A stretch of 64,000 nucleotides of DNA. Origin: Bacteroidaceae bacterium (lineage in GTDB: Bacteria > Bacteroidota > Bacteroidia > Bacteroidales > Bacteroidaceae). The translations under genes and the position numbers were made by a program. The stretch is taken from positions 24,590-88,589 of the forward strand of contig JAFZDY010000044.1 in the NCBI GenBank assembly GCA_017560945.1. Reading direction: 5' to 3'. The notes beneath the pieces are model-generated. The model had not been told where the DNA came from, searched no databases, and saw nothing but the letters and a program-made list of their open reading frames with translations. Each line of letters opens with the position of its first letter. Position 1 is the first letter of the stretch. This document shows, one piece after another, positions 1 to 64,000 of this stretch.

Positions 1-137
1 CCTCTGTGGAGGAGAGTGAAAAGTTACGTCCTTTCTTTTTATTTGTTATTGATTGATGTTTATTTCTCTTTTGTTGAAGTTGATCTCTTTCTCCCTATTC
101 GTATTCGTAATATTATGTAAAACCTATATTTTATCTA

Positions 138-159
138 CTCCCCTTCATAGAGGGAGGGG
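138..159. repeat. G/C-rich intergenic palindrome near the window start
   Basis: A C-run and a G-run (CTCCCC ... GGGAGGGG) face each other across a short loop, in the space downstream of the minus-strand mce gene. A closely similar sequence lies at 14765-14794 after folD, so this is a dispersed intergenic element rather than a one-off terminator. No gene is visible in 1-186. Confidence 0.45.
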
Positions 160-186
160 TAGGGGGGGAGAAATCTGCTTCTTTTC

Positions 187-591
187 TTATTGTTCGCAAA
201 GTTCTGTCAATACTCCTTGAGTTGATTTCGGATGCAAGAATGCGATGTTCAATCCTTCTGCACCTTTGCGCGGAGCCTTGTCGATAAGGCGAATGCCCTG
301 ACCTTCTGCCTCAGCCAATGCGTTAGCAACGCCGTCTTCTACGGCAAATGCTACGTGGTGAACACCTGCGCCCTTGTTCTCGATGAACTTGGCAATAGTA
401 CTTTCGGGACTTGTCGGTTCCAAAAGTTCGATCTTAGTATCGCCCACTTTCAAGAAAGCGGTACGCACCTTCTGATCCTCAACTGTTTCAATGTTGTAGC
501 ACTTCAAACCCAATACATTCTCGTAGTAGGGGAGTGCCTCCTCAATGCTGCTTACAGCAATGCCCAAATGTTCGATATGGGAAATTTTCAT
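187..591 (-). CDS. mce: Methylmalonyl-CoA epimerase
   Basis: This cytosolic enzyme interconverts (R)- and (S)-methylmalonyl-CoA in the succinate-propionate pathway that Bacteroidales use to make propionate. The 134 residues form two VOC (glyoxalase-fold) halves. Likely metal ligands are visible: His8 in the N-terminal HxGIA motif, His79 in the GVHHVAF motif and Glu130 near the C-terminus. Length and start are typical of the family. In Bacteroides the next gene is often the methylmalonyl-CoA decarboxylase large subunit; here that side is cut off by the window edge. The radical SAM gene on the other side is divergently transcribed. The function is a confident family assignment. Confidence 0.93.
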   Translation of the reverse strand: MKISHIEHLGIAVSSIEEALPYYENVLGLKCYNIETVEDQKVRTAFLKVGDTKIELLEPTSPESTIAKFIENKGAGVHHVAFAVEDGVANALAEAEGQGIRLIDKAPRKGAEGLNIAFLHPKSTQGVLTELCEQ

Positions 592-764
592 AATACGTAT
601 TTTTAGTTAATGAATAGTTAATATTTCGTGTTTATACAAATGTTTGGCAAAGTAACTAAAAATGTGTTACACTATCAAACTTTTTATCTTTTTTATTTTC
701 GAAAAAAAGTTTTAGTGCCTAAAAGTTGTGTTTTCTATCTGTATGTGAGGGTGAATAGTCTATT

Positions 765-798
765 TTTGCTAACAATTTCGAAAACATTTGTACCTTTG
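765..798 (+). promoter_or_regulatory. Promoter of the B12-binding radical SAM gene
   Basis: There is a -33 element TTTG at 765-768 and a -7 element TACCTTTG at 791-798, separated by 22 bp. This matches the Bacteroidetes primary-sigma consensus (TTTG, then TAnnTTTG). Transcription should begin near 805, which rules out the in-frame ATG at 788 as the start of the following gene. Confidence 0.6.
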
Positions 799-847
799 TT
801 CGCGATTTCAATCAACACGATTTCTACAAGGAAGAAAAAAGAGACTA

Positions 848-2485
848 ATGAAAATACTTTGGATAGATCTTAACTGCTCCTATGCCCATAGTTCGTTGGC
901 ATTACCTGCTCTTCACGCACAGGTAATGGGGCGTATGGATGTTGAGTGGGAGGTCGTACATACGACCATCAACGAAGTAGTGACCACTACGGTCGATGCC
1001 ATCTATGCTTGCCAACCCGATGTGGTGGCCGCTACGGCGTGGCTTTTCACTCATGAGCAGTTGCTTCACATTGTTGCAAGAATAAAGGCTTTGTTGCCCC
1101 GTGTAAAAGTAATATTGGGAGGCCCCGAGTTCTTGGGCGATAACGAACTTTACCTTCGTCATCATCCTGAAGTGGATGCAGTGTTTCGTGGCGAAGGTGA
1201 GGAGAGTTTTCCCCTTTGGCTCGATGTGTGGGATATTCCCGAGAAGTGGGCGGAGATACCAGGTGTGTGTTATTTGGATGAGGAAAAGGAATACCACGAC
1301 GGTGGTCTTGCGCGTGTAGCATCTTTTGATAAACTTCTTCCTCCCGAAGAAAGTCCCTTGTTTACATGGGGAAAGCCTTTCGTTCAGATAGAGACTACAC
1401 GAGGATGTTTCAATAGTTGTGCCTTCTGTGTCAGTGGAGTAGGAGACCCCATTCGCACCCTTCCGTTGGATGTTATCCGTCAGCGACTTTGTCGCATTCG
1501 TCAATACGGCATTCGCGATGTACGTATTCTCGATCGTACGTTCAACTACAACCCTCGTCAGGCGGTGGAGATGATGCAATTGTTCGCTGAGTTTCACCCT
1601 CATTTGCGTTTTCATTTAGAGATTCATCCTGCCTTGCTCCCTCGACAGGTGCGCGAGGTGTTGGCTTCGCTTCCCCATGGATTGTTGCACTTGGAGGCAG
1701 GCATTCAGAGCCTTCGTCAGAATGTATTGGATGCGAGTCGTCGCAAAGGGACACTTGAGCAAGCACTCGATGGCCTTCGATTCCTTTGCTCGTTACCCAA
1801 TTTGGTGACTCATGCCGACCTCATAGCAGGACTTCCGCTCTATACACTCCCACAAATTTACGAAGACATTCGCACATTAGCCACTTATAACGCTGGTGAG
1901 ATACAACTTGAGTCCCTTAAACTCCTGCCAGGTACAACCATGCGCCTCAAGGCCGAAGAGTGGGGTATACGCTACTCTCCGCTCCCTCCGTACGAGGTGC
2001 TGGAGACATCTGCCATCACCAGCTCGCAATTGCAAGAGTCACGTCGCCTTTCACGCCTGCTTGATGCTTATTATAATACCGATGCTTGGCAATCGCTGAC
2101 GCGCACACTCATCATTCGTGAAAAGGATTTCCTCCACCGCTTTCTTGCCTATCTGACGGAGCATAATTATATCGATCAACCCATGAGTCTCGAACGCCGT
2201 GGCGAACTGCTTTACCTCTTCTGTCGCGAGCACTATCCCGCCTATATCACCTCGGCTACGGTTGCATGGATTGAGGCAGGCATGTCCCTGCGAAAGACTC
2301 CAACCGAGCACGTCATACGTGGTCGCCTTCAACCTCCCTCTGCATGGACAATAGAGTATGGAGAGTACGACGAGTCGCTTCGTCTATGTCACCTTCCCAC
2401 AGGTCCCGATGGCCAAGGATATTGGTTTGGATACGATAGTACATCGCAACGTCCTGCACCCATCTTCAAAGCTATAAATAATTGA
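848..2485 (+). CDS. B12-binding-domain radical SAM protein (DUF4080 type)
   Basis: The 545-residue protein has a Rossmann-like cobalamin-binding region (about residues 1-130, with an LGGPEF motif). A radical SAM core follows, with the cluster motif Cys187-x3-Cys191-x2-Cys194, and then a C-terminal DUF4080-type domain. Such enzymes bind a [4Fe-4S] cluster and S-adenosylmethionine. The substrate of this subfamily is unknown to me, so no reaction is assigned. The ATG at 848 is preferred over the in-frame ATG at 788 because the predicted promoter places the transcript start near 805 and because MKILWIDLNC is the natural first beta-strand. It appears monocistronic. Confidence 0.85.
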   Translation: MKILWIDLNCSYAHSSLALPALHAQVMGRMDVEWEVVHTTINEVVTTTVDAIYACQPDVVAATAWLFTHEQLLHIVARIKALLPRVKVILGGPEFLGDNELYLRHHPEVDAVFRGEGEESFPLWLDVWDIPEKWAEIPGVCYLDEEKEYHDGGLARVASFDKLLPPEESPLFTWGKPFVQIETTRGCFNSCAFCVSGVGDPIRTLPLDVIRQRLCRIRQYGIRDVRILDRTFNYNPRQAVEMMQLFAEFHPHLRFHLEIHPALLPRQVREVLASLPHGLLHLEAGIQSLRQNVLDASRRKGTLEQALDGLRFLCSLPNLVTHADLIAGLPLYTLPQIYEDIRTLATYNAGEIQLESLKLLPGTTMRLKAEEWGIRYSPLPPYEVLETSAITSSQLQESRRLSRLLDAYYNTDAWQSLTRTLIIREKDFLHRFLAYLTEHNYIDQPMSLERRGELLYLFCREHYPAYITSATVAWIEAGMSLRKTPTEHVIRGRLQPPSAWTIEYGEYDESLRLCHLPTGPDGQGYWFGYDSTSQRPAPIFKAINN

Positions 2486-2567
2486 TATAAAGCCGAAAAA
2501 AAAGTATACTTTTGTGTATATTAGATATTGTCTGTGTATACAAAATGTATGTTTTTTTTACGAAATC

Positions 2568-2598
2568 TTTGCGATTACAATTATTTCGGTTACCTTTG
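2568..2598 (+). promoter_or_regulatory. Promoter of the 6S-like RNA
   Basis: TTTG at 2568-2571, a 19-bp spacer and TACCTTTG at 2591-2598 make one of the cleanest promoters in the window. It points at the structured RNA region, with a predicted start near 2605. Confidence 0.65.
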
Positions 2599-2604
2599 CG
2601 ACGA

Positions 2605-2845
2605 AAAATATAATATTAACCCGAGGCAAGAGAAGCGTCTCTGTTCGGTACTTGAAATATGGATTTTGAACTTTTTGCTCTTGTTCTCTTCTCTTTGAAT
2701 ACCGCCAAACATTCAACAACAGAGGACAAGCAGAGAAAGGTTCACACCGCTAAGGTGTGGACTGTTCGTGCTTGTTTGTTGTGCAGGTCACTTGGCGGTA
2801 ACCTAAAGAGAATGCGAGTAACGGATAGTTTGCGCCTTTTTTGTT
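2605..2845 (+). ncRNA. ssrS: Rod-like structured RNA, candidate 6S RNA
   Basis: The region can fold into one long irregular rod. The closing stem is 2641-2652 with 2817-2828 (11 of 12 pairs). Next comes an asymmetric bubble with about 36 unpaired bases on the 5' side, then 2689-2696 with 2805-2812 (8 bp) and 2700-2708 with 2792-2800 (9 bp, TACCGCCAA/TTGGCGGTA). Apical stems are 2714-2719/2776-2781, 2726-2732/2769-2775 and 2743-2748/2754-2759. A strong promoter precedes it and an oligo-T run follows at about 2836-2841. A rod with a central bubble is the hallmark of 6S RNA, which traps housekeeping RNA polymerase. I infer the identity from architecture only. Other structured RNAs remain possible, but tmRNA, RNase P and SRP RNA signatures are absent. 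It replaces an overlapping spurious ORF. Confidence 0.55.
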
Positions 2846-2866
2846 TTCCTAAAAACAATTTCAAAA

Positions 2867-3754
2867 ATGAAAAACATTAAGTATTTGCAGAAGTTGTTCT
2901 TTCTGTTTTTTATGGGAGTTTCCCTAAGTTTTGTATGCGCTTGTGGTGATGATGAAGATTCGATTGAAGAACCTGATAAAGAGCAAACTACTCCTGACAC
3001 AGATGAGGATTATCAACCTAATGATAGTATTCCTTCTGTAGATGACCCTGTACTTCCAAATGATAGTATTCCATCTGTAGATGAACCTGTACTTCCCAAA
3101 GATAGTATTCCTTCTATAGATGAACCTGTTATACCCGATGACAATATTCCTAACGGTGAAAATGTTTTTGTAAATGGTTACGAGGCCGTTGATCTTGGTC
3201 TTTCCGTAAGATGGGCGACTTGTAATGTTGGAGCCTCTTCTCCCGAAGAATATGGTGGTTATTATGCTTGGGGCGAGACTGAAGAAAAAAAAGACTATAA
3301 TTGGTATACTTACAAATGGTGCAAAAGCTCATATAATACAATTACTAAATATTGTACAAATAGTAGTTATGGCACTGTAGATAATAAAATTTTTCTTGAA
3401 TCCGAAGATGATGTTGCATATGTAAAATTAGGTGCCAATTGGCGTATGCCCACTTTTGATGAAATAAAAGAACTTATTGAGAAATGTTCATGGAAGTGGA
3501 TTACATACAAAAAGGTGAATGGCCAACTCGTTACAGGTCCTAACGGTAATAGTATTTTTATACCCGCTTCTGGCTATCGGTATATTTCAAAATTTTATGA
3601 ACGTGGTACGAGTTGTATGATTTGGACTGTATCTTTAAGGGAAGAGCATGACGATAATAGTGTACGTATTCTTAAATTTTATAGTGATAAGAGTTTAGGG
3701 TGGAGTTTTGAAAATCGTGATTACGGTTTAACCGTTCGTCCTGTTACTGAATAA
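2867..3754 (+). CDS. Secreted lipoprotein with tandem-repeat linker and FISUMP-like domain
   Basis: The 295-residue protein has an N-terminal signal with a probable lipobox ending at Cys26 (VCAC). An acidic, Pro/Asp-rich linker follows, with four 13-residue repeats at residues 51-102 (consensus PNDSIPSVDEPVL). The C-terminal domain starts with VDLGLSVRWATCNVG and includes NWRMPTFDEI and LTVRPV motifs. This is typical of the widespread Bacteroidales and Fibrobacter surface domain often called FISUMP-like. The likely location is the outer-membrane surface, with the repeats acting as a stalk. Function is unknown. The repeat DNA (3017-3172) could vary in copy number between strains. It lies just downstream of the structured RNA and may depend on read-through or a weak promoter of its own. 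Confidence 0.75.
   Translation: MKNIKYLQKLFFLFFMGVSLSFVCACGDDEDSIEEPDKEQTTPDTDEDYQPNDSIPSVDDPVLPNDSIPSVDEPVLPKDSIPSIDEPVIPDDNIPNGENVFVNGYEAVDLGLSVRWATCNVGASSPEEYGGYYAWGETEEKKDYNWYTYKWCKSSYNTITKYCTNSSYGTVDNKIFLESEDDVAYVKLGANWRMPTFDEIKELIEKCSWKWITYKKVNGQLVTGPNGNSIFIPASGYRYISKFYERGTSCMIWTVSLREEHDDNSVRILKFYSDKSLGWSFENRDYGLTVRPVTE
3017..3172 (+). repeat. Four 39-bp in-frame tandem repeats
   Basis: Four consecutive 39-bp units encode the 13-residue repeats of the lipoprotein linker. The first three are nearly identical at protein level and the fourth has decayed. The unit is a multiple of three, so copy-number change would keep the reading frame. Confidence 0.8.
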
Positions 3755-3781
3755 CGAAAGATATTCGATTTTTGATTTGTT

Positions 3782-3817
3782 AAGAGCTGGCTTTTACTGA
3801 GCCCGCTCTTTTTTTAT
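3782..3817 (+). terminator. Terminator of the lipoprotein gene
   Basis: An 11-bp stem (AAGAGCTGGCT at 3782-3792 with AGCCCGCTCTT at 3800-3810) is followed by a T-run, about 30 bp after the stop codon. Confidence 0.75.
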
Positions 3818-3949
3818 ACAATTCATTCGTTGAGAGTGGGTCATTCAAACCTATCTTCCTCTTTAGTTAGATTACCATTCTCCTATTGCTATTTGTCTGA
3901 AGAGTTTTGCCTATTTCTCCGTACTAATTTAACTTAAAATTTATAGTGT

Positions 3950-4011
3950 AGTGCGGCATTACACTCTACCGTAGTGCCGCATTACACTATTGTACAGTGC
4001 CGCACTACACT
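3950..4011. repeat. Phased dyad array A (3 units, 23-bp period)
   Basis: Three 16-bp cores start at 3950, 3973 and 3996 (AGTGCSGCAYTACACT), exactly 23 bp apart. The outer copies also read as an inverted repeat: AGTGTAGTGCGGCA at the left is the complement of TGCCGCACTACACT at the right. The array ends about 50 bp upstream of the predicted transcript start of the HU-like gene, a suitable position for an operator. It belongs to the array family described in the findings. Nothing else is seen in 3818-4040. Confidence 0.7.
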
Positions 4012-4087
4012 TTTTATAAATTTCTATTGCTGGATGGAAAAATAGCTATATCTTTGCAGTAGTTTAACCAAACTTTGTTGATTGAAT

Positions 4088-4543
4088 ATGGGAAAAGAAA
4101 TTGGTGATATAGATAAGGCTTCGTTTTCGTTAGAAATTGTCCGTCAGCCTGTACCTTTTAAAGATGAAGAGGTGATGTATTCCCTCCGAGTGAGTAAGCA
4201 ATCCGTCATTTCGTTTGACAAGTTGGCTTATCGTGAAATGGCAGTGCGTGGTGTACGTCCTGCTATGGCTCGCATGGTGGCTGAGGAGTTGGGCGATGCC
4301 CTTCGCAAATGGCTTTCAGCCGGTCATGCTGTGAACATTGCTGGTGTGGGAACCTTGCGTCCTGTGATTAACAGCAAGGCACAAGCGTGTCCCTGTGATT
4401 GCTCGGTGGATGACATCCGTCAAGCCAAGCTCCGTTTCTACCCTTCGTTGGAAATGAAAGAGATGTTTCGCGATGGTCATTATCACATTCGCAATCGTGA
4501 GGAGTTTCTTGCGAAATGGGAGCGGGAATGTAAAAAGAAATAA
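4088..4543 (+). CDS. HU/IHF-like DNA-binding protein
   Basis: The 151-residue protein resembles the larger HU-like proteins of Bacteroidales. A variable N-terminal part (about 1-45) precedes an HU-type helical body and the GHAVNIAGVGTLRPV motif (about 79-93), which corresponds to the root of the HU beta-arm. A Cys101-Pro-Cys-Asp-Cys105 motif sits where the DNA-binding arm would be, which is unusual and suggests metal or redox sensitivity. The -7 box TATCTTTG (4049-4056) predicts transcription from about 4063. ATG 4088 is preferred over the in-frame TTG at 4082. Role: nucleoid architecture or local regulation, by inference. Array A lies just upstream of its promoter. Confidence 0.72.
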   Translation: MGKEIGDIDKASFSLEIVRQPVPFKDEEVMYSLRVSKQSVISFDKLAYREMAVRGVRPAMARMVAEELGDALRKWLSAGHAVNIAGVGTLRPVINSKAQACPCDCSVDDIRQAKLRFYPSLEMKEMFRDGHYHIRNREEFLAKWERECKKK

Positions 4544-4604
4544 ATACAATACACCCCACTATGCGGATTTTAGTAATAGGTTGCATAGTGGGGTGTGTTG
4601 TATT
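4543..4604. terminator. Bidirectional terminator between convergent genes
   Basis: A stem of about 20 bp (arms 4543-4564 and 4583-4604) is flanked by A-rich and T-rich ends. It sits between the HU-like gene and the oppositely oriented TonB receptor and would end transcripts from both. Confidence 0.85.
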
Positions 4605-4610
4605 CTTTCC

Positions 4611-7028
4611 TTAAAACTCGCACAATACCCGTACATTGATTTGACGCGTAGTGAGGTAGTTGGGGATGGCTGATTGGTGATTGTTGACATCGGTAATCCA
4701 ATAGTAGGAGTTGACGTTGTTGAAGTTGAAGAGGTTGAGTACGTCTGCTCCCAGCCATACGTTGCGGAAGTATTGGGCAAGGCCAGTGCGATACTCCCAC
4801 TCCTCGTTGTTCAAGAGGCGGTAGGACATTCCTAAATCCACTCGCTTGTAAGCAGGTGCACGGAAGATGTGCGACTCGCGTCCACTATGTGGCGGGCCAA
4901 AGGGGAGGCCGTCGGCATAGTTCATGCGAAGGTTCATCTTCCAACGGTCGCTACCTGGAAAATAATCGGTGAAGAAGAGTGAGAGGTTAACCCGTTGGTC
5001 AGTAGGGCGGGGAAGCCATTGGCCGTTAATCTTTTCCTCGGTCTTCATGATGGAGCAGGTTATCCAGGAGTCGGTGCCTGGTACGAATTCGCCAAAGAGT
5101 TTCAGATCGATACCTGTCGCATAGCCATGCGCCATGTTTTTCCCATAATAATTGATGCGCACGTTGTCCACATTATAGGGGACGAGGTTGCTCAAGAGTT
5201 TGTAATACACTTCAGCCGTGAACTTGAAGTTTCTGTCCATCATACGAAATTTGTAATCACCTGCGAGGACGAAGTGGACGGAGCGTTGCGACTTGATGTC
5301 GCGATTGAGTGTCACTGTTGTTACTCGGCCTATGGTCGTGGTGTCGCGAAACTCTTTGTAAAAAGGGGCTTGATAATACAATCCTGTGGCAAAGCGGAAG
5401 GTAAAGTCTTCGTTGAAGGCTGGTATCATTCCTATGGAGGCGCGAGGGCTGACAATCAACTCCTTATTCCAATCCCAATAGGCCGCACGAATACCCCCAT
5501 TCAGTGTCCAAAGGCCGATGGGTGAGGTCATGCGATAGGTGTCTTGCAGATAGAGGGCGTAGCGTAGGCTACTGATCTCTTGCTCGGGTAGGTTGAGGCT
5601 ATATATCAATTCAAGTTTGTCCGCCTGATGGGGAAGGGAGTATCCGGCCGAATCGCGCATTTCCCATTCGCGCGAACGCTCTTTGAAAGTCTCCTTGCGT
5701 ACCTCTGCACCCCATGCCAATCGGTGGCCGTTCAATAAGTCGTGGTGTCCCTTGAGTGCGTAGGTTTGCATGTGTCCGTTCAGGTAGTTGCGTGCATGCT
5801 CCATATAGGTGCCTACACCGAGGCTTTCGTTCTCACTCTCAGCATCCAACCAATATTCTCCAGTGATGTCGAAGGTTACCTCTTCCTTGGTGTGGAAGGC
5901 TGATGTCTGCAAACTGATGCTGTTGTGTGCATCGATGTGACGTGTCAAACTGAGTGCGCCAAACCACGTTTGGAAAAGGTCGCGCTCTTGTCCGTCGAAA
6001 TAGACTTTGAATGAACGTACATCGTTCATTGTGCCAAACTTCGTTTCTCTGTTTTCAGGGTTGAAGCGATACTTGTTTTGTGAAAAGTTTCCGATAAAAC
6101 CAAGCTCCCACCGTTTGTTGGGTGTCCAGTTGAGGCACGTTTGATAATCAGTAAAACTGGGGTTGTATTCTCCCTCGGTGTCCAAAGTGCCTACAAGAGC
6201 CTTGTTTGTCTTGTATCGGATGCTGTTCATCATGCTGAAGTGCTTGGTGGAGAATCCCACGTAGGCCCCTGCGCCAAGGAGGCTGGCTTGTGCCGTTGCT
6301 TCAAATTCCTTAGGCTTTTTGTAGGTAATGTCGAGTACTGAGGACATCTTGTCACCGTACTTTGCTTCGAATCCTCCTGAGGAGAAACCTATGCTCTCCA
6401 CCATATCGGGGTTGATGAAACTTAGCCCCTCCTGTTGCCCTGAACGGACGAGTAGGGGACGATAGATTTCTATGCCGTTTACATAGACACTATTTTCATC
6501 GAAACTACCTCCACGCACGTTGTATTGCGAACTCAGTTCGTTGTGGCTACTGACTCCTGCTTGTGTGGCTATCAGCTCTTCCACGGCATTGCCAGTGGCC
6601 GTAGGCATCAGTTTGGCCTGTTCACTCTGTATGCGCACGTTTTGTCCTGTCTGACGGTGCATCTCGCGGATGGTCACCCCTTCGAGTGCGTAGCCAGCGG
6701 CGGGTAGTGTCACGTTCAGAGTCACCTTGCCACGTGGATTGTACAAGGTGCGTTTGCGAGTTTCGTAACCTATCATGGAGAAGGTGATTGTCACAGTATC
6801 AGTACTTTGTACTGTTAGTGAGTATTTTCCTTCGAGGTCGCTCACCGTGCCAATCATCTGCCCCTCGACCTTCACAGAGGCTATCTCCAAGGGCTGATGC
6901 TCGTCGTCGGTAATGGTGCCGCTGATGACGACGGTTCGTTCGTCATCATTCATTGTTTGTGCCCAAACACCTACAATGTGTGTAAATATAAAGAGAAGTG
7001 CGAGTGTCGCACGCAATTTTATCTTCAT
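4611..7028 (-). CDS. TonB-dependent outer-membrane receptor
   Basis: The 805-residue protein has a signal peptide ending near VGVWA (about residue 23) and a carboxypeptidase-regulatory-like beta-sandwich (about 30-100). A plug domain (about 115-225, including YNVRGGSFDEN and YVNGIEIYRP) and a 22-strand-type barrel with the usual terminal aromatic residue (CEF) follow. It is clearly shorter than SusC proteins and has no SusD partner. It is therefore better read as an importer of a small ligand such as a metal chelate, cofactor or peptide than as a glycan transporter. The substrate cannot be read from the sequence. The start at 7028 is chosen because MKIKLRATLALL begins a proper signal peptide; an upstream in-frame ATG at 7046 would add six residues. 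Confidence 0.88.
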   Translation of the reverse strand: MKIKLRATLALLFIFTHIVGVWAQTMNDDERTVVISGTITDDEHQPLEIASVKVEGQMIGTVSDLEGKYSLTVQSTDTVTITFSMIGYETRKRTLYNPRGKVTLNVTLPAAGYALEGVTIREMHRQTGQNVRIQSEQAKLMPTATGNAVEELIATQAGVSSHNELSSQYNVRGGSFDENSVYVNGIEIYRPLLVRSGQQEGLSFINPDMVESIGFSSGGFEAKYGDKMSSVLDITYKKPKEFEATAQASLLGAGAYVGFSTKHFSMMNSIRYKTNKALVGTLDTEGEYNPSFTDYQTCLNWTPNKRWELGFIGNFSQNKYRFNPENRETKFGTMNDVRSFKVYFDGQERDLFQTWFGALSLTRHIDAHNSISLQTSAFHTKEEVTFDITGEYWLDAESENESLGVGTYMEHARNYLNGHMQTYALKGHHDLLNGHRLAWGAEVRKETFKERSREWEMRDSAGYSLPHQADKLELIYSLNLPEQEISSLRYALYLQDTYRMTSPIGLWTLNGGIRAAYWDWNKELIVSPRASIGMIPAFNEDFTFRFATGLYYQAPFYKEFRDTTTIGRVTTVTLNRDIKSQRSVHFVLAGDYKFRMMDRNFKFTAEVYYKLLSNLVPYNVDNVRINYYGKNMAHGYATGIDLKLFGEFVPGTDSWITCSIMKTEEKINGQWLPRPTDQRVNLSLFFTDYFPGSDRWKMNLRMNYADGLPFGPPHSGRESHIFRAPAYKRVDLGMSYRLLNNEEWEYRTGLAQYFRNVWLGADVLNLFNFNNVNSYYWITDVNNHQSAIPNYLTTRQINVRVLCEF

Positions 7029-7137
7029 AAGTCTGTAGTATATCAATGACTATTAACGGAGTTTTTCGCATAAACGTATATTCGTGGCCTAAAAAAAGGA
7101 TTTTATCCATTTCTCCTCTCGTTTTTTTGCTCTGCCT

Positions 7138-7192
7138 GAAAAATATTTTTCTCAGACATGGAAGAAAAATTTTCCGCGTCTGGAAGATTTTT
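7138..7192. repeat. Phased dyad array G1 (3 units, 22-23-bp period)
   Basis: Units start at 7138 (GAAAAATATTTTTC, a perfect palindrome), 7161 (GAAGAAAAATTTTC) and 7183 (GAAGATTTTTAATG). They lie between the divergent TonB receptor and beta-barrel genes. Variants of the same word recur at 34310-34366 and 56967-57024, so this word is shared by three loci. Confidence 0.65.
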
Positions 7193-7323
7193 AATGTTAA
7201 TTCTGAGGTAAGTTAGAGAGAAAAAGTGGGAATGATTTGTGTGTGATTATTCAAATTGGCTATGAAAAGAATCGATTTTACCCTTTTGTGAAGTTCGAAT
7301 ACCTATTATTGCAAAATAATGTA

Positions 7324-7331
7324 TATATTTG
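7324..7331 (+). promoter_or_regulatory. -7 element of the small beta-barrel gene
   Basis: TATATTTG matches TAnnTTTG and predicts a transcript start near 7338. That leaves a leader of about 75 nt and supports ATG 7414 as the start. Confidence 0.55.
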
Positions 7332-7413
7332 CACTGATTTAACAAAACGATGCACGACGAGAAAGTTTTCGAATCGTGTTTCTATGTTTAACTTAACAAA
7401 TATTAAATTAATT

Positions 7414-7947
7414 ATGAAAAAGATTTTTTTGACATTGATGGTGATGGTTGCATCTGTAGCTGCTAATGCTCAAATATGGGTAGGTGGTTCACTTGGTTTT
7501 TGGACAAATGGTGATGCTGAAGGGTCACAGACAAAGACTACTTTTGAGATTGCTCCTGAAGTAGGTTATGACCTCTCTGAAGATTGGTCTATCGCTCTTG
7601 GATTGGGTTATGCTTCTGCCAAGCCTGAGGATGGTGATGCTACAAATACATTGTATGTAACTCCTTATGCTCGTTATAACGTGTTGAAATCTGGTAATTT
7701 CAAACTCTTCTTGGATGGAGCTGTTGAAATTGGTTCTATAGACAATGGTGATAACAGCTACTCTGCATGGGGAGTTGGAATCAAACCCGGTGTGGCTTAT
7801 TCTTTGAATGAGAAATTCAGCCTTGTTGCTCACATGGGTTTCTTGGGATATCAGGATGCTGATGATGAACTCTCAGGACTGATTCAAAAGGGCTTTGGTT
7901 TCAACTTCTCTAACAATTTGTCATTCGGTGTTTACTATGCATTCTAA
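7414..7947 (+). CDS. Small outer-membrane beta-barrel protein
   Basis: The 177-residue protein has a clear signal peptide (MKKIFLTLMVMVASVAANA) and then alternating amphipathic strands rich in Gly, Tyr and Trp. It ends in GVYYAF with the terminal Phe expected for BAM-dependent insertion. It resembles the eight-stranded porin-like (outer-membrane beta-barrel) family. Likely role is a structural or small porin-like protein; no substrate can be inferred. The in-frame ATG at 7237 is upstream of the predicted promoter, so 7414 is used. Confidence 0.8.
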   Translation: MKKIFLTLMVMVASVAANAQIWVGGSLGFWTNGDAEGSQTKTTFEIAPEVGYDLSEDWSIALGLGYASAKPEDGDATNTLYVTPYARYNVLKSGNFKLFLDGAVEIGSIDNGDNSYSAWGVGIKPGVAYSLNEKFSLVAHMGFLGYQDADDELSGLIQKGFGFNFSNNLSFGVYYAF

Positions 7948-7967
7948 ACAATAGTATTATATGCGGA

Positions 7968-8008
7968 AAAGGCCGTACTTCATTGAGAAGTGCGGCCTTT
8001 CTTGTTTT
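7968..8008 (+). terminator. Terminator of the beta-barrel gene
   Basis: A 14-bp stem (arms 7968-7981 and 7987-8000) with a five-base loop is followed by a T-rich tract, about 20 bp after the stop. Confidence 0.88.
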
Positions 8009-8032
8009 CTTTCGGTGAAAAACCTTTAAAAC

Positions 8033-8064
8033 TTTGTCAGTGTGGTAGATTATTTCTATCTTTG
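8033..8064 (+). promoter_or_regulatory. Promoter of the nitroreductase gene
   Basis: TTTG at 8033-8036 and TATCTTTG at 8057-8064 with a 20-bp spacer. The predicted start is near 8071. Confidence 0.6.
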
Positions 8065-8108
8065 CATCTCTGCCTACGATTGGAATGGGAATAGAAAGAA
8101 AAAGATAT

Positions 8109-8636
8109 ATGGAAAATTTCAGTGAATTGATACGTTTGCGTCGTAGTACGCGCAAGTTTACCGAGGAGGAGTTGACACAGGAACAGGTGGAGATGCTCCT
8201 TCGTGCCGCATTGATGTCTCCCTCGAGCAAGCGGACGAACGGATGGCAATTTGTGGTGGTGGATGACAAGGAAATGCTTCAGAAACTATCGCAATGCAAG
8301 GAGGCTGGTGCAGGATTTATGGCCGGTGCCCCGTTGGCCATCGTAGTGATGGCCGATCCTATGGTGAGCGATGTGTGGATTGAGGATGCTTCGGTGGCTT
8401 CGTTGATGATTCAGTTGCAAGCCGAGGACTTAGGCTTGGGAAGTTGTTGGGTGCAGGTGCGCGAACGCTTCACCGCCGATGGTGTGTCGGCCAACGAGGT
8501 GGTGCACGAATTGCTTGACATCCCTCTTCAACTTCAGGTGCTCTCCATCATTGCCGTAGGACATAAGGCGCAGGAGCGCAAGCCTTTCGATGAGGAGAAT
8601 TTGCAATGGGAAAAGGTGCATATCAATAAGTATTAA
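8109..8636 (+). CDS. Nitroreductase-family flavoprotein
   Basis: The 175-residue protein begins with the family signature (RLRRSTRKF, about residues 9-17, contacting the FMN phosphate) and continues with SPSSKRTNGWQFVVV and GSCWVQVRER motifs. It is a short nitroreductase of the kind that reduces nitro or quinone compounds with NAD(P)H; the natural substrate is unknown. The start at 8109 follows a purine-rich tract (8094-8106). An in-frame ATG at 8085 would add eight residues and cannot be excluded. It is probably the first gene of a run with the DUF2520 gene. Confidence 0.85.
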   Translation: MENFSELIRLRRSTRKFTEEELTQEQVEMLLRAALMSPSSKRTNGWQFVVVDDKEMLQKLSQCKEAGAGFMAGAPLAIVVMADPMVSDVWIEDASVASLMIQLQAEDLGLGSCWVQVRERFTADGVSANEVVHELLDIPLQLQVLSIIAVGHKAQERKPFDEENLQWEKVHINKY

Positions 8637-8716
8637 AAGGACTTACAAAGTCAGGTATTCCTTCTCTTCCCTCATGTCCCTCCTTAGGGAAGGTAGGAGG
8701 ATGGATTCTCTTACAT

Positions 8717-9493
8717 ATGAAGATAAGTTTAATCGGAGCAGGAAACCTTGCCACTAACCTTGGACGTGCACTTGTGGACGCTGGACACGTGGTTTGTCAA
8801 GTGTATAGTCGTACTCAAGCATCGGCCGATGCGTTGGCCGAGAAGTTGGGGTGTAGGGGAGTCAGCAATTTGGACGAGGTGGTGACCGATGCTCAACTCT
8901 ACATTGTTGCGCTCAAGGACTCTGCATTGTCCGAAGTGTTGCCCGAGTTGATACGAGGCAGAAATTATGCCTTGTGGGTTCATACGGCGGGTAGTGTGTC
9001 TATGCCCATTTGGGAAGAATATGGATTGAAACACTATGGTGTCTTCTATCCTATGCAGACCTTTAGCAAGGCACGTGAGGTAGATTTTGCGGAGATACCC
9101 TTCTTCCTCGAGGCATCGGGGAAAATGGAGATGGATATATTGAAGAATGTAGCCTCGTCCGTGAGTCGTCGTGTGTACGAGGCAGACTCTGAACAACGCA
9201 GATACCTGCACCTTTCGGCCGTATTTGCCTGCAATTTTACCAATGCCATGTATGCGGCCTCCGCACGATTGTTGGAGGAGCATGGCCTCTCATTTGAAGT
9301 GATGCTTCCGCTCATTGACGAGACGGCTCGCAAGGCTCACACCCTTCATCCTACAGAGGCCCAGACAGGCCCTGCCGTTCGCTACGATAGAAATGTGATA
9401 GACAAACATTTAACTATGCTTGACGAGCACCCGCTTTATAAGGAATTATATGAGTTGACAAGCAGAATTATTCACGATGCAAAAAGTATATAA
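8717..9493 (+). CDS. Rossmann-fold oxidoreductase-like protein (DUF2520)
   Basis: The 258-residue protein opens with a nucleotide-binding GAGNLATNLG motif (residues 7-16) of the NADP/F420-dependent reductase fold. The C-terminal DUF2520 helical region contains a FACNFTNAMY motif and the HTLHPTEAQTGPAVR motif. The family is widespread in Bacteroidetes and often annotated as an F420-dependent NADP oxidoreductase, but its reaction is not established. It sits 36 bp ahead of the KdsC-like gene and shares its direction with maf, suggesting one transcript. Confidence 0.8.
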   Translation: MKISLIGAGNLATNLGRALVDAGHVVCQVYSRTQASADALAEKLGCRGVSNLDEVVTDAQLYIVALKDSALSEVLPELIRGRNYALWVHTAGSVSMPIWEEYGLKHYGVFYPMQTFSKAREVDFAEIPFFLEASGKMEMDILKNVASSVSRRVYEADSEQRRYLHLSAVFACNFTNAMYAASARLLEEHGLSFEVMLPLIDETARKAHTLHPTEAQTGPAVRYDRNVIDKHLTMLDEHPLYKELYELTSRIIHDAKSI

Positions 9494-9529
9494 ATTGTAC
9501 ATTGCAAATAGTAAATTGTACTTGAACTT

Positions 9530-10048
9530 ATGATAAACTACGATTTGACAAAAATACGAGCCATCATATTCGATGTGGATGGTGTACTCAGTGCTGAAAC
9601 CATCACCCTTGCCGCCAATGGAGACCCCATGCGTACGGCCAACATAAAGGACGGCTATGCACTACAATTAGCGGTTAAGAAAGGGTTGATAGTGGCTATC
9701 ATCACTGGTGGAAAGACTGAAGCCATCCGAGTGCGATACGAAGGACTTGGCTTGAAGGACGTCTTCCTTGGATGCTCCATTAAATTGAAAGAGTATAACC
9801 ACTTGATGGAGAAGTATAATCTTCTCCCCAATGAGGTAATGTATATGGGAGACGATATACCTGATTATGAGGTGATGAAACTATGTGGTTGCCCTGTGTG
9901 TCCTGCCGATGCCGCACCCGAGATTAAGGCTATTTCTACCTACATTTCCCATCGAAATGGAGGATATGGATGTGGTCGCGATGTCATCGAACAGGTGTTG
10001 AAGGCACAAGGAAAATGGATGGATGGAAACGAGGCTTTTGGATGGTGA
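9530..10048 (+). CDS. kdsC: 3-deoxy-D-manno-octulosonate 8-phosphate phosphatase
   Basis: The 172-residue, capless HAD phosphatase is of the KdsC (YrbI) type, which makes Kdo for the lipopolysaccharide core. HAD motif I is Asp15-Val-Asp17, motif II is Thr59 followed by GG, and motif III/IV is MGDDIPD with Asp108, Asp109 and Asp112. Length matches KdsC, and a tetramer is typical for the family. It lies between the DUF2520 gene and maf, an arrangement commonly seen in Bacteroidales. Confidence 0.88.
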
Positions 10049-10075
10049 ATATAGTAATCAATAACTCTTGCTATT

Positions 10076-10654
10076 ATGCTGAACTTGAATTACCACATTA
10101 TACTTGCAAGTAACTCGCCACGTCGAAAGGAGTTGTTGACAGGCTTAGGACTTGAATACGAGGTGCGCACCCTTCCTGGTATTGATGAGTCGTATCCTGA
10201 AACATTGCAGGGTGAAGAGATTCCTATCTATATCTCTTCTCAAAAGGCATCTGCTTATTTAAATACACTGAAGGATAGTGAGTTGCTGATTACGGCTGAT
10301 ACCATTGTATGGCTCGATGGACGAGTGCTTGGGAAACCCGCTAACGAGGAAGAGGCTTGTCAAATGCTACGTGACCTTTCGGGGCATACACATCAGGTGA
10401 TAACGGGTGTAACTTTGGCTACTACCTCTTTTCAGAGAAGTTTTGCTTCTGTGTCACAAGTGACCTTCGCTACACTCTCTGAAGAAGAAATCAAATACTA
10501 TGTAAGCCATTATCGTCCAATGGATAAGGCAGGCTCATACGGCGTGCAAGAGTGGATAGGCTTTATAGGGGTTGAGCGCATTGAGGGTTCTTACTTTAAT
10601 GTGATGGGATTGCCAGTGCAAAGGCTTTACAAAGAATTAAAGGCTCTTCAATAA
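10076..10654 (+). CDS. maf: Maf-like nucleoside-triphosphate pyrophosphatase
   Basis: The 192-residue protein has the Maf signature ASNSPRRKELL near the N-terminus. The catalytic-site TADTIVW motif and the KAGSYGVQEWIG motif that binds the nucleotide are also present. Maf proteins hydrolyse non-canonical or modified NTPs and are linked to septum control. Its last 18 bp overlap the 3' end of the convergent tyrosine phosphatase gene. It follows kdsC by 27 bp and probably shares its transcript. Confidence 0.9.
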   Translation: MLNLNYHIILASNSPRRKELLTGLGLEYEVRTLPGIDESYPETLQGEEIPIYISSQKASAYLNTLKDSELLITADTIVWLDGRVLGKPANEEEACQMLRDLSGHTHQVITGVTLATTSFQRSFASVSQVTFATLSEEEIKYYVSHYRPMDKAGSYGVQEWIGFIGVERIEGSYFNVMGLPVQRLYKELKALQ

Positions 10655-11101
10655 TCCCTCGCACGCATCTTCCAAGATGTCAAGCACATTTTCGAATCCT
10701 GAAGCACCGCCATAGTATGGGTCAGGCACATGGTCAGCTACGATGTGTTGTAAATAATCGGCCATGCGTACGATTTTCTTTTCTTCTTCCACACCAGGTG
10801 CACGTTGACGCAAGTCATCTACGTTGCGCTCGTCCATGGCCACTATAAGGTCAAAGTTGTAAAAATCTTCCGTCCGTATAGGACGCGAGCGGTGGGTGAG
10901 ATTGTAACCCCTTCGAGAGGCGTGCATTCTCATGCGACTATCAGGTAATTCGCCTTGATGATAGCTCAGTATACCTGCCGAATCAAGTATAAACTCTCGT
11001 TCGCGTCCCTCGCGAATGACCAATTGACGCATTACCTCCTCTGCCGTACACGAGCGACAGATATTGCCAAGGCATATAAAAAGTATTTTTTTCTTTTCCA
11101 T
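10637..11101 (-). CDS. Low-molecular-weight protein tyrosine phosphatase
   Basis: The 154-residue cytosolic phosphatase has the P-loop Cys10-LGNIC-Arg16-Ser and the general-acid loop HVPDPYYGG near residue 128. Such enzymes dephosphorylate tyrosine on kinases controlling exopolysaccharide export, or low-molecular substrates; the target here is unknown. The start at 11101 (MEKKKILFICLGN) is chosen because the upstream in-frame extension is unlike the family. It overlaps maf tail-to-tail by 18 bp and no terminator is visible between them. Confidence 0.9.
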   Translation of the reverse strand: MEKKKILFICLGNICRSCTAEEVMRQLVIREGREREFILDSAGILSYHQGELPDSRMRMHASRRGYNLTHRSRPIRTEDFYNFDLIVAMDERNVDDLRQRAPGVEEEKKIVRMADYLQHIVADHVPDPYYGGASGFENVLDILEDACEGLLKSL

Positions 11102-11250
11102 TGTGAATATTTTACGCAAATGTACGATAGATATTTTACTTGGGCAAAATAATAGTTTGTTTTTTGGGATACATTGACACATAATTCTTAAGGGCAATTT
11201 ACAAATGATAGCAATTGAAGGAGAGGTTTGGGGAATCACGATTGAATTTA

Positions 11251-11282
11251 TTTGGCTGATTCACTTTTTCTTCGTATTTTTG
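11251..11282 (+). promoter_or_regulatory. Promoter of ffh
   Basis: TTTG at 11251-11254 and TATTTTTG at 11275-11282 with a 20-bp spacer. The predicted start near 11289 gives a leader of about 80 nt. Confidence 0.6.
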
Positions 11283-11370
11283 CGCCCTCAATTACATACG
11301 TAATATAATAAGGTGGAAAATCCATCGTGGAAGTTAGAAAAAAGTAATAAAAATATAGAATAGAAACAAT

Positions 11371-12732
11371 ATGTTGTTTGAAAATCTTAGCGAAAGACTT
11401 GAACGTTCGTTCAAAATCCTGAAAGGTGAAGGAAAAATCACCGAAGTCAATGTATCAGAGACATTAAAAGATGTGCGTAAGGCATTGCTTGATGCCGACG
11501 TTAACTATAAAGTAGCCAAGACATTTACCGACACGGTAAAACAGAAGGCCCTTGGACAAAACGTACTCACGGCCGTGAAACCCAGCCAGTTGATGGTGAA
11601 GATTGTACACGATGAGTTAGCTTTGTTAATGGGTGGTGAAACGGCTGAAATCAACATAAAAGGACAAACAGGTCAACCTGCTATCATCTTGATGTCAGGT
11701 CTTCAGGGCTCGGGTAAGACTACCTTCTCTGGTAAATTGGCCTTGATGTTGAAGACAAAGAAAAATCGTCGCCCTTTGTTGACCGCGTGCGACGTATATC
11801 GTCCGGCCGCTATCGAGCAGTTACGCGTGTTAGGTGAACAGATTGGTGTGCCTGTATATTGTGAATTGGAGAATAAGAATCCAGTGGAGATTGCACAAAA
11901 TGCCATTCGCGAGGCTAAGGCTAAGGGATACGATGTGGTGATTGTGGATACGGCAGGTCGCTTGGCTATCGATGAACAGATGATGCAGGAAATAGCAGCT
12001 ATCAAGAACGCTATCAATCCTTCTGAAACTTTGTTTGTTGTTGACTCAATGACTGGACAAGATGCCGTGAATACCGCTAAAGAGTTCAACGAGCGTCTTG
12101 ACTTTGATGGTGTTGTACTTACTAAACTCGACGGTGATACTCGTGGTGGTGCGGCTCTCAGTATTCGTACAGTTGTGAACAAGCCCATCAAGTTTGTGGG
12201 TATGGGTGAGAAGATGGATGCTATTGATCAATTCCATCCTTCACGTATGGCCGATCGTATCCTTGGTATGGGTGACATCGTATCATTGGTAGAGCGTGCT
12301 CAAGAGCAATTTGATGAAGAAGAGGCAAAGCGCTTACAAAAGAAAATCCAAAAAAATCAGTTTGACTTCAATGACTTCCTTGGACAAATCCAACAAATTA
12401 AGAAGATGGGTAACATCAAGGAGCTTGCAAGCATGATACCTGGTGTAGGAAAGGCTTTGAAAGACGTTGATATCGATGATGATGCATTCAAGAGTATCGA
12501 GGCTATCATCTACTCAATGACTCCGAAGGAAAGAACAAATCCTGAAATTTTGAATAGTAGTCGTCGTACTCGCATTGCAAAGGGTAGTGGTACTGATATT
12601 CAGGAGGTAAACCGACTCATTAAACAGTTTGACCAGACTCGTAAGATGATGAAGATGGTAACTGGTGGTAATATGGGTAAAATGATGGGAAAGATGCCTA
12701 AAATTCCTGGTATGCCTAAGTTTGGAAGATAA
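11371..12732 (+). CDS. ffh: Signal recognition particle protein Ffh
   Basis: The 453-residue SRP GTPase delivers nascent membrane proteins to FtsY and SecYEG. The N domain occupies about residues 1-90. The G domain has GLQGSGKTT (about 110-118), DTAGR and TKLDGDTRGG. The methionine-rich M domain, which binds 4.5S RNA and signal sequences, runs to the C-terminus (KMMGKMPKIPGMPKFGR). Length is standard. The thioredoxin-like lipoprotein and folD follow in the same direction with small gaps, suggesting an operon. Confidence 0.97.
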   Translation: MLFENLSERLERSFKILKGEGKITEVNVSETLKDVRKALLDADVNYKVAKTFTDTVKQKALGQNVLTAVKPSQLMVKIVHDELALLMGGETAEINIKGQTGQPAIILMSGLQGSGKTTFSGKLALMLKTKKNRRPLLTACDVYRPAAIEQLRVLGEQIGVPVYCELENKNPVEIAQNAIREAKAKGYDVVIVDTAGRLAIDEQMMQEIAAIKNAINPSETLFVVDSMTGQDAVNTAKEFNERLDFDGVVLTKLDGDTRGGAALSIRTVVNKPIKFVGMGEKMDAIDQFHPSRMADRILGMGDIVSLVERAQEQFDEEEAKRLQKKIQKNQFDFNDFLGQIQQIKKMGNIKELASMIPGVGKALKDVDIDDDAFKSIEAIIYSMTPKERTNPEILNSSRRTRIAKGSGTDIQEVNRLIKQFDQTRKMMKMVTGGNMGKMMGKMPKIPGMPKFGR

Positions 12733-12760
12733 TAAATTATTAATAAATAGAGACTTAACA

Positions 12761-13828
12761 ATGAGAAAGATTTCATTATTGATTGGGGTATTTGGCTTGA
12801 TGGCCATGTTTGCCTCTTGTAATCAAAAATCAAATGATTATACTGTAACAGGTACATTGCCCGATTCAAGTATGGACGGAAAGTCAATGTATATTCTTGA
12901 TGTAGATAAGGGTGTGTGTGTTGATACAACTGTAGTTGAAGGTGATACATACGTCTTTAGCGGACAGGTAGATACATTTATCGTTGCTGGAATTTCTGTT
13001 GATGGAAAAGACCCAGTTATCGTATTTGCGTTGGAAAATGGTAATATTACAATTTCAGCAGACGGAGCATCCAATGGAACTCCTTTGAATGAAGAGTTAA
13101 CTCGTGCTACTACAGCATTGGATGATATCAATACTGCCTATTATGAGGCGGCCGAAAGTTTCAATGGTACTCGTGAAGAGTGGGAGTCACAATATGAAAA
13201 TATTTGGATTCCTCTTTTCAAAAATCAAGTACTTGAGTGCTTCCAAACACACAATGATGACGTAGTGGGATATGTATTGACTCAGTTCTTTGATGTTTTG
13301 AGTGTTGAAGAACAGTTGGAGTTGATGAGTACCTTCGGTCCTTGGTTGTCATCTACCAAACGTGTGTCGACCACTAAAGCTACCTTAGAGGCTCAGAAAG
13401 CAACATCCGCTGGCCAATCCTTTGTTGACATCAAAGGTACTGACATCAACGGAAACCCCGTTTCACTCTCTGACTATGTAGGTAAAGGCAATTATGTGCT
13501 TGTGGATATGTGGGCAAGCTGGTGTGGCCCCTGTAAACGTGAGATTCCTAATTTGGCCAATGTTTATAATCTCTACAAGGATAAAGGTTTGACCGTACTC
13601 GGTGTCTATGTGTGGGACGAATTGAAGAACTTGGCTCCGGCTATGGAAAAAGAAGGTATTACTTGGCCGCAGATAATTGACTCTAACGAGACGGCTACCA
13701 AGCTTTATGGTGTAACGGGTATCCCTTGTATCATACTTATTGGTCCTGATGGTACTATTCTTGATCGTACAAACATGCGTGGTGCGAACATGCAACCTAT
13801 GGTAGAGAAGTATATGTTTGGTGAGTAA
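12761..13828 (+). CDS. Thioredoxin-like (TlpA/ResA-type) lipoprotein
   Basis: The 355-residue protein has a lipobox ending at the Cys of MFASC (about residue 20) and a DUF4369-like N-terminal beta domain (about 28-125). A helical linker and a C-terminal thioredoxin fold with Cys255-Gly-Pro-Cys258 in WASWCGPCKRE follow. It should sit in the periplasm as a membrane-anchored disulfide reductant. The partner is unknown. ATG 12761 is chosen because it starts the signal peptide; the longer in-frame start overlaps ffh. It lies 28 bp ahead of folD. Confidence 0.88.
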   Translation: MRKISLLIGVFGLMAMFASCNQKSNDYTVTGTLPDSSMDGKSMYILDVDKGVCVDTTVVEGDTYVFSGQVDTFIVAGISVDGKDPVIVFALENGNITISADGASNGTPLNEELTRATTALDDINTAYYEAAESFNGTREEWESQYENIWIPLFKNQVLECFQTHNDDVVGYVLTQFFDVLSVEEQLELMSTFGPWLSSTKRVSTTKATLEAQKATSAGQSFVDIKGTDINGNPVSLSDYVGKGNYVLVDMWASWCGPCKREIPNLANVYNLYKDKGLTVLGVYVWDELKNLAPAMEKEGITWPQIIDSNETATKLYGVTGIPCIILIGPDGTILDRTNMRGANMQPMVEKYMFGE

Positions 13829-13856
13829 TATAAATGATAATTAGAGTTTTAATATT

Positions 13857-14738
13857 ATGCAACTGATAGATGGAAAAGCCGTAGCCGAGCAAGTGAAGCA
13901 AGAGATTGCTGCTGAAGTGGCTGATATTGTATCACGTGGTGGTAAACGTCCTCATTTGGCCGCTATATTGGTAGGACATGATGGTGGAAGTGAAACGTAT
14001 GTTGCCGCAAAAGTGAAGGCTTGTGAAGTATGCGGATTCAAGTCAAGCCTTATTCGTTACGAGGATGATGTGACAGAGGAAGAGCTTTTAGCAAAGGTTC
14101 GTGAATTGAACGAGGATGCTGATGTGGATGGCTTTATCGTGCAACTTCCTTTGCCAAAGCATATTTCTGAGCAGAAAGTGATAGAAACTATCGATTATCG
14201 CAAAGATGTAGATGGTTTTCATCCCATCAATGTGGGTCGTATGAGTATTGGACTTCCATGCTACATCTCTGCTACTCCAAATGGTATTATTGAATTACTG
14301 AAAAGATACAATATTGAGACTCAAGGAAAGAAGTGTGTTGTTCTTGGTCGTAGTAATATCGTAGGAAAGCCCATGGCAAGTCTGATGATGCAAAAAGCAT
14401 ACCCTGGTGATGCTACTGTAACTGTGTGTCATAGTCGTAGTAAGGACTTGGTGAAGGAGTGTCAAGAAGCAGACATTATTATCGCTGCACTTGGACAACC
14501 CAATTTTGTAAAGGCTGACATGGTAAAAGAGGGAGCGGTTATCATAGACGTAGGTACTACTCGTGTGCCTGATGCTACTCGTAAATCCGGTTTTAAATTG
14601 ACAGGTGATGTAATGTTTGATGAGGTTGCCCCCAAATGCTCATATATCACTCCTGTCCCTGGTGGAGTAGGTCCTATGACCATATGTTCTCTTATGAAGA
14701 ATACTCTTTTAGCAGGTAAGAAGGAAATATATAAGTAA
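13857..14738 (+). CDS. folD: Bifunctional methylenetetrahydrofolate dehydrogenase/cyclohydrolase
   Basis: FolD oxidises 5,10-methylene-THF to methenyl-THF and hydrolyses this to 10-formyl-THF for purine and fMet synthesis. The 293 residues carry the catalytic-Lys region [10 protein letters not shown], the [12 protein letters not shown] motif, the NADP-binding GRSNIVGKP motif and the C-terminal [10 protein letters not shown] motif. Length is standard for the homodimer. It is the last gene of the ffh run and is followed by a dispersed G/C-rich palindrome. Confidence 0.97.
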
Positions 14739-14764
14739 AAAGGAATACCTTTTCACATAACGAA

Positions 14765-14794
14765 CCCTCCCCCTGCCCCTCCAAGGGAGGGGAG
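14765..14794. repeat. Dispersed G/C-rich palindrome
   Basis: Opposed C- and G-runs (CCCCTCCAAGGGAGGGG core) resemble the element at 138-159. It lies between folD and the CapA-like gene, where it may act as a weak terminator. Confidence 0.5.
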
Positions 14795-14812
14795 TAGAAA
14801 GATTGAACTATT

Positions 14813-15952
14813 ATGAATAAGCAAAGAAGTTCTAATACATTTTACTCCCTTTTCTTGAGAGGGGCAAGGGCGAGGGTCTTTCTTTTTCTCTTTTTGATCT
14901 TTTCATTAACACTTTCTGCGCAGGAGTTTGGACGTATTTCTCTGCTCTTTGCTGGTGATATGATGCAACATCAAGGACAAATTGATGCTGCTCGTCAATC
15001 GGATGGCTCATATGATTACACTCCTTGCTTTCAATACGTCAAAGATGAGATTAGTGGAGTTGATGTCGCCATTGCTAACTTGGAAGTTACTCTAGCTGGT
15101 CGGCCATATAAAGGTTATCCTCAATTTAGTGCTCCCGATGAATTCGCACAAGCAATCAAAGATGCAGGTTTTGATGTCTTGATTACGGCGAATAATCACT
15201 GTCTTGATAGAAGAAGGAACGGCTTAGAGCGTACAATTCAAATGCTGGATTCTTTTCAAATTCCACATGTCGGTACTTATGTAAATGAGGAAGAACGCGA
15301 GCGCCTTTATCCTTTAATTATCCAGAAAAATGGTTTTCGTATAGCATTGTTGGCTTATACTTATGCTACTAATGGTATACAAGTACAATCTCCCAATATT
15401 GTGAATTATATTGATAAGGAGCAAATTTTAGAGGATATAGCCAATGCTCGTAAGCAAAAAGTGGATGTTATTATTGCTTGTATGCATTGGGGAGTAGAAT
15501 ATCGTCTCCTTCCAGAGAAACAAGAGAAAGATATGGCTGATTGGTTAATTTCTTATGGAGTTGATCATGTTATAGGTGGTCATCCTCATGTACTTCAACC
15601 TATGGAAGTTCGTCCTGGTGAATATACTGCTTCTCGTCATGTCGTAGTTTATTCATTAGGGAATTATATATCTAATATGTCAGCTTCTAATACAGATGGT
15701 GGAGCTATGGTTAAATTAGAGTTGAAAAAAGTGGGACATCTCGCAGTTTTAGATAATTGTAGTTATTCATTGGTATGGACTTCTAGACCATCTCTTCGAA
15801 ATGATGGAGGCAATTATTTGCTTTATCCAGCTGAAAATCCACCAAGAGATATAAGTGATGCTGAATCTATACGTCTAAACCGTTTTTTAAATACTGCACG
15901 TAATCTATTCAAAAAGAATAATATAGGAATTAAGGAGTATTTTTTTGAATAA
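14813..15952 (+). CDS. CapA-like metallophosphatase-fold protein
   Basis: The 379-residue protein has an N-terminal hydrophobic signal or anchor (about 22-38). The PGA_cap fold follows, with LLFAGDMMQH, VAIANLEVTLAG, ITANNHCLDR, ACMHWGVEY and GGHPHVLQP carrying the predicted metal ligands. The family includes CapA/PgsA of poly-gamma-glutamate capsule export, but most Bacteroidales members occur without the rest of that pathway, as here. It should act in the periplasm; the substrate is unknown. It is AT-richer than folD and has no visible partner. Confidence 0.85.
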   Translation: MNKQRSSNTFYSLFLRGARARVFLFLFLIFSLTLSAQEFGRISLLFAGDMMQHQGQIDAARQSDGSYDYTPCFQYVKDEISGVDVAIANLEVTLAGRPYKGYPQFSAPDEFAQAIKDAGFDVLITANNHCLDRRRNGLERTIQMLDSFQIPHVGTYVNEEERERLYPLIIQKNGFRIALLAYTYATNGIQVQSPNIVNYIDKEQILEDIANARKQKVDVIIACMHWGVEYRLLPEKQEKDMADWLISYGVDHVIGGHPHVLQPMEVRPGEYTASRHVVVYSLGNYISNMSASNTDGGAMVKLELKKVGHLAVLDNCSYSLVWTSRPSLRNDGGNYLLYPAENPPRDISDAESIRLNRFLNTARNLFKKNNIGIKEYFFE

Positions 15953-16029
15953 AAACTTGCTTTAAAATTTGCACGTTTCAATAATAAGTCGTACCTTTGC
16001 ATCGCTTTTAAGAAAAAGCGCTTTAGATG

Positions 16030-16103
16030 GTGCCTGTAGTTCAGTTGGTTAGAGCGTCAGATTGTGGTTCTGAATGTCGTCGGTTCGAGTCCGATCAGGC
16101 ACC
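16030..16103 (+). tRNA. tRNA-His (GTG anticodon)
   Basis: A complete cloverleaf: acceptor GTGCCTG/CAGGCAC, anticodon loop TTGTGGT with GTG, and T-arm GGTTCGAGTCC. The base before the 5' end (G16029) can pair with the C73 discriminator (16103), the G-1:C73 identity pair specific to tRNA-His. A full CCA tail is not encoded. A -7-like TACCTTTG lies at about 15991-15998. Confidence 0.97.
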
Positions 16104-16110
16104 CAACTTT

Positions 16111-16145
16111 AAAAGAAGATTTGTGAACAAATCTTCTTTTTTTGT
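16111..16145 (+). terminator. Terminator of tRNA-His
   Basis: A perfect 14-bp stem (16111-16124 with 16127-16140) ends in a run of seven or more T. Confidence 0.92.
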
Positions 16146-16355
16146 TCTATCTAAAATAGATTTTGATAGGGGGGTAGTTGCGATGTTAGTCCTTTTCTTT
16201 TGATAATTGTTAATTCTTTTTTTTGTTATATTGAAGTAATCTAAAGTGAATTTATTCGTGTGGTATTTACCTGCTATTCTATTATTAATTCTTTTGTGGA
16301 TGTGATGAATAAATAGGCTCTTTTAAAAAATTAGTTGAATTCTTAATTTTTGAGC

Positions 16356-16413
16356 ATATATAACTTCGAGTGCAAAGTAATATATACTTCAAGTGGCAAC
16401 GAATATATACTTC
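16356..16413. repeat. Phased dyad array B (3 units, 23-bp period)
   Basis: ATATATAACTTC at 16356, AATATATACTTC at 16379 and AATATATACTTC at 16402 are exactly 23 bp apart. They lie in the 570-bp gap between tRNA-His and the GH10 gene. One further copy of the same word occurs at about 47901. The rest of this gap (16146-16660) is AT-rich with no gene. Confidence 0.65.
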
Positions 16414-16668
16414 AATGAAGAAGTAAGTGCTTTGTTTTTTTTAACTAAATTATAGAAGAGAAGATAAATATGGTTTTATCGCTCTTTTTGATTTTTAGTA
16501 TTCCATTCGCAATGGGAATTAGTGTTTGATGATTTATCTATATAATGTGTTCATTATAAGTAGAATAATGTTTTTTGTATAGATTTGTTTCATTGAGTTT
16601 TATGTAAAAGTGAAACAAAAACAAAAGTATGAGACACGTATATATAGGTAATTATGGCTTTTTTGTTA

Positions 16669-16676
16669 TAAATTTG
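16669..16676 (+). promoter_or_regulatory. -7 element at the head of the xylanase cluster
   Basis: TAAATTTG matches TAnnTTTG, with a predicted start near 16683 and a leader of about 33 nt to the GH10 start codon. Confidence 0.5.
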
Positions 16677-16706
16677 CAATCGAAAAAATATTAACCTAAA
16701 AATTAA

Positions 16707-18851
<2,145 letters not shown>

Positions 18852-18940
18852 TGTGTCAATGTGCTAATGTGCTGATGTGCTTGTATGCTATATAGCATCT
18901 TCATCAGCATGTTAGCACATTAGCATGTTTACACATTATC
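18852..18940. repeat. Long imperfect hairpin built of GTGCTAATGTGC-type words
   Basis: The left half repeats short words such as AATGTGCTAATGTGCTGATG. The right half (CATCAGCATGTTAGCACATT) is its near complement, giving an imperfect hairpin of about 30 bp between the GH10-CE1 and GH30 genes. There is no T-run, so it is more likely an mRNA-stabilising or dispersed extragenic palindrome than a terminator. Confidence 0.6.
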
Positions 18941-18945
18941 TGTAT

Positions 18946-21483
18946 ATGAGAAAAATTATATCATTTTTGTTGCTCGCTTGTGTTTGTATTACGTTACAAG
19001 CACAGCGGGCAACATTACGTATAGATGCTCAAACTAAGCATCAATATATTACAGGTTTTGGCGGTTTTGTTTGTAGCCCTCAGTTTGGCTATGGACACAT
19101 GAGTCAAACCGAGATAAAAAAAGTATGGGGTGACGCAAGTACTGTTGGATGTAATATTATGCGTCTTTATATTCCTATTGGAAAGAATTCATGGGGACAA
19201 TCTTTGCAAACGGCTAAGTGGGCAAAGCAAATGGGACTCATTGTTTTTGCTTCTCCTTGGGGACAACCTGCTGAATGGAAAACAAATGGTACCATCAATG
19301 CCAAAAATGAGGATGGTACAACTGGTAAACTGAAACGTGAAAATTGGGATGAATATGCTCAGTATTTGGAAGAGTATGTTCAATATTTGCGAACTAATGG
19401 TGTAGAACTCGATGCTATTTCTATACAAAACGAACCTGATTGGGCTGCCACTTATGCTGGTTGCTTGTGGTCTGCCAGTGAGATTGCAGAGTTCGTAAAG
19501 ACCTATGGACGAACAATTAGTTGTAAGATTATGGCACCTGAAACATTGGCAGTTAATGATTCATATGTCAATGAACTTAATAAATCAGATGTTCTTCCCA
19601 ATTTTGATATTTATGGAGGTCACCAATATGGTGGTATACAAAGTGGATATAAGAAATTAGCGGAAAAGGGTAAGGAAATTTGGATGACAGAGTACCTTAT
19701 CAATTGGAATGAGAATAGTAGTACTTCACGCAATTTTGATTATTCAAAGGATGTATTTGACTTTTTCCGAAGTATAAATACTTGTATGTTGGGTGATTTC
19801 AATGCATGGATTCACTATGCTGCTAAGCGTTACTATGGTATGTTGGGTGATGGACAATGTGGAACTAGCAGTGGAACAGTAACAAAACGTGGCTATGTGA
19901 TGGCACATTTTGCACGTTTTGTGACGGGTATGACTCGTGTGGAAGGTGAGTTTTCAGACAATGCTGCAACAACTCTTGAAGGTTCTGTGTATATATCACA
20001 ATCAGGAGATTCTATTGTTGCAGTGATTGCCAATTCTTCCAATGAAAATCGTTCTTTGACTCTTGATCTCCCTTTCTATACTTTGAAAGGAGAAATGCGT
20101 ACTACAACGAAGAGTCAAAGTTTCAAGCAAACTGACCTTTCACAAGAAGTTGAAACATGTCGCCCTGTAGTTGATATTGCTGCTGCCAGTGTGACTACTA
20201 TTCTTTTTGAGCGTTCGCGAGATCGTCAAGTTTCAGATATGAAAGCCACGGCTCAACGTTTTGACAAGATAGATAATCTTACACGCACTAAAAATGCTTT
20301 TGGTACTGCTTATGCAATGTCTGGTAAATCAAAGACTTTTGATCATTCAAATTCGTTGATTTCATCAAATACAACTTCATCTAATGGATATTTACAGTTG
20401 ACTGATCGTTATAGTCAGTTAGTATTGCAGGTGAAGAAATTAAGTTCTACGATGAATTATTCATCTGCTATTACTACCTTATACTATATAAATAGCAAAG
20501 GAACATTGTCGTCTCACAATTATGGAGACTTAACGTTCAATAGTCGTGAGAACTTCAATTTAGTATTTGACCTTTCTCCAAATACATTGAAGGATGGATG
20601 TAAGGGTATTATCTCCATAACCAATAATAACTGGTCTTCTGTGCTTACCTTCACTTTTGGTGATGTATATTTAACATCAGGAGGTGGACAATATGCAGCT
20701 TCACTCAGTGGAGCTTATGTAGCGGATGATGGCTATTTATTGGATTATACTGCCGATGCTTCATGTACAAGTTTGGACTTGTCTGCTGTTACCGACTTAC
20801 CTACTTCATGGGATTGGACACCTACGAATCGTGTTGTTTATGTTTCTGAGGAAAGTAATGTGACTGGCCATAATGTAGTAAGAGGAAGTGTTTGTCCTCA
20901 ACTCGTGCTGTCTGATAATGGTGGAGATTTTCGCCCATCTAAGTTGTTTAGTGCAACAAAGGCCATGTTTACATGCTCAGTTGATGGATATCGCTTGTTG
21001 ATGCTTCCTTTCACTGCTCAAGTGCCTGAAGGTGTCAGAGCATATACACTTTCTTCCGATATGATTTATGAAGAGGTTACATCAATTTCTGCTAACCAAC
21101 CTGTACTTATTGAGGCTCAGGGAGAAATCACATTTGTAGGAGAAGGAGAGGTGTCTTATGCTACCAGTCCTCTTACTGCTATGTTGAGAGGTACTTACGT
21201 CGCATCAAAAGTTTATGCAGGTGATTATTTGTTGGAAGTGCAAGATGGTGTTCCTGTTCTTGTACGTCAAACAACATCTGGTGACTTGTCACCGTTTAAC
21301 GTGTATGTTCAACGTTCGTTATCAGACAAAATAATACCTCTTATTTCTGCAGAGGGTATTACTGAGATAAGTATATCTGATACAAACACTGAGTCTCCTC
21401 TCTATAATGTTATGGGACAACGTGTGGATGCTGATTATAAGGGTATAGTAATTATTAATGGAAAGAAAATATTCAAAAAGTAA
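18946..21483 (+). CDS. GH30-family xylanase with C-terminal sorting-like tail
   Basis: The 845-residue secreted enzyme has a signal peptide (about 1-20) and a GH30 barrel plus beta-sandwich (about 25-430). The acid/base is Glu163 (SIQNEPDW) and the nucleophile is Glu249 (WMTEYLIN). About 400 residues of beta-rich accessory domains follow. They end in YNVMGQRVDADYKGIVIING, a tail common on Prevotella secreted proteins. By context it is a glucuronoxylan- or arabinoxylan-specific endo-xylanase. The residue pattern that defines subfamily 8 cannot be checked here. ATG 18946 starts the signal peptide; 18925 would add seven residues. Confidence 0.88.
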   Translation: MRKIISFLLLACVCITLQAQRATLRIDAQTKHQYITGFGGFVCSPQFGYGHMSQTEIKKVWGDASTVGCNIMRLYIPIGKNSWGQSLQTAKWAKQMGLIVFASPWGQPAEWKTNGTINAKNEDGTTGKLKRENWDEYAQYLEEYVQYLRTNGVELDAISIQNEPDWAATYAGCLWSASEIAEFVKTYGRTISCKIMAPETLAVNDSYVNELNKSDVLPNFDIYGGHQYGGIQSGYKKLAEKGKEIWMTEYLINWNENSSTSRNFDYSKDVFDFFRSINTCMLGDFNAWIHYAAKRYYGMLGDGQCGTSSGTVTKRGYVMAHFARFVTGMTRVEGEFSDNAATTLEGSVYISQSGDSIVAVIANSSNENRSLTLDLPFYTLKGEMRTTTKSQSFKQTDLSQEVETCRPVVDIAAASVTTILFERSRDRQVSDMKATAQRFDKIDNLTRTKNAFGTAYAMSGKSKTFDHSNSLISSNTTSSNGYLQLTDRYSQLVLQVKKLSSTMNYSSAITTLYYINSKGTLSSHNYGDLTFNSRENFNLVFDLSPNTLKDGCKGIISITNNNWSSVLTFTFGDVYLTSGGGQYAASLSGAYVADDGYLLDYTADASCTSLDLSAVTDLPTSWDWTPTNRVVYVSEESNVTGHNVVRGSVCPQLVLSDNGGDFRPSKLFSATKAMFTCSVDGYRLLMLPFTAQVPEGVRAYTLSSDMIYEEVTSISANQPVLIEAQGEITFVGEGEVSYATSPLTAMLRGTYVASKVYAGDYLLEVQDGVPVLVRQTTSGDLSPFNVYVQRSLSDKIIPLISAEGITEISISDTNTESPLYNVMGQRVDADYKGIVIINGKKIFKK

Positions 21484-21498
21484 TATATTTTAGTAATT

Positions 21499-23556
21499 AT
21501 GAAAAAGAGATTTTTACAACTGTTGCTCCTTTTGGTTGCAACTTCTGTGAATGCACAGAATCCGTATTTGCCTTTGTGGGAACATCTTCCCGATGGTGAA
21601 CCTCGTGTGTTTGAAGATCCCGATAATCCGGGAAAGTTCCGTGCTTACATTATTGGTTCGCACGATGTTAACTATTCAGCTTACTGCGGTCCCGATATCC
21701 GCATGTGGTCTGCTCCTGTAGAAGACTTGAGTCAGTGGGTTGATGAAGGTCCTATCTTTACTTATTTTATTGATGGTCAGTGGGATACTATGTATGCTCC
21801 CGACTTGGTAGAGGTTAAGGATCGTGAGACTGGAAAGAAGACTTATTATCTCTATCCTCACTCACGTGGTAATCGTCGTATTGCTATGGTATGTAAGAGT
21901 GATCGTCCCGATGGTCCTTTTACTCCCATCAACATGACAGAGGATGGTCGTCAGTGCTTGCCTGGTTCATTGATTGATTTTGACCCCTCAGTATACATTG
22001 AGTATGTAACAGATAAGAAGGATCCTGACTATGAGAAGGGATTCCGTGCTTATGTCTTCTATGGTTTCCAGCACTCAACTGCTTGTGAGTTGGATCAGAA
22101 TACTATGTACTCTATGCGTCCTGGTACTGAGTTGCATGACTATTTCATTCCTGCAAGTAGCCGTTATGGTGAAGTTCGCGATCCCGAAGGTACTGAATAT
22201 CCCGCTCTTTATAAGGGACAGAATCCTGGTGAGTTCAACTTCTTCGAGGCTTCTTCTATCCGTAAGGTAGGTAACAAGTACGTGATGGTATTCTCAGGCT
22301 ATTCAGGTCCTGACTATGGCTTGGGTTCTACTAACTCTGCTCTTCGTTATGCATTTGGTGACTCTCCTCTTGGTCCTTGGCGTTCAGGTGGTGTATTGGT
22401 TGACTCACGTGGTGTTGTCCCCAACGAGGATGGTTCTCATTTGATGACTGCCAACTTTGCACACAACACTCACGGATCTCTTGAGGAAATCAATGGTCAG
22501 TGGTATGTATTCTATCACCGTCCTCCCCGTGGTTTTGGAAATGCTCGTCAGGCGATGGTTGCTCCTGTGAAGATTACTTGGGACAAGAAAAAGGTTGCTG
22601 ATGGTGGTGTAGTTAAGATTACTGGTTATGATCCTTATGTGAAGAATAACGAGTGGACAGCAAAGGCTACAGATGGTACTGAATATACAGGTGCTGAGGT
22701 AACCAGTGAAGGTTTCCAAATCTTTGGTCTTCCTCCTTATGCATACTATTCAGCAGGTTATGCTTGCTACGTAACAGGTAACGATTGGATGCAGGATAAT
22801 CACGATGTATGGGACAATAACATGGATCTCGCAGGTATCACTAACGGTGGTATCGTAGGTTTCAAGTATTTCGGTTTTGGTGGTCTTGAGAAGGATACCA
22901 AGGGTGTGAAGGCTTTCGTAGGTGCTCAGAAGGGCGATGGAACTACACTTAATATAAACTTGACTCCTGGTGGACGTGGTGCGTTTAAGATTCACGTAAT
23001 GCTTGACGGTCCTTATGCTAATGAGTTCTGGAAAGGTCAAGAAATCGCTGTAATCGAAGTTCCTGCTGATGCTCCTCGTGTTGCTAAGAACTATCAGGTA
23101 GCAGTTCCTGCTGTTGAAGGTTTGAAGGGTAAGCACGCTATCTACTTGGTAGTAGAAGGTCCTGAAGTACAAATGCCTCAAAACAACAATCGTCAAGGAT
23201 TTGGTGGTGGCCGTCAGCCTCAGCAGCCTCAGCGTCCTATCGGTTTGTTGGATCTCCACGGAATTGGTTTCTCTAAGGCTGGTACTACTTGCGATCGTCC
23301 TGCAGTGCCTGTTGTTACTATCACTGCAGATGGTCATAAACTCAACCTCCCCAAGACTCCTATCCGTTTCACCAACGCCAACGGTCTTAGCGATGCTATC
23401 CGCTACCAAGCTTATGGTCCTTTGAAGCAGGGTACTGTATTGAAGGCAACTGCTACAGATCCTTCTGTGAAGTTCGAGATCAGTCCTATTGTTGAAGGAC
23501 GTGCAACCGTTAAGTGTATCTACAACGGTGTTGAGAAGATTTATTTGATCAACTAA
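21499..23556 (+). CDS. GH43 arabinofuranosidase/xylosidase with CBM6-like domain
   Basis: The 685-residue secreted enzyme has a signal peptide (1-19) and a five-bladed GH43 propeller. The opening blade carries GEPRVFEDPDNPG, the pKa-modulating region is MYAPDLVEV and the likely acid is about Glu250 (FFEASSIRK). A CBM6-like beta-sandwich (about 410-590) and a C-terminal beta domain follow. A Gly/Gln/Asn-rich loop (NNNRQGFGGGRQPQQPQRP, about 558-580) interrupts the carbohydrate-binding domain. It would remove arabinose or xylose from substituted xylan. It lies 15 bp after the GH30 gene, so it is co-transcribed. Confidence 0.88.
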   Translation: MKKRFLQLLLLLVATSVNAQNPYLPLWEHLPDGEPRVFEDPDNPGKFRAYIIGSHDVNYSAYCGPDIRMWSAPVEDLSQWVDEGPIFTYFIDGQWDTMYAPDLVEVKDRETGKKTYYLYPHSRGNRRIAMVCKSDRPDGPFTPINMTEDGRQCLPGSLIDFDPSVYIEYVTDKKDPDYEKGFRAYVFYGFQHSTACELDQNTMYSMRPGTELHDYFIPASSRYGEVRDPEGTEYPALYKGQNPGEFNFFEASSIRKVGNKYVMVFSGYSGPDYGLGSTNSALRYAFGDSPLGPWRSGGVLVDSRGVVPNEDGSHLMTANFAHNTHGSLEEINGQWYVFYHRPPRGFGNARQAMVAPVKITWDKKKVADGGVVKITGYDPYVKNNEWTAKATDGTEYTGAEVTSEGFQIFGLPPYAYYSAGYACYVTGNDWMQDNHDVWDNNMDLAGITNGGIVGFKYFGFGGLEKDTKGVKAFVGAQKGDGTTLNINLTPGGRGAFKIHVMLDGPYANEFWKGQEIAVIEVPADAPRVAKNYQVAVPAVEGLKGKHAIYLVVEGPEVQMPQNNNRQGFGGGRQPQQPQRPIGLLDLHGIGFSKAGTTCDRPAVPVVTITADGHKLNLPKTPIRFTNANGLSDAIRYQAYGPLKQGTVLKATATDPSVKFEISPIVEGRATVKCIYNGVEKIYLIN

Positions 23557-23569
23557 TATCCTTTTTATT

Positions 23570-23607
23570 GGGTGCAGGTCGTGCATTGCATTGTACGATC
23601 TGCATCC
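23570..23607 (+). promoter_or_regulatory. Intercistronic hairpin between GH43 and GH8 genes
   Basis: Arms 23570-23585 and 23592-23607 pair over about 14 bp without a following T-run. It is more likely a transcript-stability element than a terminator. Confidence 0.5.
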
Positions 23608-23640
23608 ATTAAGTATATAATTATTAATCTATAAAGTATT

Positions 23641-24927
23641 ATGAAAAGAAAAATTTTCACTAACGCATTACCTCTTTTGTTCGCATCTGTAATGTCAGTA
23701 TGTTGTGCATCTAAGCCCGATCAGCCATGGACAAAGGGAGGTTTCGAGACAAATGAATACCGCAATGTATTTGTGGAAGTAGGTTATTCACCCGCTGAGG
23801 TAGAAGCTAAGGTTCAGGAAGTGTTCAACGATGTATTCCGTGGTCCTAACAAGTGCTACTTCGAGGTAGGTGATTCTATGGGTTATATCTCTGACGTTAA
23901 GAACAACGACGTACGTACTGAAGGTATGAGTTATGGTATGATGATTGCCGTACAGTTCGGTGACAAGGATATCTTCGATCGCTTGTGGCGTTGGAGTAAG
24001 AAGTATATGCAGCACCAGGAAGGTCCTCGTGAAGCATACTTCGGATGGAGTTGTCGTACCGATGGTACTCTCAATAGCGCAGGTTCTGCCAGCGATGGTG
24101 AGTTGTACTACATCACAGCTTTGCTTTTTGCGTCAAACCTTTGGGGTGACGATACTGGTATCAACTACAAGGCCGAGGCTCAGCGCATTATTAACTGCTC
24201 TATGGAGAAGAATGGTGAGCAGGGTGTTATGCCTCTCATCAATGCCGAGACTAAGTTGATTACTTTCACTCCTGACCGTGGTGGTAGCCGTTATACTGAC
24301 CCCTCTTACCACCTTCCCGCTTTCTACGAAGTATGGGCTAAGTGGGCTGATGACGGTCGTGCTGACTATTGGAATGAGTGCGCACGTTTGTCACGCGAAT
24401 ACTTGCACAAAGCTACTCACCCTGTTACAGGTTTGAATCCTGACTATAGCAACTACGATGGTAGTCCTCTTGACAGCAATCCTTGGATGCGTGGTTCTCA
24501 GAACTTCCGTTACGATTCATGGCGTGTGCCTATGAACATTGCTCTTGACTACTCATGGAGCTGTGCTGACAGTGAATGGCAGCAGCAGTATGGTCAGAAG
24601 ATTCAGAACTTCTTCTATTCTCAAGGTGTGAACGACTTCGTTGACCAGTATCGTATCGATGGTACTCTTCCCGAAGGTAATGAAATCTTGCGCGCAGGTC
24701 GTGCAGAGATCGCTCTCCGTCACAGTATCGGTCTCGTAGGTACAGTAGCCACTACTTCATTGTTGTATAGCAACGAGCACACTAAGGAATTCGTTGATGC
24801 TCTTTGGAATGCTAAGCACGAGCCATTTGAGGCAGATGGTTATATGGACGTTTACTACGATGGTCTTCTCCGTCTCTTCTCATTCATGCACTTGAGCGGA
24901 AACTACCGTGTAATTCAGCCTAAATAA
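23641..24927 (+). CDS. GH8 reducing-end xylose-releasing exo-oligoxylanase, lipoprotein
   Basis: The 428-residue (alpha/alpha)6-barrel enzyme has acid Glu94 in RTEGMSYGMM, substrate-binding Asp152 in SASDGELYY and predicted base Asp292 in NFRYDSWRVPMN. The last motif is typical of Rex enzymes rather than cellulases. The signal peptide ends in SVCC, so it is probably lipidated and held at the membrane. It would take xylose from the reducing end of short oligosaccharides made by the GH10, GH30 and GH98 enzymes. Confidence 0.9.
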   Translation: MKRKIFTNALPLLFASVMSVCCASKPDQPWTKGGFETNEYRNVFVEVGYSPAEVEAKVQEVFNDVFRGPNKCYFEVGDSMGYISDVKNNDVRTEGMSYGMMIAVQFGDKDIFDRLWRWSKKYMQHQEGPREAYFGWSCRTDGTLNSAGSASDGELYYITALLFASNLWGDDTGINYKAEAQRIINCSMEKNGEQGVMPLINAETKLITFTPDRGGSRYTDPSYHLPAFYEVWAKWADDGRADYWNECARLSREYLHKATHPVTGLNPDYSNYDGSPLDSNPWMRGSQNFRYDSWRVPMNIALDYSWSCADSEWQQQYGQKIQNFFYSQGVNDFVDQYRIDGTLPEGNEILRAGRAEIALRHSIGLVGTVATTSLLYSNEHTKEFVDALWNAKHEPFEADGYMDVYYDGLLRLFSFMHLSGNYRVIQPK

Positions 24928-24994
24928 TCAGTTTTAAATAGGTATAAAGATAAATCTTGTATCATAAATTATCGTCTTAATTTAAGAATCGATT

Positions 24995-27955
24995 ATGAAA
25001 TACACAAAGAGAATTTTATCAGCGGCTATGATGTGTGCATTGGCCGTTATTCCTATGTCAGCGCAATTCAAGAAGAATGCCGTATCGTTCGATACTTACG
25101 AGCACGATTTCGGTACTATCGCTGCTGATAAGGGTGCTGTGTGTCACACCTTCACACTTAAGAACGATACTAAGAAGGATGTGAAGATTGGCAAACAGAT
25201 TTCAAGTTGCGAATGCTTCACTGCTCGCTATGACGACAAAGTTATCCGTCCGGGTGAGACAGCAGAGGTAATGATTGTGTTTAACCCCATCGAAGCCAAG
25301 GGTCGCAGCTATCGTAGCATTGAGTTGTTGGACACCGATGGTAACACATTGGGTGGACTTTCAGCCAAGGCTAATGTATTGACCGAGGGTGACGATTCAA
25401 AGTATCCTTTCTGGGATTACAATCTTTCTAATGAGGCTCGTGTTGAAAACTTGATTTCATTGCTTACTCCTGAGGAAAAGGTAGGTTTGATGATGAACAA
25501 GTCAGTGTCAATTGACCGTTTGAACATCCCCTCATACAACTGGTGGAACGAGGCATGTCACGGTGTACGTCAGGATGGCTACACTGTATATCCTCAGCCT
25601 ATCGGTATGGCAGCTTCTTTCAGCGAGAAGTTGTTCTATGATGTGTTCTCTACAGTATCTGACGAGGCTCGTGCCAACTGGAACCGTTCTGATCACGACA
25701 TCTTCGACGTGCCTATGGGTGTGACTTACTACCCTGGTAACCCCGAGTTGACTTACTGGTGTCCCAATGTGAACATCTTCCGTGACCCTCGTTGGGGACG
25801 TGGACAGGAGACTTGCGGTGAAGACCCCTATCTGAATGCCATTTTGGGTGTGCAGACAGTACTTGGTATGCAAGGCAACGATGACAGATACTACAAAACT
25901 CACGCTTGTGCTAAGCACTATGCCGTACACAGCGGACCCGAACCTCAGCGTCACACCTTCGACGCTTCAGTGTCTATGCGCGACTTGTGGGAGACATACC
26001 TCCCCGCCTTCAAGGCATTGGTACAGAAGGGTAATGTACGCGAGGTAATGTGTGCTTACAACCGTTACGAGGGCGTACCTTGCTGTACAAGTGACCGCTT
26101 GTTGGTTGACATCTTGCGTCGCAAGTGGGGCTTTGACGGTATCGTTTTGACCGACTGTGATGCTATCAACAACTTCTACAACAGAGGTCAGCACGAGACT
26201 CACGATGGTCCCCTCTCAGCTTCTGTCGATGCAGTGTTGAATGGTACCAACCTCGAGTGTGGTAAGGTCTTTATGGTACTCACCGAGGCTTTGGAAAAGG
26301 GCTTGGTTGAGGAGTCAACTTTGGACGATCACTTGCGCATCACTCTTCTTGGTCGTTTCGAGTTGGGTATGTTCGACCCCGCTGAGATGCTTCCTTGGGC
26401 TAACCTTGGTGAAGACGTTATCAGCAGCGAGTCAAACAACGAATTGGCTATTCAGGCAGCACGTGAGTCTATCGTTATGTTGAAGAACGAGAACAACACC
26501 CTTCCTTTGTCAAAGAACCTCAAGACCATTGCAGTCGTAGGTCCTAATGCCGATGACGTTGAGTTGCTCAATGGTAACTACGGTGGTACTCCTACTGACA
26601 ACCATAAGCATTCATTGTTGAAGGGTATCCGCGAGGCTGTTCCTGGTGCAAACGTTATTTACAACAAGGGTTGCGAACTCACCAACGAGTACACCACTAT
26701 CAATCACTTGGCTGATTTCAACAACGGTCAAGGTCTCTTCGTAGAGTTCTTCAATAATAAGGAACTCAGTGGCGAACCCGATGTAACTGGTTACTACAAG
26801 GAAATCAACTTCTCTACCTTCGGAGCATGGGGCTTTGCTGAAGGCATCAGCACCGACAACATCTCTGTAAGAGCCAAGGGTACTTACAAGGCTACCTTCA
26901 CTGGTAATATGCAGTACAACTTGAGTTCTGACAATGGCTATGTATTGAAGATCAATGGCCAGGTTGTCGAGGAGTCTAAGGCAAGTAGCGGTGGCCGTGG
27001 TGGCTTCGGCTTTGGTTTTGGTGGCCGTGGCGGTGGAAACAACTACAAGTCATTCCCTGTGAAGGCTGGCGAGACTTACGAGGTTGAGATTGAGTACAAG
27101 CGCGGTAATGGTAACTTTGCTATGCTTCGTGGTGAAATCTGCGAGCGTAAGTTGATTGACTTCACTGAGATTCAGAACGAGGTGAAGAAGGCTGATGTTA
27201 TCATCGTTATCGGTGGTATCTCTGCTCGTATGGAAGGTGAAGGCGGCGACAAGGCCGACATCGAACTCCCCAAGGTACAGCAGCGTCTTTTGAAGGCTAT
27301 GCGCGAGACAGGTCGTCCTGTAGTGTATGTTAACTGCTCAGGTTCACCCATCGCATTTGCTACAGTAGAGGATTGCTACGATGCATTGATTCAGGCATGG
27401 TATCCTGGTCAGGGTGGTGCTAAGGCTTTGGCAGACATCATCTTTGGTGACTACAACCCCTCAGCTAAGCTTCCTCTTACCTTCTACGCATCAACTGACG
27501 ACCTCCCCGACTTCCGCGACTATAGCATGGAGAATCGTACATACCGCTACTTCCGTGGTACTCCTCTCTATGCCTTCGGTTATGGATTGTCATACACCAC
27601 ATTCGAGTATGGCAAGGGTAAGATCTCTAAGTCTTCTATGACTGCTGACGAGAAGGTAACCATCACCATCCCTGTGAAGAACACTGGCGACCGTGAAGGT
27701 GAAGAAATCGTACAGGTATACGTGAAGGCACTCGACTATGCCGATGCTCCCATCAAGTCACTCAAGGGTGTTGCTCGCTTGAAGTTGGCTCCTGGTCAGA
27801 CAGGCAAGGCAGTTGTTACTCTCGATGGCGAAGCCTTCGAATACTACGATCCTTCTATCGATGAACTCTCTACACGTACAGGTCGTTATCAGATCCTCTA
27901 TGGTAGTTCATCACTCGAGAAGGATTTGCAGACACTTTCACTCACTGTGAAGTAA
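24995..27955 (+). CDS. GH3 beta-xylosidase with N-terminal DUF1573 and PA14 insert
   Basis: The 986-residue secreted protein has a signal peptide (about 1-23) and a DUF1573-type Ig-like domain (about 28-130, HDFGTI motif). The GH3 catalytic part (about 140-860) has its nucleophile at about Asp387 (VLTDCDA). It is interrupted by a PA14-like domain (about 575-705) and ends in a fibronectin-III-like domain. A Gly/Arg/Phe-rich loop (SSGGRGGFGFGFGGRGGG, about 663-682) lies within the PA14 part. It would cleave xylo-oligosaccharides from the non-reducing end. The DUF1573 fusion is unusual for GH3. Confidence 0.9.
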   Translation: MKYTKRILSAAMMCALAVIPMSAQFKKNAVSFDTYEHDFGTIAADKGAVCHTFTLKNDTKKDVKIGKQISSCECFTARYDDKVIRPGETAEVMIVFNPIEAKGRSYRSIELLDTDGNTLGGLSAKANVLTEGDDSKYPFWDYNLSNEARVENLISLLTPEEKVGLMMNKSVSIDRLNIPSYNWWNEACHGVRQDGYTVYPQPIGMAASFSEKLFYDVFSTVSDEARANWNRSDHDIFDVPMGVTYYPGNPELTYWCPNVNIFRDPRWGRGQETCGEDPYLNAILGVQTVLGMQGNDDRYYKTHACAKHYAVHSGPEPQRHTFDASVSMRDLWETYLPAFKALVQKGNVREVMCAYNRYEGVPCCTSDRLLVDILRRKWGFDGIVLTDCDAINNFYNRGQHETHDGPLSASVDAVLNGTNLECGKVFMVLTEALEKGLVEESTLDDHLRITLLGRFELGMFDPAEMLPWANLGEDVISSESNNELAIQAARESIVMLKNENNTLPLSKNLKTIAVVGPNADDVELLNGNYGGTPTDNHKHSLLKGIREAVPGANVIYNKGCELTNEYTTINHLADFNNGQGLFVEFFNNKELSGEPDVTGYYKEINFSTFGAWGFAEGISTDNISVRAKGTYKATFTGNMQYNLSSDNGYVLKINGQVVEESKASSGGRGGFGFGFGGRGGGNNYKSFPVKAGETYEVEIEYKRGNGNFAMLRGEICERKLIDFTEIQNEVKKADVIIVIGGISARMEGEGGDKADIELPKVQQRLLKAMRETGRPVVYVNCSGSPIAFATVEDCYDALIQAWYPGQGGAKALADIIFGDYNPSAKLPLTFYASTDDLPDFRDYSMENRTYRYFRGTPLYAFGYGLSYTTFEYGKGKISKSSMTADEKVTITIPVKNTGDREGEEIVQVYVKALDYADAPIKSLKGVARLKLAPGQTGKAVVTLDGEAFEYYDPSIDELSTRTGRYQILYGSSSLEKDLQTLSLTVK

Positions 27956-27987
27956 AGCATAGGACAACTCATTGAATCCTATATTTC

Positions 27988-28029
27988 GAAGAGTGGAGAA
28001 TCCTCAGTGGTTCTTCACTCTTCTTTTTT
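27988..28029 (+). terminator. Terminator of the GH10-GH3 run
   Basis: A 13-bp stem (27988-28000 with 28011-28023, one mismatch) is followed by TTTTTT, 30 bp after the GH3 stop. It separates the first five enzyme genes from the CE15 gene. Confidence 0.82.
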
Positions 28030-28123
28030 ATTTGTAACAATTTCCAATCTCGACCTTTCCCCTTTGAAAACTATAATTTTGGAAATTGTGCGCAAAAGTG
28101 AGTGATGATTGAATAATATTGTT

Positions 28124-28131
28124 TATATTTG
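28124..28131 (+). promoter_or_regulatory. -7 element of the CE15 gene
   Basis: TATATTTG matches TAnnTTTG and gives a predicted start near 28138, with a leader of about 30 nt. Confidence 0.5.
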
Positions 28132-28168
28132 CAAAGTTTTATTTTAAATCATCAATTAAAAAATACAC

Positions 28169-29347
28169 ATGAATACGAAGAAAGTAGTGTTGTCAGCGGT
28201 AAAGACCGTGTTGGTAACAGGTTTGGTAAGCCTTAGCGCTTGCAGTGGTAACAAGGAAATTCCCTTGGTGTACGAGGTGGAGAACACAGGTGCTGAATAT
28301 GCATGGCCCGAGATGCCTACAGTGGAGAATCTGCCCGTGATAAAGGAGTTGCCCGATGCATTGGAGGGTGTAAAGAGTTTCAGCGACTGGTCACGCCGTC
28401 GTAGCGAAATTGCTGCTATGATTCAGCACTACGGTATCGGTAAGAAGCCTGCCGTGAACAAGGAGGAACAGGTGAAGGCTCGCATGAGCGAAGATACCCT
28501 CATCGTGGATGTGACTGTGAATGGTGAGACTTTGACATTGCGTTCCAAGATTAGCTATCCTAAGGATGGTGTGGCTCCTTATCCTTTGATGATTGGTACC
28601 AGCAACATCTCTTTGCCTCGCGATATGTTCCAGAGCCGCCCCATCGCTACTATGGTATATACCGAGTCTCAGGTGAACTCATACTCTCAGTTCTTCCGTC
28701 GTGACGGCAAGACTCGCGGTGATTACGAATTTGACCGCCTCTATCCTGAATTGAAGGACAACGGCGCCTACAGTGAATGGGCATGGGGACTGAGCCGACT
28801 GATTGACGGCCTTCAGTTGTTGGGTCCTGAGGTGACTAAGATTGATACCAAGCACATCGGTGTGACTGGTTGCTCATATGCAGGTAAGATGGCCCTCTTC
28901 TGCGGTGCATTTGACGAGCGCGTGGCTTTGACCATTGCTCAGGAGCCCGGAGGTGGCGGTGCTGCTGCATGGCGTGTATCTCACGTGATGGGTGAGGTGG
29001 AGAGCCTCGAGCGTACTGACTACAACTGGTTCATGGAGAGTCAGAAGGAGAACTTCCAGGGCGAGAACGTGTACCGCTTGCCGTATGACCACCACGAATT
29101 GTGTGCTATGGTATTCCCCCGTGCACTCTTGTTGTTGGGTAACCCCGACTATGTATGGTTGGCCGATAGCGCTATGCAGGTGTCTTACGAAGCTGCTCAC
29201 AAGGTGTGGGAACGCTTTGGTGTGGGTGACCGCATGGCTTGCGACATCATCGGTGGACACGGACATTGCCAGTTGCACGAGAGTCAACGCCCCATCGTAG
29301 AGTCGTTCATCGACCGTTTCTTGATGGGTAAGGAAGAAGAGAAATAA
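28169..29347 (+). CDS. CE15 glucuronoyl esterase, lipoprotein
   Basis: The 392-residue alpha/beta-hydrolase has lipobox VSLSAC (about residue 25). The nucleophile is Ser236 in GCSYAGK. AQEPGGGGAAAWRVS follows, then the YDHHELCAMVFPRALLLLGN region and the catalytic His in GGHGHCQLH. CE15 enzymes cut the ester between lignin alcohols and 4-O-methyl-glucuronate on xylan. The usual motif is GCSRxGK; here the Arg that helps form the oxyanion hole is Tyr. That may mark a bacterial subgroup or altered specificity. It acts outside the cytoplasm and partners with the GH115 enzymes. Confidence 0.88.
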   Translation: MNTKKVVLSAVKTVLVTGLVSLSACSGNKEIPLVYEVENTGAEYAWPEMPTVENLPVIKELPDALEGVKSFSDWSRRRSEIAAMIQHYGIGKKPAVNKEEQVKARMSEDTLIVDVTVNGETLTLRSKISYPKDGVAPYPLMIGTSNISLPRDMFQSRPIATMVYTESQVNSYSQFFRRDGKTRGDYEFDRLYPELKDNGAYSEWAWGLSRLIDGLQLLGPEVTKIDTKHIGVTGCSYAGKMALFCGAFDERVALTIAQEPGGGGAAAWRVSHVMGEVESLERTDYNWFMESQKENFQGENVYRLPYDHHELCAMVFPRALLLLGNPDYVWLADSAMQVSYEAAHKVWERFGVGDRMACDIIGGHGHCQLHESQRPIVESFIDRFLMGKEEEK

Positions 29348-29361
29348 TCCCAATCTATAAC

Positions 29362-29409
29362 AAAAGGTGTGGTATGACGCAATGAGAGATGCGCGTGCCG
29401 CACCTTTTT
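29362..29409 (+). terminator. Terminator of the CE15 gene
   Basis: AAAAGGTGTGG (29362-29372) pairs with CCGCACCTTTTT (29398-29409), with an inner GACGCA/TGCGC stem. The remaining gap to 29778 holds only dispersed intergenic phrases (TCTGCGTTTATCCGCG-type and TTGAACTTTGAA-type) and no gene. Confidence 0.7.
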
Positions 29410-29778
29410 GTAGACCCTCCCCCCCGACCGACCTTCGTCGTATAGGGTACTATGCTCCCCCTCGCTACGGCACGAATTGAGATCTAATCAATTCTCAGGT
29501 GGCCTCGTTACGCCCCAGGGGGAAGGAGTGATACTTTTACAATGATGGCAATAAAAACAAATCTGCGTCATCTGCGGATGAGAAATGCCACACCCCTCAT
29601 GGTAATATTTTATCTGCGTTTATCCGCGACGAGTTGTTGAGCAATAGCGAAAAAAATCCGCACCTAAAAAAATGTCACGTGCCGCATGGTTCTTTTGAAC
29701 TTTGAACTTTGAATCTTGAATTTAGAACTTTGAATTCTAGTAATTTGTAACTAGTCACTAACTAAAAAACTTGAATAT

Positions 29779-31590
29779 ATGATCAAACATTTCACACTAT
29801 CCCTGCTAATGCTATTAGGCTTGACTGTGTCTGCCGAGGCTGCCAAGAAAGCACAGTCGCCCAACAAAGAACTGACAATGGAGTTGCAGCAGGGGCAATA
29901 CATCGTCAAGTACAAGAAAACTACAGTGCTACGCATTGAAGCCAATGGATATGGCTTGGGTACTGTTACTCCAAAGAAGGCAGAACTGGACTTTGTGCGC
30001 CACCTTCAGGAGGACTACACCATGCTGGCTGGTAAGCGCTTGCACTGCACCAACGAAGCGAACGAATATGCCCTGTCAATCGATGACCGCACCCGATTGG
30101 TATGGAGACTATATAACAATGGTGTGGCCTTCAGATACGAACTCAGCGGGTTGAACCACGAGGTGGTGCCCGAAGAGAAGACTACCTACATCATTCCCGA
30201 AGGTACCAACCGATGGATACAGCGCTGGACAGAGCCTTACGAGGCATTCTTCCCCTATGCTACCACCGGTGAGAGTCGCGACCGCCGATGGGGTTATCCT
30301 GCCCTCATAGAGGCTGAGGAGGGTGTGTTTGCCCTCATCTCGGAGGCCGACATCAACAGCCGCCAGAGTGCATCGTGCCTGCGCAACGACCAGGACGTGG
30401 AGCGCTACCGTGTAAGCCCCGAGAAGAATGACCTGAAACAGCTCGATACATGGTATTCGCCTTGGCGTATGGCCGTGGTGGGTACACTGGCCGATGTGGT
30501 GGAGAGCACACTGGTGACCGACCTCTCTGAGCCTTGCCGACTGACCGATACCGAGTGGATAGAGCCAGGTGTGGTGTCGTGGATATACTGGGCTCACAAC
30601 CATGGTAGCAATGACTACAACATCATCAAGCAGTACGTGGACATGGCGGTGGAGTTGAAACTCCCCTATGTGCTCATCGATGCTGAGTGGGATGGCATGA
30701 AGAATGGCAAAACCATAGAGGATGCTGTGAACTATGCCAAGTCGAAAGGTGTGAAGCCAATGATATGGTACAACTCATCGGTGGGATGGGTGAATGGTGC
30801 GCCAGGACCTCAGTACCGACTGAACAAGCCCGAGGATCGCGAACGCGAGTTTGCATGGTGCGAACAATTGGGCGTGGCGGGAGTGAAGGTTGACTTCTTC
30901 TCGGGCGACAACCAGATGAATATGGAGTACTACATCGATCTGATGGAGAGTGCTGCACTGCACCACCTGCTCATCAACTTCCACGGAGCTACCATTCCCC
31001 GCGGATGGCAACGTACCTATCCGCACATGCTCACTATGGAGGCAGTGTACGGAGCCGAGTGGTACAACAATACACCTACCTTCACCGACAAGGCTGCTTG
31101 CCACAACGCTACATTGCCCTACACACGCAATGTCATAGGACCTATGGACTACACCCCCTGTGCATTCTCTGACTCGCAACACCCACACATCACCACCCAT
31201 GCACACGAGTTGGCATTGACAGTGCTGTACGAGTCGGGATTGCAACATTTGGCCGACCGTCCTGAGAGCTTCCTTGCTCAACCCAAGGAGGTGAAGGACT
31301 TCCTGTCAAAACTCCCTGCCGTGTGGGACGAGACACGCTACGTGTCGGGTTACCCAGGTGAGTCAGCCGTATTGGCTCGCCGTAGCGGAAACACCTGGTA
31401 TGTGGCTGGTATCAATGGTACAGACGAGGAGAAGACCCTCGCAGTGGACCTCGCTGACATTGTCCCCTCGATGAGCAAAGTGCGCCTCTTCCTCGATGGA
31501 AACAAGTGGGATATCCGCACTGCCACCTCAGTGGACAAGGAGGTGAAGTGCCAACCACGTGGCGGATTTGTATTCGTGATAGAGATGTAA
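29779..31590 (+). CDS. GH97 alpha-glycosidase, retaining type
   Basis: The 603-residue secreted enzyme has a signal peptide (about 1-21), an N-terminal beta-supersandwich, the GH97 barrel and a C-terminal beta domain. The motif GVAGVKVDFFSGDNQ places a predicted nucleophile at Asp372, as in the retaining (alpha-galactosidase-like) branch of GH97, not the inverting SusB branch. In this setting it probably removes terminal alpha-galactose or a similar cap from complex xylan side chains; the exact sugar is inferred. It shares the somewhat higher GC content of the adjacent CE15 and GH115 genes. Confidence 0.87.
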   Translation: MIKHFTLSLLMLLGLTVSAEAAKKAQSPNKELTMELQQGQYIVKYKKTTVLRIEANGYGLGTVTPKKAELDFVRHLQEDYTMLAGKRLHCTNEANEYALSIDDRTRLVWRLYNNGVAFRYELSGLNHEVVPEEKTTYIIPEGTNRWIQRWTEPYEAFFPYATTGESRDRRWGYPALIEAEEGVFALISEADINSRQSASCLRNDQDVERYRVSPEKNDLKQLDTWYSPWRMAVVGTLADVVESTLVTDLSEPCRLTDTEWIEPGVVSWIYWAHNHGSNDYNIIKQYVDMAVELKLPYVLIDAEWDGMKNGKTIEDAVNYAKSKGVKPMIWYNSSVGWVNGAPGPQYRLNKPEDREREFAWCEQLGVAGVKVDFFSGDNQMNMEYYIDLMESAALHHLLINFHGATIPRGWQRTYPHMLTMEAVYGAEWYNNTPTFTDKAACHNATLPYTRNVIGPMDYTPCAFSDSQHPHITTHAHELALTVLYESGLQHLADRPESFLAQPKEVKDFLSKLPAVWDETRYVSGYPGESAVLARRSGNTWYVAGINGTDEEKTLAVDLADIVPSMSKVRLFLDGNKWDIRTATSVDKEVKCQPRGGFVFVIEM

Positions 31591-31617
31591 TCAAATGATG
31601 AGATAGACAAAAAAGAG

Positions 31618-31680
31618 AGTCACATGAGTCTTAGGGCTTGTGTACGTAGGATGTGCCCCCAAGGCTCATGTGACTTTTCC
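31618..31680 (+). terminator. Terminator between GH97 and GH115 genes
   Basis: AGTCACATGAG (31618-31628) pairs perfectly with CTCATGTGACT (31665-31675), with a further inner CTTAGGG/CCCCAAGG stem, followed by TTTTCC. Confidence 0.7.
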
Positions 31681-31711
31681 TATTATATAAAACGCTAAAC
31701 AGATAGAATAG

Positions 31712-34306
31712 ATGAACAGAATACTTATGTGTATGCTCAGTGTCCTTGCCTTTGCATGGACGTTGATGGGGTGCTCGGGCGAAAGGGCAAACCTGCTGAC
31801 AGTGTCAAACGAAGCGGTGGAGGGTGGATTTGACCTTTCCAAAGCTGCCGTCGTGTACGATGCTGCAGATGGGAAGACAGTGCGTCGAGTGGCCACACTC
31901 TTTGCCGAGGATATACAGCGCGTGACGGAGAGCGACGTGAGGGTGGTGGACGAGAAGGAGACACCACTTGCTTCGCAAGTCGTCATCATGGGAACATTGG
32001 ACGGAAACTCCCTCATCCAGCAACTGGTGAAGAGTGGCAAGTTGAATGTGAAACCCATCGAGGGAGGATGGGAGCAATACGTCATCCGCCAGGTGGCTAA
32101 CCCCATGGAGGGAGTGGACGAGGCACTGGTTATTGCAGGTACCAATCGTCGTGCAGTGGCGTACGGAGCCTTCAGCATCAGTGAGATGATGGGTGTGTCG
32201 CCCTTCTATTGGTGGGCAGATGTACCTGTAAGGAAGTCGCCCGAGGTGTATGTGAAGGCCGACTTTGCCTCGCAATCGCCCAGTGTGAAGTATCGCGGAT
32301 TCTTCATCAACGACGAGGATTGGGGATTGAAGCCCTGGTCATCGAATACCTACGAACCCGAGGTGAACGATATTGGTCCCAAGACCTATGCACAGGTGTG
32401 CGAACTCATCCTTCGCCTGAAGGGAAACATGGTGGCACCAGCCATGCACTCATGCACAGGTGCCTTCTATTCGCACGCCGATAACAAGGTGGTGGCCGAC
32501 GAGTATGGCATACTCATCACCACCTCGCATTGCGAGCCTCTGTTGTTCAACAATGCATCGTTGCAGGAGTGGGACAAGGAGATAGATGGCGAGTGGGACT
32601 ACTCGAAAAACAAAGAGCGCATCCTTGGCAAACTGGATGCTCGCGTGAAGGAGGCTTCTCCCTACGAAAATATCTACACACTGGCTATGCGTGGCTTGCA
32701 CGACGAGGGTATGCGCGGCAATCTGACCGCGGACGAGAAGGTGCAGATGCTGTTTAACGCCATGGCTGACCAACGTGCAATACTGAGCAAGTACATTGAC
32801 ACACCATTGGAGGAGATACCTCAGATATTTGTCCCCTACAAAGAGACACTCGACCTCTATGAGAAGGGCCTTCAAGTGCCCGAGGAGGTGACTCTCGTGT
32901 GGGTGGACGACAACTACGGCTATCTGAAACGTGTGAGCAACCCCGAGGAGCAGAAGCGCAAGGGTGGGGCAGGTGTCTATTACCATACCTCGTACCTGGG
33001 CACTCCGCACGACTATCTGTGGCTATCCACCACACCTCCTGTACTGATGTACGAGGAGTTGAAGAAGGCCTACGACACAGGCGCCGACCGATACTGGTTG
33101 CTCAACGTGGGCGACATCAAGCCAATGGAACTTGCCGTGAAAACCTTCTTCGACATGGCGTGGGACTTCAATGCATACGACATCGAGAGTATCAACCAAC
33201 ATCAGGCACAATACATGGCATCACTCTTTGGCGTGGAGTACGAGGCTAATTTCCAAACTTTGCTCGATGAATATTACCGCCTTGCATGGAGTCGCAAGCC
33301 CGAGTATATGGGATGGGAGCGCGAGTGGGATGCTATACCCGCCAGGGAGTTGACAGGACCTTCAGATTTCTCTTTTGATAATTACAACGATGCCCGTCAG
33401 CGATTGGCCGACTATGCACGATTGTCCGATGAGGTGGCTCGCATCTGTTTGGAGTTGCCCGAAGAACTGCGTCCTGCATTCTTCGAAATGTTCGCCTACC
33501 CAGTGATGGCCGCCAATCAGATGAATCGCAAATTCCTGTTTGCCCAACTGAATAAAGAGGAGTTGGACAAGGGAAACACAGCAGGTGCCAATTGGGCAGC
33601 TTTGGAGTCAAGCAACGCATACGCCATTATCGAGTATCTGAACGACCGCTATAACACCATGCTTGGTGGCAAGTGGAAAGGTATAATGGACGTGCCTCCT
33701 GGCTTCTGCGCACGCTATCCTGAGATGCCCGAGGTGACGTATGTCGATGGGGTAGAGCCCCTACCTGTGGATATCGCTCCCCAAACCTCGCAAGAGACGT
33801 TGGAGGATTGCCTGGTGGTGGACTTGTTGCAAGGAAAATTTGTGTCAAAGCAAGGTCACACAGTGCGCTATGTCAAAGGTATTGGATACGACTGGCACGT
33901 GGTGCAGATAGGCGTAGCCACTGAGCCTACGGCAGATGCAACCCGATTGGATGGCACACGAGTGGAGTACACATTGCCCTCTATCGATGCGGAAAGTGTG
34001 ACAGTGACAGTGTCGACTCTTCCCTTCTTCCCCTTGTACAAGGGCAAGAGTAATCGCTATGGCATTTCCATTGATGGACAATCGCCCTACGTGACTGAAA
34101 ACTTGCCCACTGAATGGAGTGAGCCATGGAAAGACCAAGTGCTGAAGAATGGTGTGGAGGCTTGCGTGACTTTCGACATCGACCCCTCAAAGGATTCGCA
34201 CACACTCACACTCACTTGTGGAGACCCTGGCACTATGGTACAACGCATCATCGTCGATTGGGGAGGCTTGAAGAAAACCTATGTAGGACCTTCAATGAAC
34301 AGATAA
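31712..34306 (+). CDS. GH115 xylan alpha-glucuronidase, lipoprotein
   Basis: The 864-residue protein has lipobox LMGC (Cys21), the GH115 N-terminal domain and the catalytic barrel (about 165-530). Family motifs include SPFYWWADVP, KYRGFFINDED, ITTSHCEPL, AMRGLHDEGM and LNVGDIKPMELAVKTFFDMAW. A C-terminal Greek-key domain follows. GH115 removes (4-O-methyl-)glucuronic acid from internal xylose units of polymeric xylan, unlike GH67. A second GH115 lies at 54306-56783; where that one has SHHEPM, this one has SHCEPL, so specificity may differ. It probably works after CE15 has freed the uronate. Confidence 0.92.
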   Translation: MNRILMCMLSVLAFAWTLMGCSGERANLLTVSNEAVEGGFDLSKAAVVYDAADGKTVRRVATLFAEDIQRVTESDVRVVDEKETPLASQVVIMGTLDGNSLIQQLVKSGKLNVKPIEGGWEQYVIRQVANPMEGVDEALVIAGTNRRAVAYGAFSISEMMGVSPFYWWADVPVRKSPEVYVKADFASQSPSVKYRGFFINDEDWGLKPWSSNTYEPEVNDIGPKTYAQVCELILRLKGNMVAPAMHSCTGAFYSHADNKVVADEYGILITTSHCEPLLFNNASLQEWDKEIDGEWDYSKNKERILGKLDARVKEASPYENIYTLAMRGLHDEGMRGNLTADEKVQMLFNAMADQRAILSKYIDTPLEEIPQIFVPYKETLDLYEKGLQVPEEVTLVWVDDNYGYLKRVSNPEEQKRKGGAGVYYHTSYLGTPHDYLWLSTTPPVLMYEELKKAYDTGADRYWLLNVGDIKPMELAVKTFFDMAWDFNAYDIESINQHQAQYMASLFGVEYEANFQTLLDEYYRLAWSRKPEYMGWEREWDAIPARELTGPSDFSFDNYNDARQRLADYARLSDEVARICLELPEELRPAFFEMFAYPVMAANQMNRKFLFAQLNKEELDKGNTAGANWAALESSNAYAIIEYLNDRYNTMLGGKWKGIMDVPPGFCARYPEMPEVTYVDGVEPLPVDIAPQTSQETLEDCLVVDLLQGKFVSKQGHTVRYVKGIGYDWHVVQIGVATEPTADATRLDGTRVEYTLPSIDAESVTVTVSTLPFFPLYKGKSNRYGISIDGQSPYVTENLPTEWSEPWKDQVLKNGVEACVTFDIDPSKDSHTLTLTCGDPGTMVQRIIVDWGGLKKTYVGPSMNR

Positions 34307-34309
34307 CCT

Positions 34310-34366
34310 CTGAATATTTTTTAGGCAACCCAAGAAAAATATTTGGATAACCTAAGAAAAATATAT
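34310..34366. repeat. Phased dyad array G3 (3 units, 22-bp period)
   Basis: Units start at 34310 (CTGAATATTTTTT), 34332 (AAGAAAAATATTT) and 34354 (AAGAAAAATATAT), exactly 22 bp apart, immediately after the GH115 stop codon. The word is shared with arrays G1 and G2. Confidence 0.65.
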
Positions 34367-34409
34367 AGTAAAAGAATGTAGGTGTATCAAAAATGAATTA
34401 GGCATGGAT

Positions 34410-34472
34410 TATACGGATTACACGGATAAATTATTATTATAAATCTGCGTTAATCTGTGTAATCCGTGCCTA
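34410..34472. repeat. Hairpin of GGATTACACGGAT-type words
   Basis: GGATTACACGGAT on the left and ATCTGTGTAATCCGTGCC on the right form an imperfect hairpin around an AT-rich loop. It is a dispersed phrase, partly echoed at 29570-29630, between the GH115 and GH98 genes. Confidence 0.5.
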
Positions 34473-34588
34473 AATTATAAACGGCATCTGTGATTACAAA
34501 GATGATATAATTGTTTCATTTTATTTGTCGTACGTTTGATATTTCAGCCTTTTACCTCCTTTATGTTGTGAGGTTCATAAACTTTTAC

Positions 34589-34596
34589 TATTTTTG
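34589..34596 (+). promoter_or_regulatory. -7 element of the GH98 gene
   Basis: TATTTTTG matches TAnnTTTG, with a predicted start near 34603 and a 20-nt leader. Confidence 0.5.
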
Positions 34597-34623
34597 CACC
34601 GTTACTTACTAAATTAAACAAAC

Positions 34624-37600
34624 ATGATTAGAAGATTTTACTCTTTTTTGATTTTTCTCCTGCTGATGTGTGTGGCAGGAAATGAAGTGTCGGCTCAACA
34701 ACGCCGTCCTATCGATAATGAGAATCCTCTGTGGCTTATCCATGTGGACGTATGGAACAAGGCTGACCCTCAGAAGATTATTGACTTGATTCCCGATGAC
34801 ATCAAACCCTACGTGTGTCTGAATCTCTCACTCTCGTGCCAGTATGACACAGAAAAGGATGTGTACAAGATGCCTCAGAATGCTATCCGCACCTATAAGT
34901 CATGGGCAACTGTATGTCAGCTCAACAACATGTGGTTTACTTGTCAGCCAGCCAGTGGTGGACACACCCACATTCAGGATGATGACATTGAAATCTTTGA
35001 ATACTTCTACAAGCGTTACCCCAACTTCCTTGGTTGGAACTATTGCGAACAGTTTTGGGGATTTGACGAACCCAACGACGAGAGTTCAAGTTCACAAGCC
35101 GACCGCTTGGCATTGTTTGCCAAACTTGTCCCCATGGCACACAAGTATGGTGGTTTCCTCACCATCAGTTTCTGTGGAAACATCTGGTCACACGGTCTCA
35201 ATCCTGTGGGTATGATGAAGCGAAACAAGGACTTGTTGAAGGCTTGTCAGGATTACCCCGAGGCTTGTCTTTGGCTCTATAAATACACCACCTCATCATG
35301 CTTCTACAACAACGAGAGTGTGACCATCTCTCCCTTCATCAGCGGATTGGCCACCAACTATGGCGTGCGCTATGACAACTGTGGATGGAATGGCGCATTG
35401 GATGCTATCCTTGGTGAAGGACATGGTAAGAAATACCCCACTGCAGCAGGTATTGGTACTGTGATGGAGCAGACATGTGTGAACGGTGGAGCCGTGTGGG
35501 ATGGTCCTGAGTTGATATGGACAGAGGACTTCCAAAACTTGAGCAACACTACTGTTGATGGTTACTCTCGCCGTAACTGGGGTACTTTCCCCAGCTTCCG
35601 CGGAGGATGGATAGACATGTTCCGCAAGATTATCGATGGTACCATGCGCATCCCCTCACGTAAGGAGGTCGTGGAAAACACCAAGATTGTGGTGGTGAAT
35701 GACATCAATAACTCTGATTACGAGCAAAGCTATGCTGCTTGGGGAGACCTTTATGACGGACTTTACAAGCAAAACGACCCTTTCAATAAAGGTAATGGTC
35801 AATGGATGGACAACTACTGCTATTTCAAGAAGACAGGTCGCTATGCTGCTATTCCTGTGGTAATCGACTTGTACGACTCAGTAGCTAAGGCTATCCCTGC
35901 ACAGGTGAAAAAGTCGGTGTATAAGACTCGTTGGAGTTCACAAACTGCTAAGGTGAACGAATTCAATAAGAGGTATCCCGAGGTAAGCACTGGTGACCTT
36001 TACGTTTCTCGTCGTGGAAACCAACTTATCACCTACACTCCGTACACTTACTTGAACAAGAAGAAGACTGCTTCGGCTGAGATTCCTTTGCTCTACAACC
36101 GTTGCGATACATTGGAGTTGAACTACGGAAAACTCAGCAGTGGTACTATTCGCGAGTACAAGGACAGCATTGTATTCTACCTGAACAACTATCGTTCGGA
36201 CTCAAGTGCTTTGCAAACCGACTACATCACCATTCGTGGTGCAGAGTCAGAGCCTACCTATACTGTTAAAAAGCGTTTGCTCACAAGCAACATAACTGCC
36301 ACTCCTGAATGGGATGAAACTAACAAAATATTTAAGTTGACCTTGAAACACTTGGGCGCAGTGGATTTGGTTATCAATACTCCGGGTGAAGCAGAACCCG
36401 AAGGTAAGTTGGCCGACGCTATTGCCATCACTCCGCTTGGTATTCCTCAACAACCTGCCGACTATAAGGGTGAAATCATCATCGAGGCAGAGGATATGGA
36501 CTACAGATATATCAAGAGTTGTGTGACTGACCCCTATGGCCAGTATCCTTCTGTACGCGGTCATGCAGGTAATGGTTTCATGGATATGGGAACTAACACC
36601 AGTGGCTCACTTCGCCATCAATTGAATAGCAAGGTGTCAGGAGCACATACAATCACAGTACGCTATACTTCTCCCTCGAAGGCCGGAAAAATATCTATTA
36701 CTGTGAATGGAACTAAGAAAAATGTGGATTGTGAGAAAACAGCTACCAACGAATGGCGCAAAGTTTCTGTTTCAGGTACTATCAATGAGGGTAAGAACAA
36801 TCTTATCATCATGAACACAGGTGGAGCATCTATGTACATTGACCAGATTATCTATACTCCTGAAGGTGTAGAGGAAGAGAAATTCTCAGTGACTATGCGC
36901 GAAAGCGAGAGTGGTGAGGCTGTTGCCGATGTGACCGAGGCTGTAGAAGGTCAAGTGGTTAAGCTCACCGTTACTCCCAAGGAAGGCTTTGCTCATGTAG
37001 GTTGGGATATCATTCACGGAAATGTGACTATCGGCGATGACAATACATTTGTAATGCCCGACGATATCGTGACTTTGCAACCTCTCTTTGTTGACCAGTC
37101 TTCAGTGTACACTCTTGACTATACCAATGTCCTCAACGGAGCTATTCCTGAAGGATGGCGTACTGTCGATGGTGAAACAATTCATGATTATCCCAACTCT
37201 TATGGTTCGGGTGCTCGTACATTTGTAGGATTTACTGGTTACCAAGGTAAGGCTCTTTATTGGCGTGTAACCAGAGCCGAGTATGGCATGCAGAGTGCAT
37301 ATCCTCTCACACTTCAAGCAGGAACCTATAAGTTGACTTTCGCTATGGCTGCTTGGAAGGGTACACCTAAGTATAAGGTTAGCATCATCAACAAGAGTAC
37401 TGGTAAGGCAGTTGTTACCTCTTCAGTGCTGAGTGCTACGCCCAATGCCGATGGAAACTCAGGCGCCAATCTTACCTCTGCTAAGCAGTATACACTTGAT
37501 TTTACTATCAATGATCCTGGTAACTATGTCATTCGTTTCCTCAACAATGGTACAGGCTATGATGAGTTCCTGCTCCTCGAATGCCGCATCAATGTGAAGA

Positions 37601-37749
37601 CATTGTCTATCGACGACGTATTGACTGAGTCTGTAGGTATTGCTGAAATCTACGACGTCAATGGCATACGCCGTGAAAGTCTCCAACCAGGCTTGAACAT
37701 CATCGTTACCACCGATGGTAAGGTACGTAAGTTGATGATAAAGAAGTAA
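34624..37749 (+). CDS. GH98-family endo-glycanase (probable xylanase)
   Basis: The 1041-residue secreted protein has a signal peptide (about 1-25) and a GH98 catalytic region (about 35-330, including GWNYCEQFWGFDEP and GPELIWTEDFQN). The GH98 C-terminal domain runs to about 600. A CBM35/6-like domain (about 617-755, IIIEAEDMDY start), a bacterial-repeat-like domain (about 760-830) and a jelly-roll domain (about 835-1000) follow. The tail EIYDVNGIRRESLQPG is typical of Prevotella secreted proteins. Characterised GH98 members are blood-group endo-galactosidases and a Bacteroides ovatus xylanase active on complex glucuronoarabinoxylan. The neighbours favour the latter activity, by inference. Confidence 0.82.
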   Translation: MIRRFYSFLIFLLLMCVAGNEVSAQQRRPIDNENPLWLIHVDVWNKADPQKIIDLIPDDIKPYVCLNLSLSCQYDTEKDVYKMPQNAIRTYKSWATVCQLNNMWFTCQPASGGHTHIQDDDIEIFEYFYKRYPNFLGWNYCEQFWGFDEPNDESSSSQADRLALFAKLVPMAHKYGGFLTISFCGNIWSHGLNPVGMMKRNKDLLKACQDYPEACLWLYKYTTSSCFYNNESVTISPFISGLATNYGVRYDNCGWNGALDAILGEGHGKKYPTAAGIGTVMEQTCVNGGAVWDGPELIWTEDFQNLSNTTVDGYSRRNWGTFPSFRGGWIDMFRKIIDGTMRIPSRKEVVENTKIVVVNDINNSDYEQSYAAWGDLYDGLYKQNDPFNKGNGQWMDNYCYFKKTGRYAAIPVVIDLYDSVAKAIPAQVKKSVYKTRWSSQTAKVNEFNKRYPEVSTGDLYVSRRGNQLITYTPYTYLNKKKTASAEIPLLYNRCDTLELNYGKLSSGTIREYKDSIVFYLNNYRSDSSALQTDYITIRGAESEPTYTVKKRLLTSNITATPEWDETNKIFKLTLKHLGAVDLVINTPGEAEPEGKLADAIAITPLGIPQQPADYKGEIIIEAEDMDYRYIKSCVTDPYGQYPSVRGHAGNGFMDMGTNTSGSLRHQLNSKVSGAHTITVRYTSPSKAGKISITVNGTKKNVDCEKTATNEWRKVSVSGTINEGKNNLIIMNTGGASMYIDQIIYTPEGVEEEKFSVTMRESESGEAVADVTEAVEGQVVKLTVTPKEGFAHVGWDIIHGNVTIGDDNTFVMPDDIVTLQPLFVDQSSVYTLDYTNVLNGAIPEGWRTVDGETIHDYPNSYGSGARTFVGFTGYQGKALYWRVTRAEYGMQSAYPLTLQAGTYKLTFAMAAWKGTPKYKVSIINKSTGKAVVTSSVLSATPNADGNSGANLTSAKQYTLDFTINDPGNYVIRFLNNGTGYDEFLLLECRINVKTLSIDDVLTESVGIAEIYDVNGIRRESLQPGLNIIVTTDGKVRKLMIKK

Positions 37750-37769
37750 GAGATAATCAATAAATATTC

Positions 37770-37808
37770 AATAAAAGGGCTGTACAATAAATGTACAGCC
37801 CTTTTATT
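37770..37808. terminator. Bidirectional terminator after GH98
   Basis: A perfect 17-bp stem (37770-37786 with 37792-37808) has A-rich and T-rich flanks. Confidence 0.92.
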
Positions 37809-37855
37809 GTATTCATCCAAGAAGTGGATGAGGACTAAGGGTTCAAAGTTCAAGG

Positions 37856-38028
37856 TTTAACCTAAATCGGTCATTAGCGTTATGATGATAATAGCCCTAT
37901 TTTTGAAACAGATGTTTTGCTACTTTGAGGGCGCAATGGGGTTCCATTGTAACTGAAAAGTAACGAAACAGATGACAAAAAGATGGTTTCGTTAGCGCGT
38001 AACAGTCTAATGACCGATTTGGGTTTAA
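37856..38028. repeat. Palindromic 173-bp element (MITE-like)
   Basis: The ends are inverted repeats: CCTAAATCGGTCATTAG near 37861 and CTAATGACCGATTTGGG near 38007, with one mismatch and further AT pairing outside. The inside holds two GAAACAGATG words and a CGAAAC/GTTTCG hairpin but no ORF. It lies between GH98 and the alcohol dehydrogenase. The rest of the gap (38029-38121) holds CTACACTCTACACC-type simple phrases. Confidence 0.55.
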
Positions 38029-38121
38029 GATTCAAGATTAGTTTGAGCAAAGCCCTACAAGTTAATACCTGTTTTTTACTTCACCCCTACACTCTACACT
38101 CTACACCCTATACCTTCTACA

Positions 38122-39303
38122 CTATTTCGCCATGGTGTAAATCTTCTCCATGTCCTCTGCGTGAAGCACTTTGAAGCAACCCTGAGTAGCTTTGTAGTCG
38201 CGGCTACACTTGCGCACCATCTCCTTGATTTCCTCATCGGTGATTTCACGTCCTATAAGTTCGTGGATGTTGATAGGCATACCTATAGCGTGGTAGAAGT
38301 GCTCCATAGCCTCAATACCCTTCAAAGCAGTACCTTCAGGGTCGGTAAAGTCATTGGGGACACCCATCACGTTTACAGCAAAGCGAACGAAGCGGCTCAC
38401 GTTCTCCTTGTACACATAGCGAGCCCAACTGGGCCATACGGCTGCCAATCCTGCACCATGGGTCACGTCGAACATACCACTCAACTCGTGCTCCAATTGG
38501 TGAGTAGCCCAGTCATCAGCCACACCACAACCAGTCAATCCGTTGTGTGCGATGCTGCCTCCCCACATAATCTGAGCGCGGTGACGATAGTCTTCAGGAT
38601 TCTTCAGCACATAGAATACGCTATCCATCATAGTACGCATTACGGCTTCGGCCACCTCAGTGGTCAGTGTCATATCGTCGTCGTGTGTGAAGTATCTCTC
38701 CATAGTGTGCATGATCATGTCTGTCACACCAGCCGCTGTCTGATAAGGGGGTAGGGTAAAGGTGCGGCAGGGGTTCATGATGGCAAACTTCGGACGAGAG
38801 ATGTCATTGGAGTATCCCAACTTTACGTCACCCTCTTCGTTGGTAACCACACTGGCTTCGCTCATCTCGCTACCAGCTGCAGGGATGGTCAACACACATG
38901 CCAAGGGCAAGCAAGCCTTAGCCTCGTCCTTACCCAGGTAGAAGTCCCATACATCGCCTTCGTAGGGCACACCGTAGGCAATACCCTTGGCCGAGTCGAT
39001 GACACTACCTCCACCTACTGCCAATATGAAGTCCACACCCTCGCGACGGCACAGGTCAATGCCTTCGCGTATTTTTGACAGGCGAGGGTTGGGTACTACA
39101 CCACCCAACTTAACATATTCTACTCCGGCTTCATCCAACAAGTTGCACACCTTTTCCAAAAGTCCAGACTTGATGGCACTCTGTCCACCATAGTGTACCA
39201 ACACCTTGTTTCCGCCATACTTCTTTACCAAGTAGGCCACCTTTTCTTCTGACTCCTTTCCGAAAACTACCTCGGTAGGAGCATAATACATGAAATCTTT
39301 CAT
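38122..39303 (-). CDS. Iron-containing alcohol dehydrogenase (butanol dehydrogenase-like)
   Basis: The 393-residue cytosolic oxidoreductase is of the YqhD/BDH branch. The NAD(P)-binding part has GGGSVIDSAKG (about 97-107). The metal site is carried by GVTDMIMHTMERY and DVTHGAGLAAVWPSW. It reduces aldehydes to alcohols with NAD(P)H; the in vivo substrate is unknown, perhaps fermentation or sugar-derived aldehydes. ATG 39303 (MKDFMYYAPTEVVFG) is preferred over the in-frame ATG at 39339, which adds twelve unrelated residues. It is not obviously part of the xylan cluster. Confidence 0.92.
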   Translation of the reverse strand: MKDFMYYAPTEVVFGKESEEKVAYLVKKYGGNKVLVHYGGQSAIKSGLLEKVCNLLDEAGVEYVKLGGVVPNPRLSKIREGIDLCRREGVDFILAVGGGSVIDSAKGIAYGVPYEGDVWDFYLGKDEAKACLPLACVLTIPAAGSEMSEASVVTNEEGDVKLGYSNDISRPKFAIMNPCRTFTLPPYQTAAGVTDMIMHTMERYFTHDDDMTLTTEVAEAVMRTMMDSVFYVLKNPEDYRHRAQIMWGGSIAHNGLTGCGVADDWATHQLEHELSGMFDVTHGAGLAAVWPSWARYVYKENVSRFVRFAVNVMGVPNDFTDPEGTALKGIEAMEHFYHAIGMPINIHELIGREITDEEIKEMVRKCSRDYKATQGCFKVLHAEDMEKIYTMAK

Positions 39304-39452
39304 ATTTACTTTTCCTAAATGTTCACTTTCTTTTTGCAAAGATGGTAATAATTGTTGAAATCTGCAAGAATATCACCCCCTTTTTAAATAGAAATTTATT
39401 CACAGGTAAGTTTCTCAGGGTCGCTCGTTGCTTCATTTCACTGGTTGGAAGT

Positions 39453-39511
39453 ATCTTAGTATACTTTGTCATTTATCTTAATATACTTTCCATTTTATCC
39501 TAAGATACTTG
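39453..39511. repeat. Phased dyad array C (3 units, 22-23-bp period)
   Basis: ATCTTAGTATACTT at 39453, ATCTTAATATACTT at 39475 and ATCCTAAGATACTT at 39498. The core AGTATACT is a palindrome. Intergenic, about 150 bp upstream of the alcohol dehydrogenase start. Confidence 0.65.
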
Positions 39512-39603
39512 ACGATTTAAGTTAGGGAAACCATTTGAAAGCCTCGGACTGAGATAGGGATTATTTTCAAGCCTAAAATAAGAGGTAAACCAAAGTACCG
39601 AAC

Positions 39604-39691
39604 TTTGATGACCAAACTATAGAGGTTTGATGACCAAACTATATAGGTTTGATTGCCAAACTATATAGGTTTGGTAGCCTTAGTATAAAGG
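39604..39691. repeat. Phased dyad array D (4 units, exact 22-bp period)
   Basis: Tandem units begin at 39604, 39626, 39648 and 39670. The first two differ at one position and the fourth is degenerate. The core TTTGATGACCAAACTATA contains a GTTTG/CAAAC dyad. It lies about 90 bp from array C, in the same gap downstream of the DprA-like gene. Confidence 0.8.
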
Positions 39692-39726
39692 GCTGTTTGG
39701 GGATGTATTTTCAACCACTCAGCCCA

Positions 39727-39845
39727 TTTGCGTTTGTAACGCAAAGGTATTGAGTATAAGCATTTGCAATGCACTAAATTCACTCTATAGAAGAATTCTT
39801 GTTAGCATCACAGATGCTTATACTCATAACTTCTCATTGCAAATG
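39727..39845. repeat. Nested inverted repeats downstream of the defence-like operon
   Basis: Three inverted repeats: TTTGCGTT/AACGCAAA (39727-39745); GAGTATAAGCAT (39752-39763) with ATGCTTATACTC (39814-39825), a perfect 12 bp; and CATTTGCAATG (39761-39771) with CATTGCAAATG (39835-39845), a perfect 11 bp. The last two interlock, so they cannot both form fully in one strand. They may be a terminator region for the operon or a small mobile-element relic. Confidence 0.55.
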
Positions 39846-39912
39846 AGAATGGATAGGGGAAACATCTCTAATGTGCATGATATTTGTTTAGATTAGTCGT
39901 TTTAATCGAATT

Positions 39913-40308
39913 TTAATACATTTCATTAGCCAATTGCTCTACATAACGATTTCTTTTGTGAGCAGATACTTCAGATACTCTGGTGACTGATTCTTTTTCG
40001 TAGGAGATGATAAGGAGACGGCCTTGTTGCATCGCTTCTTCATACTGTTGAGGAAGCTGACGATACATTCCTCGAGCAAGGACGAGAATAATGCCACACT
40101 TACCTTGAAGAAGTACTTTTAGCACGTCGCGTTCCATCCGTGAGTGAAAACCGCTAATGATGGCGACATCGGTTTGTTTGCTCATTTGCAATGCCCAGTC
40201 CAGTGCAGGAAGCACCGACAATGTAGGTATCTTACGTGAAGCAAGATACCCAATCTTTCTCATGTTGAGCAATTCTTTGTTGCCGAGGTATGTAGGAGTA
40301 TTATTCAT
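39913..40308 (-). CDS. Small DprA-like (SLOG-fold) protein
   Basis: The 131-residue protein matches the middle of DprA/Smf. YLGNKELLNMRKIGYLASRK corresponds to the DprA GN..LL..pk.A.VGSR region, VAIISGF to the VSG turn, IILVLARGMYRQLPQQYEEA to the IAVLG.G.d..YP.e. segment and HKRNRYVEQL to the RNRiI.gL motif. The ligand-binding GIDxxAH part is replaced (SRMERDVLKVLL) and the C-terminal third of DprA is missing. It overlaps the methyltransferase gene by 8 bp, so translation is probably coupled. I infer a nucleotide- or DNA-sensing accessory in the operon rather than a transformation protein. Confidence 0.6.
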   Translation of the reverse strand: MNNTPTYLGNKELLNMRKIGYLASRKIPTLSVLPALDWALQMSKQTDVAIISGFHSRMERDVLKVLLQGKCGIILVLARGMYRQLPQQYEEAMQQGRLLIISYEKESVTRVSEVSAHKRNRYVEQLANEMY

Positions 40309-43300
40309 TCAGTTCGTCTCCCATACGATATTTGATATCGTAGTTGATGATAAAATCTAGTTCTTCTTCGGTAAAGCCATAGTGCTCGGCTAAGAGTTTG
40401 TCTATTTCATCGATAAACCTTTTAGATCGTTTAGGATAATATTCATCGTAAACAACATTTCTGCCAGTTGACTTATAATATGTGTTTTTTGTAAACTTGT
40501 TCGCTTCATAATCAGCAAATAATATTTTCCCTTTCTCTGAGATAGCAGAATCTTTAGCTGCGGAAATTGGAACAGGGAAATTATCAATAAAGCCCTTCGT
40601 AAGATTCCGACAATCGGTATATGAAATGTAGTTCCAGTAAAACAGCGAAGAGGATATTATTGACCCAATAGAAGTATTGTCATATAATTCATCTATTTTT
40701 AATTCCTTTTCTGCTTTTACATCTTCCAAGACTCCATCAATATATGTTATACTTTTTTGATTTTTTATCAATAGAAAATATCCTCCACCTGCTGCTCTGA
40801 AATATACAGAAGAATTAGAGAATGAATTTCCATAATAGTTTGCTACACAGTTTTTGCAAGAGTGAATTTTCTTGTTTATCAAACATTCCGTTTGAATAGA
40901 AAATTTAGGAATAATAAAAGAGGGCGCAAGCGATGTTACATTTACATAACACAAATTATTAAAGAGAGAACCTCGGCACTCTGTATACCAACGATTGTAT
41001 TTCGTAGCAAAGATATTAAAAGATGTTTTCTTCTCACTTTTACTTGCAATAAATATTGATGCTCGCAAATGCTCGATAACTTCAAACAAACGGCCAGGTC
41101 TATCGTCGAAATTAGCAAATAATAGAAGTGACGAATTCTCTTTAAGTAGTTTAATAACTTTCTCCATTCGCTTTGAACAAGTTATAGCAACAGGAACAAT
41201 GAAGCTAAACTTACCTTTTGATTGGCTAATTTTCAAACTTCTCTCCGTACAACAACCATACAAATTCCCGCATTGTGCAGATTCTAAAGAATCGAATCTA
41301 TATTGTACATCTTTACTAGGATACTCCACATACGGCGGGTTACCAATTATAACATCAAAACCGCCATTCCCTTTTATGATTTGATAAAACTCCGCTAGCC
41401 AGTGGAATGGTTGATGTGATTTAAGCCACTTTTCATACGCAAGATGTGTTGTCGCATGCATACGGTGATTAAGAGTATCATTAAGTGAAGATAATCGCTG
41501 TTTCAACTCCCATTTCGCTTGTTTGAAAGCAAGCATGTCATCTTCTTGGTTTAACTGTACATGCTTGAAGGTGTCATATGCAAGAGACACAAGTTGCATC
41601 TCAGATTCTACTTTCTCCTTGAACACTGCATTTGCAAATATATCTCCCCAAGTAAGGTCACGATTAAGTTCCTCTTCCGTAGCATATCCTACCAATGTGT
41701 TTCCACAACGGATATTGAAGTCAATATCAGGCAATGGGTCAAGACCAAGGTTATCGGCACGCTTGTCTACTTCCACCACAGCAACCATCTTCAAGAATAG
41801 TCGGAGTTTGGCAATTTCGGTAGCCTCTACCATAATGTCTACGCCGTAAAGATTGCGCAAGATGATGCTCTTGAATATAAAGTACTGTATGTTGCTTCGA
41901 TATCTATTGGATATCTCTGCCAACTCATCCTTAAACAATAAGGGATTCTGTGCATTGAACTCTTGCATACGCTCTATACACACTTCGTAGAGCGGTTCGA
42001 GGATATTCATTGCAGCAAAGAGGAACGCGCCACTACCACATGTAGGGTCAAGGATAGTTACATTTTGTAATGCGTGATAGAAATGACGGACAAAGAGGTG
42101 GTCATCGGCCGTACGCAATAGGTCATAGACAAATGAACGTATATCCAGGTTATAAGTAATGAAATCGTTTATCTGGGTTATCTCTCCATCGCGTATCTTT
42201 TGCAGTATGCTTTCACAACGCTGTAAACGCTCAACCGTTTCGCGCCATATCTCAGTAGGTAGGGCAAACTTCTCTGCGGTTTTAGTGTTCCATGCTGAGC
42301 GACGTTCCAAGAGATTAGGCTTCGTGGTGTCGATGCCGACTGCAACATCTTCGGGTATCAGTTGTTGCCAGTCTTCGTTATACCCTTTCTTTACGGCATC
42401 GTAGATATAGCGGTCTCTACTGCTTCGTAACGTTTGCCATACAAATCCCTCAGGGGTGAATGCTTTGGATGACTTCTCGGCAGTCTTGTCCATCAAGAAA
42501 GGAATAATACAATTCTTGCCGATATATTCCGTGATGTCTTCTTTGGTGTAATAAGCACCCATTTGTGCACGGTCGTTGATATATTGCTCAAAGATGTAGC
42601 CAAGCACATCGGGGTTGATATCTTTCCCGCTTGCTGTAATGCGTGTATCAAGATGCCAACGCCATGTGTCGAAGAAGTTGAAGAGACGAATAAATGCTTC
42701 GTCGCTAATATCTATGTCAGCATAGTCGCGCTCCAATTGGTGCTCATCGAACATACCACCATTGAGATAGGGAATACGTCCATACTTGCGCTCAAAATCA
42801 CCATTGTGCAGTGGCGCATTGAGTCCATCGTGAAAAAGGTCAGAAAGGAAACCACGATAAAATGATTGAAAGAAGCGGTCCTCTCCCTGTTCCTTGCGTA
42901 CCCACTGTAGTTTGTGTTGCAGATAATCGGGGTCGCCATTGAGGAAGCCCTTCTTTTGGATAAAATAGCAAAACATCAAGCGGTTAAGCATGACCGACGT
43001 ATACCATTGTTTGTTGCGATTGTCTTTGGATACGATATGGTCATCAATGCCCGTAATGAAGTCAGCAAAGGCTTTATGTTCTTTCTTGAAACCAGCATAA
43101 AAATCTTTCGTAATCTTCTCGGAATTGACAGCAAAAGAACCTTGTATACGTTCCTTAACATCGACGATAGTGGTTGTTTCGCCCAACTCGAAAGAGAGCG
43201 CATCAATCTTTGAAAAGAGAAAATCTGCCTTATCTGCAGTCTCATACTCAATTGTGACCACATCACGTTTCTCGACAGTCTTGATGGGAGCCATCCATTG

Positions 43301-43591
43301 GTGATGTTGCGAATCGGGGATATAGAATATGCAGATGTAGTCGTTGGCATTGCGTCGTAAACGGTAGTCTATCTTCTTACAAGTAGTTGTAGTAGGAATG
43401 CTATTTACTGGGCACGATATAATCTGAAAACCATTACGCTCGGCAATCGTTGTCATACAATATTCTATGCCTTCAATTTCGATAGGCTGTATATCGGCTT
43501 GACCACGAAAACGGTTCCAACCCATTTCGGTTATGAAGAGACCTTTGAAATCCTCCTCCTTTATATATTGATTGAATGTGCTTCTTCTCAT
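40301..43591 (-). CDS. Eco57I-type N6-adenine DNA methyltransferase (PglX-like)
   Basis: The 1096-residue protein has a long N-terminal helical region with endonuclease-like or partner-binding character (about 1-330). The SAM-binding motif is Asp515-PTCGSG (about 515-521) and the catalytic motif is Asn751-PPY (about 751-754). A C-terminal target-recognition region (about 780-1050) follows. It would methylate adenine at a specific site to mark host DNA. It starts 14 bp after the helicase gene and overlaps the DprA-like gene. The size and motif order resemble BREX PglX and type IIG enzymes, but no other BREX gene is present. Confidence 0.88.
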   Translation of the reverse strand: MRRSTFNQYIKEEDFKGLFITEMGWNRFRGQADIQPIEIEGIEYCMTTIAERNGFQIISCPVNSIPTTTTCKKIDYRLRRNANDYICIFYIPDSQHHQWMAPIKTVEKRDVVTIEYETADKADFLFSKIDALSFELGETTTIVDVKERIQGSFAVNSEKITKDFYAGFKKEHKAFADFITGIDDHIVSKDNRNKQWYTSVMLNRLMFCYFIQKKGFLNGDPDYLQHKLQWVRKEQGEDRFFQSFYRGFLSDLFHDGLNAPLHNGDFERKYGRIPYLNGGMFDEHQLERDYADIDISDEAFIRLFNFFDTWRWHLDTRITASGKDINPDVLGYIFEQYINDRAQMGAYYTKEDITEYIGKNCIIPFLMDKTAEKSSKAFTPEGFVWQTLRSSRDRYIYDAVKKGYNEDWQQLIPEDVAVGIDTTKPNLLERRSAWNTKTAEKFALPTEIWRETVERLQRCESILQKIRDGEITQINDFITYNLDIRSFVYDLLRTADDHLFVRHFYHALQNVTILDPTCGSGAFLFAAMNILEPLYEVCIERMQEFNAQNPLLFKDELAEISNRYRSNIQYFIFKSIILRNLYGVDIMVEATEIAKLRLFLKMVAVVEVDKRADNLGLDPLPDIDFNIRCGNTLVGYATEEELNRDLTWGDIFANAVFKEKVESEMQLVSLAYDTFKHVQLNQEDDMLAFKQAKWELKQRLSSLNDTLNHRMHATTHLAYEKWLKSHQPFHWLAEFYQIIKGNGGFDVIIGNPPYVEYPSKDVQYRFDSLESAQCGNLYGCCTERSLKISQSKGKFSFIVPVAITCSKRMEKVIKLLKENSSLLLFANFDDRPGRLFEVIEHLRASIFIASKSEKKTSFNIFATKYNRWYTECRGSLFNNLCYVNVTSLAPSFIIPKFSIQTECLINKKIHSCKNCVANYYGNSFSNSSVYFRAAGGGYFLLIKNQKSITYIDGVLEDVKAEKELKIDELYDNTSIGSIISSSLFYWNYISYTDCRNLTKGFIDNFPVPISAAKDSAISEKGKILFADYEANKFTKNTYYKSTGRNVVYDEYYPKRSKRFIDEIDKLLAEHYGFTEEELDFIINYDIKYRMGDELNE

Positions 43592-43605
43592 AATGGTGTG
43601 TTTGT

Positions 43606-46600
43606 TTATGGTTGGTATTTAAGTCCCATCGAGCAGATGATTGACGGGTCTTTGTGAATGCTCTTGTCTTCTTCGATACGGCATAGACTGAAGTTCTTGC
43701 GCATTTCAAGTACGCACTCTACGATTTCATCACTGGTGCTATTGCGCAACATACGCCCAAGTGTAAACTTGGCGCTTTCGAGTAACGGATAATTGTAGAT
43801 GTCGTCAATGGCAAGTTTTAACAGGTCTTTATTCTCTTGCGAGAAGAAGAGGTTGGGCGGATTCTGATAGTAATTTTCAAGTAGATTGCTGATACGATAG
43901 CGTGTGCTAAATCTGTTTCCTAAGATTCCACCGATGCTTGTTGTTTCATTGTTAATGTTATCAATAGCCTTAGATACAAGGTCGTGATGATTGTCGTGTG
44001 GTTCGATGTTGCGTGCATTTGCATCACAGGCCATAGCATTAAGAATACGTTTCTGCGATTGACTGATGATATTACCGTTGGTATCTAACCATGTGAGCAC
44101 ATCAAAATCGTTATGAGTCTTGGCATAGGTGATGACGCCGTTTTGTATCAATTCGCCAGTCTCTTTGGTCGCATAAATAACATTGCTTAATGAAGGGATG
44201 ATTTCCTTTAATCGTGGATTGGCGTCGATTGCATTCTTCCAAATCTGATAGGCTTGTGACGAGAGGTCTACATCGCTGTCGTCATCATCATCAAGCGAGC
44301 CACTCTTCTCGTTAAACATGTCACGAAGGTTCTTTTCGTTACCTTCAAAGAAAACCTCATCACTACCTACGATATTGGCATTCTCATTAATACGGTCGTT
44401 GAGTCGACCACGAAGATTGATGATTTCCTCTACACCATCGGCAGGGAAGAACGAATAGCAATAGATTTGCTCGGCCTCTTGACCGATACGGTCAACACGA
44501 CCAGCTCTCTGAATCAAACGAATAATCGCCCAAGGTAGGTCAAAGTTTGTGATAACGTGTGAATCTTGTAGGTTTTGACCCTCACTTAGTACGTCGGTAG
44601 CAATCATTATGCGGAACTGCTCTTCTAGTGTATAGTCCTTATCATTACTCTTTGGAGAGAAATGTTCAACCAAGTCTGTTGGGTTCTTACTACCTCCAGT
44701 GGCACAAGCGATGTTCTTGAATCCTCGACGTTTAAGTTGATTGAATATATAGTTTGCAGTGTCGGAGAATTGGGTGAACACAATAACCTTATCAGCCTTG
44801 TGTGTTTCATTGAGCAATGTTTCCAACTCGTTGAGTTTAGGGTCTGTTGCAGGGTTCCAATCACCACACAAAGCTATCATGTTAAGCAATATTTCGCAAT
44901 CTTTACGTAGTTGTTGCTTGAGAGTACGTTTGAAATACTTGGAGTCAATCCATGCACAGTTGTTCTTTGCCGTGATGATATTATAATACTCTTTGGCCTT
45001 GCGCATATACACATCCATCTCTTTTGGGAAGGTTATCAACTCCTCGTCCTCAATCACACGCTCGGGGTCAAGTGCATCGCCAAAGATATTCTCGTTCATG
45101 TCGGCATCTTCCATATACTCTTCAGGGAAGGTATTCTCATCGCCAATAGGTAAAGGAAGTTTATTATCAATAGCATAGATGAATACTGCATTGCGTAAGA
45201 TGTGCCTATATATCGTAAGCAGAAAGGCAAAACCACTGCTATCAATTCGTTTGAAGAATGTGCTTTTGCAAAATCCCATCATGCGTTGGCCTGCACGAGA
45301 CAGATTTTCCACTATCAGTTTTTCATGTATTTTGATACCAATAGCTTTTGTTTCATCATAGAAATGGATAAGTCCATAACGAGGCAATTTAAGTTCCTCC
45401 ATTAGGTTTATCATTTCGGCTGAATATAGACGACTATACTGGTCTCCCAATTCAGTCTTGAACTTAATTGCACGCGGCAAACGTTCTGGGAAATAAGAGC
45501 GACTACCATCAGGGAATTGCAAGTATTTTCGTTGAGTAATATTGTCGGTCTTAGCATAGTTATCCTTGATGAATGTACGTGTACGACGTACAAGGAAAAG
45601 TTTCATTAGTTCATTCCAATCATCAGCAAATGGGCTCTTCTCGAAAGCTTTGATAGAACGCATGTGTATGTCACTATGTAGGCGTTGAAATTCGCGCTCG
45701 CCACCCAATGAACGGATATATTCTTCGGGGCGAATGCCAAGATCTTGGTCTTCACTGATAAATAGGCGTAGCTGATTACTTAAATCTGAGAAGTCTTTGT
45801 TGTAAGGTGTTGCCGTAAGTAGCAAAACCTTGCTGTCTTGGTGTTCTATAAGATTTCGGATATTCTGATAGCGCTTACCGTTTGAGTTACGTAAGTTGTG
45901 ACTTTCATCAACGATTATCAATCGATAGAATCTTGCAGATTCAATGTCGATAGGTTTAGACATTGACATGATATCGGCCTTCAGGTCGTATTTCGCAACA
46001 TATTTGCGCCACATATCCTGTAGATTGGCCGGACATATAATCAGCGTACTGCTGGCAAAGGTCATCTCATAGATTTTTGCAATGGCACAGGCTGTAATCG
46101 TCTTACCCAATCCCACGACATCGCCAATCATTGCTCCGTTGCGCTTTTCGTTATTGAGATTCTTGGCAGCAATCTTTACGGCTGTTTGTTGGAAGTCAAA
46201 CAACTCACGTTGAAATTCGGGAGAAAGTGAAAACTCTTTAATGCCATTGCGTGCGTCTTGGCTTAGGTGATAAGCTGTTTTCAAGTATATGTAATAAGGT
46301 GGAATATCCTTCTCACCAGCCCAACTTTCGTCGATTATCTTTATCAAGTCATCAGTGATGTCTAAGCAAAAACGGTCGTTCCAACGATTATCAAACCAAT
46401 CTGCCAATTTCTGAACACTATCGCTGTCTGCAAATTCAGCATTCAGTTCGCCCTGTTTTGTCAAACCTGAGTAGGTAAGATTACTGCTACCCATAATAGC
46501 TTGTATCTTATTGAAATGATCCTGTGGCCGATGAGCCAGATAGAGTTTAGCGTGCAGGGGCTCTTTTAAATAAAGTTTAACCGTTACCTTTCCTTCCTTC

Positions 46601-46992
46601 ATTTGGGTAGACAAACGACGTAACGTCCATTCATCTACAGCAGAAGGAACACCAAGCAAAAGTTGTTTTCGGAAGTCTCGTACAATCTGCATCCTGCATT
46701 GCATTGCATATTCAGCATCAGGCTGATTGTCATGACGGGAATAAAGTCCTCTGATAAGTTCTTCATCTGGACGATGCATACCGATGAGCAAACGACAGAC
46801 ACGCAATTGACGGTCGTCATTCTCATACACATAGTCACCTGGGAGGGAATCTATTTGATTCACTATCAGATTCCATCCTCTCAAATTGAAATAGCCGACG
46901 CAAAAGTCTACACGATTAACTCCTACGTTGCTAATAATCCCTTGCAAACCTTCGGTAAACTTGATTTCAAGGTTGTCATAGATTCTTGCCAT
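43606..46992 (-). CDS. PLD-nuclease/SNF2-like helicase fusion
   Basis: The protein (1128 residues from this start) begins with a phospholipase-D-type nuclease domain carrying His147-x-Lys149 (PLHAKLYLAH) and GSSNLTYSGL at about 168-177. A superfamily-2 helicase follows with Walker A GDVVGLGKT (Lys at about 297), box II DESH (about 362-365), TATPYN and motif VI RAGRVDRIGQ (about 831). A large acidic and helical C-terminal part completes it. Such fusions translocate on and cut unmodified DNA in restriction-like defence. The start at 46992 (MARIYDNLEIKF) suits the domain; an in-frame ATG at 47031 would add thirteen residues. First gene of the operon. Confidence 0.85.
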   Translation of the reverse strand: MARIYDNLEIKFTEGLQGIISNVGVNRVDFCVGYFNLRGWNLIVNQIDSLPGDYVYENDDRQLRVCRLLIGMHRPDEELIRGLYSRHDNQPDAEYAMQCRMQIVRDFRKQLLLGVPSAVDEWTLRRLSTQMKEGKVTVKLYLKEPLHAKLYLAHRPQDHFNKIQAIMGSSNLTYSGLTKQGELNAEFADSDSVQKLADWFDNRWNDRFCLDITDDLIKIIDESWAGEKDIPPYYIYLKTAYHLSQDARNGIKEFSLSPEFQRELFDFQQTAVKIAAKNLNNEKRNGAMIGDVVGLGKTITACAIAKIYEMTFASSTLIICPANLQDMWRKYVAKYDLKADIMSMSKPIDIESARFYRLIIVDESHNLRNSNGKRYQNIRNLIEHQDSKVLLLTATPYNKDFSDLSNQLRLFISEDQDLGIRPEEYIRSLGGEREFQRLHSDIHMRSIKAFEKSPFADDWNELMKLFLVRRTRTFIKDNYAKTDNITQRKYLQFPDGSRSYFPERLPRAIKFKTELGDQYSRLYSAEMINLMEELKLPRYGLIHFYDETKAIGIKIHEKLIVENLSRAGQRMMGFCKSTFFKRIDSSGFAFLLTIYRHILRNAVFIYAIDNKLPLPIGDENTFPEEYMEDADMNENIFGDALDPERVIEDEELITFPKEMDVYMRKAKEYYNIITAKNNCAWIDSKYFKRTLKQQLRKDCEILLNMIALCGDWNPATDPKLNELETLLNETHKADKVIVFTQFSDTANYIFNQLKRRGFKNIACATGGSKNPTDLVEHFSPKSNDKDYTLEEQFRIMIATDVLSEGQNLQDSHVITNFDLPWAIIRLIQRAGRVDRIGQEAEQIYCYSFFPADGVEEIINLRGRLNDRINENANIVGSDEVFFEGNEKNLRDMFNEKSGSLDDDDDSDVDLSSQAYQIWKNAIDANPRLKEIIPSLSNVIYATKETGELIQNGVITYAKTHNDFDVLTWLDTNGNIISQSQKRILNAMACDANARNIEPHDNHHDLVSKAIDNINNETTSIGGILGNRFSTRYRISNLLENYYQNPPNLFFSQENKDLLKLAIDDIYNYPLLESAKFTLGRMLRNSTSDEIVECVLEMRKNFSLCRIEEDKSIHKDPSIICSMGLKYQP

Positions 46993-47031
46993 ATAACTGT
47001 ACTGTTTAAAAGTACGTTTTAGGCTATACAT

Positions 47032-47300
47032 CTAAGTGCTGGGTGTTTAACAATACAACAAAAGCATGGATGAACTTTTCTTTCCATGCTCCTGAGGTAT
47101 CGCCAAACACCCACACACAACAGACAGATAAGTCACATCCATGCTTACAGCATAGACGTTAACAATACTTATCCTCTTTGTGCGTTCTTAAATTTGGCGA
47201 TTTTCAGGAGCACTAAGAATAAATAGCAAACGCTAACATAATTCCACAAAATATATTCTCCATATTGGACACCACCAATAATATTGTTGGAGAAAGTACT
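47032..47300 (-). promoter_or_regulatory. Long structured leader of the helicase operon
   Basis: On the minus strand, arms at 47193-47211 and 47088-47107 form a 17-bp stem (ATCGCCAAA/TTTGGCGAT and GCTCCTGA/TCAGGAGC). Further on, AGCATGGA and TCCATGCT (47083-47090 with 47063-47070) form an 8-bp hairpin followed by TTTTG. The two structures share bases 47088-47090, so they compete like an antiterminator and terminator. A third AGCATGG word in the loop (near 47150) could also take part. No small ORF with convincing features is seen. Confidence 0.5.
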
Positions 47301-47308
47301 GCAAAGGT
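47301..47308 (-). promoter_or_regulatory. -7-like element of the helicase operon
   Basis: The minus strand reads TACCTTTG at this position, matching TAnnTTTG. Transcription would start near 47294, giving a leader of 260-300 nt. A clear -33 TTTG is not seen. Confidence 0.45.
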
Positions 47309-47643
47309 AAGGATTAATTATGAATTCTAAATTATGAATTATGAATAATTTCACAGAATATGTTGAAAAACAGAAAATGAGATACCATTTAAGGTTTAAG
47401 ATGTAGGGTGTAGAGTTTAGGGTTTAAGGATTAAGTGTTGGACTATGAGACTACAGAGATGGACTTTGAAACTGTATGTTCCTTCTGTTGATACAATTAA
47501 GATGTGTAAAGTTTTTTAGTAAGACTTTCAAGAATGTGTCTATATATCACGTTGGTGCACAAATAGCTCGATACGCAAACAAATGGCACCAAACGTACTT
47601 TATCATATTTGATATTCAATAGGTTAAGCATAGCGAAAAATCA

Positions 47644-47760
47644 CTTAAGCGTAAGTTCAGTATCACTTAAGCGTAAGTTCAGTATCGCTTAAGCGTTAGT
47701 AACTTTTCTCTTAAGCGTTATCAAATTATGCTTAAGCGTTGTCTGACGAGACTTAAGGAT
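47644..47760. repeat. Phased dyad array E (6 units, 21-22-bp period)
   Basis: CTTAAGCGT starts at 47644, 47666, 47688, 47710 and 47731, with a sixth, diverged copy (CTTAAGGAT) at 47752. Spacings are 22, 22, 22, 21 and 21. CTTAAG is a palindrome. It is the longest such array in the window, about 340 bp upstream of the predicted helicase-operon promoter. The rest of the gap (47310-47640 and 47761-47990) has no gene; one copy of the array-B word (AATATATACTTC) lies at about 47901. Confidence 0.8.
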
Positions 47761-47992
47761 GATTTATTTTGGTAAGGATTTTTCAGAAATGCAAGAAAGG
47801 TTTGAGGGGTAAACACACATTATTAGATTTGCTTTGAAGGATTGCATTCTTCAAGCCTGAATATTAGTAATCCTTCCATCGATATGAACCATTCAAAAAA
47901 GTAATATATACTTCATCGGCCAAAGAAGCTATCTTGCCTTGGCATAGAAGTAGTACTTACTTTGATTATACAAAGACATATAAGAATAAAGA

Positions 47993-48024
47993 AAGGAGTG
48001 TATCCACAATCGGATACACTCCTT
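47993..48024 (-). terminator. Terminator of the minus-strand GH43 pair
   Basis: A perfect 13-bp stem (47993-48005 with 48012-48024) has a T-rich tail on the minus strand, about 45 bp past the GH43 stop. Confidence 0.85.
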
Positions 48025-48070
48025 ATCTCAAGTTTTTATATCAGTTCAGACGATAATGTCTATATTGATA

Positions 48071-49537
48071 TTAGTGTGCACGCAAGTTCCACTTAGAGTT
48101 GTCGGTGCTGAAATCCCACTCTGCCAATGTAGGAGTACTGTCGGCGATAGAGTAGAGGACATACTTGGTGTTCAAACCTTCCTGTCCAGGGATAGCCTTA
48201 GGCATGATACGGTAAGTACCATCAGTAGCCTGCTCAATGCGCCACAATTGCTCGTCGGCACCAGTGAACTCAGATACTGTAGTCAATTCCAAGTCAGCAG
48301 TTGCTGCCAAAGCGCGCTCTGTACCTTCGATAACAATCTTGCAATATGCACCACCCAAGAAACCACCTGCTTCAGCAACGGGAGTGATAGTCCAACGCTG
48401 GTGAGGACGGAACATGTAGTCACCGATACGAACGGGGATGTTCTCTGTAGGCCATGTGCCGATAACCTCTTCCAACTTCTGATTTTCGATAGGAGTTACA
48501 GGAGTGTTGCTATTGCCACCTCCGCCGAAGCCGAAGCCACCGCCTGCGCGCTGAACGTTCTGACGTACGAAGTCAACTGCCAATTCCAAAGCGTAACCTC
48601 TACGCTCTGACTCGATTTCGAATGTACCACCCTTGAAGCTTTCGCCAGCGATAGGCCACTCGTTCTTCCACAAGAGAGGACGGATACCCAATACGCTGCG
48701 ACCACCTTGAGCGTAGTCAGCCTCGTAGTGACAAGACATGATTTCGATACCTTCGTCGATGATGTAACGTCCGAAGTGTCCAGGACCAGTTACACCGTCA
48801 CCAGCAGCGATTACCATACGGCCACCACCGTGGTACATATCACGACCAACGTTGTCGATATAAGGACCAGTTACAGTGCGTGAACGTCCAACTACGATGT
48901 TGTATGTAGAGTTCACACCGTCGCAACATGTTCCGTGAGTACCGAGGAGGTAGTACCAACCATCGCGGTAGATGAGGTCAGTTGCCTCACAGTCGATAGC
49001 GATATCCAATTCCTTGTTACCCTTTACGCGCTCACCAGTGTTGGGGTCAATCTCGATAAGACGGATAGTACCGAAGTAAGTTCCGTAACATACCCACAAA
49101 CGACCAGTTGTAGGATCGAGCAAAAGACCTGGGTCGATAGCGTCGTTGTCTTCCAAACCGTCAGAAGCAGCAACTTCGATAGCTTCAGTATACTTGAAAT
49201 CGGGAGACTTGGGGTCCATAGTCTTGTTCCACATAGTGAGGATGCGACCGTTGTGTCCGCCACCCAATCCACCTCCGGTAGCACCGTAGATAACGAGGTA
49301 ACGATCACCAATCTTCATAGCATCAGGAGCAGCACCACCACCGGGGCGTTCAGCACCACTTTTCCATGTCCAACCGTCCTCGGAGATAAGGCCTCCGCCG
49401 CCGGTACCGTAGGTGTAATACTTACCATCGCACTCAACGATTGTTGAAGGGTCATGGATGAAGGGTTGGCCCACTTGGGCAAACGATGTAGTGAGCGACA
49501 AGCTCAACAGGGTGAGAGTTGATTTTATCTTGTTCAT
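48071..49537 (-). CDS. GH43-family arabinanase-like enzyme with RICIN-like domain
   Basis: The 488-residue secreted enzyme has a signal peptide (about 1-20) and a GH43 propeller with predicted base Asp in FIHDPSTIVECDGKYY (about 28). NDAIDPGLLLD lies in the pKa-modulating region and CEATDLIYRDGWYYLLG in the acid region. A Gly/Phe-rich insert (RAGGGFGFGGGGNSN, about 328-342) separates the propeller from a C-terminal beta-trefoil-like domain. Likely activity is cleavage of arabinan or arabinose side chains. It starts 36 bp after the other minus-strand GH43, so the two form an operon. Confidence 0.85.
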   Translation of the reverse strand: MNKIKSTLTLLSLSLTTSFAQVGQPFIHDPSTIVECDGKYYTYGTGGGGLISEDGWTWKSGAERPGGGAAPDAMKIGDRYLVIYGATGGGLGGGHNGRILTMWNKTMDPKSPDFKYTEAIEVAASDGLEDNDAIDPGLLLDPTTGRLWVCYGTYFGTIRLIEIDPNTGERVKGNKELDIAIDCEATDLIYRDGWYYLLGTHGTCCDGVNSTYNIVVGRSRTVTGPYIDNVGRDMYHGGGRMVIAAGDGVTGPGHFGRYIIDEGIEIMSCHYEADYAQGGRSVLGIRPLLWKNEWPIAGESFKGGTFEIESERRGYALELAVDFVRQNVQRAGGGFGFGGGGNSNTPVTPIENQKLEEVIGTWPTENIPVRIGDYMFRPHQRWTITPVAEAGGFLGGAYCKIVIEGTERALAATADLELTTVSEFTGADEQLWRIEQATDGTYRIMPKAIPGQEGLNTKYVLYSIADSTPTLAEWDFSTDNSKWNLRAH

Positions 49538-49573
49538 GGTTATTCTTTTTAATTTTATCTTCTACTTCTTGAA

Positions 49574-51589
49574 TTACTTAATCTCATATCCAGTAACGGG
49601 GTTCTCGTTCTCGTCGATGAAGCGTACGCAGAAGTCACTCATACCAGGACCGTTGATAACGGCACCACGAAGGATGTTGATACCCTTCTTGAGAGTAATA
49701 CGGGGTGATACGGCATCGTCCTTAACCATACGGCGGTCACCAGAGAGGAGAAGAACTTCTTCACCATTGAGCCACCACATAGAAGCTGAGTTACTACCTA
49801 CAGCCAAACGTACGTCCTTGATTTCTTCAGGGCAATCGATAACGGTTACGTTCCAGAAGAGTACACCATAAATCTGCTTCTGCAAACCATCAGCAAAACG
49901 GAAGAGTTTAACGTTGAAGCGTTCGCTGTCGAGCTTGTGCCAAGTCAGTTTCTCCTTACCTACTTTCACCTTCTGTCCGTTCTCAGGAACGATAGTGAAC
50001 TGGTTGGGGAAGTATTCAGTATTGAAGTGTTCGCGCAAGTATGTATCAGTGAATACTGTGTTTGAACGGTTGGGCTTGTCAATGGGCTCCAAGATAGTCC
50101 AACGACGGATGAAACCTTCTGCATCGGGCTTAGCAGGAGTAGCTGTAGCAGCAGTGAAGTATGTGGGAGGGGTCTTGAACTGTACCCAGTCGATGCTTGC
50201 AGCTTCACCTTCACATGAGATGTAGAGGTTAACAACACCCTTAGGAGCATAATTTACAGTAGTAGTTACAGTGTGCCACAAACCAGCATTGCTACGACGA
50301 CGCATCATCATACCACCACCAGCAGCATTAGCACCACCTTCGGGCTCAACTTGCAAGTTGAGACGAGCGATAACCTTACCGTTCTTGTTGTTCTCACGGA
50401 TTACGATGCTTGTGTTCTTGTCAGCCTTCACGTTAGCAATAACGTAAGTCTTAGCATTAGCACCAGTGAAGTCAACATCGTTGTAAGTGATATAGCTACC
50501 CTTCTTAGGCAACTTCACTTCCCAACCACGGAATGTGTTAGTAGTATCCAAGTATGCATATTCTACGCCTTCAGAAGCTGTGCTATAGCGGTCAACTTCG
50601 ATACGAGAGTCTGCTTTATTGATACCTACACCACGCAATGTGGGAGTAACTTCCTTGATAGTTCCATCTTCGTTGAAGTACAACTTCTCGATCTGAACAG
50701 AACGACGCTTGTCATCGTTTGGTGAGTAAGCATTGTGGTGATAGAACAAATACCACTGACCCTTGTAATTAACGATACTGTGGTGGTTTGTCCAGCATCC
50801 ATTAGCGTGCTCAGCCATGATAAGACCCTTGTATTCGTAGGGACCCATAGGGTTCTTACTCATAGCATATGCGAGAACTTCAGTGTTTTCTCTTACATAA
50901 GGATAGGTCAAATAATAGTTGCCGTTATACTCAAAAGCGAATGGACCTTCAGCCTGACGGTTAGGCAAGTCTTGGAGGCAGTTTACACCAATGTTTACCA
51001 TTTCGCGTTCACCCCACTTAACGACTTCCTTCGGATTGTCTTCTGCGAGTTCCTTCATGTTGTCGCTGAGTTTGGCACAACGTCCTGCACCCCAGAAAAT
51101 GTATGCATTACCATCTGAAGCCAAAAGCACACATGGGTCGATACCATTGATACCCTTGATTGGTTCTGGTTCAGGAATGTACGGACCTTCAGGTTTGTCT
51201 GCAATAGCTACACCAACACCGAATCCACCACCTTGCTTAGGTGAAGTTGGGAAATAGAAGTAGTACTTGCCGTTTCTCTCCACACAGTCAGGAGCCCACA
51301 TAGAATAAGAATTAGGTCTTACCCAAGGTACATTGTTCTGAGAAACAATCATACCATGGTCTTCCCAAGTTACGAGGTCTTCAGAAGAGAATACGTGGTA
51401 GTCTTCCATGCAGAACCAGTCTTGACGTTGACCTTCGGGAGGCAAAATGTCATGTGAAGGGTACAAATACACCTTATTATTAAATACACGTGCGGTCGGG
51501 TCGGCAGTGAACTGACCGCTGATAATGGGATTCTGTGCCGCCGCTGTCAGTGGGACGGAAAGCAGAAATAATCTAAGTAATTGTTTCAT
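49574..51589 (-). CDS. GH43 enzyme with CBM6 and jelly-roll domains
   Basis: The 671-residue secreted enzyme has a signal peptide (about 1-18) and a GH43 propeller with base Asp in FTADPTARVF (about 30), GIDPCVLLA and acid Glu in AEGPFAFEYNG. A CBM6-type domain (about 330-475) and a C-terminal jelly-roll-like domain (about 540-671) follow. A Met/Arg/Gly-rich loop (NAAGGGMMMRRRSNAG, about 419-434) lies in the CBM6. It probably removes arabinose or xylose from decorated xylan. The -7 element on the minus strand (TACTTTTG at 51626-51633) sits 37 bp upstream and heads the two-gene GH43 operon. Confidence 0.87.
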   Translation of the reverse strand: MKQLLRLFLLSVPLTAAAQNPIISGQFTADPTARVFNNKVYLYPSHDILPPEGQRQDWFCMEDYHVFSSEDLVTWEDHGMIVSQNNVPWVRPNSYSMWAPDCVERNGKYYFYFPTSPKQGGGFGVGVAIADKPEGPYIPEPEPIKGINGIDPCVLLASDGNAYIFWGAGRCAKLSDNMKELAEDNPKEVVKWGEREMVNIGVNCLQDLPNRQAEGPFAFEYNGNYYLTYPYVRENTEVLAYAMSKNPMGPYEYKGLIMAEHANGCWTNHHSIVNYKGQWYLFYHHNAYSPNDDKRRSVQIEKLYFNEDGTIKEVTPTLRGVGINKADSRIEVDRYSTASEGVEYAYLDTTNTFRGWEVKLPKKGSYITYNDVDFTGANAKTYVIANVKADKNTSIVIRENNKNGKVIARLNLQVEPEGGANAAGGGMMMRRRSNAGLWHTVTTTVNYAPKGVVNLYISCEGEAASIDWVQFKTPPTYFTAATATPAKPDAEGFIRRWTILEPIDKPNRSNTVFTDTYLREHFNTEYFPNQFTIVPENGQKVKVGKEKLTWHKLDSERFNVKLFRFADGLQKQIYGVLFWNVTVIDCPEEIKDVRLAVGSNSASMWWLNGEEVLLLSGDRRMVKDDAVSPRITLKKGINILRGAVINGPGMSDFCVRFIDENENPVTGYEIK

Positions 51590-51625
51590 GTTAGATTGTT
51601 TTTTTAATAATTAAATTTTTCAGCG

Positions 51626-51633
51626 CAAAAGTA
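51626..51633 (-). promoter_or_regulatory. -7 element of the minus-strand GH43 operon
   Basis: The minus strand reads TACTTTTG, matching TAnnTTTG. The predicted start is near 51619, about 30 nt upstream of the start codon. Confidence 0.55.
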
Positions 51634-51748
51634 TATAAAATTATTCACAATAACGATAAAAAAAAGAAAAAAATACATTTTTCATCTAAATGTAACGTAA
51701 TTTAAACCATCTGCAACATATTCATAACTATTTCGATGAAAGAATAAG

Positions 51749-51945
51749 TAATTTTGCAGTGTCGAGAGATGATAAAATGTGCAACTTCAAATTTTAATGT
51801 TTGCATGGCCATTTGATTCGTCTCTTGCTTTTTGGGAATAATACGTTAGTGTATTATATTTTTAGATGTTTTTATCTCAAAATGAGGTATTAGTTTGATT
51901 AATAAGGGAGAGTCCGTGCCTTGTGAAAGGCGCGGGCTTTTTTTG
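51749..51945 (+). ncRNA. Candidate small RNA with its own promoter and terminator
   Basis: A -7 element TAATTTTG (51749-51756) predicts transcription from about 51763. It would stop at a strong terminator: an 11-bp stem (51912-51922 with 51927-51937) closed by a GTGA (GNRA-type) tetraloop and followed by eight T. No gene lies between, giving a transcript of about 180 nt. It sits in the 504-bp gap between the divergent GH43 operon and the GH97 gene. A 14-codon ORF (MFAWPFDSS start, near 51799) lies inside and could be chance. By analogy with PUL-associated sRNAs in Bacteroides, it may regulate nearby genes. Confidence 0.5.
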
Positions 51946-52041
51946 TTCAATTAGTGGGTAAGGTATACTATATATGGGTAAAAATTGTGTATATGAAAAT
52001 GTTTTGCGACAAAAAACAAAGTCTATTTGAGTTATTAGTTG

Positions 52042-52049
52042 TATTTTTG
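52042..52049 (+). promoter_or_regulatory. -7 element of the second GH97 gene
   Basis: TATTTTTG matches TAnnTTTG. The predicted start near 52056 leaves a leader of about 40 nt. Confidence 0.55.
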
Positions 52050-52093
52050 CAAAATATAAAGTATAAATTTATTAATTTAAACATATAAATGAA

Positions 52094-54112
52094 ATGAAGA
52101 TGAAAAAGTATGCAGCATTTTGCCTTGCATTGATGGCTATGACGGCCGTAAAAGCAGAGGTAATCGTAAGCAGTCCTGATGGACGCATTGGTGTGGATTT
52201 TGATGTGAAAGATGGTAAGCCTGTCTATTCTGTTATCTATGATGGACAAGTGGCCATTGAACCATCACCACTTGGCCTAAGAACCAACATGGGTGACTAT
52301 ACACAAGACTTGAAATGGGACAAAGAGAAAACCGCTAAAGGTGATTATTCAGGAAACTATGCGTTGGCAAGTCTCAAGGAAGGTCAGGATCATAATTTTG
52401 AATTCAAGACCGCTATAGTTCAATTGTCAAAGAATGCGCGTCCTGTTGCTCAAGAAAATGGTCGTCCTCAAGCAAGAAGAGGTGACAGAGGTAATAATGG
52501 ACCAGTTATGAACATCGAGTTTCGTGTGAGCAATCGCGACGTAGCCTTCCGCTATACAGTGTTGACTCAGGGCGATACTCGTAGTTGTGTGATTCGTGAA
52601 GAGGCTTCAACTTTCCAAGTTCCTTCAAACTCACTTACCTTCATGGCTCCTCAAAGCAATCCTATGACAGGATTTGCTCGTACTGCTCCCAGTTACGAAA
52701 CCAAGTTTACCCTTGGCGAACCTGTCGGTAAAAACGGTTATGGCAATGGTTATGTGTTCCCTTGCTTGTTCGAAGTACCCAATGCTGACAAGGCAAAGGC
52801 TTTGTGGATATTGGTATCGGAGACAGGTACTGATGGTAATTACGTAGGATGTCGCTTGTTGGGTGGAAACGGTGGCGAGTATCGCATTGGTTTCCCTCAG
52901 GAGGGCGAGTTGAACGGATGGGGTAGCACTTCAGTGCAGATGGCTCTTCCTGGAAACACTCCATGGCGTACCATCACCATTGGTCACACACCTGCTAACA
53001 TCATTGAGACAACTGTTACTTGGGACTTGGTGGATGCAAAATATCCTGCCAGCAAGGATTACTCTAAGGACTATGGTAAGGGTATGTGGTCATGGATTAT
53101 CGGTATGGACTCAAGTTGTAACTTCGACGAGCAGAAGCGTTACATTGATTTTGCAGCTGCTATGGGTTATCGTTCATTGTTGGTGGATGCATTGTGGGAT
53201 GTGCAGATTGGTCGCGAACGTATCGCAGAACTTTCTCGTTACGCTCAGTCAAAGGGCGTTGGACTCTACCTCTGGTACAATAGTAATGGTAGTTGGAACG
53301 ATGCTCCTCAGTCTCCGAAGGGTATTATGAACAGCTCAAGAGAACGTCGTAAGGAGATGAAGTGGATGCAGGAAATTGGTATTCTTGGTATAAAGGTTGA
53401 CTTCTTCGGTGGTGACAAGCAACCCGTTATGCAACTCTATGAAGATATCCTCACCGATGCCAACGACTTCGGTATCATGTGTATCTTCCACGGTTGTACC
53501 TTGCCTCGCGGATGGGAAAGAATGTTCCCCAACTACGTAGCTTCTGAGGCTATACTTGCTTCTGAAAATCTCCATTTCTCACAAGGTTTCTGTGATGAAG
53601 AGGCTCGCGATTGTGGTGCTATGTATCCCTTCACTCGTAATGTGGTAGGTTCTATGGACTTCGGAGGATCGGCCCTTAATAAGTATTACAATGCTGACAA
53701 TAGTCGTGGTTCTCGTCGTGTGACTTCTGATGTGTATGCGCTTGCAACTGCAGTTCTTTTCCAAAGTCCTGTACAGCACTTTGCTCTCGCACCCAACAAC
53801 TTGACAGATGCTCCAGAGTATGCTATCGACTTTATGAAGACCGTGCCTACTAAGTGGGACGAGGTTCGCTTCATCGATGGTTATCCTGGTAAGTACATCA
53901 TCATGGCTCGTCGCTCTGGTGACAAGTGGTACATTGCCGGTGTAAATGCAATGGAACAACCCATCAAACAGACACTTACCTTGCCTATGTTGGAAGGTGG
54001 TAGCACAATCAATCTCTATATGAATGATGAGGTGAAGCCCGTGAAGGTTTCTAAGAAGCAAACCGTTAAGATAGAGATTCCCACTAACGGTGGTGTGGTA
54101 ATTGTAGAGTGA
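52094..54112 (+). CDS. GH97 alpha-glycosidase, retaining type (second copy)
   Basis: The 672-residue secreted enzyme has a signal peptide (about 1-21), an N-terminal supersandwich, a GH97 barrel with GILGIKVDFFGGDKQ carrying the predicted Asp nucleophile at about residue 436, and a C-terminal beta domain. It differs from the copy at 29779 and has a Gln/Arg/Asn-rich loop (QENGRPQARRGDRGNNG, about 120-136) in the N-terminal domain. It is probably an alpha-galactosidase or alpha-xylosidase-like enzyme acting on side chains. The ATG at 52100 is an equally possible start. It has its own promoter; the GH115 gene follows after about 190 bp. Confidence 0.87.
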   Translation: MKMKKYAAFCLALMAMTAVKAEVIVSSPDGRIGVDFDVKDGKPVYSVIYDGQVAIEPSPLGLRTNMGDYTQDLKWDKEKTAKGDYSGNYALASLKEGQDHNFEFKTAIVQLSKNARPVAQENGRPQARRGDRGNNGPVMNIEFRVSNRDVAFRYTVLTQGDTRSCVIREEASTFQVPSNSLTFMAPQSNPMTGFARTAPSYETKFTLGEPVGKNGYGNGYVFPCLFEVPNADKAKALWILVSETGTDGNYVGCRLLGGNGGEYRIGFPQEGELNGWGSTSVQMALPGNTPWRTITIGHTPANIIETTVTWDLVDAKYPASKDYSKDYGKGMWSWIIGMDSSCNFDEQKRYIDFAAAMGYRSLLVDALWDVQIGRERIAELSRYAQSKGVGLYLWYNSNGSWNDAPQSPKGIMNSSRERRKEMKWMQEIGILGIKVDFFGGDKQPVMQLYEDILTDANDFGIMCIFHGCTLPRGWERMFPNYVASEAILASENLHFSQGFCDEEARDCGAMYPFTRNVVGSMDFGGSALNKYYNADNSRGSRRVTSDVYALATAVLFQSPVQHFALAPNNLTDAPEYAIDFMKTVPTKWDEVRFIDGYPGKYIIMARRSGDKWYIAGVNAMEQPIKQTLTLPMLEGGSTINLYMNDEVKPVKVSKKQTVKIEIPTNGGVVIVE

Positions 54113-54305
54113 TTATTCTAAGTTTTATAATTTAAGTACAAAGGAAAAATAATTCAAAGGTAGGGAAGATGGAGGTCGATAGCTTTTTAACTATGATGTT
54201 TACTTCTTGAAACTTGTGGTTGAATCTCTTGGCCTCTATCTATCCAAAGAATCAAATATATATGCTTTGATTTCCTCTTTCGAGTATATCCTAAAAAGAA
54301 AGTTT

Positions 54306-56783
54306 ATGAAAAAAATAATCTTATCTCTCATTGCTCTGTTGTGTCTCACAGGAGTACAAGCGGCAGAGCAATTTGTGAGTTTTGTAAAGCAAACTGATGC
54401 GGTGTCCATTACTAATGCTACCATCAGTTATAGTGAGAACGAGTACGAAGGTGTAAAGATTGCCATCCAAAACTTGCAGACGGATATGAAGAACGTCTTG
54501 GGTAAGGCTCCTTCTTTGATAGAGAAAGATGGGGAAAAGGCAACCATCATCGTAGGTACTATTGGAAAGAGTAAGGCCATCGATGCTTTGAAGTTAGCAG
54601 ACTTGAAAGGTAAGCGAGAGAAGTTTATCATTACCACTACTCCTGAAGGTCAAGTTGTGATTGCTGGTAGTGACAAGCGTGGTACTATCTATGGTGTGTA
54701 CGAACTCAGTCGTCAGTTGGGTGTGTCACCTTGGTATTGGTGGGCCGATGTTCCTGTAGAGAAGCAGAGTGAGGCCTATGTATTGAAGGGTACTTATACT
54801 GATGGTGAACCTGCCGTAGAGTTTCGTGGTATCTTCCTCAACGATGAGGCTCCCTGCTTGACTTCATGGGTGAAGAATACTTGGGGAACTGACTATGGTG
54901 ATCATCGTTTCTATGCTCGCGTGTTCGAACTCATCCTTCGTTTGCGTGGTAATATGTTGTGGCCTGCTATGTGGGGATGGGCTTTCTATGCTGACGATCC
55001 TGAAAATGGACCTACTGCCGACAAGATGGGTGTTATCATTGGCACATCTCACCACGAACCTATGGCTCGTAACCATCAAGAGTGGGCACGTGATCGTAGT
55101 GGAAATGGTGAATGGAACTATCAAACTAATCAAAAAAGACTTGACGAATTTTTCCGCGAAGGTATTGAGCGCATGAAAGGTACCGAGGATATTGTTACCA
55201 TTGGTATGCGCGGTGATGGTGACGAAGCCATGAGTGCTGAGGCTGATACTGAACTCCTTCAACGCATTGTGAAGAATCAGCGTAAGATCATTGAAAATGT
55301 GACAAAACAACCCGCTAAGAAGACTACTCAAGTGTGGGCGCTTTACAAGGAAGTGCTCGAGTACTATGATAAAGGAATGCGTGTGCCCGATGATGTTATT
55401 ATGCTCCTTTGCGATGACAACTGGGGTAATGTGCGCCGTGTACCCACTACTGAGAAGGAATTGAAGCATCCTGGTGGATGGGGACTCTATTATCACGTTG
55501 ACTATGTGGGTGCTCCTCGTAACTCTAAGTGGCTCAATGTGACTCCTGTGCAAAATATGTGGGAACAACTCACTCTTGCCTATGATCGCGGTATTCAGCG
55601 TATGTGGATTCTCAATGTAGGTGACCTTAAACCTATGGAATATCCCATCACACTTTTCCTCGATATGGCTTGGAGTCCTAAGACTGTAACCGCCGATGTG
55701 GTAGAGACTCACGTACTTCCTTTCTGCATCGAACAGTTTGGTAAGGAACAGGCAGCTGAGGCGGCTCGTATTCTTAACCTTATTAGTAAACTCAATGGAC
55801 GTTGTACACCAGAAATGCTCGATGCTCGCACTTATAATGTGAATACAGGTGAGTGGAAGCAGGTGGTGGACGAGTATATGCATCTCGAGACAGAGGCATT
55901 GCGTCAGTATCTCACCCTTGAACCTCAGTATCGCGATGCTTATCAGCAACTCATCCTTTTCCCTGTACAAGCCATGGCAAACCTTCATGAAATGTACTAT
56001 GCTCATGCAATGAATCAGAAGCTCTTCAAGGAGGGTAATCCTGACGCAAATATGTGGGCCGATCGTGTGGCTGATGCTTTCCGTCGTGACTCAATCCTTT
56101 GTGCCGCTTATAACCATGACATTGCCGGTGGAAAATGGAATGGTATGATGACTCAGAAGCATATTGGTTATCGTAGTTGGAATGACAATTTTCCTCGTGA
56201 TGTGATGCCTCGCGTTCAACGCATTGAGAATCCTACTCCTGGTGGTTATACATTCCAAATGAACAATGGTGTGGTGAGTATGGAAGCTGAGCATTACTTC
56301 GAAGCTAAGGCTACTGATAATACTGAGTGGACGCTCATTCCTCATATGGGACGTACACGTAGCGCTATGGCACTGATGCCTTATACCCAATCTACTGAAG
56401 GTGCATCGCTTACCTACCGTTGGAATGGAAAGGTACAAGGTGAAGTGGAAGTGCATGTGATTGTTAAATCTACTCTTGATTTCCTTAATAAGGGTGGTAT
56501 GACCTTTGGTGTATCAATCGATGGAGGTGAACCGAAGGAGGTTAATTTTAACCACAATCTGAATGAAAAGCCTGAAAATATTTACAGTGTATATTATCCT
56601 ACTTCTGCGGGTCGTGTAGTAGATACTCGTGTAAAAATTTCGGTAGATTCTTCTTCTGAGACTCACACACTTACTATTACTCCCAATGACCCTGCCATCG
56701 TGTTTGAAAAGATTGTTATTGATGCAGGTGGTTACGAACGCTCATACCTCTTTATGGATGAGTCAGAAGTGACTAAGCAATGA
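54306..56783 (+). CDS. GH115 xylan alpha-glucuronidase (second copy)
   Basis: The 825-residue secreted protein has a signal peptide (about 1-19), the GH115 N-terminal domain, and a barrel with SPWYWWADVP, EFRGIFLNDEAP, IGTSHHEPM, GMRGDGDEAM and LNVGDLKPMEYPITLFLDMAW. The C-terminal domain starts near EAEHYFEAKA. It removes (methyl)glucuronic acid from xylan. Unlike the first copy it has an ordinary signal peptide, so the pair may split work between secreted or periplasmic and surface locations. ATG 54306 is preferred because it begins the signal peptide; the longer in-frame start adds 33 unrelated residues. Confidence 0.92.
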   Translation: MKKIILSLIALLCLTGVQAAEQFVSFVKQTDAVSITNATISYSENEYEGVKIAIQNLQTDMKNVLGKAPSLIEKDGEKATIIVGTIGKSKAIDALKLADLKGKREKFIITTTPEGQVVIAGSDKRGTIYGVYELSRQLGVSPWYWWADVPVEKQSEAYVLKGTYTDGEPAVEFRGIFLNDEAPCLTSWVKNTWGTDYGDHRFYARVFELILRLRGNMLWPAMWGWAFYADDPENGPTADKMGVIIGTSHHEPMARNHQEWARDRSGNGEWNYQTNQKRLDEFFREGIERMKGTEDIVTIGMRGDGDEAMSAEADTELLQRIVKNQRKIIENVTKQPAKKTTQVWALYKEVLEYYDKGMRVPDDVIMLLCDDNWGNVRRVPTTEKELKHPGGWGLYYHVDYVGAPRNSKWLNVTPVQNMWEQLTLAYDRGIQRMWILNVGDLKPMEYPITLFLDMAWSPKTVTADVVETHVLPFCIEQFGKEQAAEAARILNLISKLNGRCTPEMLDARTYNVNTGEWKQVVDEYMHLETEALRQYLTLEPQYRDAYQQLILFPVQAMANLHEMYYAHAMNQKLFKEGNPDANMWADRVADAFRRDSILCAAYNHDIAGGKWNGMMTQKHIGYRSWNDNFPRDVMPRVQRIENPTPGGYTFQMNNGVVSMEAEHYFEAKATDNTEWTLIPHMGRTRSAMALMPYTQSTEGASLTYRWNGKVQGEVEVHVIVKSTLDFLNKGGMTFGVSIDGGEPKEVNFNHNLNEKPENIYSVYYPTSAGRVVDTRVKISVDSSSETHTLTITPNDPAIVFEKIVIDAGGYERSYLFMDESEVTKQ

Positions 56784-56791
56784 TGATTGAA

Positions 56792-56817
56792 CGGAGTTCG
56801 CTTGCTTAAGAACTCCG
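56792..56817 (+). promoter_or_regulatory. Hairpin just after the GH115 stop
   Basis: CGGAGTTC (56792-56799) pairs perfectly with GAACTCCG (56810-56817), with no T-run. It precedes a true terminator and probably protects the transcript 3' end. Confidence 0.5.
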
Positions 56818-56836
56818 AATATAAATAGGTCTCACC

Positions 56837-56882
56837 TGTCGCCTATCTCAGCCTTTAAGGTTGATGATAGGCGGCTTTTTTA
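56837..56882 (+). terminator. Terminator of the GH97-GH115 unit
   Basis: GTCGCCTATCT (56837-56847) pairs with the GATAGGCGGC region (56865-56874), with an inner CCTttaAGG loop, then a run of T. Confidence 0.82.
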
Positions 56883-56966
56883 TCTTTATATATCAATGTA
56901 TTGACTTATAGGGCTTGTAAGGATAATTCTTTGGCTAATTTACGAAGATGCATGAAGGATTAATTA

Positions 56967-57024
56967 TAGAATATTTATTCTCTACCTGAGAAAAATATTT
57001 CCCTAACGGAAGAAAAATATTTCC
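56967..57024. repeat. Phased dyad array G2 (2-3 units, 22-bp period)
   Basis: AGAAAAATATTTCC occurs at 56989 and again, identical, at 57011. A degenerate unit (AGAATATTTATTC) lies about 22 bp before. It lies about 130 bp upstream of the predicted GH5 transcript start. Same word as G1 and G3. Confidence 0.65.
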
Positions 57025-57120
57025 TTTGTAGTCGTTGAAATCTTAATGTTTCTATCATACGAGTTAGTGTGATAGAATTGTAAGGAATAATCTGCTTTTA
57101 GAAAAATAATGGCCTATTTG

Positions 57121-57152
57121 TTTGCATTCGGTTAAAAAATATTGTACTTTTG
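57121..57152 (+). promoter_or_regulatory. Promoter of the GH5 gene
   Basis: TTTG at 57121-57124 and TACTTTTG at 57145-57152, with a 20-bp spacer. The predicted start near 57159 rules out the in-frame ATG at 57142. Confidence 0.65.
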
Positions 57153-57198
57153 TGACATACTTGAATTAGTAAGTGTTAGAATCTTTAAAATCTTGATT

Positions 57199-58335
57199 AT
57201 GAAATATTTTAAACTGCTTGTTGTGACTCTGTTGCTATGTGGTTGTGCACAGAGGGGAAGTGAAGAATTGTTCTTAGGTTTAGGATGGAATCTTGGTAAT
57301 CAAATGGACGCTCACGTGAATGGGGTGGCTATGGAAACTTCATGGGGAAATCGAAAGGCCACGCAACAGACATTTGATAGTCTTAAAGCCGTGGGATTCA
57401 CTTCGGTACGCATACCTGTTACGTGGTTAGGACATATCGGCGAAACTCCCGATTATACCATTGAGACCGCATGGATGGATAGGGTAGCCGAATTGGTGGA
57501 TTATGCCGAGAATGCAGGTTTGAATGCTATCATTAACATACATCACGACGGAGCGGATAGTCGCCATTGGCTTGATATTAAAAATGCGGCTAAAGATGAG
57601 GCGGTGAACCAACGTGTGAAGGATCAGTTGCATGCTATGTGGACACAGATAGCCAATAGGTTCAAGGATAAGGGGAATTTCCTTGTATTTGAAGTGGTGA
57701 ACGAGGTGCATGATGGTAAGTGGGGTTATGGAGAAAATCGCACTGATGGCGGACGTCAATACGAAGTGGTGAACGAGTGGAATCAGGTGTTTGTCGATGC
57801 CGTGCGTGCCACTGGTGGAAAGAATGGTGACCGCTACCTTGGAGTGGTGGGATACTGTACAAGCATTGACTTGACGATAAAACATTTTCGCTTTCCAACC
57901 GACAAAGCGAAGAATCGTCAATTGCTATCAGTTCACTACTATGACCCTGTAGATTTTACTCTCGAAAATCGCGTTGACGAATGGGGACATTTGGCCACTA
58001 AGAATCAAGGATCATACATAGATGAACAACATGTTGACTCAATGTTTAACCTTCTAAAGACTCATTTCGTGGACAAGGGTATTCCTGTGTACATAGGTGA
58101 ATTTGGATGCACACGTCGAGCCAATGCTGCTTACGAGCATTTTCGTGAGGAGTATCTTCATCATGTCGTGAATAGCGCCGCTCGTCATGGCCTGTCGCTC
58201 ATGTATTGGGACAATGGTAGTCGAGGTGCAGGACGTGAATGTTCGGGCATTATCGACCACTCTACAGGTGCTCCTATTGGTCGTGGTGGAGACATAGTCC
58301 GCCTTATGGTGGATGCTTATTCACAAGGTGAGTAA
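57199..58335 (+). CDS. GH5 endo-glycanase (GH5_4-like), lipoprotein
   Basis: The 378-residue enzyme has lipobox LLLCGC (about residue 13) and a GH5 barrel. The opening motif is GLGWNLGNQMDA and the active site includes TSVRIPVTW. The acid/base is Glu169 (FEVVNEVHD) and the nucleophile is Glu301 (YIGEFGC). The sequence style is that of subfamily 4, which includes endoglucanases, xyloglucanases and some xylanases; I cannot separate these by eye. It is probably surface or periplasmic and adds backbone-cutting power at the right end of the cluster. It is monocistronic by its promoter. Confidence 0.87.
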   Translation: MKYFKLLVVTLLLCGCAQRGSEELFLGLGWNLGNQMDAHVNGVAMETSWGNRKATQQTFDSLKAVGFTSVRIPVTWLGHIGETPDYTIETAWMDRVAELVDYAENAGLNAIINIHHDGADSRHWLDIKNAAKDEAVNQRVKDQLHAMWTQIANRFKDKGNFLVFEVVNEVHDGKWGYGENRTDGGRQYEVVNEWNQVFVDAVRATGGKNGDRYLGVVGYCTSIDLTIKHFRFPTDKAKNRQLLSVHYYDPVDFTLENRVDEWGHLATKNQGSYIDEQHVDSMFNLLKTHFVDKGIPVYIGEFGCTRRANAAYEHFREEYLHHVVNSAARHGLSLMYWDNGSRGAGRECSGIIDHSTGAPIGRGGDIVRLMVDAYSQGE

Positions 58336-58432
58336 GGTCTCCATTATTGATATTACCTTCCATAGCGTGCTCTATGGTTACTAAAATGATGATAAAAAAG
58401 GTAAAATTCAGCATAAATCCAATATAAAATAG

Positions 58433-58440
58433 TACTTTTG
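58433..58440 (+). promoter_or_regulatory. -7 element of rpoD
   Basis: TACTTTTG matches TAnnTTTG. The predicted start near 58447 gives a leader of only about 17 nt. Confidence 0.55.
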
Positions 58441-58463
58441 CAACCGAAAATTGTTGTCTTGCC

Positions 58464-59327
58464 ATGAGACAACTGAAGATTTTCAAAAGTATAACCAACC
58501 GTGAGAGTGCGGCGCTAGAGAAATATCTATTGGAGATAGGGCGCGAAGAGATGATTACGGTGGAGGAGGAGGCCGAACTTGCGCAACGCATCCGCAAAGG
58601 TGACGTTCAAGCGTTGGAGAGGTTGACAAGGGCGAATCTGCGCTTCGTCGTCTCTGTGGCTAAGCAGTATCAGAATCAAGGGATGAGCCTGCCTGATCTT
58701 ATAAATGAGGGAAATATAGGCTTGATAAAGGCTGCTGAGAAGTTTGACGAGACGCGAGGTTTCAAGTTCATCAGTTATGCTGTGTGGTGGATTCGACAAT
58801 CTATTTTACAAGCTTTGGCCGAACAGTCGCGTATCGTACGCTTGCCATTGAATCAAGTGGGAAACCTTAATCGGATCAATCGCGCATTCTCCAAGTTTGA
58901 GCAGATGAACGAACGCTACCCCTCGATGGAAGAATTGGCCGAGAGTGTGGGAATGGAAATAGAACGCGTGGAGGAGATTGTGAAAATGTCGGGTCGACAC
59001 ACAAGTTTGGAAGCACCATTCAACGATGAAGGGGAGAATAGCATGTTGGATGTGTTGACCGAGGACGAGCGTAAGATGGATGACGACCAGTTGGAGATGG
59101 AATCGTTAAGGACAGAAGTTGAGCGTACTTTGTTGCAATTACCCGATAGGGAGAGAACCATACTACGCATGTTTTATGGCATTGGTCAGTCTGAAAAAAC
59201 TTTGGAAGAGATTGGTGAAAGACTGAATTTGAGCCGCGAACGAGTGCGTCAACTGAAGGAAAAAACTTTGAAAAAGTTGCGTCAGGACGAACATTGTAAG
59301 TTGTTAAGACCTTTTTGGGGTGTATGA
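58464..59327 (+). CDS. rpoD: Primary sigma factor RpoD (Bacteroidetes short form)
   Basis: The 287-residue housekeeping sigma factor lacks a long region 1.1, as in Bacteroidetes. Region 1.2 (YLLEIGREEMIT), region 2 (ANLRFVVSVAKQYQNQGMSLPDLINEGNIGL, with the DNA-melting YAVWWIRQSI), region 3 and region 4 (LEEIGERLNLSRERVRQLKE) are all present. It recognises the TTTG / TAnnTTTG promoters used in this window. It appears monocistronic and marks the return to housekeeping genes after the carbohydrate cluster. Confidence 0.97.
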   Translation: MRQLKIFKSITNRESAALEKYLLEIGREEMITVEEEAELAQRIRKGDVQALERLTRANLRFVVSVAKQYQNQGMSLPDLINEGNIGLIKAAEKFDETRGFKFISYAVWWIRQSILQALAEQSRIVRLPLNQVGNLNRINRAFSKFEQMNERYPSMEELAESVGMEIERVEEIVKMSGRHTSLEAPFNDEGENSMLDVLTEDERKMDDDQLEMESLRTEVERTLLQLPDRERTILRMFYGIGQSEKTLEEIGERLNLSRERVRQLKEKTLKKLRQDEHCKLLRPFWGV

Positions 59328-59393
59328 CTTATAAGAACTATAGTTAGACTATAAAAATTAGGAATAAAGATAAAAACTAAAGTAAATATACCG

Positions 59394-59828
59394 ATGGAGA
59401 AAATTACAAAGCATTTCGTGTTAATGTTGTGCCTTATGTTATGCGGTGTAGGTGCACTCAATGCTAAAGGTGACAAGGATGAGAAAGTACCCGAGGTGAA
59501 GACTGTTTACCTTTTTGGTGTGGCCGCTTCGTTCAACGATACCATTGTACACATTACCGATATTCAAGAATTTCAAGGTGTAGGAATTGTCAATGACGAT
59601 GGTTTCTTGATAGGGCGCAGCATCTATAGTTCGCAACTCAAAAATTACGTTGAGAATTTCAAAAATTTACCTCATCGAACATGCACTATATTCTTTTCCG
59701 AGAAGAAAAGTGACTTGGAGAAAACTTACTCAAAATTGACTCAATTATATGACGCAAACAAATCTCTTTCGCTCAATGTCGTAAAAAAAGAGTTTTTTTC
59801 CTTCCAGAAGTACAATGAAGAGTATTAA
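59394..59828 (+). CDS. Small secreted protein of unknown function
   Basis: The 144-residue protein has a signal peptide (about 1-24, LMLCGVGALNA) and a compact mixed domain with VYLFGVAASFNDTIVHITDIQ and FFSEKKSDLEKTY segments. I do not recognise a named family, although similar small periplasmic proteins occur in Bacteroidales next to rpoD or bamD. It lies 66 bp after rpoD and is probably read from its transcript. Location: periplasm. Confidence 0.65.
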   Translation: MEKITKHFVLMLCLMLCGVGALNAKGDKDEKVPEVKTVYLFGVAASFNDTIVHITDIQEFQGVGIVNDDGFLIGRSIYSSQLKNYVENFKNLPHRTCTIFFSEKKSDLEKTYSKLTQLYDANKSLSLNVVKKEFFSFQKYNEEY

Positions 59829-59866
59829 AAAATATCAATTTGATTGTTTTATTCGCTGAATATCCG

Positions 59867-59874
59867 TAAATTTG
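59867..59874 (+). promoter_or_regulatory. -7 element of bamD
   Basis: TAAATTTG matches TAnnTTTG. It predicts a start near 59881 and so excludes the longer in-frame TTG start at 59872. Confidence 0.5.
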
Positions 59875-59895
59875 CGCACTATTTTGAAAAGTGTA

Positions 59896-60759
59896 ATGAA
59901 AGTATATATAGGATTTTGTCTTGGATTACTCCTGTTGCTTACATCATGCAACAGTTACAATAAGGTGCTAAAGAGTACTGACTACGATTACAAATACGAA
60001 GTAGCAAAGGAGTATTATCTATTGGGTAAATATGCCAAGTCTGCTATGATTTTGGACGAAATGATAACTATCATGAAAGGTACAGACAAGGCAGAGGAAA
60101 CCCTTTTTATGGCAGGTATGAGCTATTATGGTATGGGCGACTATGAAACTGCTTCGTACTATTTTACATCATACTATAATAGTTACCCAAGAGGAATATA
60201 TGCCGAACAATCACGCTTTTACACTGGTGAGACTCTTTATTTAGCAGCACCAGAGCCTCGTCTCGATCAGACGGCTACAGTCAGAGCAATCAAGGAATTG
60301 GAACTTTTTCTCGAATATTATCCTAAGAGCCGCTATAAGGAGGTTGTGCAAAATATGCTTTATGACCTTCAAAATAATTTGGCTCAAAAGGAATACGAAA
60401 CGGCGAAGTTGTATTATAACTTAGGCCCTTACACTGGAAACTTCAATTTCGCTACAAATTCATCTGAGGCAAATGCCAACAACTATGAGTCGTGTGTCAT
60501 TACCGCACAAAATGCATTGAGAGATTATCCCTATTGCATACAACGTGAGGAGTTTGCCATCTTGATTCTGAAGGCAAAATATCAAATGGCTATACAGAGT
60601 GTAACAGAGAAAAAACATGAGCGTATGCGTGATGCACTCGACGAGTATTATGCATTCAAGAACGATTATCCTGAAAGCCAATATATGGACGACGCTAACC
60701 AAATGTTGAAGAAAATCAATAAGGAGATGGGAAATCGTGTCGAGGAAGAGTTAGATTAA
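59896..60759 (+). CDS. bamD: Outer-membrane assembly lipoprotein BamD
   Basis: The 287-residue lipoprotein has lipobox LLLTSC (about residue 18) followed by tetratricopeptide-like helical repeats (for example YEVAKEYYLLGKYAKSAMILDEM and MGDYETASYYFTSYYNSYP). These match BamD (YfiO), which with BamA inserts beta-barrels into the outer membrane. It sits on the periplasmic face of that membrane. ATG 59896 suits both the signal peptide and the promoter. It is followed by rpoZ and DUF4293 in one run, a conserved Bacteroidales order. Confidence 0.92.
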   Translation: MKVYIGFCLGLLLLLTSCNSYNKVLKSTDYDYKYEVAKEYYLLGKYAKSAMILDEMITIMKGTDKAEETLFMAGMSYYGMGDYETASYYFTSYYNSYPRGIYAEQSRFYTGETLYLAAPEPRLDQTATVRAIKELELFLEYYPKSRYKEVVQNMLYDLQNNLAQKEYETAKLYYNLGPYTGNFNFATNSSEANANNYESCVITAQNALRDYPYCIQREEFAILILKAKYQMAIQSVTEKKHERMRDALDEYYAFKNDYPESQYMDDANQMLKKINKEMGNRVEEELD

Positions 60760-60807
60760 GAATAAGTAAAAAGATAATTATAAATTGTTTTAAAAAGATA
60801 GGATTAT

Positions 60808-61158
60808 ATGGATTACAAGAAAACAAATGCTCCTTCGAATACAGTAACTCGTAATTTGATGGATTTGTGTGAAGACACAGGTAATATCTACGAAACTGTT
60901 GCCATCATTGGCAAGCGTGCCAATCAGATTTCAGCTGAACTCAAGGGTGAACTTTCTAAAAAGTTGGCGGAGTTCGCTTCTTATAATGATAGTTTGGAGG
61001 AAGTGTTTGAAAATCGTGAGCAGATTGAAATTTCTCGTTTTTACGAAAAACTCCCCAAACCCTCTTTGATTGCAGCTCAGGAGTATGCCGAGCATAAGGT
61101 GTATTTCCGCAATCCTTCAAAGGAGAAAGAAAAATTGCAGGCAGCTCCCAACTTTTAA
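60808..61158 (+). CDS. rpoZ: RNA polymerase omega subunit (Bacteroidetes type)
   Basis: The 116-residue protein has the Bacteroidetes omega/Rpb6-like pattern: N-terminal NTVTRNLMDLCEDTGNIYETVAIIGKRANQIS, then SRFYEKLPKPSLIAAQEYAEHKVYFRNP. It helps assemble beta-prime into RNA polymerase. It is longer than the proteobacterial subunit, as expected. It lies 48 bp after bamD and 19 bp ahead of the DUF4293 gene. Confidence 0.92.
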   Translation: MDYKKTNAPSNTVTRNLMDLCEDTGNIYETVAIIGKRANQISAELKGELSKKLAEFASYNDSLEEVFENREQIEISRFYEKLPKPSLIAAQEYAEHKVYFRNPSKEKEKLQAAPNF

Positions 61159-61177
61159 AGGTGTGTGAGAAAGAATT

Positions 61178-61657
61178 ATGGCTCAACGTCTTTATTTATT
61201 GATATCTGCTATTCTGATGGCCATTGTTTCACAAAGTGGCCTTGCAAATTTTATTGCTCTTGAAGATGGTATTTCGTACAAACTGACCTGTTGTAAGTTG
61301 ATCAATAGTGCTACTGGTGAGGTTGTGAGTCGTGCGCCATGGGCATTGATGGTGTTGGCTATATTTGTTGCATTGTCATTGTTGTTTACCCTTTTCTTGG
61401 CATTTTATCAGAATTATGCTTTGCAGAAGCGAATGTCAATATTCTCAATGTTGGTGACTGTAGGCTTCTTGCTGACCTATGCAGGTTTCTTTTTCTATTA
61501 TAAGTCTCGCCTTGTCGTACTTTCAGCAGACGTTACTTGGTGGGCAGTGGCTGTCCCTATAATTGTATTGATATTGTCTTTTATGGCTTTTCTCGCCATT
61601 AGCAAGAAAGAGGCTTCAGTTATTTTTGGAGCATCATCGTTCAGACTTAGGGATTAA
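61178..61657 (+). CDS. DUF4293 inner-membrane protein
   Basis: The 159-residue protein has four predicted transmembrane segments (about 5-24, 54-76, 88-108 and 122-142). It matches DUF4293, a Bacteroidetes-specific family usually found next to rpoZ and bamD, as here. Function is unknown. Two Cys (CC at about 38-39) lie in the first extracytoplasmic loop. Last gene of the bamD run. Confidence 0.9.
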   Translation: MAQRLYLLISAILMAIVSQSGLANFIALEDGISYKLTCCKLINSATGEVVSRAPWALMVLAIFVALSLLFTLFLAFYQNYALQKRMSIFSMLVTVGFLLTYAGFFFYYKSRLVVLSADVTWWAVAVPIIVLILSFMAFLAISKKEASVIFGASSFRLRD

Positions 61658-61716
61658 TTTAAGATTTGTAGTTAGAAGGATTATTATTTACTGATAAGAG
61701 AATAATATCGACCTAT

Positions 61717-61765
61717 AAAAAAAAGAGGATGTGCTATTTTTGACACATTCTCTTATTTTTTATAG
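61717..61765. terminator. Terminator of the bamD-rpoZ-DUF4293 run
   Basis: GAGGATGTG (near 61725) pairs with CACATTCTC (near 61744), with A-rich and T-rich flanks that allow function in both directions. Confidence 0.78.
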
Positions 61766-61883
61766 TCTTACTACTATTCGGTATTTTGTCTAATTTGTCT
61801 AATTGTGTTTGTCTTTAGATAATTATTTCTCCCTCTTTCTTTTCCTTGTTTACGGCAAGGTGGAGAAAGGACTATTACATCAA

Positions 61884-62927
61884 TTATTGTTTGGTGATTT
61901 CACCAGCAAGGCATTCATTCATTTGTTTTCTTACCTCCTCGGGTGAAAGTCCATGCCCTAAAAGGAACATTAGTTTTGTTACTGCCGACTCTACTGTACT
62001 GTCGTATCCGCTGATAACTCCCGCTTCTGCCAAATGGAGCCCTGTTTCATAACGTCCCATTTCTACCGAACCTGATAGGCATTGGCTAATGTTTACGATT
62101 ACCAAACCACGTTCAGTGGCCTCCTTAAGTTTGTTTATTAGCCATTCCTTTTGCGGAGCATTTCCAGATCCGAATGTACGCATTACTACTGCTTTGAGAC
62201 CAGGTACATGCAACACACTATCGATAATGGCCTCTTGAATGCCAGGAAATAATGATAGGATAATCACATTTTGGTCAAACAAGAAGTGTGGTTTTAAAGG
62301 ACGGTTAGTGTCTGGACGTCGAATGTGATCTAACGCGTAATGTATATGAATGCCCGCATGTGCGAGAGTAGGGTAGTTGAATGAGTTGAAAGCGTTGAAC
62401 CCTTCAGCGTTACTTTTGGTTGTACGATTTCCGCGAAGCAAGCAATTTTCGAAGAAAATGGTTACCTCTGGCACTATGGGAGTACCATCCGAGTGTTTAG
62501 CCGCTGCTATCTCTATAGCAGTGATTAAGTTCTCTTTTCCGTCAGTTCGCAATGTTCCTATCGGTAGTTGGCTTCCAGTCAGCACCACAGGCTTACTCAA
62601 GTTTTCAAGCATAAAACTCAAGGCTGAAGCTGTATATGCCATGGTGTCTGTGCCATGAAGGACGACAAATCCATCAAATTTATCGTAGTTGTCATTGATA
62701 ATATGGACGAGTTTTGCCCACAACGCAGGCTCCATGTCTGATGAGTCAATCGGAGGAGTAAATTGATAAGTCGCAATGTGGTAGTTGAATCGCTTCAATT
62801 CTGGAACATGATTTTGTAAATGCTCAAAATTGAAACTCTCCAATGCCCCCGTTTCTGGATTCTCTATCATTCCTATTGTACCCCCCGTATAAATCAATAA
62901 AACAGCTGGTACATTCTTTTCCGACAT
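61884..62927 (-). CDS. ansA: Type I (cytosolic) L-asparaginase
   Basis: The 347-residue enzyme hydrolyses asparagine to aspartate and ammonia. The first catalytic Thr is in LIYTGGTIGM and the second Thr-Asp pair in VVLHGTDTMAYTAS. There is no signal peptide, consistent with type I. In-frame ATGs at 62990, 62960 and 62951 exist. The predicted -7 element on the minus strand (62970-62977) starts transcription near 62963, so the ATG at 62927 (MSEKNVPAVLLI) gives the most sensible leader and N-terminus. Confidence 0.9.
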   Translation of the reverse strand: MSEKNVPAVLLIYTGGTIGMIENPETGALESFNFEHLQNHVPELKRFNYHIATYQFTPPIDSSDMEPALWAKLVHIINDNYDKFDGFVVLHGTDTMAYTASALSFMLENLSKPVVLTGSQLPIGTLRTDGKENLITAIEIAAAKHSDGTPIVPEVTIFFENCLLRGNRTTKSNAEGFNAFNSFNYPTLAHAGIHIHYALDHIRRPDTNRPLKPHFLFDQNVIILSLFPGIQEAIIDSVLHVPGLKAVVMRTFGSGNAPQKEWLINKLKEATERGLVIVNISQCLSGSVEMGRYETGLHLAEAGVISGYDSTVESAVTKLMFLLGHGLSPEEVRKQMNECLAGEITKQ

Positions 62928-62969
62928 CTCGTTTACTCCTTTATTTGCCATAATCTTCATTTCAAGCTG

Positions 62970-62977
62970 CAAAATTA
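62970..62977 (-). promoter_or_regulatory. -7 element of ansA
   Basis: The minus strand reads TAATTTTG, matching TAnnTTTG. It helps decide the ansA start codon. Confidence 0.5.
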
Positions 62978-63417
62978 ATAAAAAATACAATCCGAAGAGT
63001 AAAAAAGTTTCTAAACCTACTCATATAATCAAAAGATTGTACATATTTGCTTTATTTAAGCATAAAAAAGTGAAGTATGTTGTTCCTTTGAATTATAATT
63101 CTCCATTAGTTAATTTTTGATAGTTATTTGTTGAGTCTAATTCTTTTCTTCTCTTTCTTTTCTCCCTTCCCTTCTCTTATTTTCTCCCCCACTTTGAAAA
63201 TTATTTTCCCCTTCAGGCAAAAAATTGCGCTTGTTTTTAATTGAGATTTAGTCATCTCGCGCACGTATATATATAAATAGGTGTATCAGTGTAGTTGTAG
63301 TATTGTAGTTTTTCCTTTGTTTTTCATTTTTTATGTTATAAAACATATTTTTCTTCATTTATTATCAGGCATTTTGGCCTGAATGGGTATATTTTTTCAA
63401 AAAATAATCTGGAAAAG

Positions 63418-63449
63418 TTTTGGTGATTCAGAAATTAGCAGTAATTTTG
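63418..63449 (+). promoter_or_regulatory. rRNA operon promoter
   Basis: TTTTG (63418-63422) and TAATTTTG (63442-63449) are 19 bp apart, giving a predicted start near 63456 and a leader of about 200 nt. The gap 62991-63417 is AT-rich with no gene. A possible two-unit word array (GAAAATTATTTTCC at 63196 and GCAAAAAATTGC at 63217) lies about 260 bp upstream of the start. Confidence 0.65.
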
Positions 63450-63656
63450 CATCCGCTTTCGGAAAGGAAGCAAGAACAAAAGAAGCGATCTTTGAGGAAA
63501 TTACATAAAACAGACAAGTAGTACAAGAGCCATCTCTTGTTTATATAATGAGAGATGTGGTAAAAGAGATACGAACCGTCAATAAAAGAATAAAGATTGG
63601 ATGTTGTCCATGAGCAGATTAGACATATAAGAGTAATCTTATAAAGATATAATTTA

Positions 63657-64000
63657 CAATGAAGAGTTTGATCCTGCTCAGGATGAACGCTAGCTACAGG
63701 CTTAACACATGCAAGTCGAGGGGCAGCGGGAGCTTAGCTTGCTAAGTTTGCCGGCGACCGGCGCACGGGTGAGTAACACGTATCCAACCTGGCCCATACT
63801 CGGGTATAGCCTCTCGAAAGGGAGATTAATCCCCGATGTTGTTGTTACATCGCATGATGTTTCAACCAAAGTTATTCGGTATGGGATGGGGATGCGTTCC
63901 ATTAGGTAGTAGGCGGGGTAACGGCCCACCTAGCCGACGATGGATAGGGGTTCTGAGAGGAAGGTCCCCCACACTGGAACTGAGACACGGTCCAGACTCC
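63657..64000 (+). rRNA. 16S ribosomal RNA, 5' part
   Basis: The sequence from CAATGAAGAGTTTGATCC onward is 16S rRNA. Landmarks include AACACATGCAAGTCGAGGGG, CGGCGCACGGGTGAGTAACA and GGATAGGGGTTCTGAGAGG. The gene runs off the right edge. The motifs are those of Bacteroidales, closest in style to Prevotellaceae. One oddity: in the universally conserved 5' region the sequence reads ATCCTGCTCAGG where ATCCTGGCTCAGG is expected, so one G is missing near 63676. Confidence 0.97.

Follow-up and report, generated by a model that had tools for sequence, protein, structure and literature searches.

Intergenic arrays in the window

What are the short rows of repeated words, spaced by about two helical turns, that recur between the genes of a Bacteroidaceae genome, and what might read them? 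Eight such arrays are present in the window, by which we mean the whole 64,000-nucleotide stretch that was analysed. When re-printed from the sequence, their coordinates, units and spacing agreed with the preliminary description, and all of them lie outside genes once ORFs of at least 90 aa are masked greedily, the array at 34310 starting 4 bp past a gene end. Below, G-numbers denote genomes (G000 being that of the window), L-numbers loci and a C-number after a genome label a contig; the repeated words are designated by letters.

3950..4011, + strand: word C array, three units at 23 bp, palindrome AGTGTAGTGCSGCACTACACT, ending 38 bp before the TAnnTTTG −7 box (at 4049) of an HU-HIG gene
4088..4543, + strand: HU-HIG protein (PF18291, HU domain; Pfam profile match), candidate binder and autoregulator
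7138..7192, no strand: word D array, GAAAAATATTTTTC, between divergent genes
16356..16413, no strand: word J array, 23 bp; a GH10 xylanase/feruloyl esterase gene follows after about 300 bp
34310..34366, no strand: word D array, following a GH115 gene and preceding a GH98 gene
39453..39511, no strand: word E array, with an Fe-alcohol dehydrogenase gene downstream
39604..39691, no strand: word B array, GTTTGATGACCAAACTATATAG
47314..47965, no strand: dispersed non-coding repeat with the word A array and J-like units, homologous to other places in G000
47644..47760, no strand: word A array, CGCTTAAGCG, six units at 21-22 bp
56967..57024, no strand: word D array, in front of a GH5 gene

Period and symmetry

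Intergenic self-match clusters in the window numbered 5 at period 21, 8 at 22 and 6 at 23, compared with 0-6 at the other periods from 8 to 60 (6 at 14 and 4 at 44, with simple repeats left in). A larger sample of 429 kb that includes the window (about 18% of G000; 53,407 intergenic bp) contained 46 clusters at period 22, 11 at 21, 12 at 23 and 26 at 44, versus 1.2, 1.4, 1.2 and 1.0 in first-order Markov resamples; periods 14 and 32 gave 11 and 9. Thus, the excess over randomised intergenic sequence, on which the preliminary description had staked its family of phased arrays, is present. In 80 named loci, mostly of ruminant-gut Prevotella type (103,785 intergenic bp), we counted 83 clusters at 22, 30 at 21, 14 at 23 and 41 at 44, the corresponding controls being 1.3, 3.0, 2.7 and 1.7. 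These counts rule out chance as the source of period 22. Codon periodicity is ruled out as well, since the coding DNA of the 429-kb sample peaks at multiples of 3 and has 3 clusters at period 22.

Every array had initially been credited with a dyad-symmetric core. This turned out to hold for many, with significance falling short in the rest: at p<0.05, units were more symmetric than their column-shuffled versions in 29 of the 40 arrays that precede HU-HIG genes and in 45 of the 91 others. Conservation of the units drops with distance from the dyad, leaving conserved cores and variable spacers.

Glycoside hydrolase genes follow several of the window arrays, and LytTR sites are typically direct repeats near 21-22 bp. 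Both points would fit polysaccharide loci controlled by AraC/HTCS or LytTR regulators through direct-repeat operators; however, many units are palindromic and the words are spread over unrelated genes, which makes this explanation very improbable.

Comparison with known elements

The elements had been thought to match nothing named. A search of the window against Rfam returned only a tRNA and 16S, ruling out a described Rfam element at the arrays. Across 13 loci, CRISPR-DR49 exceeded its cut-off by 0.4 bit at L053, next to the word A array and not within it. Another candidate was BrickBuilt of Porphyromonas gingivalis, a set of intergenic 23-nt imperfect direct repeats dispersed in 19 copies, many of which have a leader and a tail segment, and with unit numbers that vary between strains; TIRs were reported, and the element was interpreted as a MITE with a trapped minisatellite (PMC4596501, available part). 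BrickBuilt itself is ruled out: its 23-nt consensus AGAYCATARTATCCTCTCRTRTG has no match in the window at up to three mismatches, and exact matches are absent from 485 loci. The arrays resemble BrickBuilt in being intergenic, dispersed, near 23 bp and variable in unit number, whereas BrickBuilt has a single word, and the available part of PMC4596501 describes neither a dyad nor a link to an HU protein. A caveat to novelty comes from the same part of that source, where 22-, 23- and 41-nt repeats are noted in P. gingivalis strain W83. The available part of PMC5771137 names BrickBuilt and other repeats and has no 22-bp family. Literature searches on 22-23 bp repeats in Porphyromonas or Prevotella and on HU with operators found nothing further of use.

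Similar geometry is seen in plasmid iterons of Rep proteins, which are phased, cooperatively bound direct repeats near 22 bp. In contrast to iterons, the arrays are dispersed over the genome, palindromic and made of many words, and the scanned window proteins that flank arrays include no Rep-type family. Autoregulatory operators of antitoxins and ParB-type clusters likewise have private palindromic sites at the promoter of the binder itself; unlike these, the arrays combine a fixed 22-23 bp geometry over many words with dispersed copies.

Arrays upstream of HU-HIG genes

The protein downstream of the word C array belongs to PF18291 (46 bits versus a curated cut-off of 26.2; E 6.6e-12). Against NCBIfam TIGR01201 (HU_rel) it scores 37.1 bits, under the cut-off of 68.6; L403 and L262, among seven proteins scanned, exceed that cut-off. 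In Pfam, the HU domain of HU-HIG proteins is joined to a wHTH, Ig or Gly-rich part. The window protein is itself a member of this family. A profile of our alignment A1 reaches E. coli HU weakly (E 0.04). Genomes carry 7-22 PF18291 matches in the genus (15 genomes) and 1-30 in the family (61 genomes), counts that include ordinary HU, since the model also has matches in E. coli and eight other reference genomes. Our literature searches found no array or target DNA sequence reported for HU-HIG; in the available part of PMC10434189, an HU family gene appears in an iron data table only.

Arrays of at least 45 bp lie upstream of 38 of 102 HU-HIG genes versus 40 of 1010 other genes (p=6e-22) in all data, array-selected loci being left out. 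The discovery set gave 21/51 versus 26/571 (p=6e-13), and a second set, chosen from PF18291 match tables roughly by score before any upstream DNA was inspected, gave 10/33 versus the same 26/571 (p=5.5e-6) or versus 4/50 neighbours (p=0.01), two of those four neighbour arrays being an HU-HIG array viewed from a divergent gene. All of these p-values are optimistic because related genes and pairs are not independent. The 60 regions of the second set comprised 33 with usable upstream DNA, 9 HU ORFs with <100 bp upstream and 18 without an HU ORF by HMM. HU-HIG ORFs were called with an HMM built from the fetched loci rather than the Pfam model and may include ordinary HU; the other genes came from mixed genomes.

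The enrichment is confined to the upstream side, none being seen downstream of HU-HIG genes, and to the periods in question, with none at control periods 17-19, 25-27 and 29-31. Control genes with sigma-70 region 2 had arrays in 0/19 cases at ≥45 bp and in 2/19 at ≥34 bp; the small AraC sample (n=5) gave 1/5 and 2/5, respectively. Taking in both groups the box nearest 20 bp after the array, and with some ORF starts miscalled, the median distance from array end to −7 box was 48 bp at HU-HIG genes (15 of 40 arrays with a box, 9 of these 15 at 34-60 bp) versus 138 bp for other arrays (24 of 54 with a box). Among six HU-HIG genes on named plasmid records, one had an array near its promoter, and a two-unit 23-bp repeat was found 295 bp upstream at 1 of the 6. 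The far higher frequency of arrays before HU-HIG genes than before others points to an extensive and unstudied repertoire of DNA addresses for HU-like proteins.

Word and period versus protein clade

The 22 versus 23 bp geometry follows the HU-HIG clade even where the words differ. Among 105 pairs of HU-HIG proteins at least 35% identical with different words, 85% share the period, a value reached in none of 5000 permutations; the nearest relative carrying another word has the same period in 36 of 50 cases. The C-terminal type (Gly-rich versus the rest) was not significant as a cause of period (p=0.12).

The words themselves follow the proteins less uniformly. Orthologues 74-81% identical can bear unrelated promoter words (L157/L329, L191/L192, L167/L180 and L160/L260). 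Word C stands beside all five HU-HIG orthologues, including that of the window, and at further loci in 7 of 15 genomes; in G007 and G008 (completeness 76 and 80%), word C arrays are present and no HU-HIG orthologue was found. Of 15 genomes, 6 have word H arrays, and these same 6 have the L157 HU-HIG orthologue (≥63% identity, our cut); only two of them, G000 and G002, have word H at the promoter of the orthologue itself. The HU-HIG-linked words C and H recur elsewhere in G000 and its relatives, and one HU-HIG-linked array each in G010 and G054 recurs elsewhere in its own genome.

Word sharing at ≥16/18 bases was seen in 4 of 272 pairs within genomes versus 0 of 1456 between genomes, in a count from which masking had removed the C and H copies known in G000; the four pairs come from two HU-HIG-linked arrays, one about 440 bp from the gene. 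At the looser cut of ≥14/18, there was no clear excess (8/272 versus 35/1456). One of two pairs at exactly 15/18, L156 with L016:785, consists by eye of different words. Strict patterns placed none of the words A, B, E, F, G, I, J and K beside any of 164 HU-HIG ORFs (some of them duplicates) and gave one weak pair at 20-bp spacing for word D; the same patterns overlook G and D arrays that are known. Array density has no simple relation to PF18291 copy number (9 strong arrays with 6 matches; 1 with 17).

These data bear on the possibility that the arrays are operators of other regulators, with HU-HIG promoters merely a favoured target. The lack of an HU-HIG partner for most window words under strict patterns, the unrelated words of close HU-HIG relatives and the arrays before housekeeping genes all speak for it. 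Yet such operators would not be expected to have a period that tracks the HU-HIG clade across different words, nor does the shared distribution of word H and one HU-HIG orthologue favour them, and sigma-factor genes lack long arrays. We regard this alternative as rather unlikely, though a serious one.

Dispersal and copying of array words

Each locus had seemed at first to have a word largely of its own. This was not borne out: words form dispersed families that recur across the genome. In the 429-kb sample, inspection by eye found six places with word A, four with B and two with C (6, 3 and 2 by strict patterns), words E and B occur together again at G000:C53:22015-22213, and part of the word A array is matched at about 20 other places in G000. 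Some words recur inside dispersed non-coding repeats of 0.3-0.7 kb. The block at 47314..47965 is homologous over 300-680 bp to nine other places in G000 (69-76% identity), element borders here being blast limits only. Word C occurs at many different places in seven species; three of its 15 loci (G003:C37, G004:C57 and G007:C171) are one orthologous place, besides three HU-HIG loci.

The suggestion that a copying process makes phased repeats thus holds for some arrays, as orthologous loci differ in unit number (2 versus 4) and whole non-coding blocks have been duplicated. Between L028 and L021, mismatches number 1/126 in the array versus 5/126 in the right flank, too little for claiming selection; the left flank (20 mismatches) was left out, as it is probably shifted by a unit insertion.

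Might the arrays then, like BrickBuilt in its published interpretation, be passive repeats of minisatellite or MITE-like type, arising by slippage and transposition with no dedicated binder? Variable unit number, dispersed blocks with flanks, an HU-HIG-plus-array cassette present in 15 copies in G045 and the repeats of 22 and 23 nt noted in P. gingivalis (PMC4596501, available part) would all fit. However, slippage gives no reason for a limit of 21-23 bp across many unrelated words, and leaves unexplained both the dyads with conserved cores and variable spacers and the upstream-only enrichment at one gene family; a single word C at many different places in seven species also argues against it. 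We therefore consider passive repeats improbable.

A proposed role for HU-HIG proteins

The best reading, to which we assign a probability of roughly 0.55, is that the arrays are helically phased palindromic sites for HU-HIG dimers of diversified specificity, autoregulatory at their own promoters. Each array would offer a homodimeric protein several palindromic sites in line, and their spacing of two helical turns would place dimers on one DNA face, allowing cooperative binding. A substantial class of arrays may be bound by HU-HIG proteins, an expanded HU-fold family, in which many genes would keep an array upstream of their own promoter for autoregulation. Arrays of the same word dispersed in intergenic DNA could then serve as regulatory or nucleoid-organising addresses. 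The 22 or 23 bp geometry would be a property of the protein clade, while the word diversifies fast. Judged from sequence, direct binding, cooperativity and autoregulation are plausible, as is their extension to words lacking an HU-HIG partner. The initial proposal of cooperative sites for a dimeric protein family with diversified specificity fits these data, with HU-HIG as the candidate family in view of its upstream enrichment and the period-clade link; what did not survive is the locus-specific word.

A bolder and more tentative scenario, possible though not likely, is that Bacteroidales harbour a PRDM9-like arms race. Many HU-fold paralogues per genome would each read its own fast-changing palindrome in 22- or 23-bp arrays, and the arrays would spread intergenically, partly as mobile protein-plus-array cassettes such as that of G045, leading to sequence-addressed chromosome domains or silencing of neighbouring DNA.

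PF18291 proteins are numerous, yet we found no paper on the DNA that HU-HIG members read. If the arrays are indeed HU-HIG sites, every such gene has a predicted target, making specificity, its evolution and regulons directly testable. Intergenic repeats of gut Bacteroidales that otherwise lack an explanation would then be accounted for, and so might the repeats of 22 and 23 nt in P. gingivalis.

Period of the arrays

All eight arrays of the preliminary description were recovered in the window and matched what had been described there. The period excess over controls that it led one to expect was also found: in 429 kb of the genome including the window (G000; a draft of 2.35 Mb in 57 contigs, 82% complete), intergenic self-matches (11/13 bases, simple repeats removed) at 22 bp numbered 46 versus 1.2 in resampled sequence, with shoulders at 21 and 23 bp and a harmonic at 44, and the coding DNA of this sample gave 3 at period 22. 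The 22-bp peak recurs in 80 named loci (83 versus 1.3 in the control). Eight further genomes of the family were sampled at 100 kb each.

Observed versus control at periods 21-23 bp, per 100 kb
G054: 23 versus 2.0
G045: 11 versus 0.4
G010: 10 versus 0.5
G018: 8 versus 1.3
G020: 6 versus 1.7
G037: 5 versus 1.6
G058: 5 versus 0.9
G033: 0 versus 1.2

Since the excess in G037 is stronger at control periods 17-20 and 24-27 (15 versus 4.1) than at 21-23, the peak is not general.

The window alcohol dehydrogenase shares 92-94% identity with proteins from four Bacteroidaceae genomes (sheep rectum, goat caecum) versus 76-84% with the remaining 76 fetched loci, mostly from ruminant-gut Prevotella-type genomes. 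Elsewhere in the window, a 39-bp tandem repeat (3020-3151, 3.4 copies) lies within an ORF (2867-3754) matching no Pfam or NCBIfam family, and 39913-47031 holds a candidate anti-phage operon, every NCBIfam match falling below its curated cut-off:
DprA-like fragment
Eco57I/PglX-type methylase, 1096 aa
PLD-plus-SNF2 helicase, 1141 aa, resembling phospholipase D-like domain-containing anti-phage protein

Units, words and dispersed repeats

In the units a palindromic core is conserved and the spacer varies more: in arrays at HU-HIG genes, the majority-base fraction falls from 0.87-0.91 at positions up to 6 bp from the dyad to 0.74 at positions 10-12 bp away. Dyad symmetry exceeds that of shuffled units in 29/40 HU-HIG arrays and 45/91 others. 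The proposal of a different word at most loci stands only in part: words do differ, but they group into families, word A (CGCTTAAGCG) occupying six places in the 429-kb sample. Units of words A, B, E and J co-occur as mosaics within dispersed non-coding repeats. At the orthologous locus of a near relative, a word A array shows 1 difference in 126 bases, and its neighbouring array has two versus four units in the two genomes.

Several further observations concern these repeats. Within the dispersed word A repeat, J-like units AATATATACTTC, GAAGCTATCTT and GAAGTAGTACTTAC (window 47897-47965) follow at ~22-bp steps with the same half-sites and different centres. Two CRISPR-DR49 Rfam matches, 0.4 bit above cut-off, lie near a word A array (locus L053:1854-1977). 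A non-coding region of ~1.2 kb (L028:1400-2620), without a match in Rfam, contains arrays of word A and of J-like units together with a long inverted repeat (GACGTGGG...CCCACGTC) that follows a -7-like box; it is perhaps an RNA gene. Short arrays of other words adjoin word C arrays at five loci (L284, L287, L290, L291, L294), so array families cluster.

Association with HU-HIG genes

HU-HIG is already a Pfam family (PF18291), and a 2017 study reportedly named novel HU clades. The window array at 3950-4011 ends 38 bp upstream of the -7 box (4049) of a HU-HIG gene. Five of the ten PF18291 matches in G000 have such an array upstream. Across many genomes, arrays of at least 45 bp precede 21/51 HU-HIG genes versus 26/571 others, and scanning periods 12-35 at these 51 genes gave clear enrichment only at 22 and 23. 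A second HU-HIG set, chosen from hit tables before upstream DNA was inspected, gave 10/33; pooled, with loci fetched by array queries left out, the counts are 38/102 versus 40/1010. Enrichment was absent downstream of HU-HIG genes and in three control period ranges at these genes, and among control families arrays occur at 0/19 sigma-factor and 1/5 AraC genes.

Do HU-HIG proteins read the arrays?

In favour, where a HU-HIG array has a recognisable -7 box (15/40), it ends 34-60 bp upstream of the box in 9/15. Among 105 HU-HIG pairs at least 35% identical but with unlike words, 85% have their period in common (0/5000 permutations). All 5/5 orthologues of the window HU-HIG have a word C array directly upstream, and seven genomes carry further copies at other places. 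The 15 word C loci comprise three at HU-HIG genes, three that represent one orthologous place, and nine that share at most weak neighbour matches (35-49%). The same 6/15 genomes have both the word H arrays and the HU-HIG orthologue that goes with them, but only in G000 and G002 does the word lie at the orthologue's own promoter. G010 and G054 each have one HU-HIG-linked word that recurs elsewhere in the genome. Parabacteroides distasonis has a relative, at 58% identity, with a 23-bp array of its own. Plasmid records hold five other HU-HIG genes, of which one is preceded at a distance of 295 bp by a two-unit 23-bp repeat and the remaining four by none. G045 has a dispersed block in 15 copies (L382-L395, L397), 86-92% identical to one copy, that contains a HU-HIG gene of 137 aa followed on its 3' side, by eye, by an array of five 22-bp units. 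In these copies inverted AAACTTTCACCTATGATCG forms the boundaries, again by eye, and further dispersed repeats (CCCTTAGGGTTGGTCT) surround them.

Against this, array density does not track PF18291 copy number, the PF18291 model also matches ordinary HU (9/14 reference genomes), and words A, B, E, F, G, I, J and K adjoin 0/164 HU-HIG ORFs under strict patterns. A looser cut gave word sharing in 8/272 comparisons within and 35/1456 between genomes, with no clear excess within. Word similarity increases only above ~50% protein identity, and even relatives at 74-81% can have unrelated words. All HU-HIG/array links are correlations.

Repeats of 22 and 23 nt have been reported in Porphyromonas gingivalis, where BrickBuilt is interpreted as a MITE with a minisatellite (excerpt of PMC4596501). 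Among the papers listed in our searches of the openly (CC-)licensed PMC literature, none linked 22-/23-nt repeats with HU-HIG or described a single geometry shared by many words.

The likeliest reading of each array is a row of sites for dimers, set in phase. Once bound, an array at a HU-HIG promoter could activate its own gene or, alternatively, wrap the DNA and repress it; dispersed arrays would be additional targets. Because words change fast and geometry is stable, our results suggest that protein and site co-evolve, though the sites may instead turn over under a different regulator.
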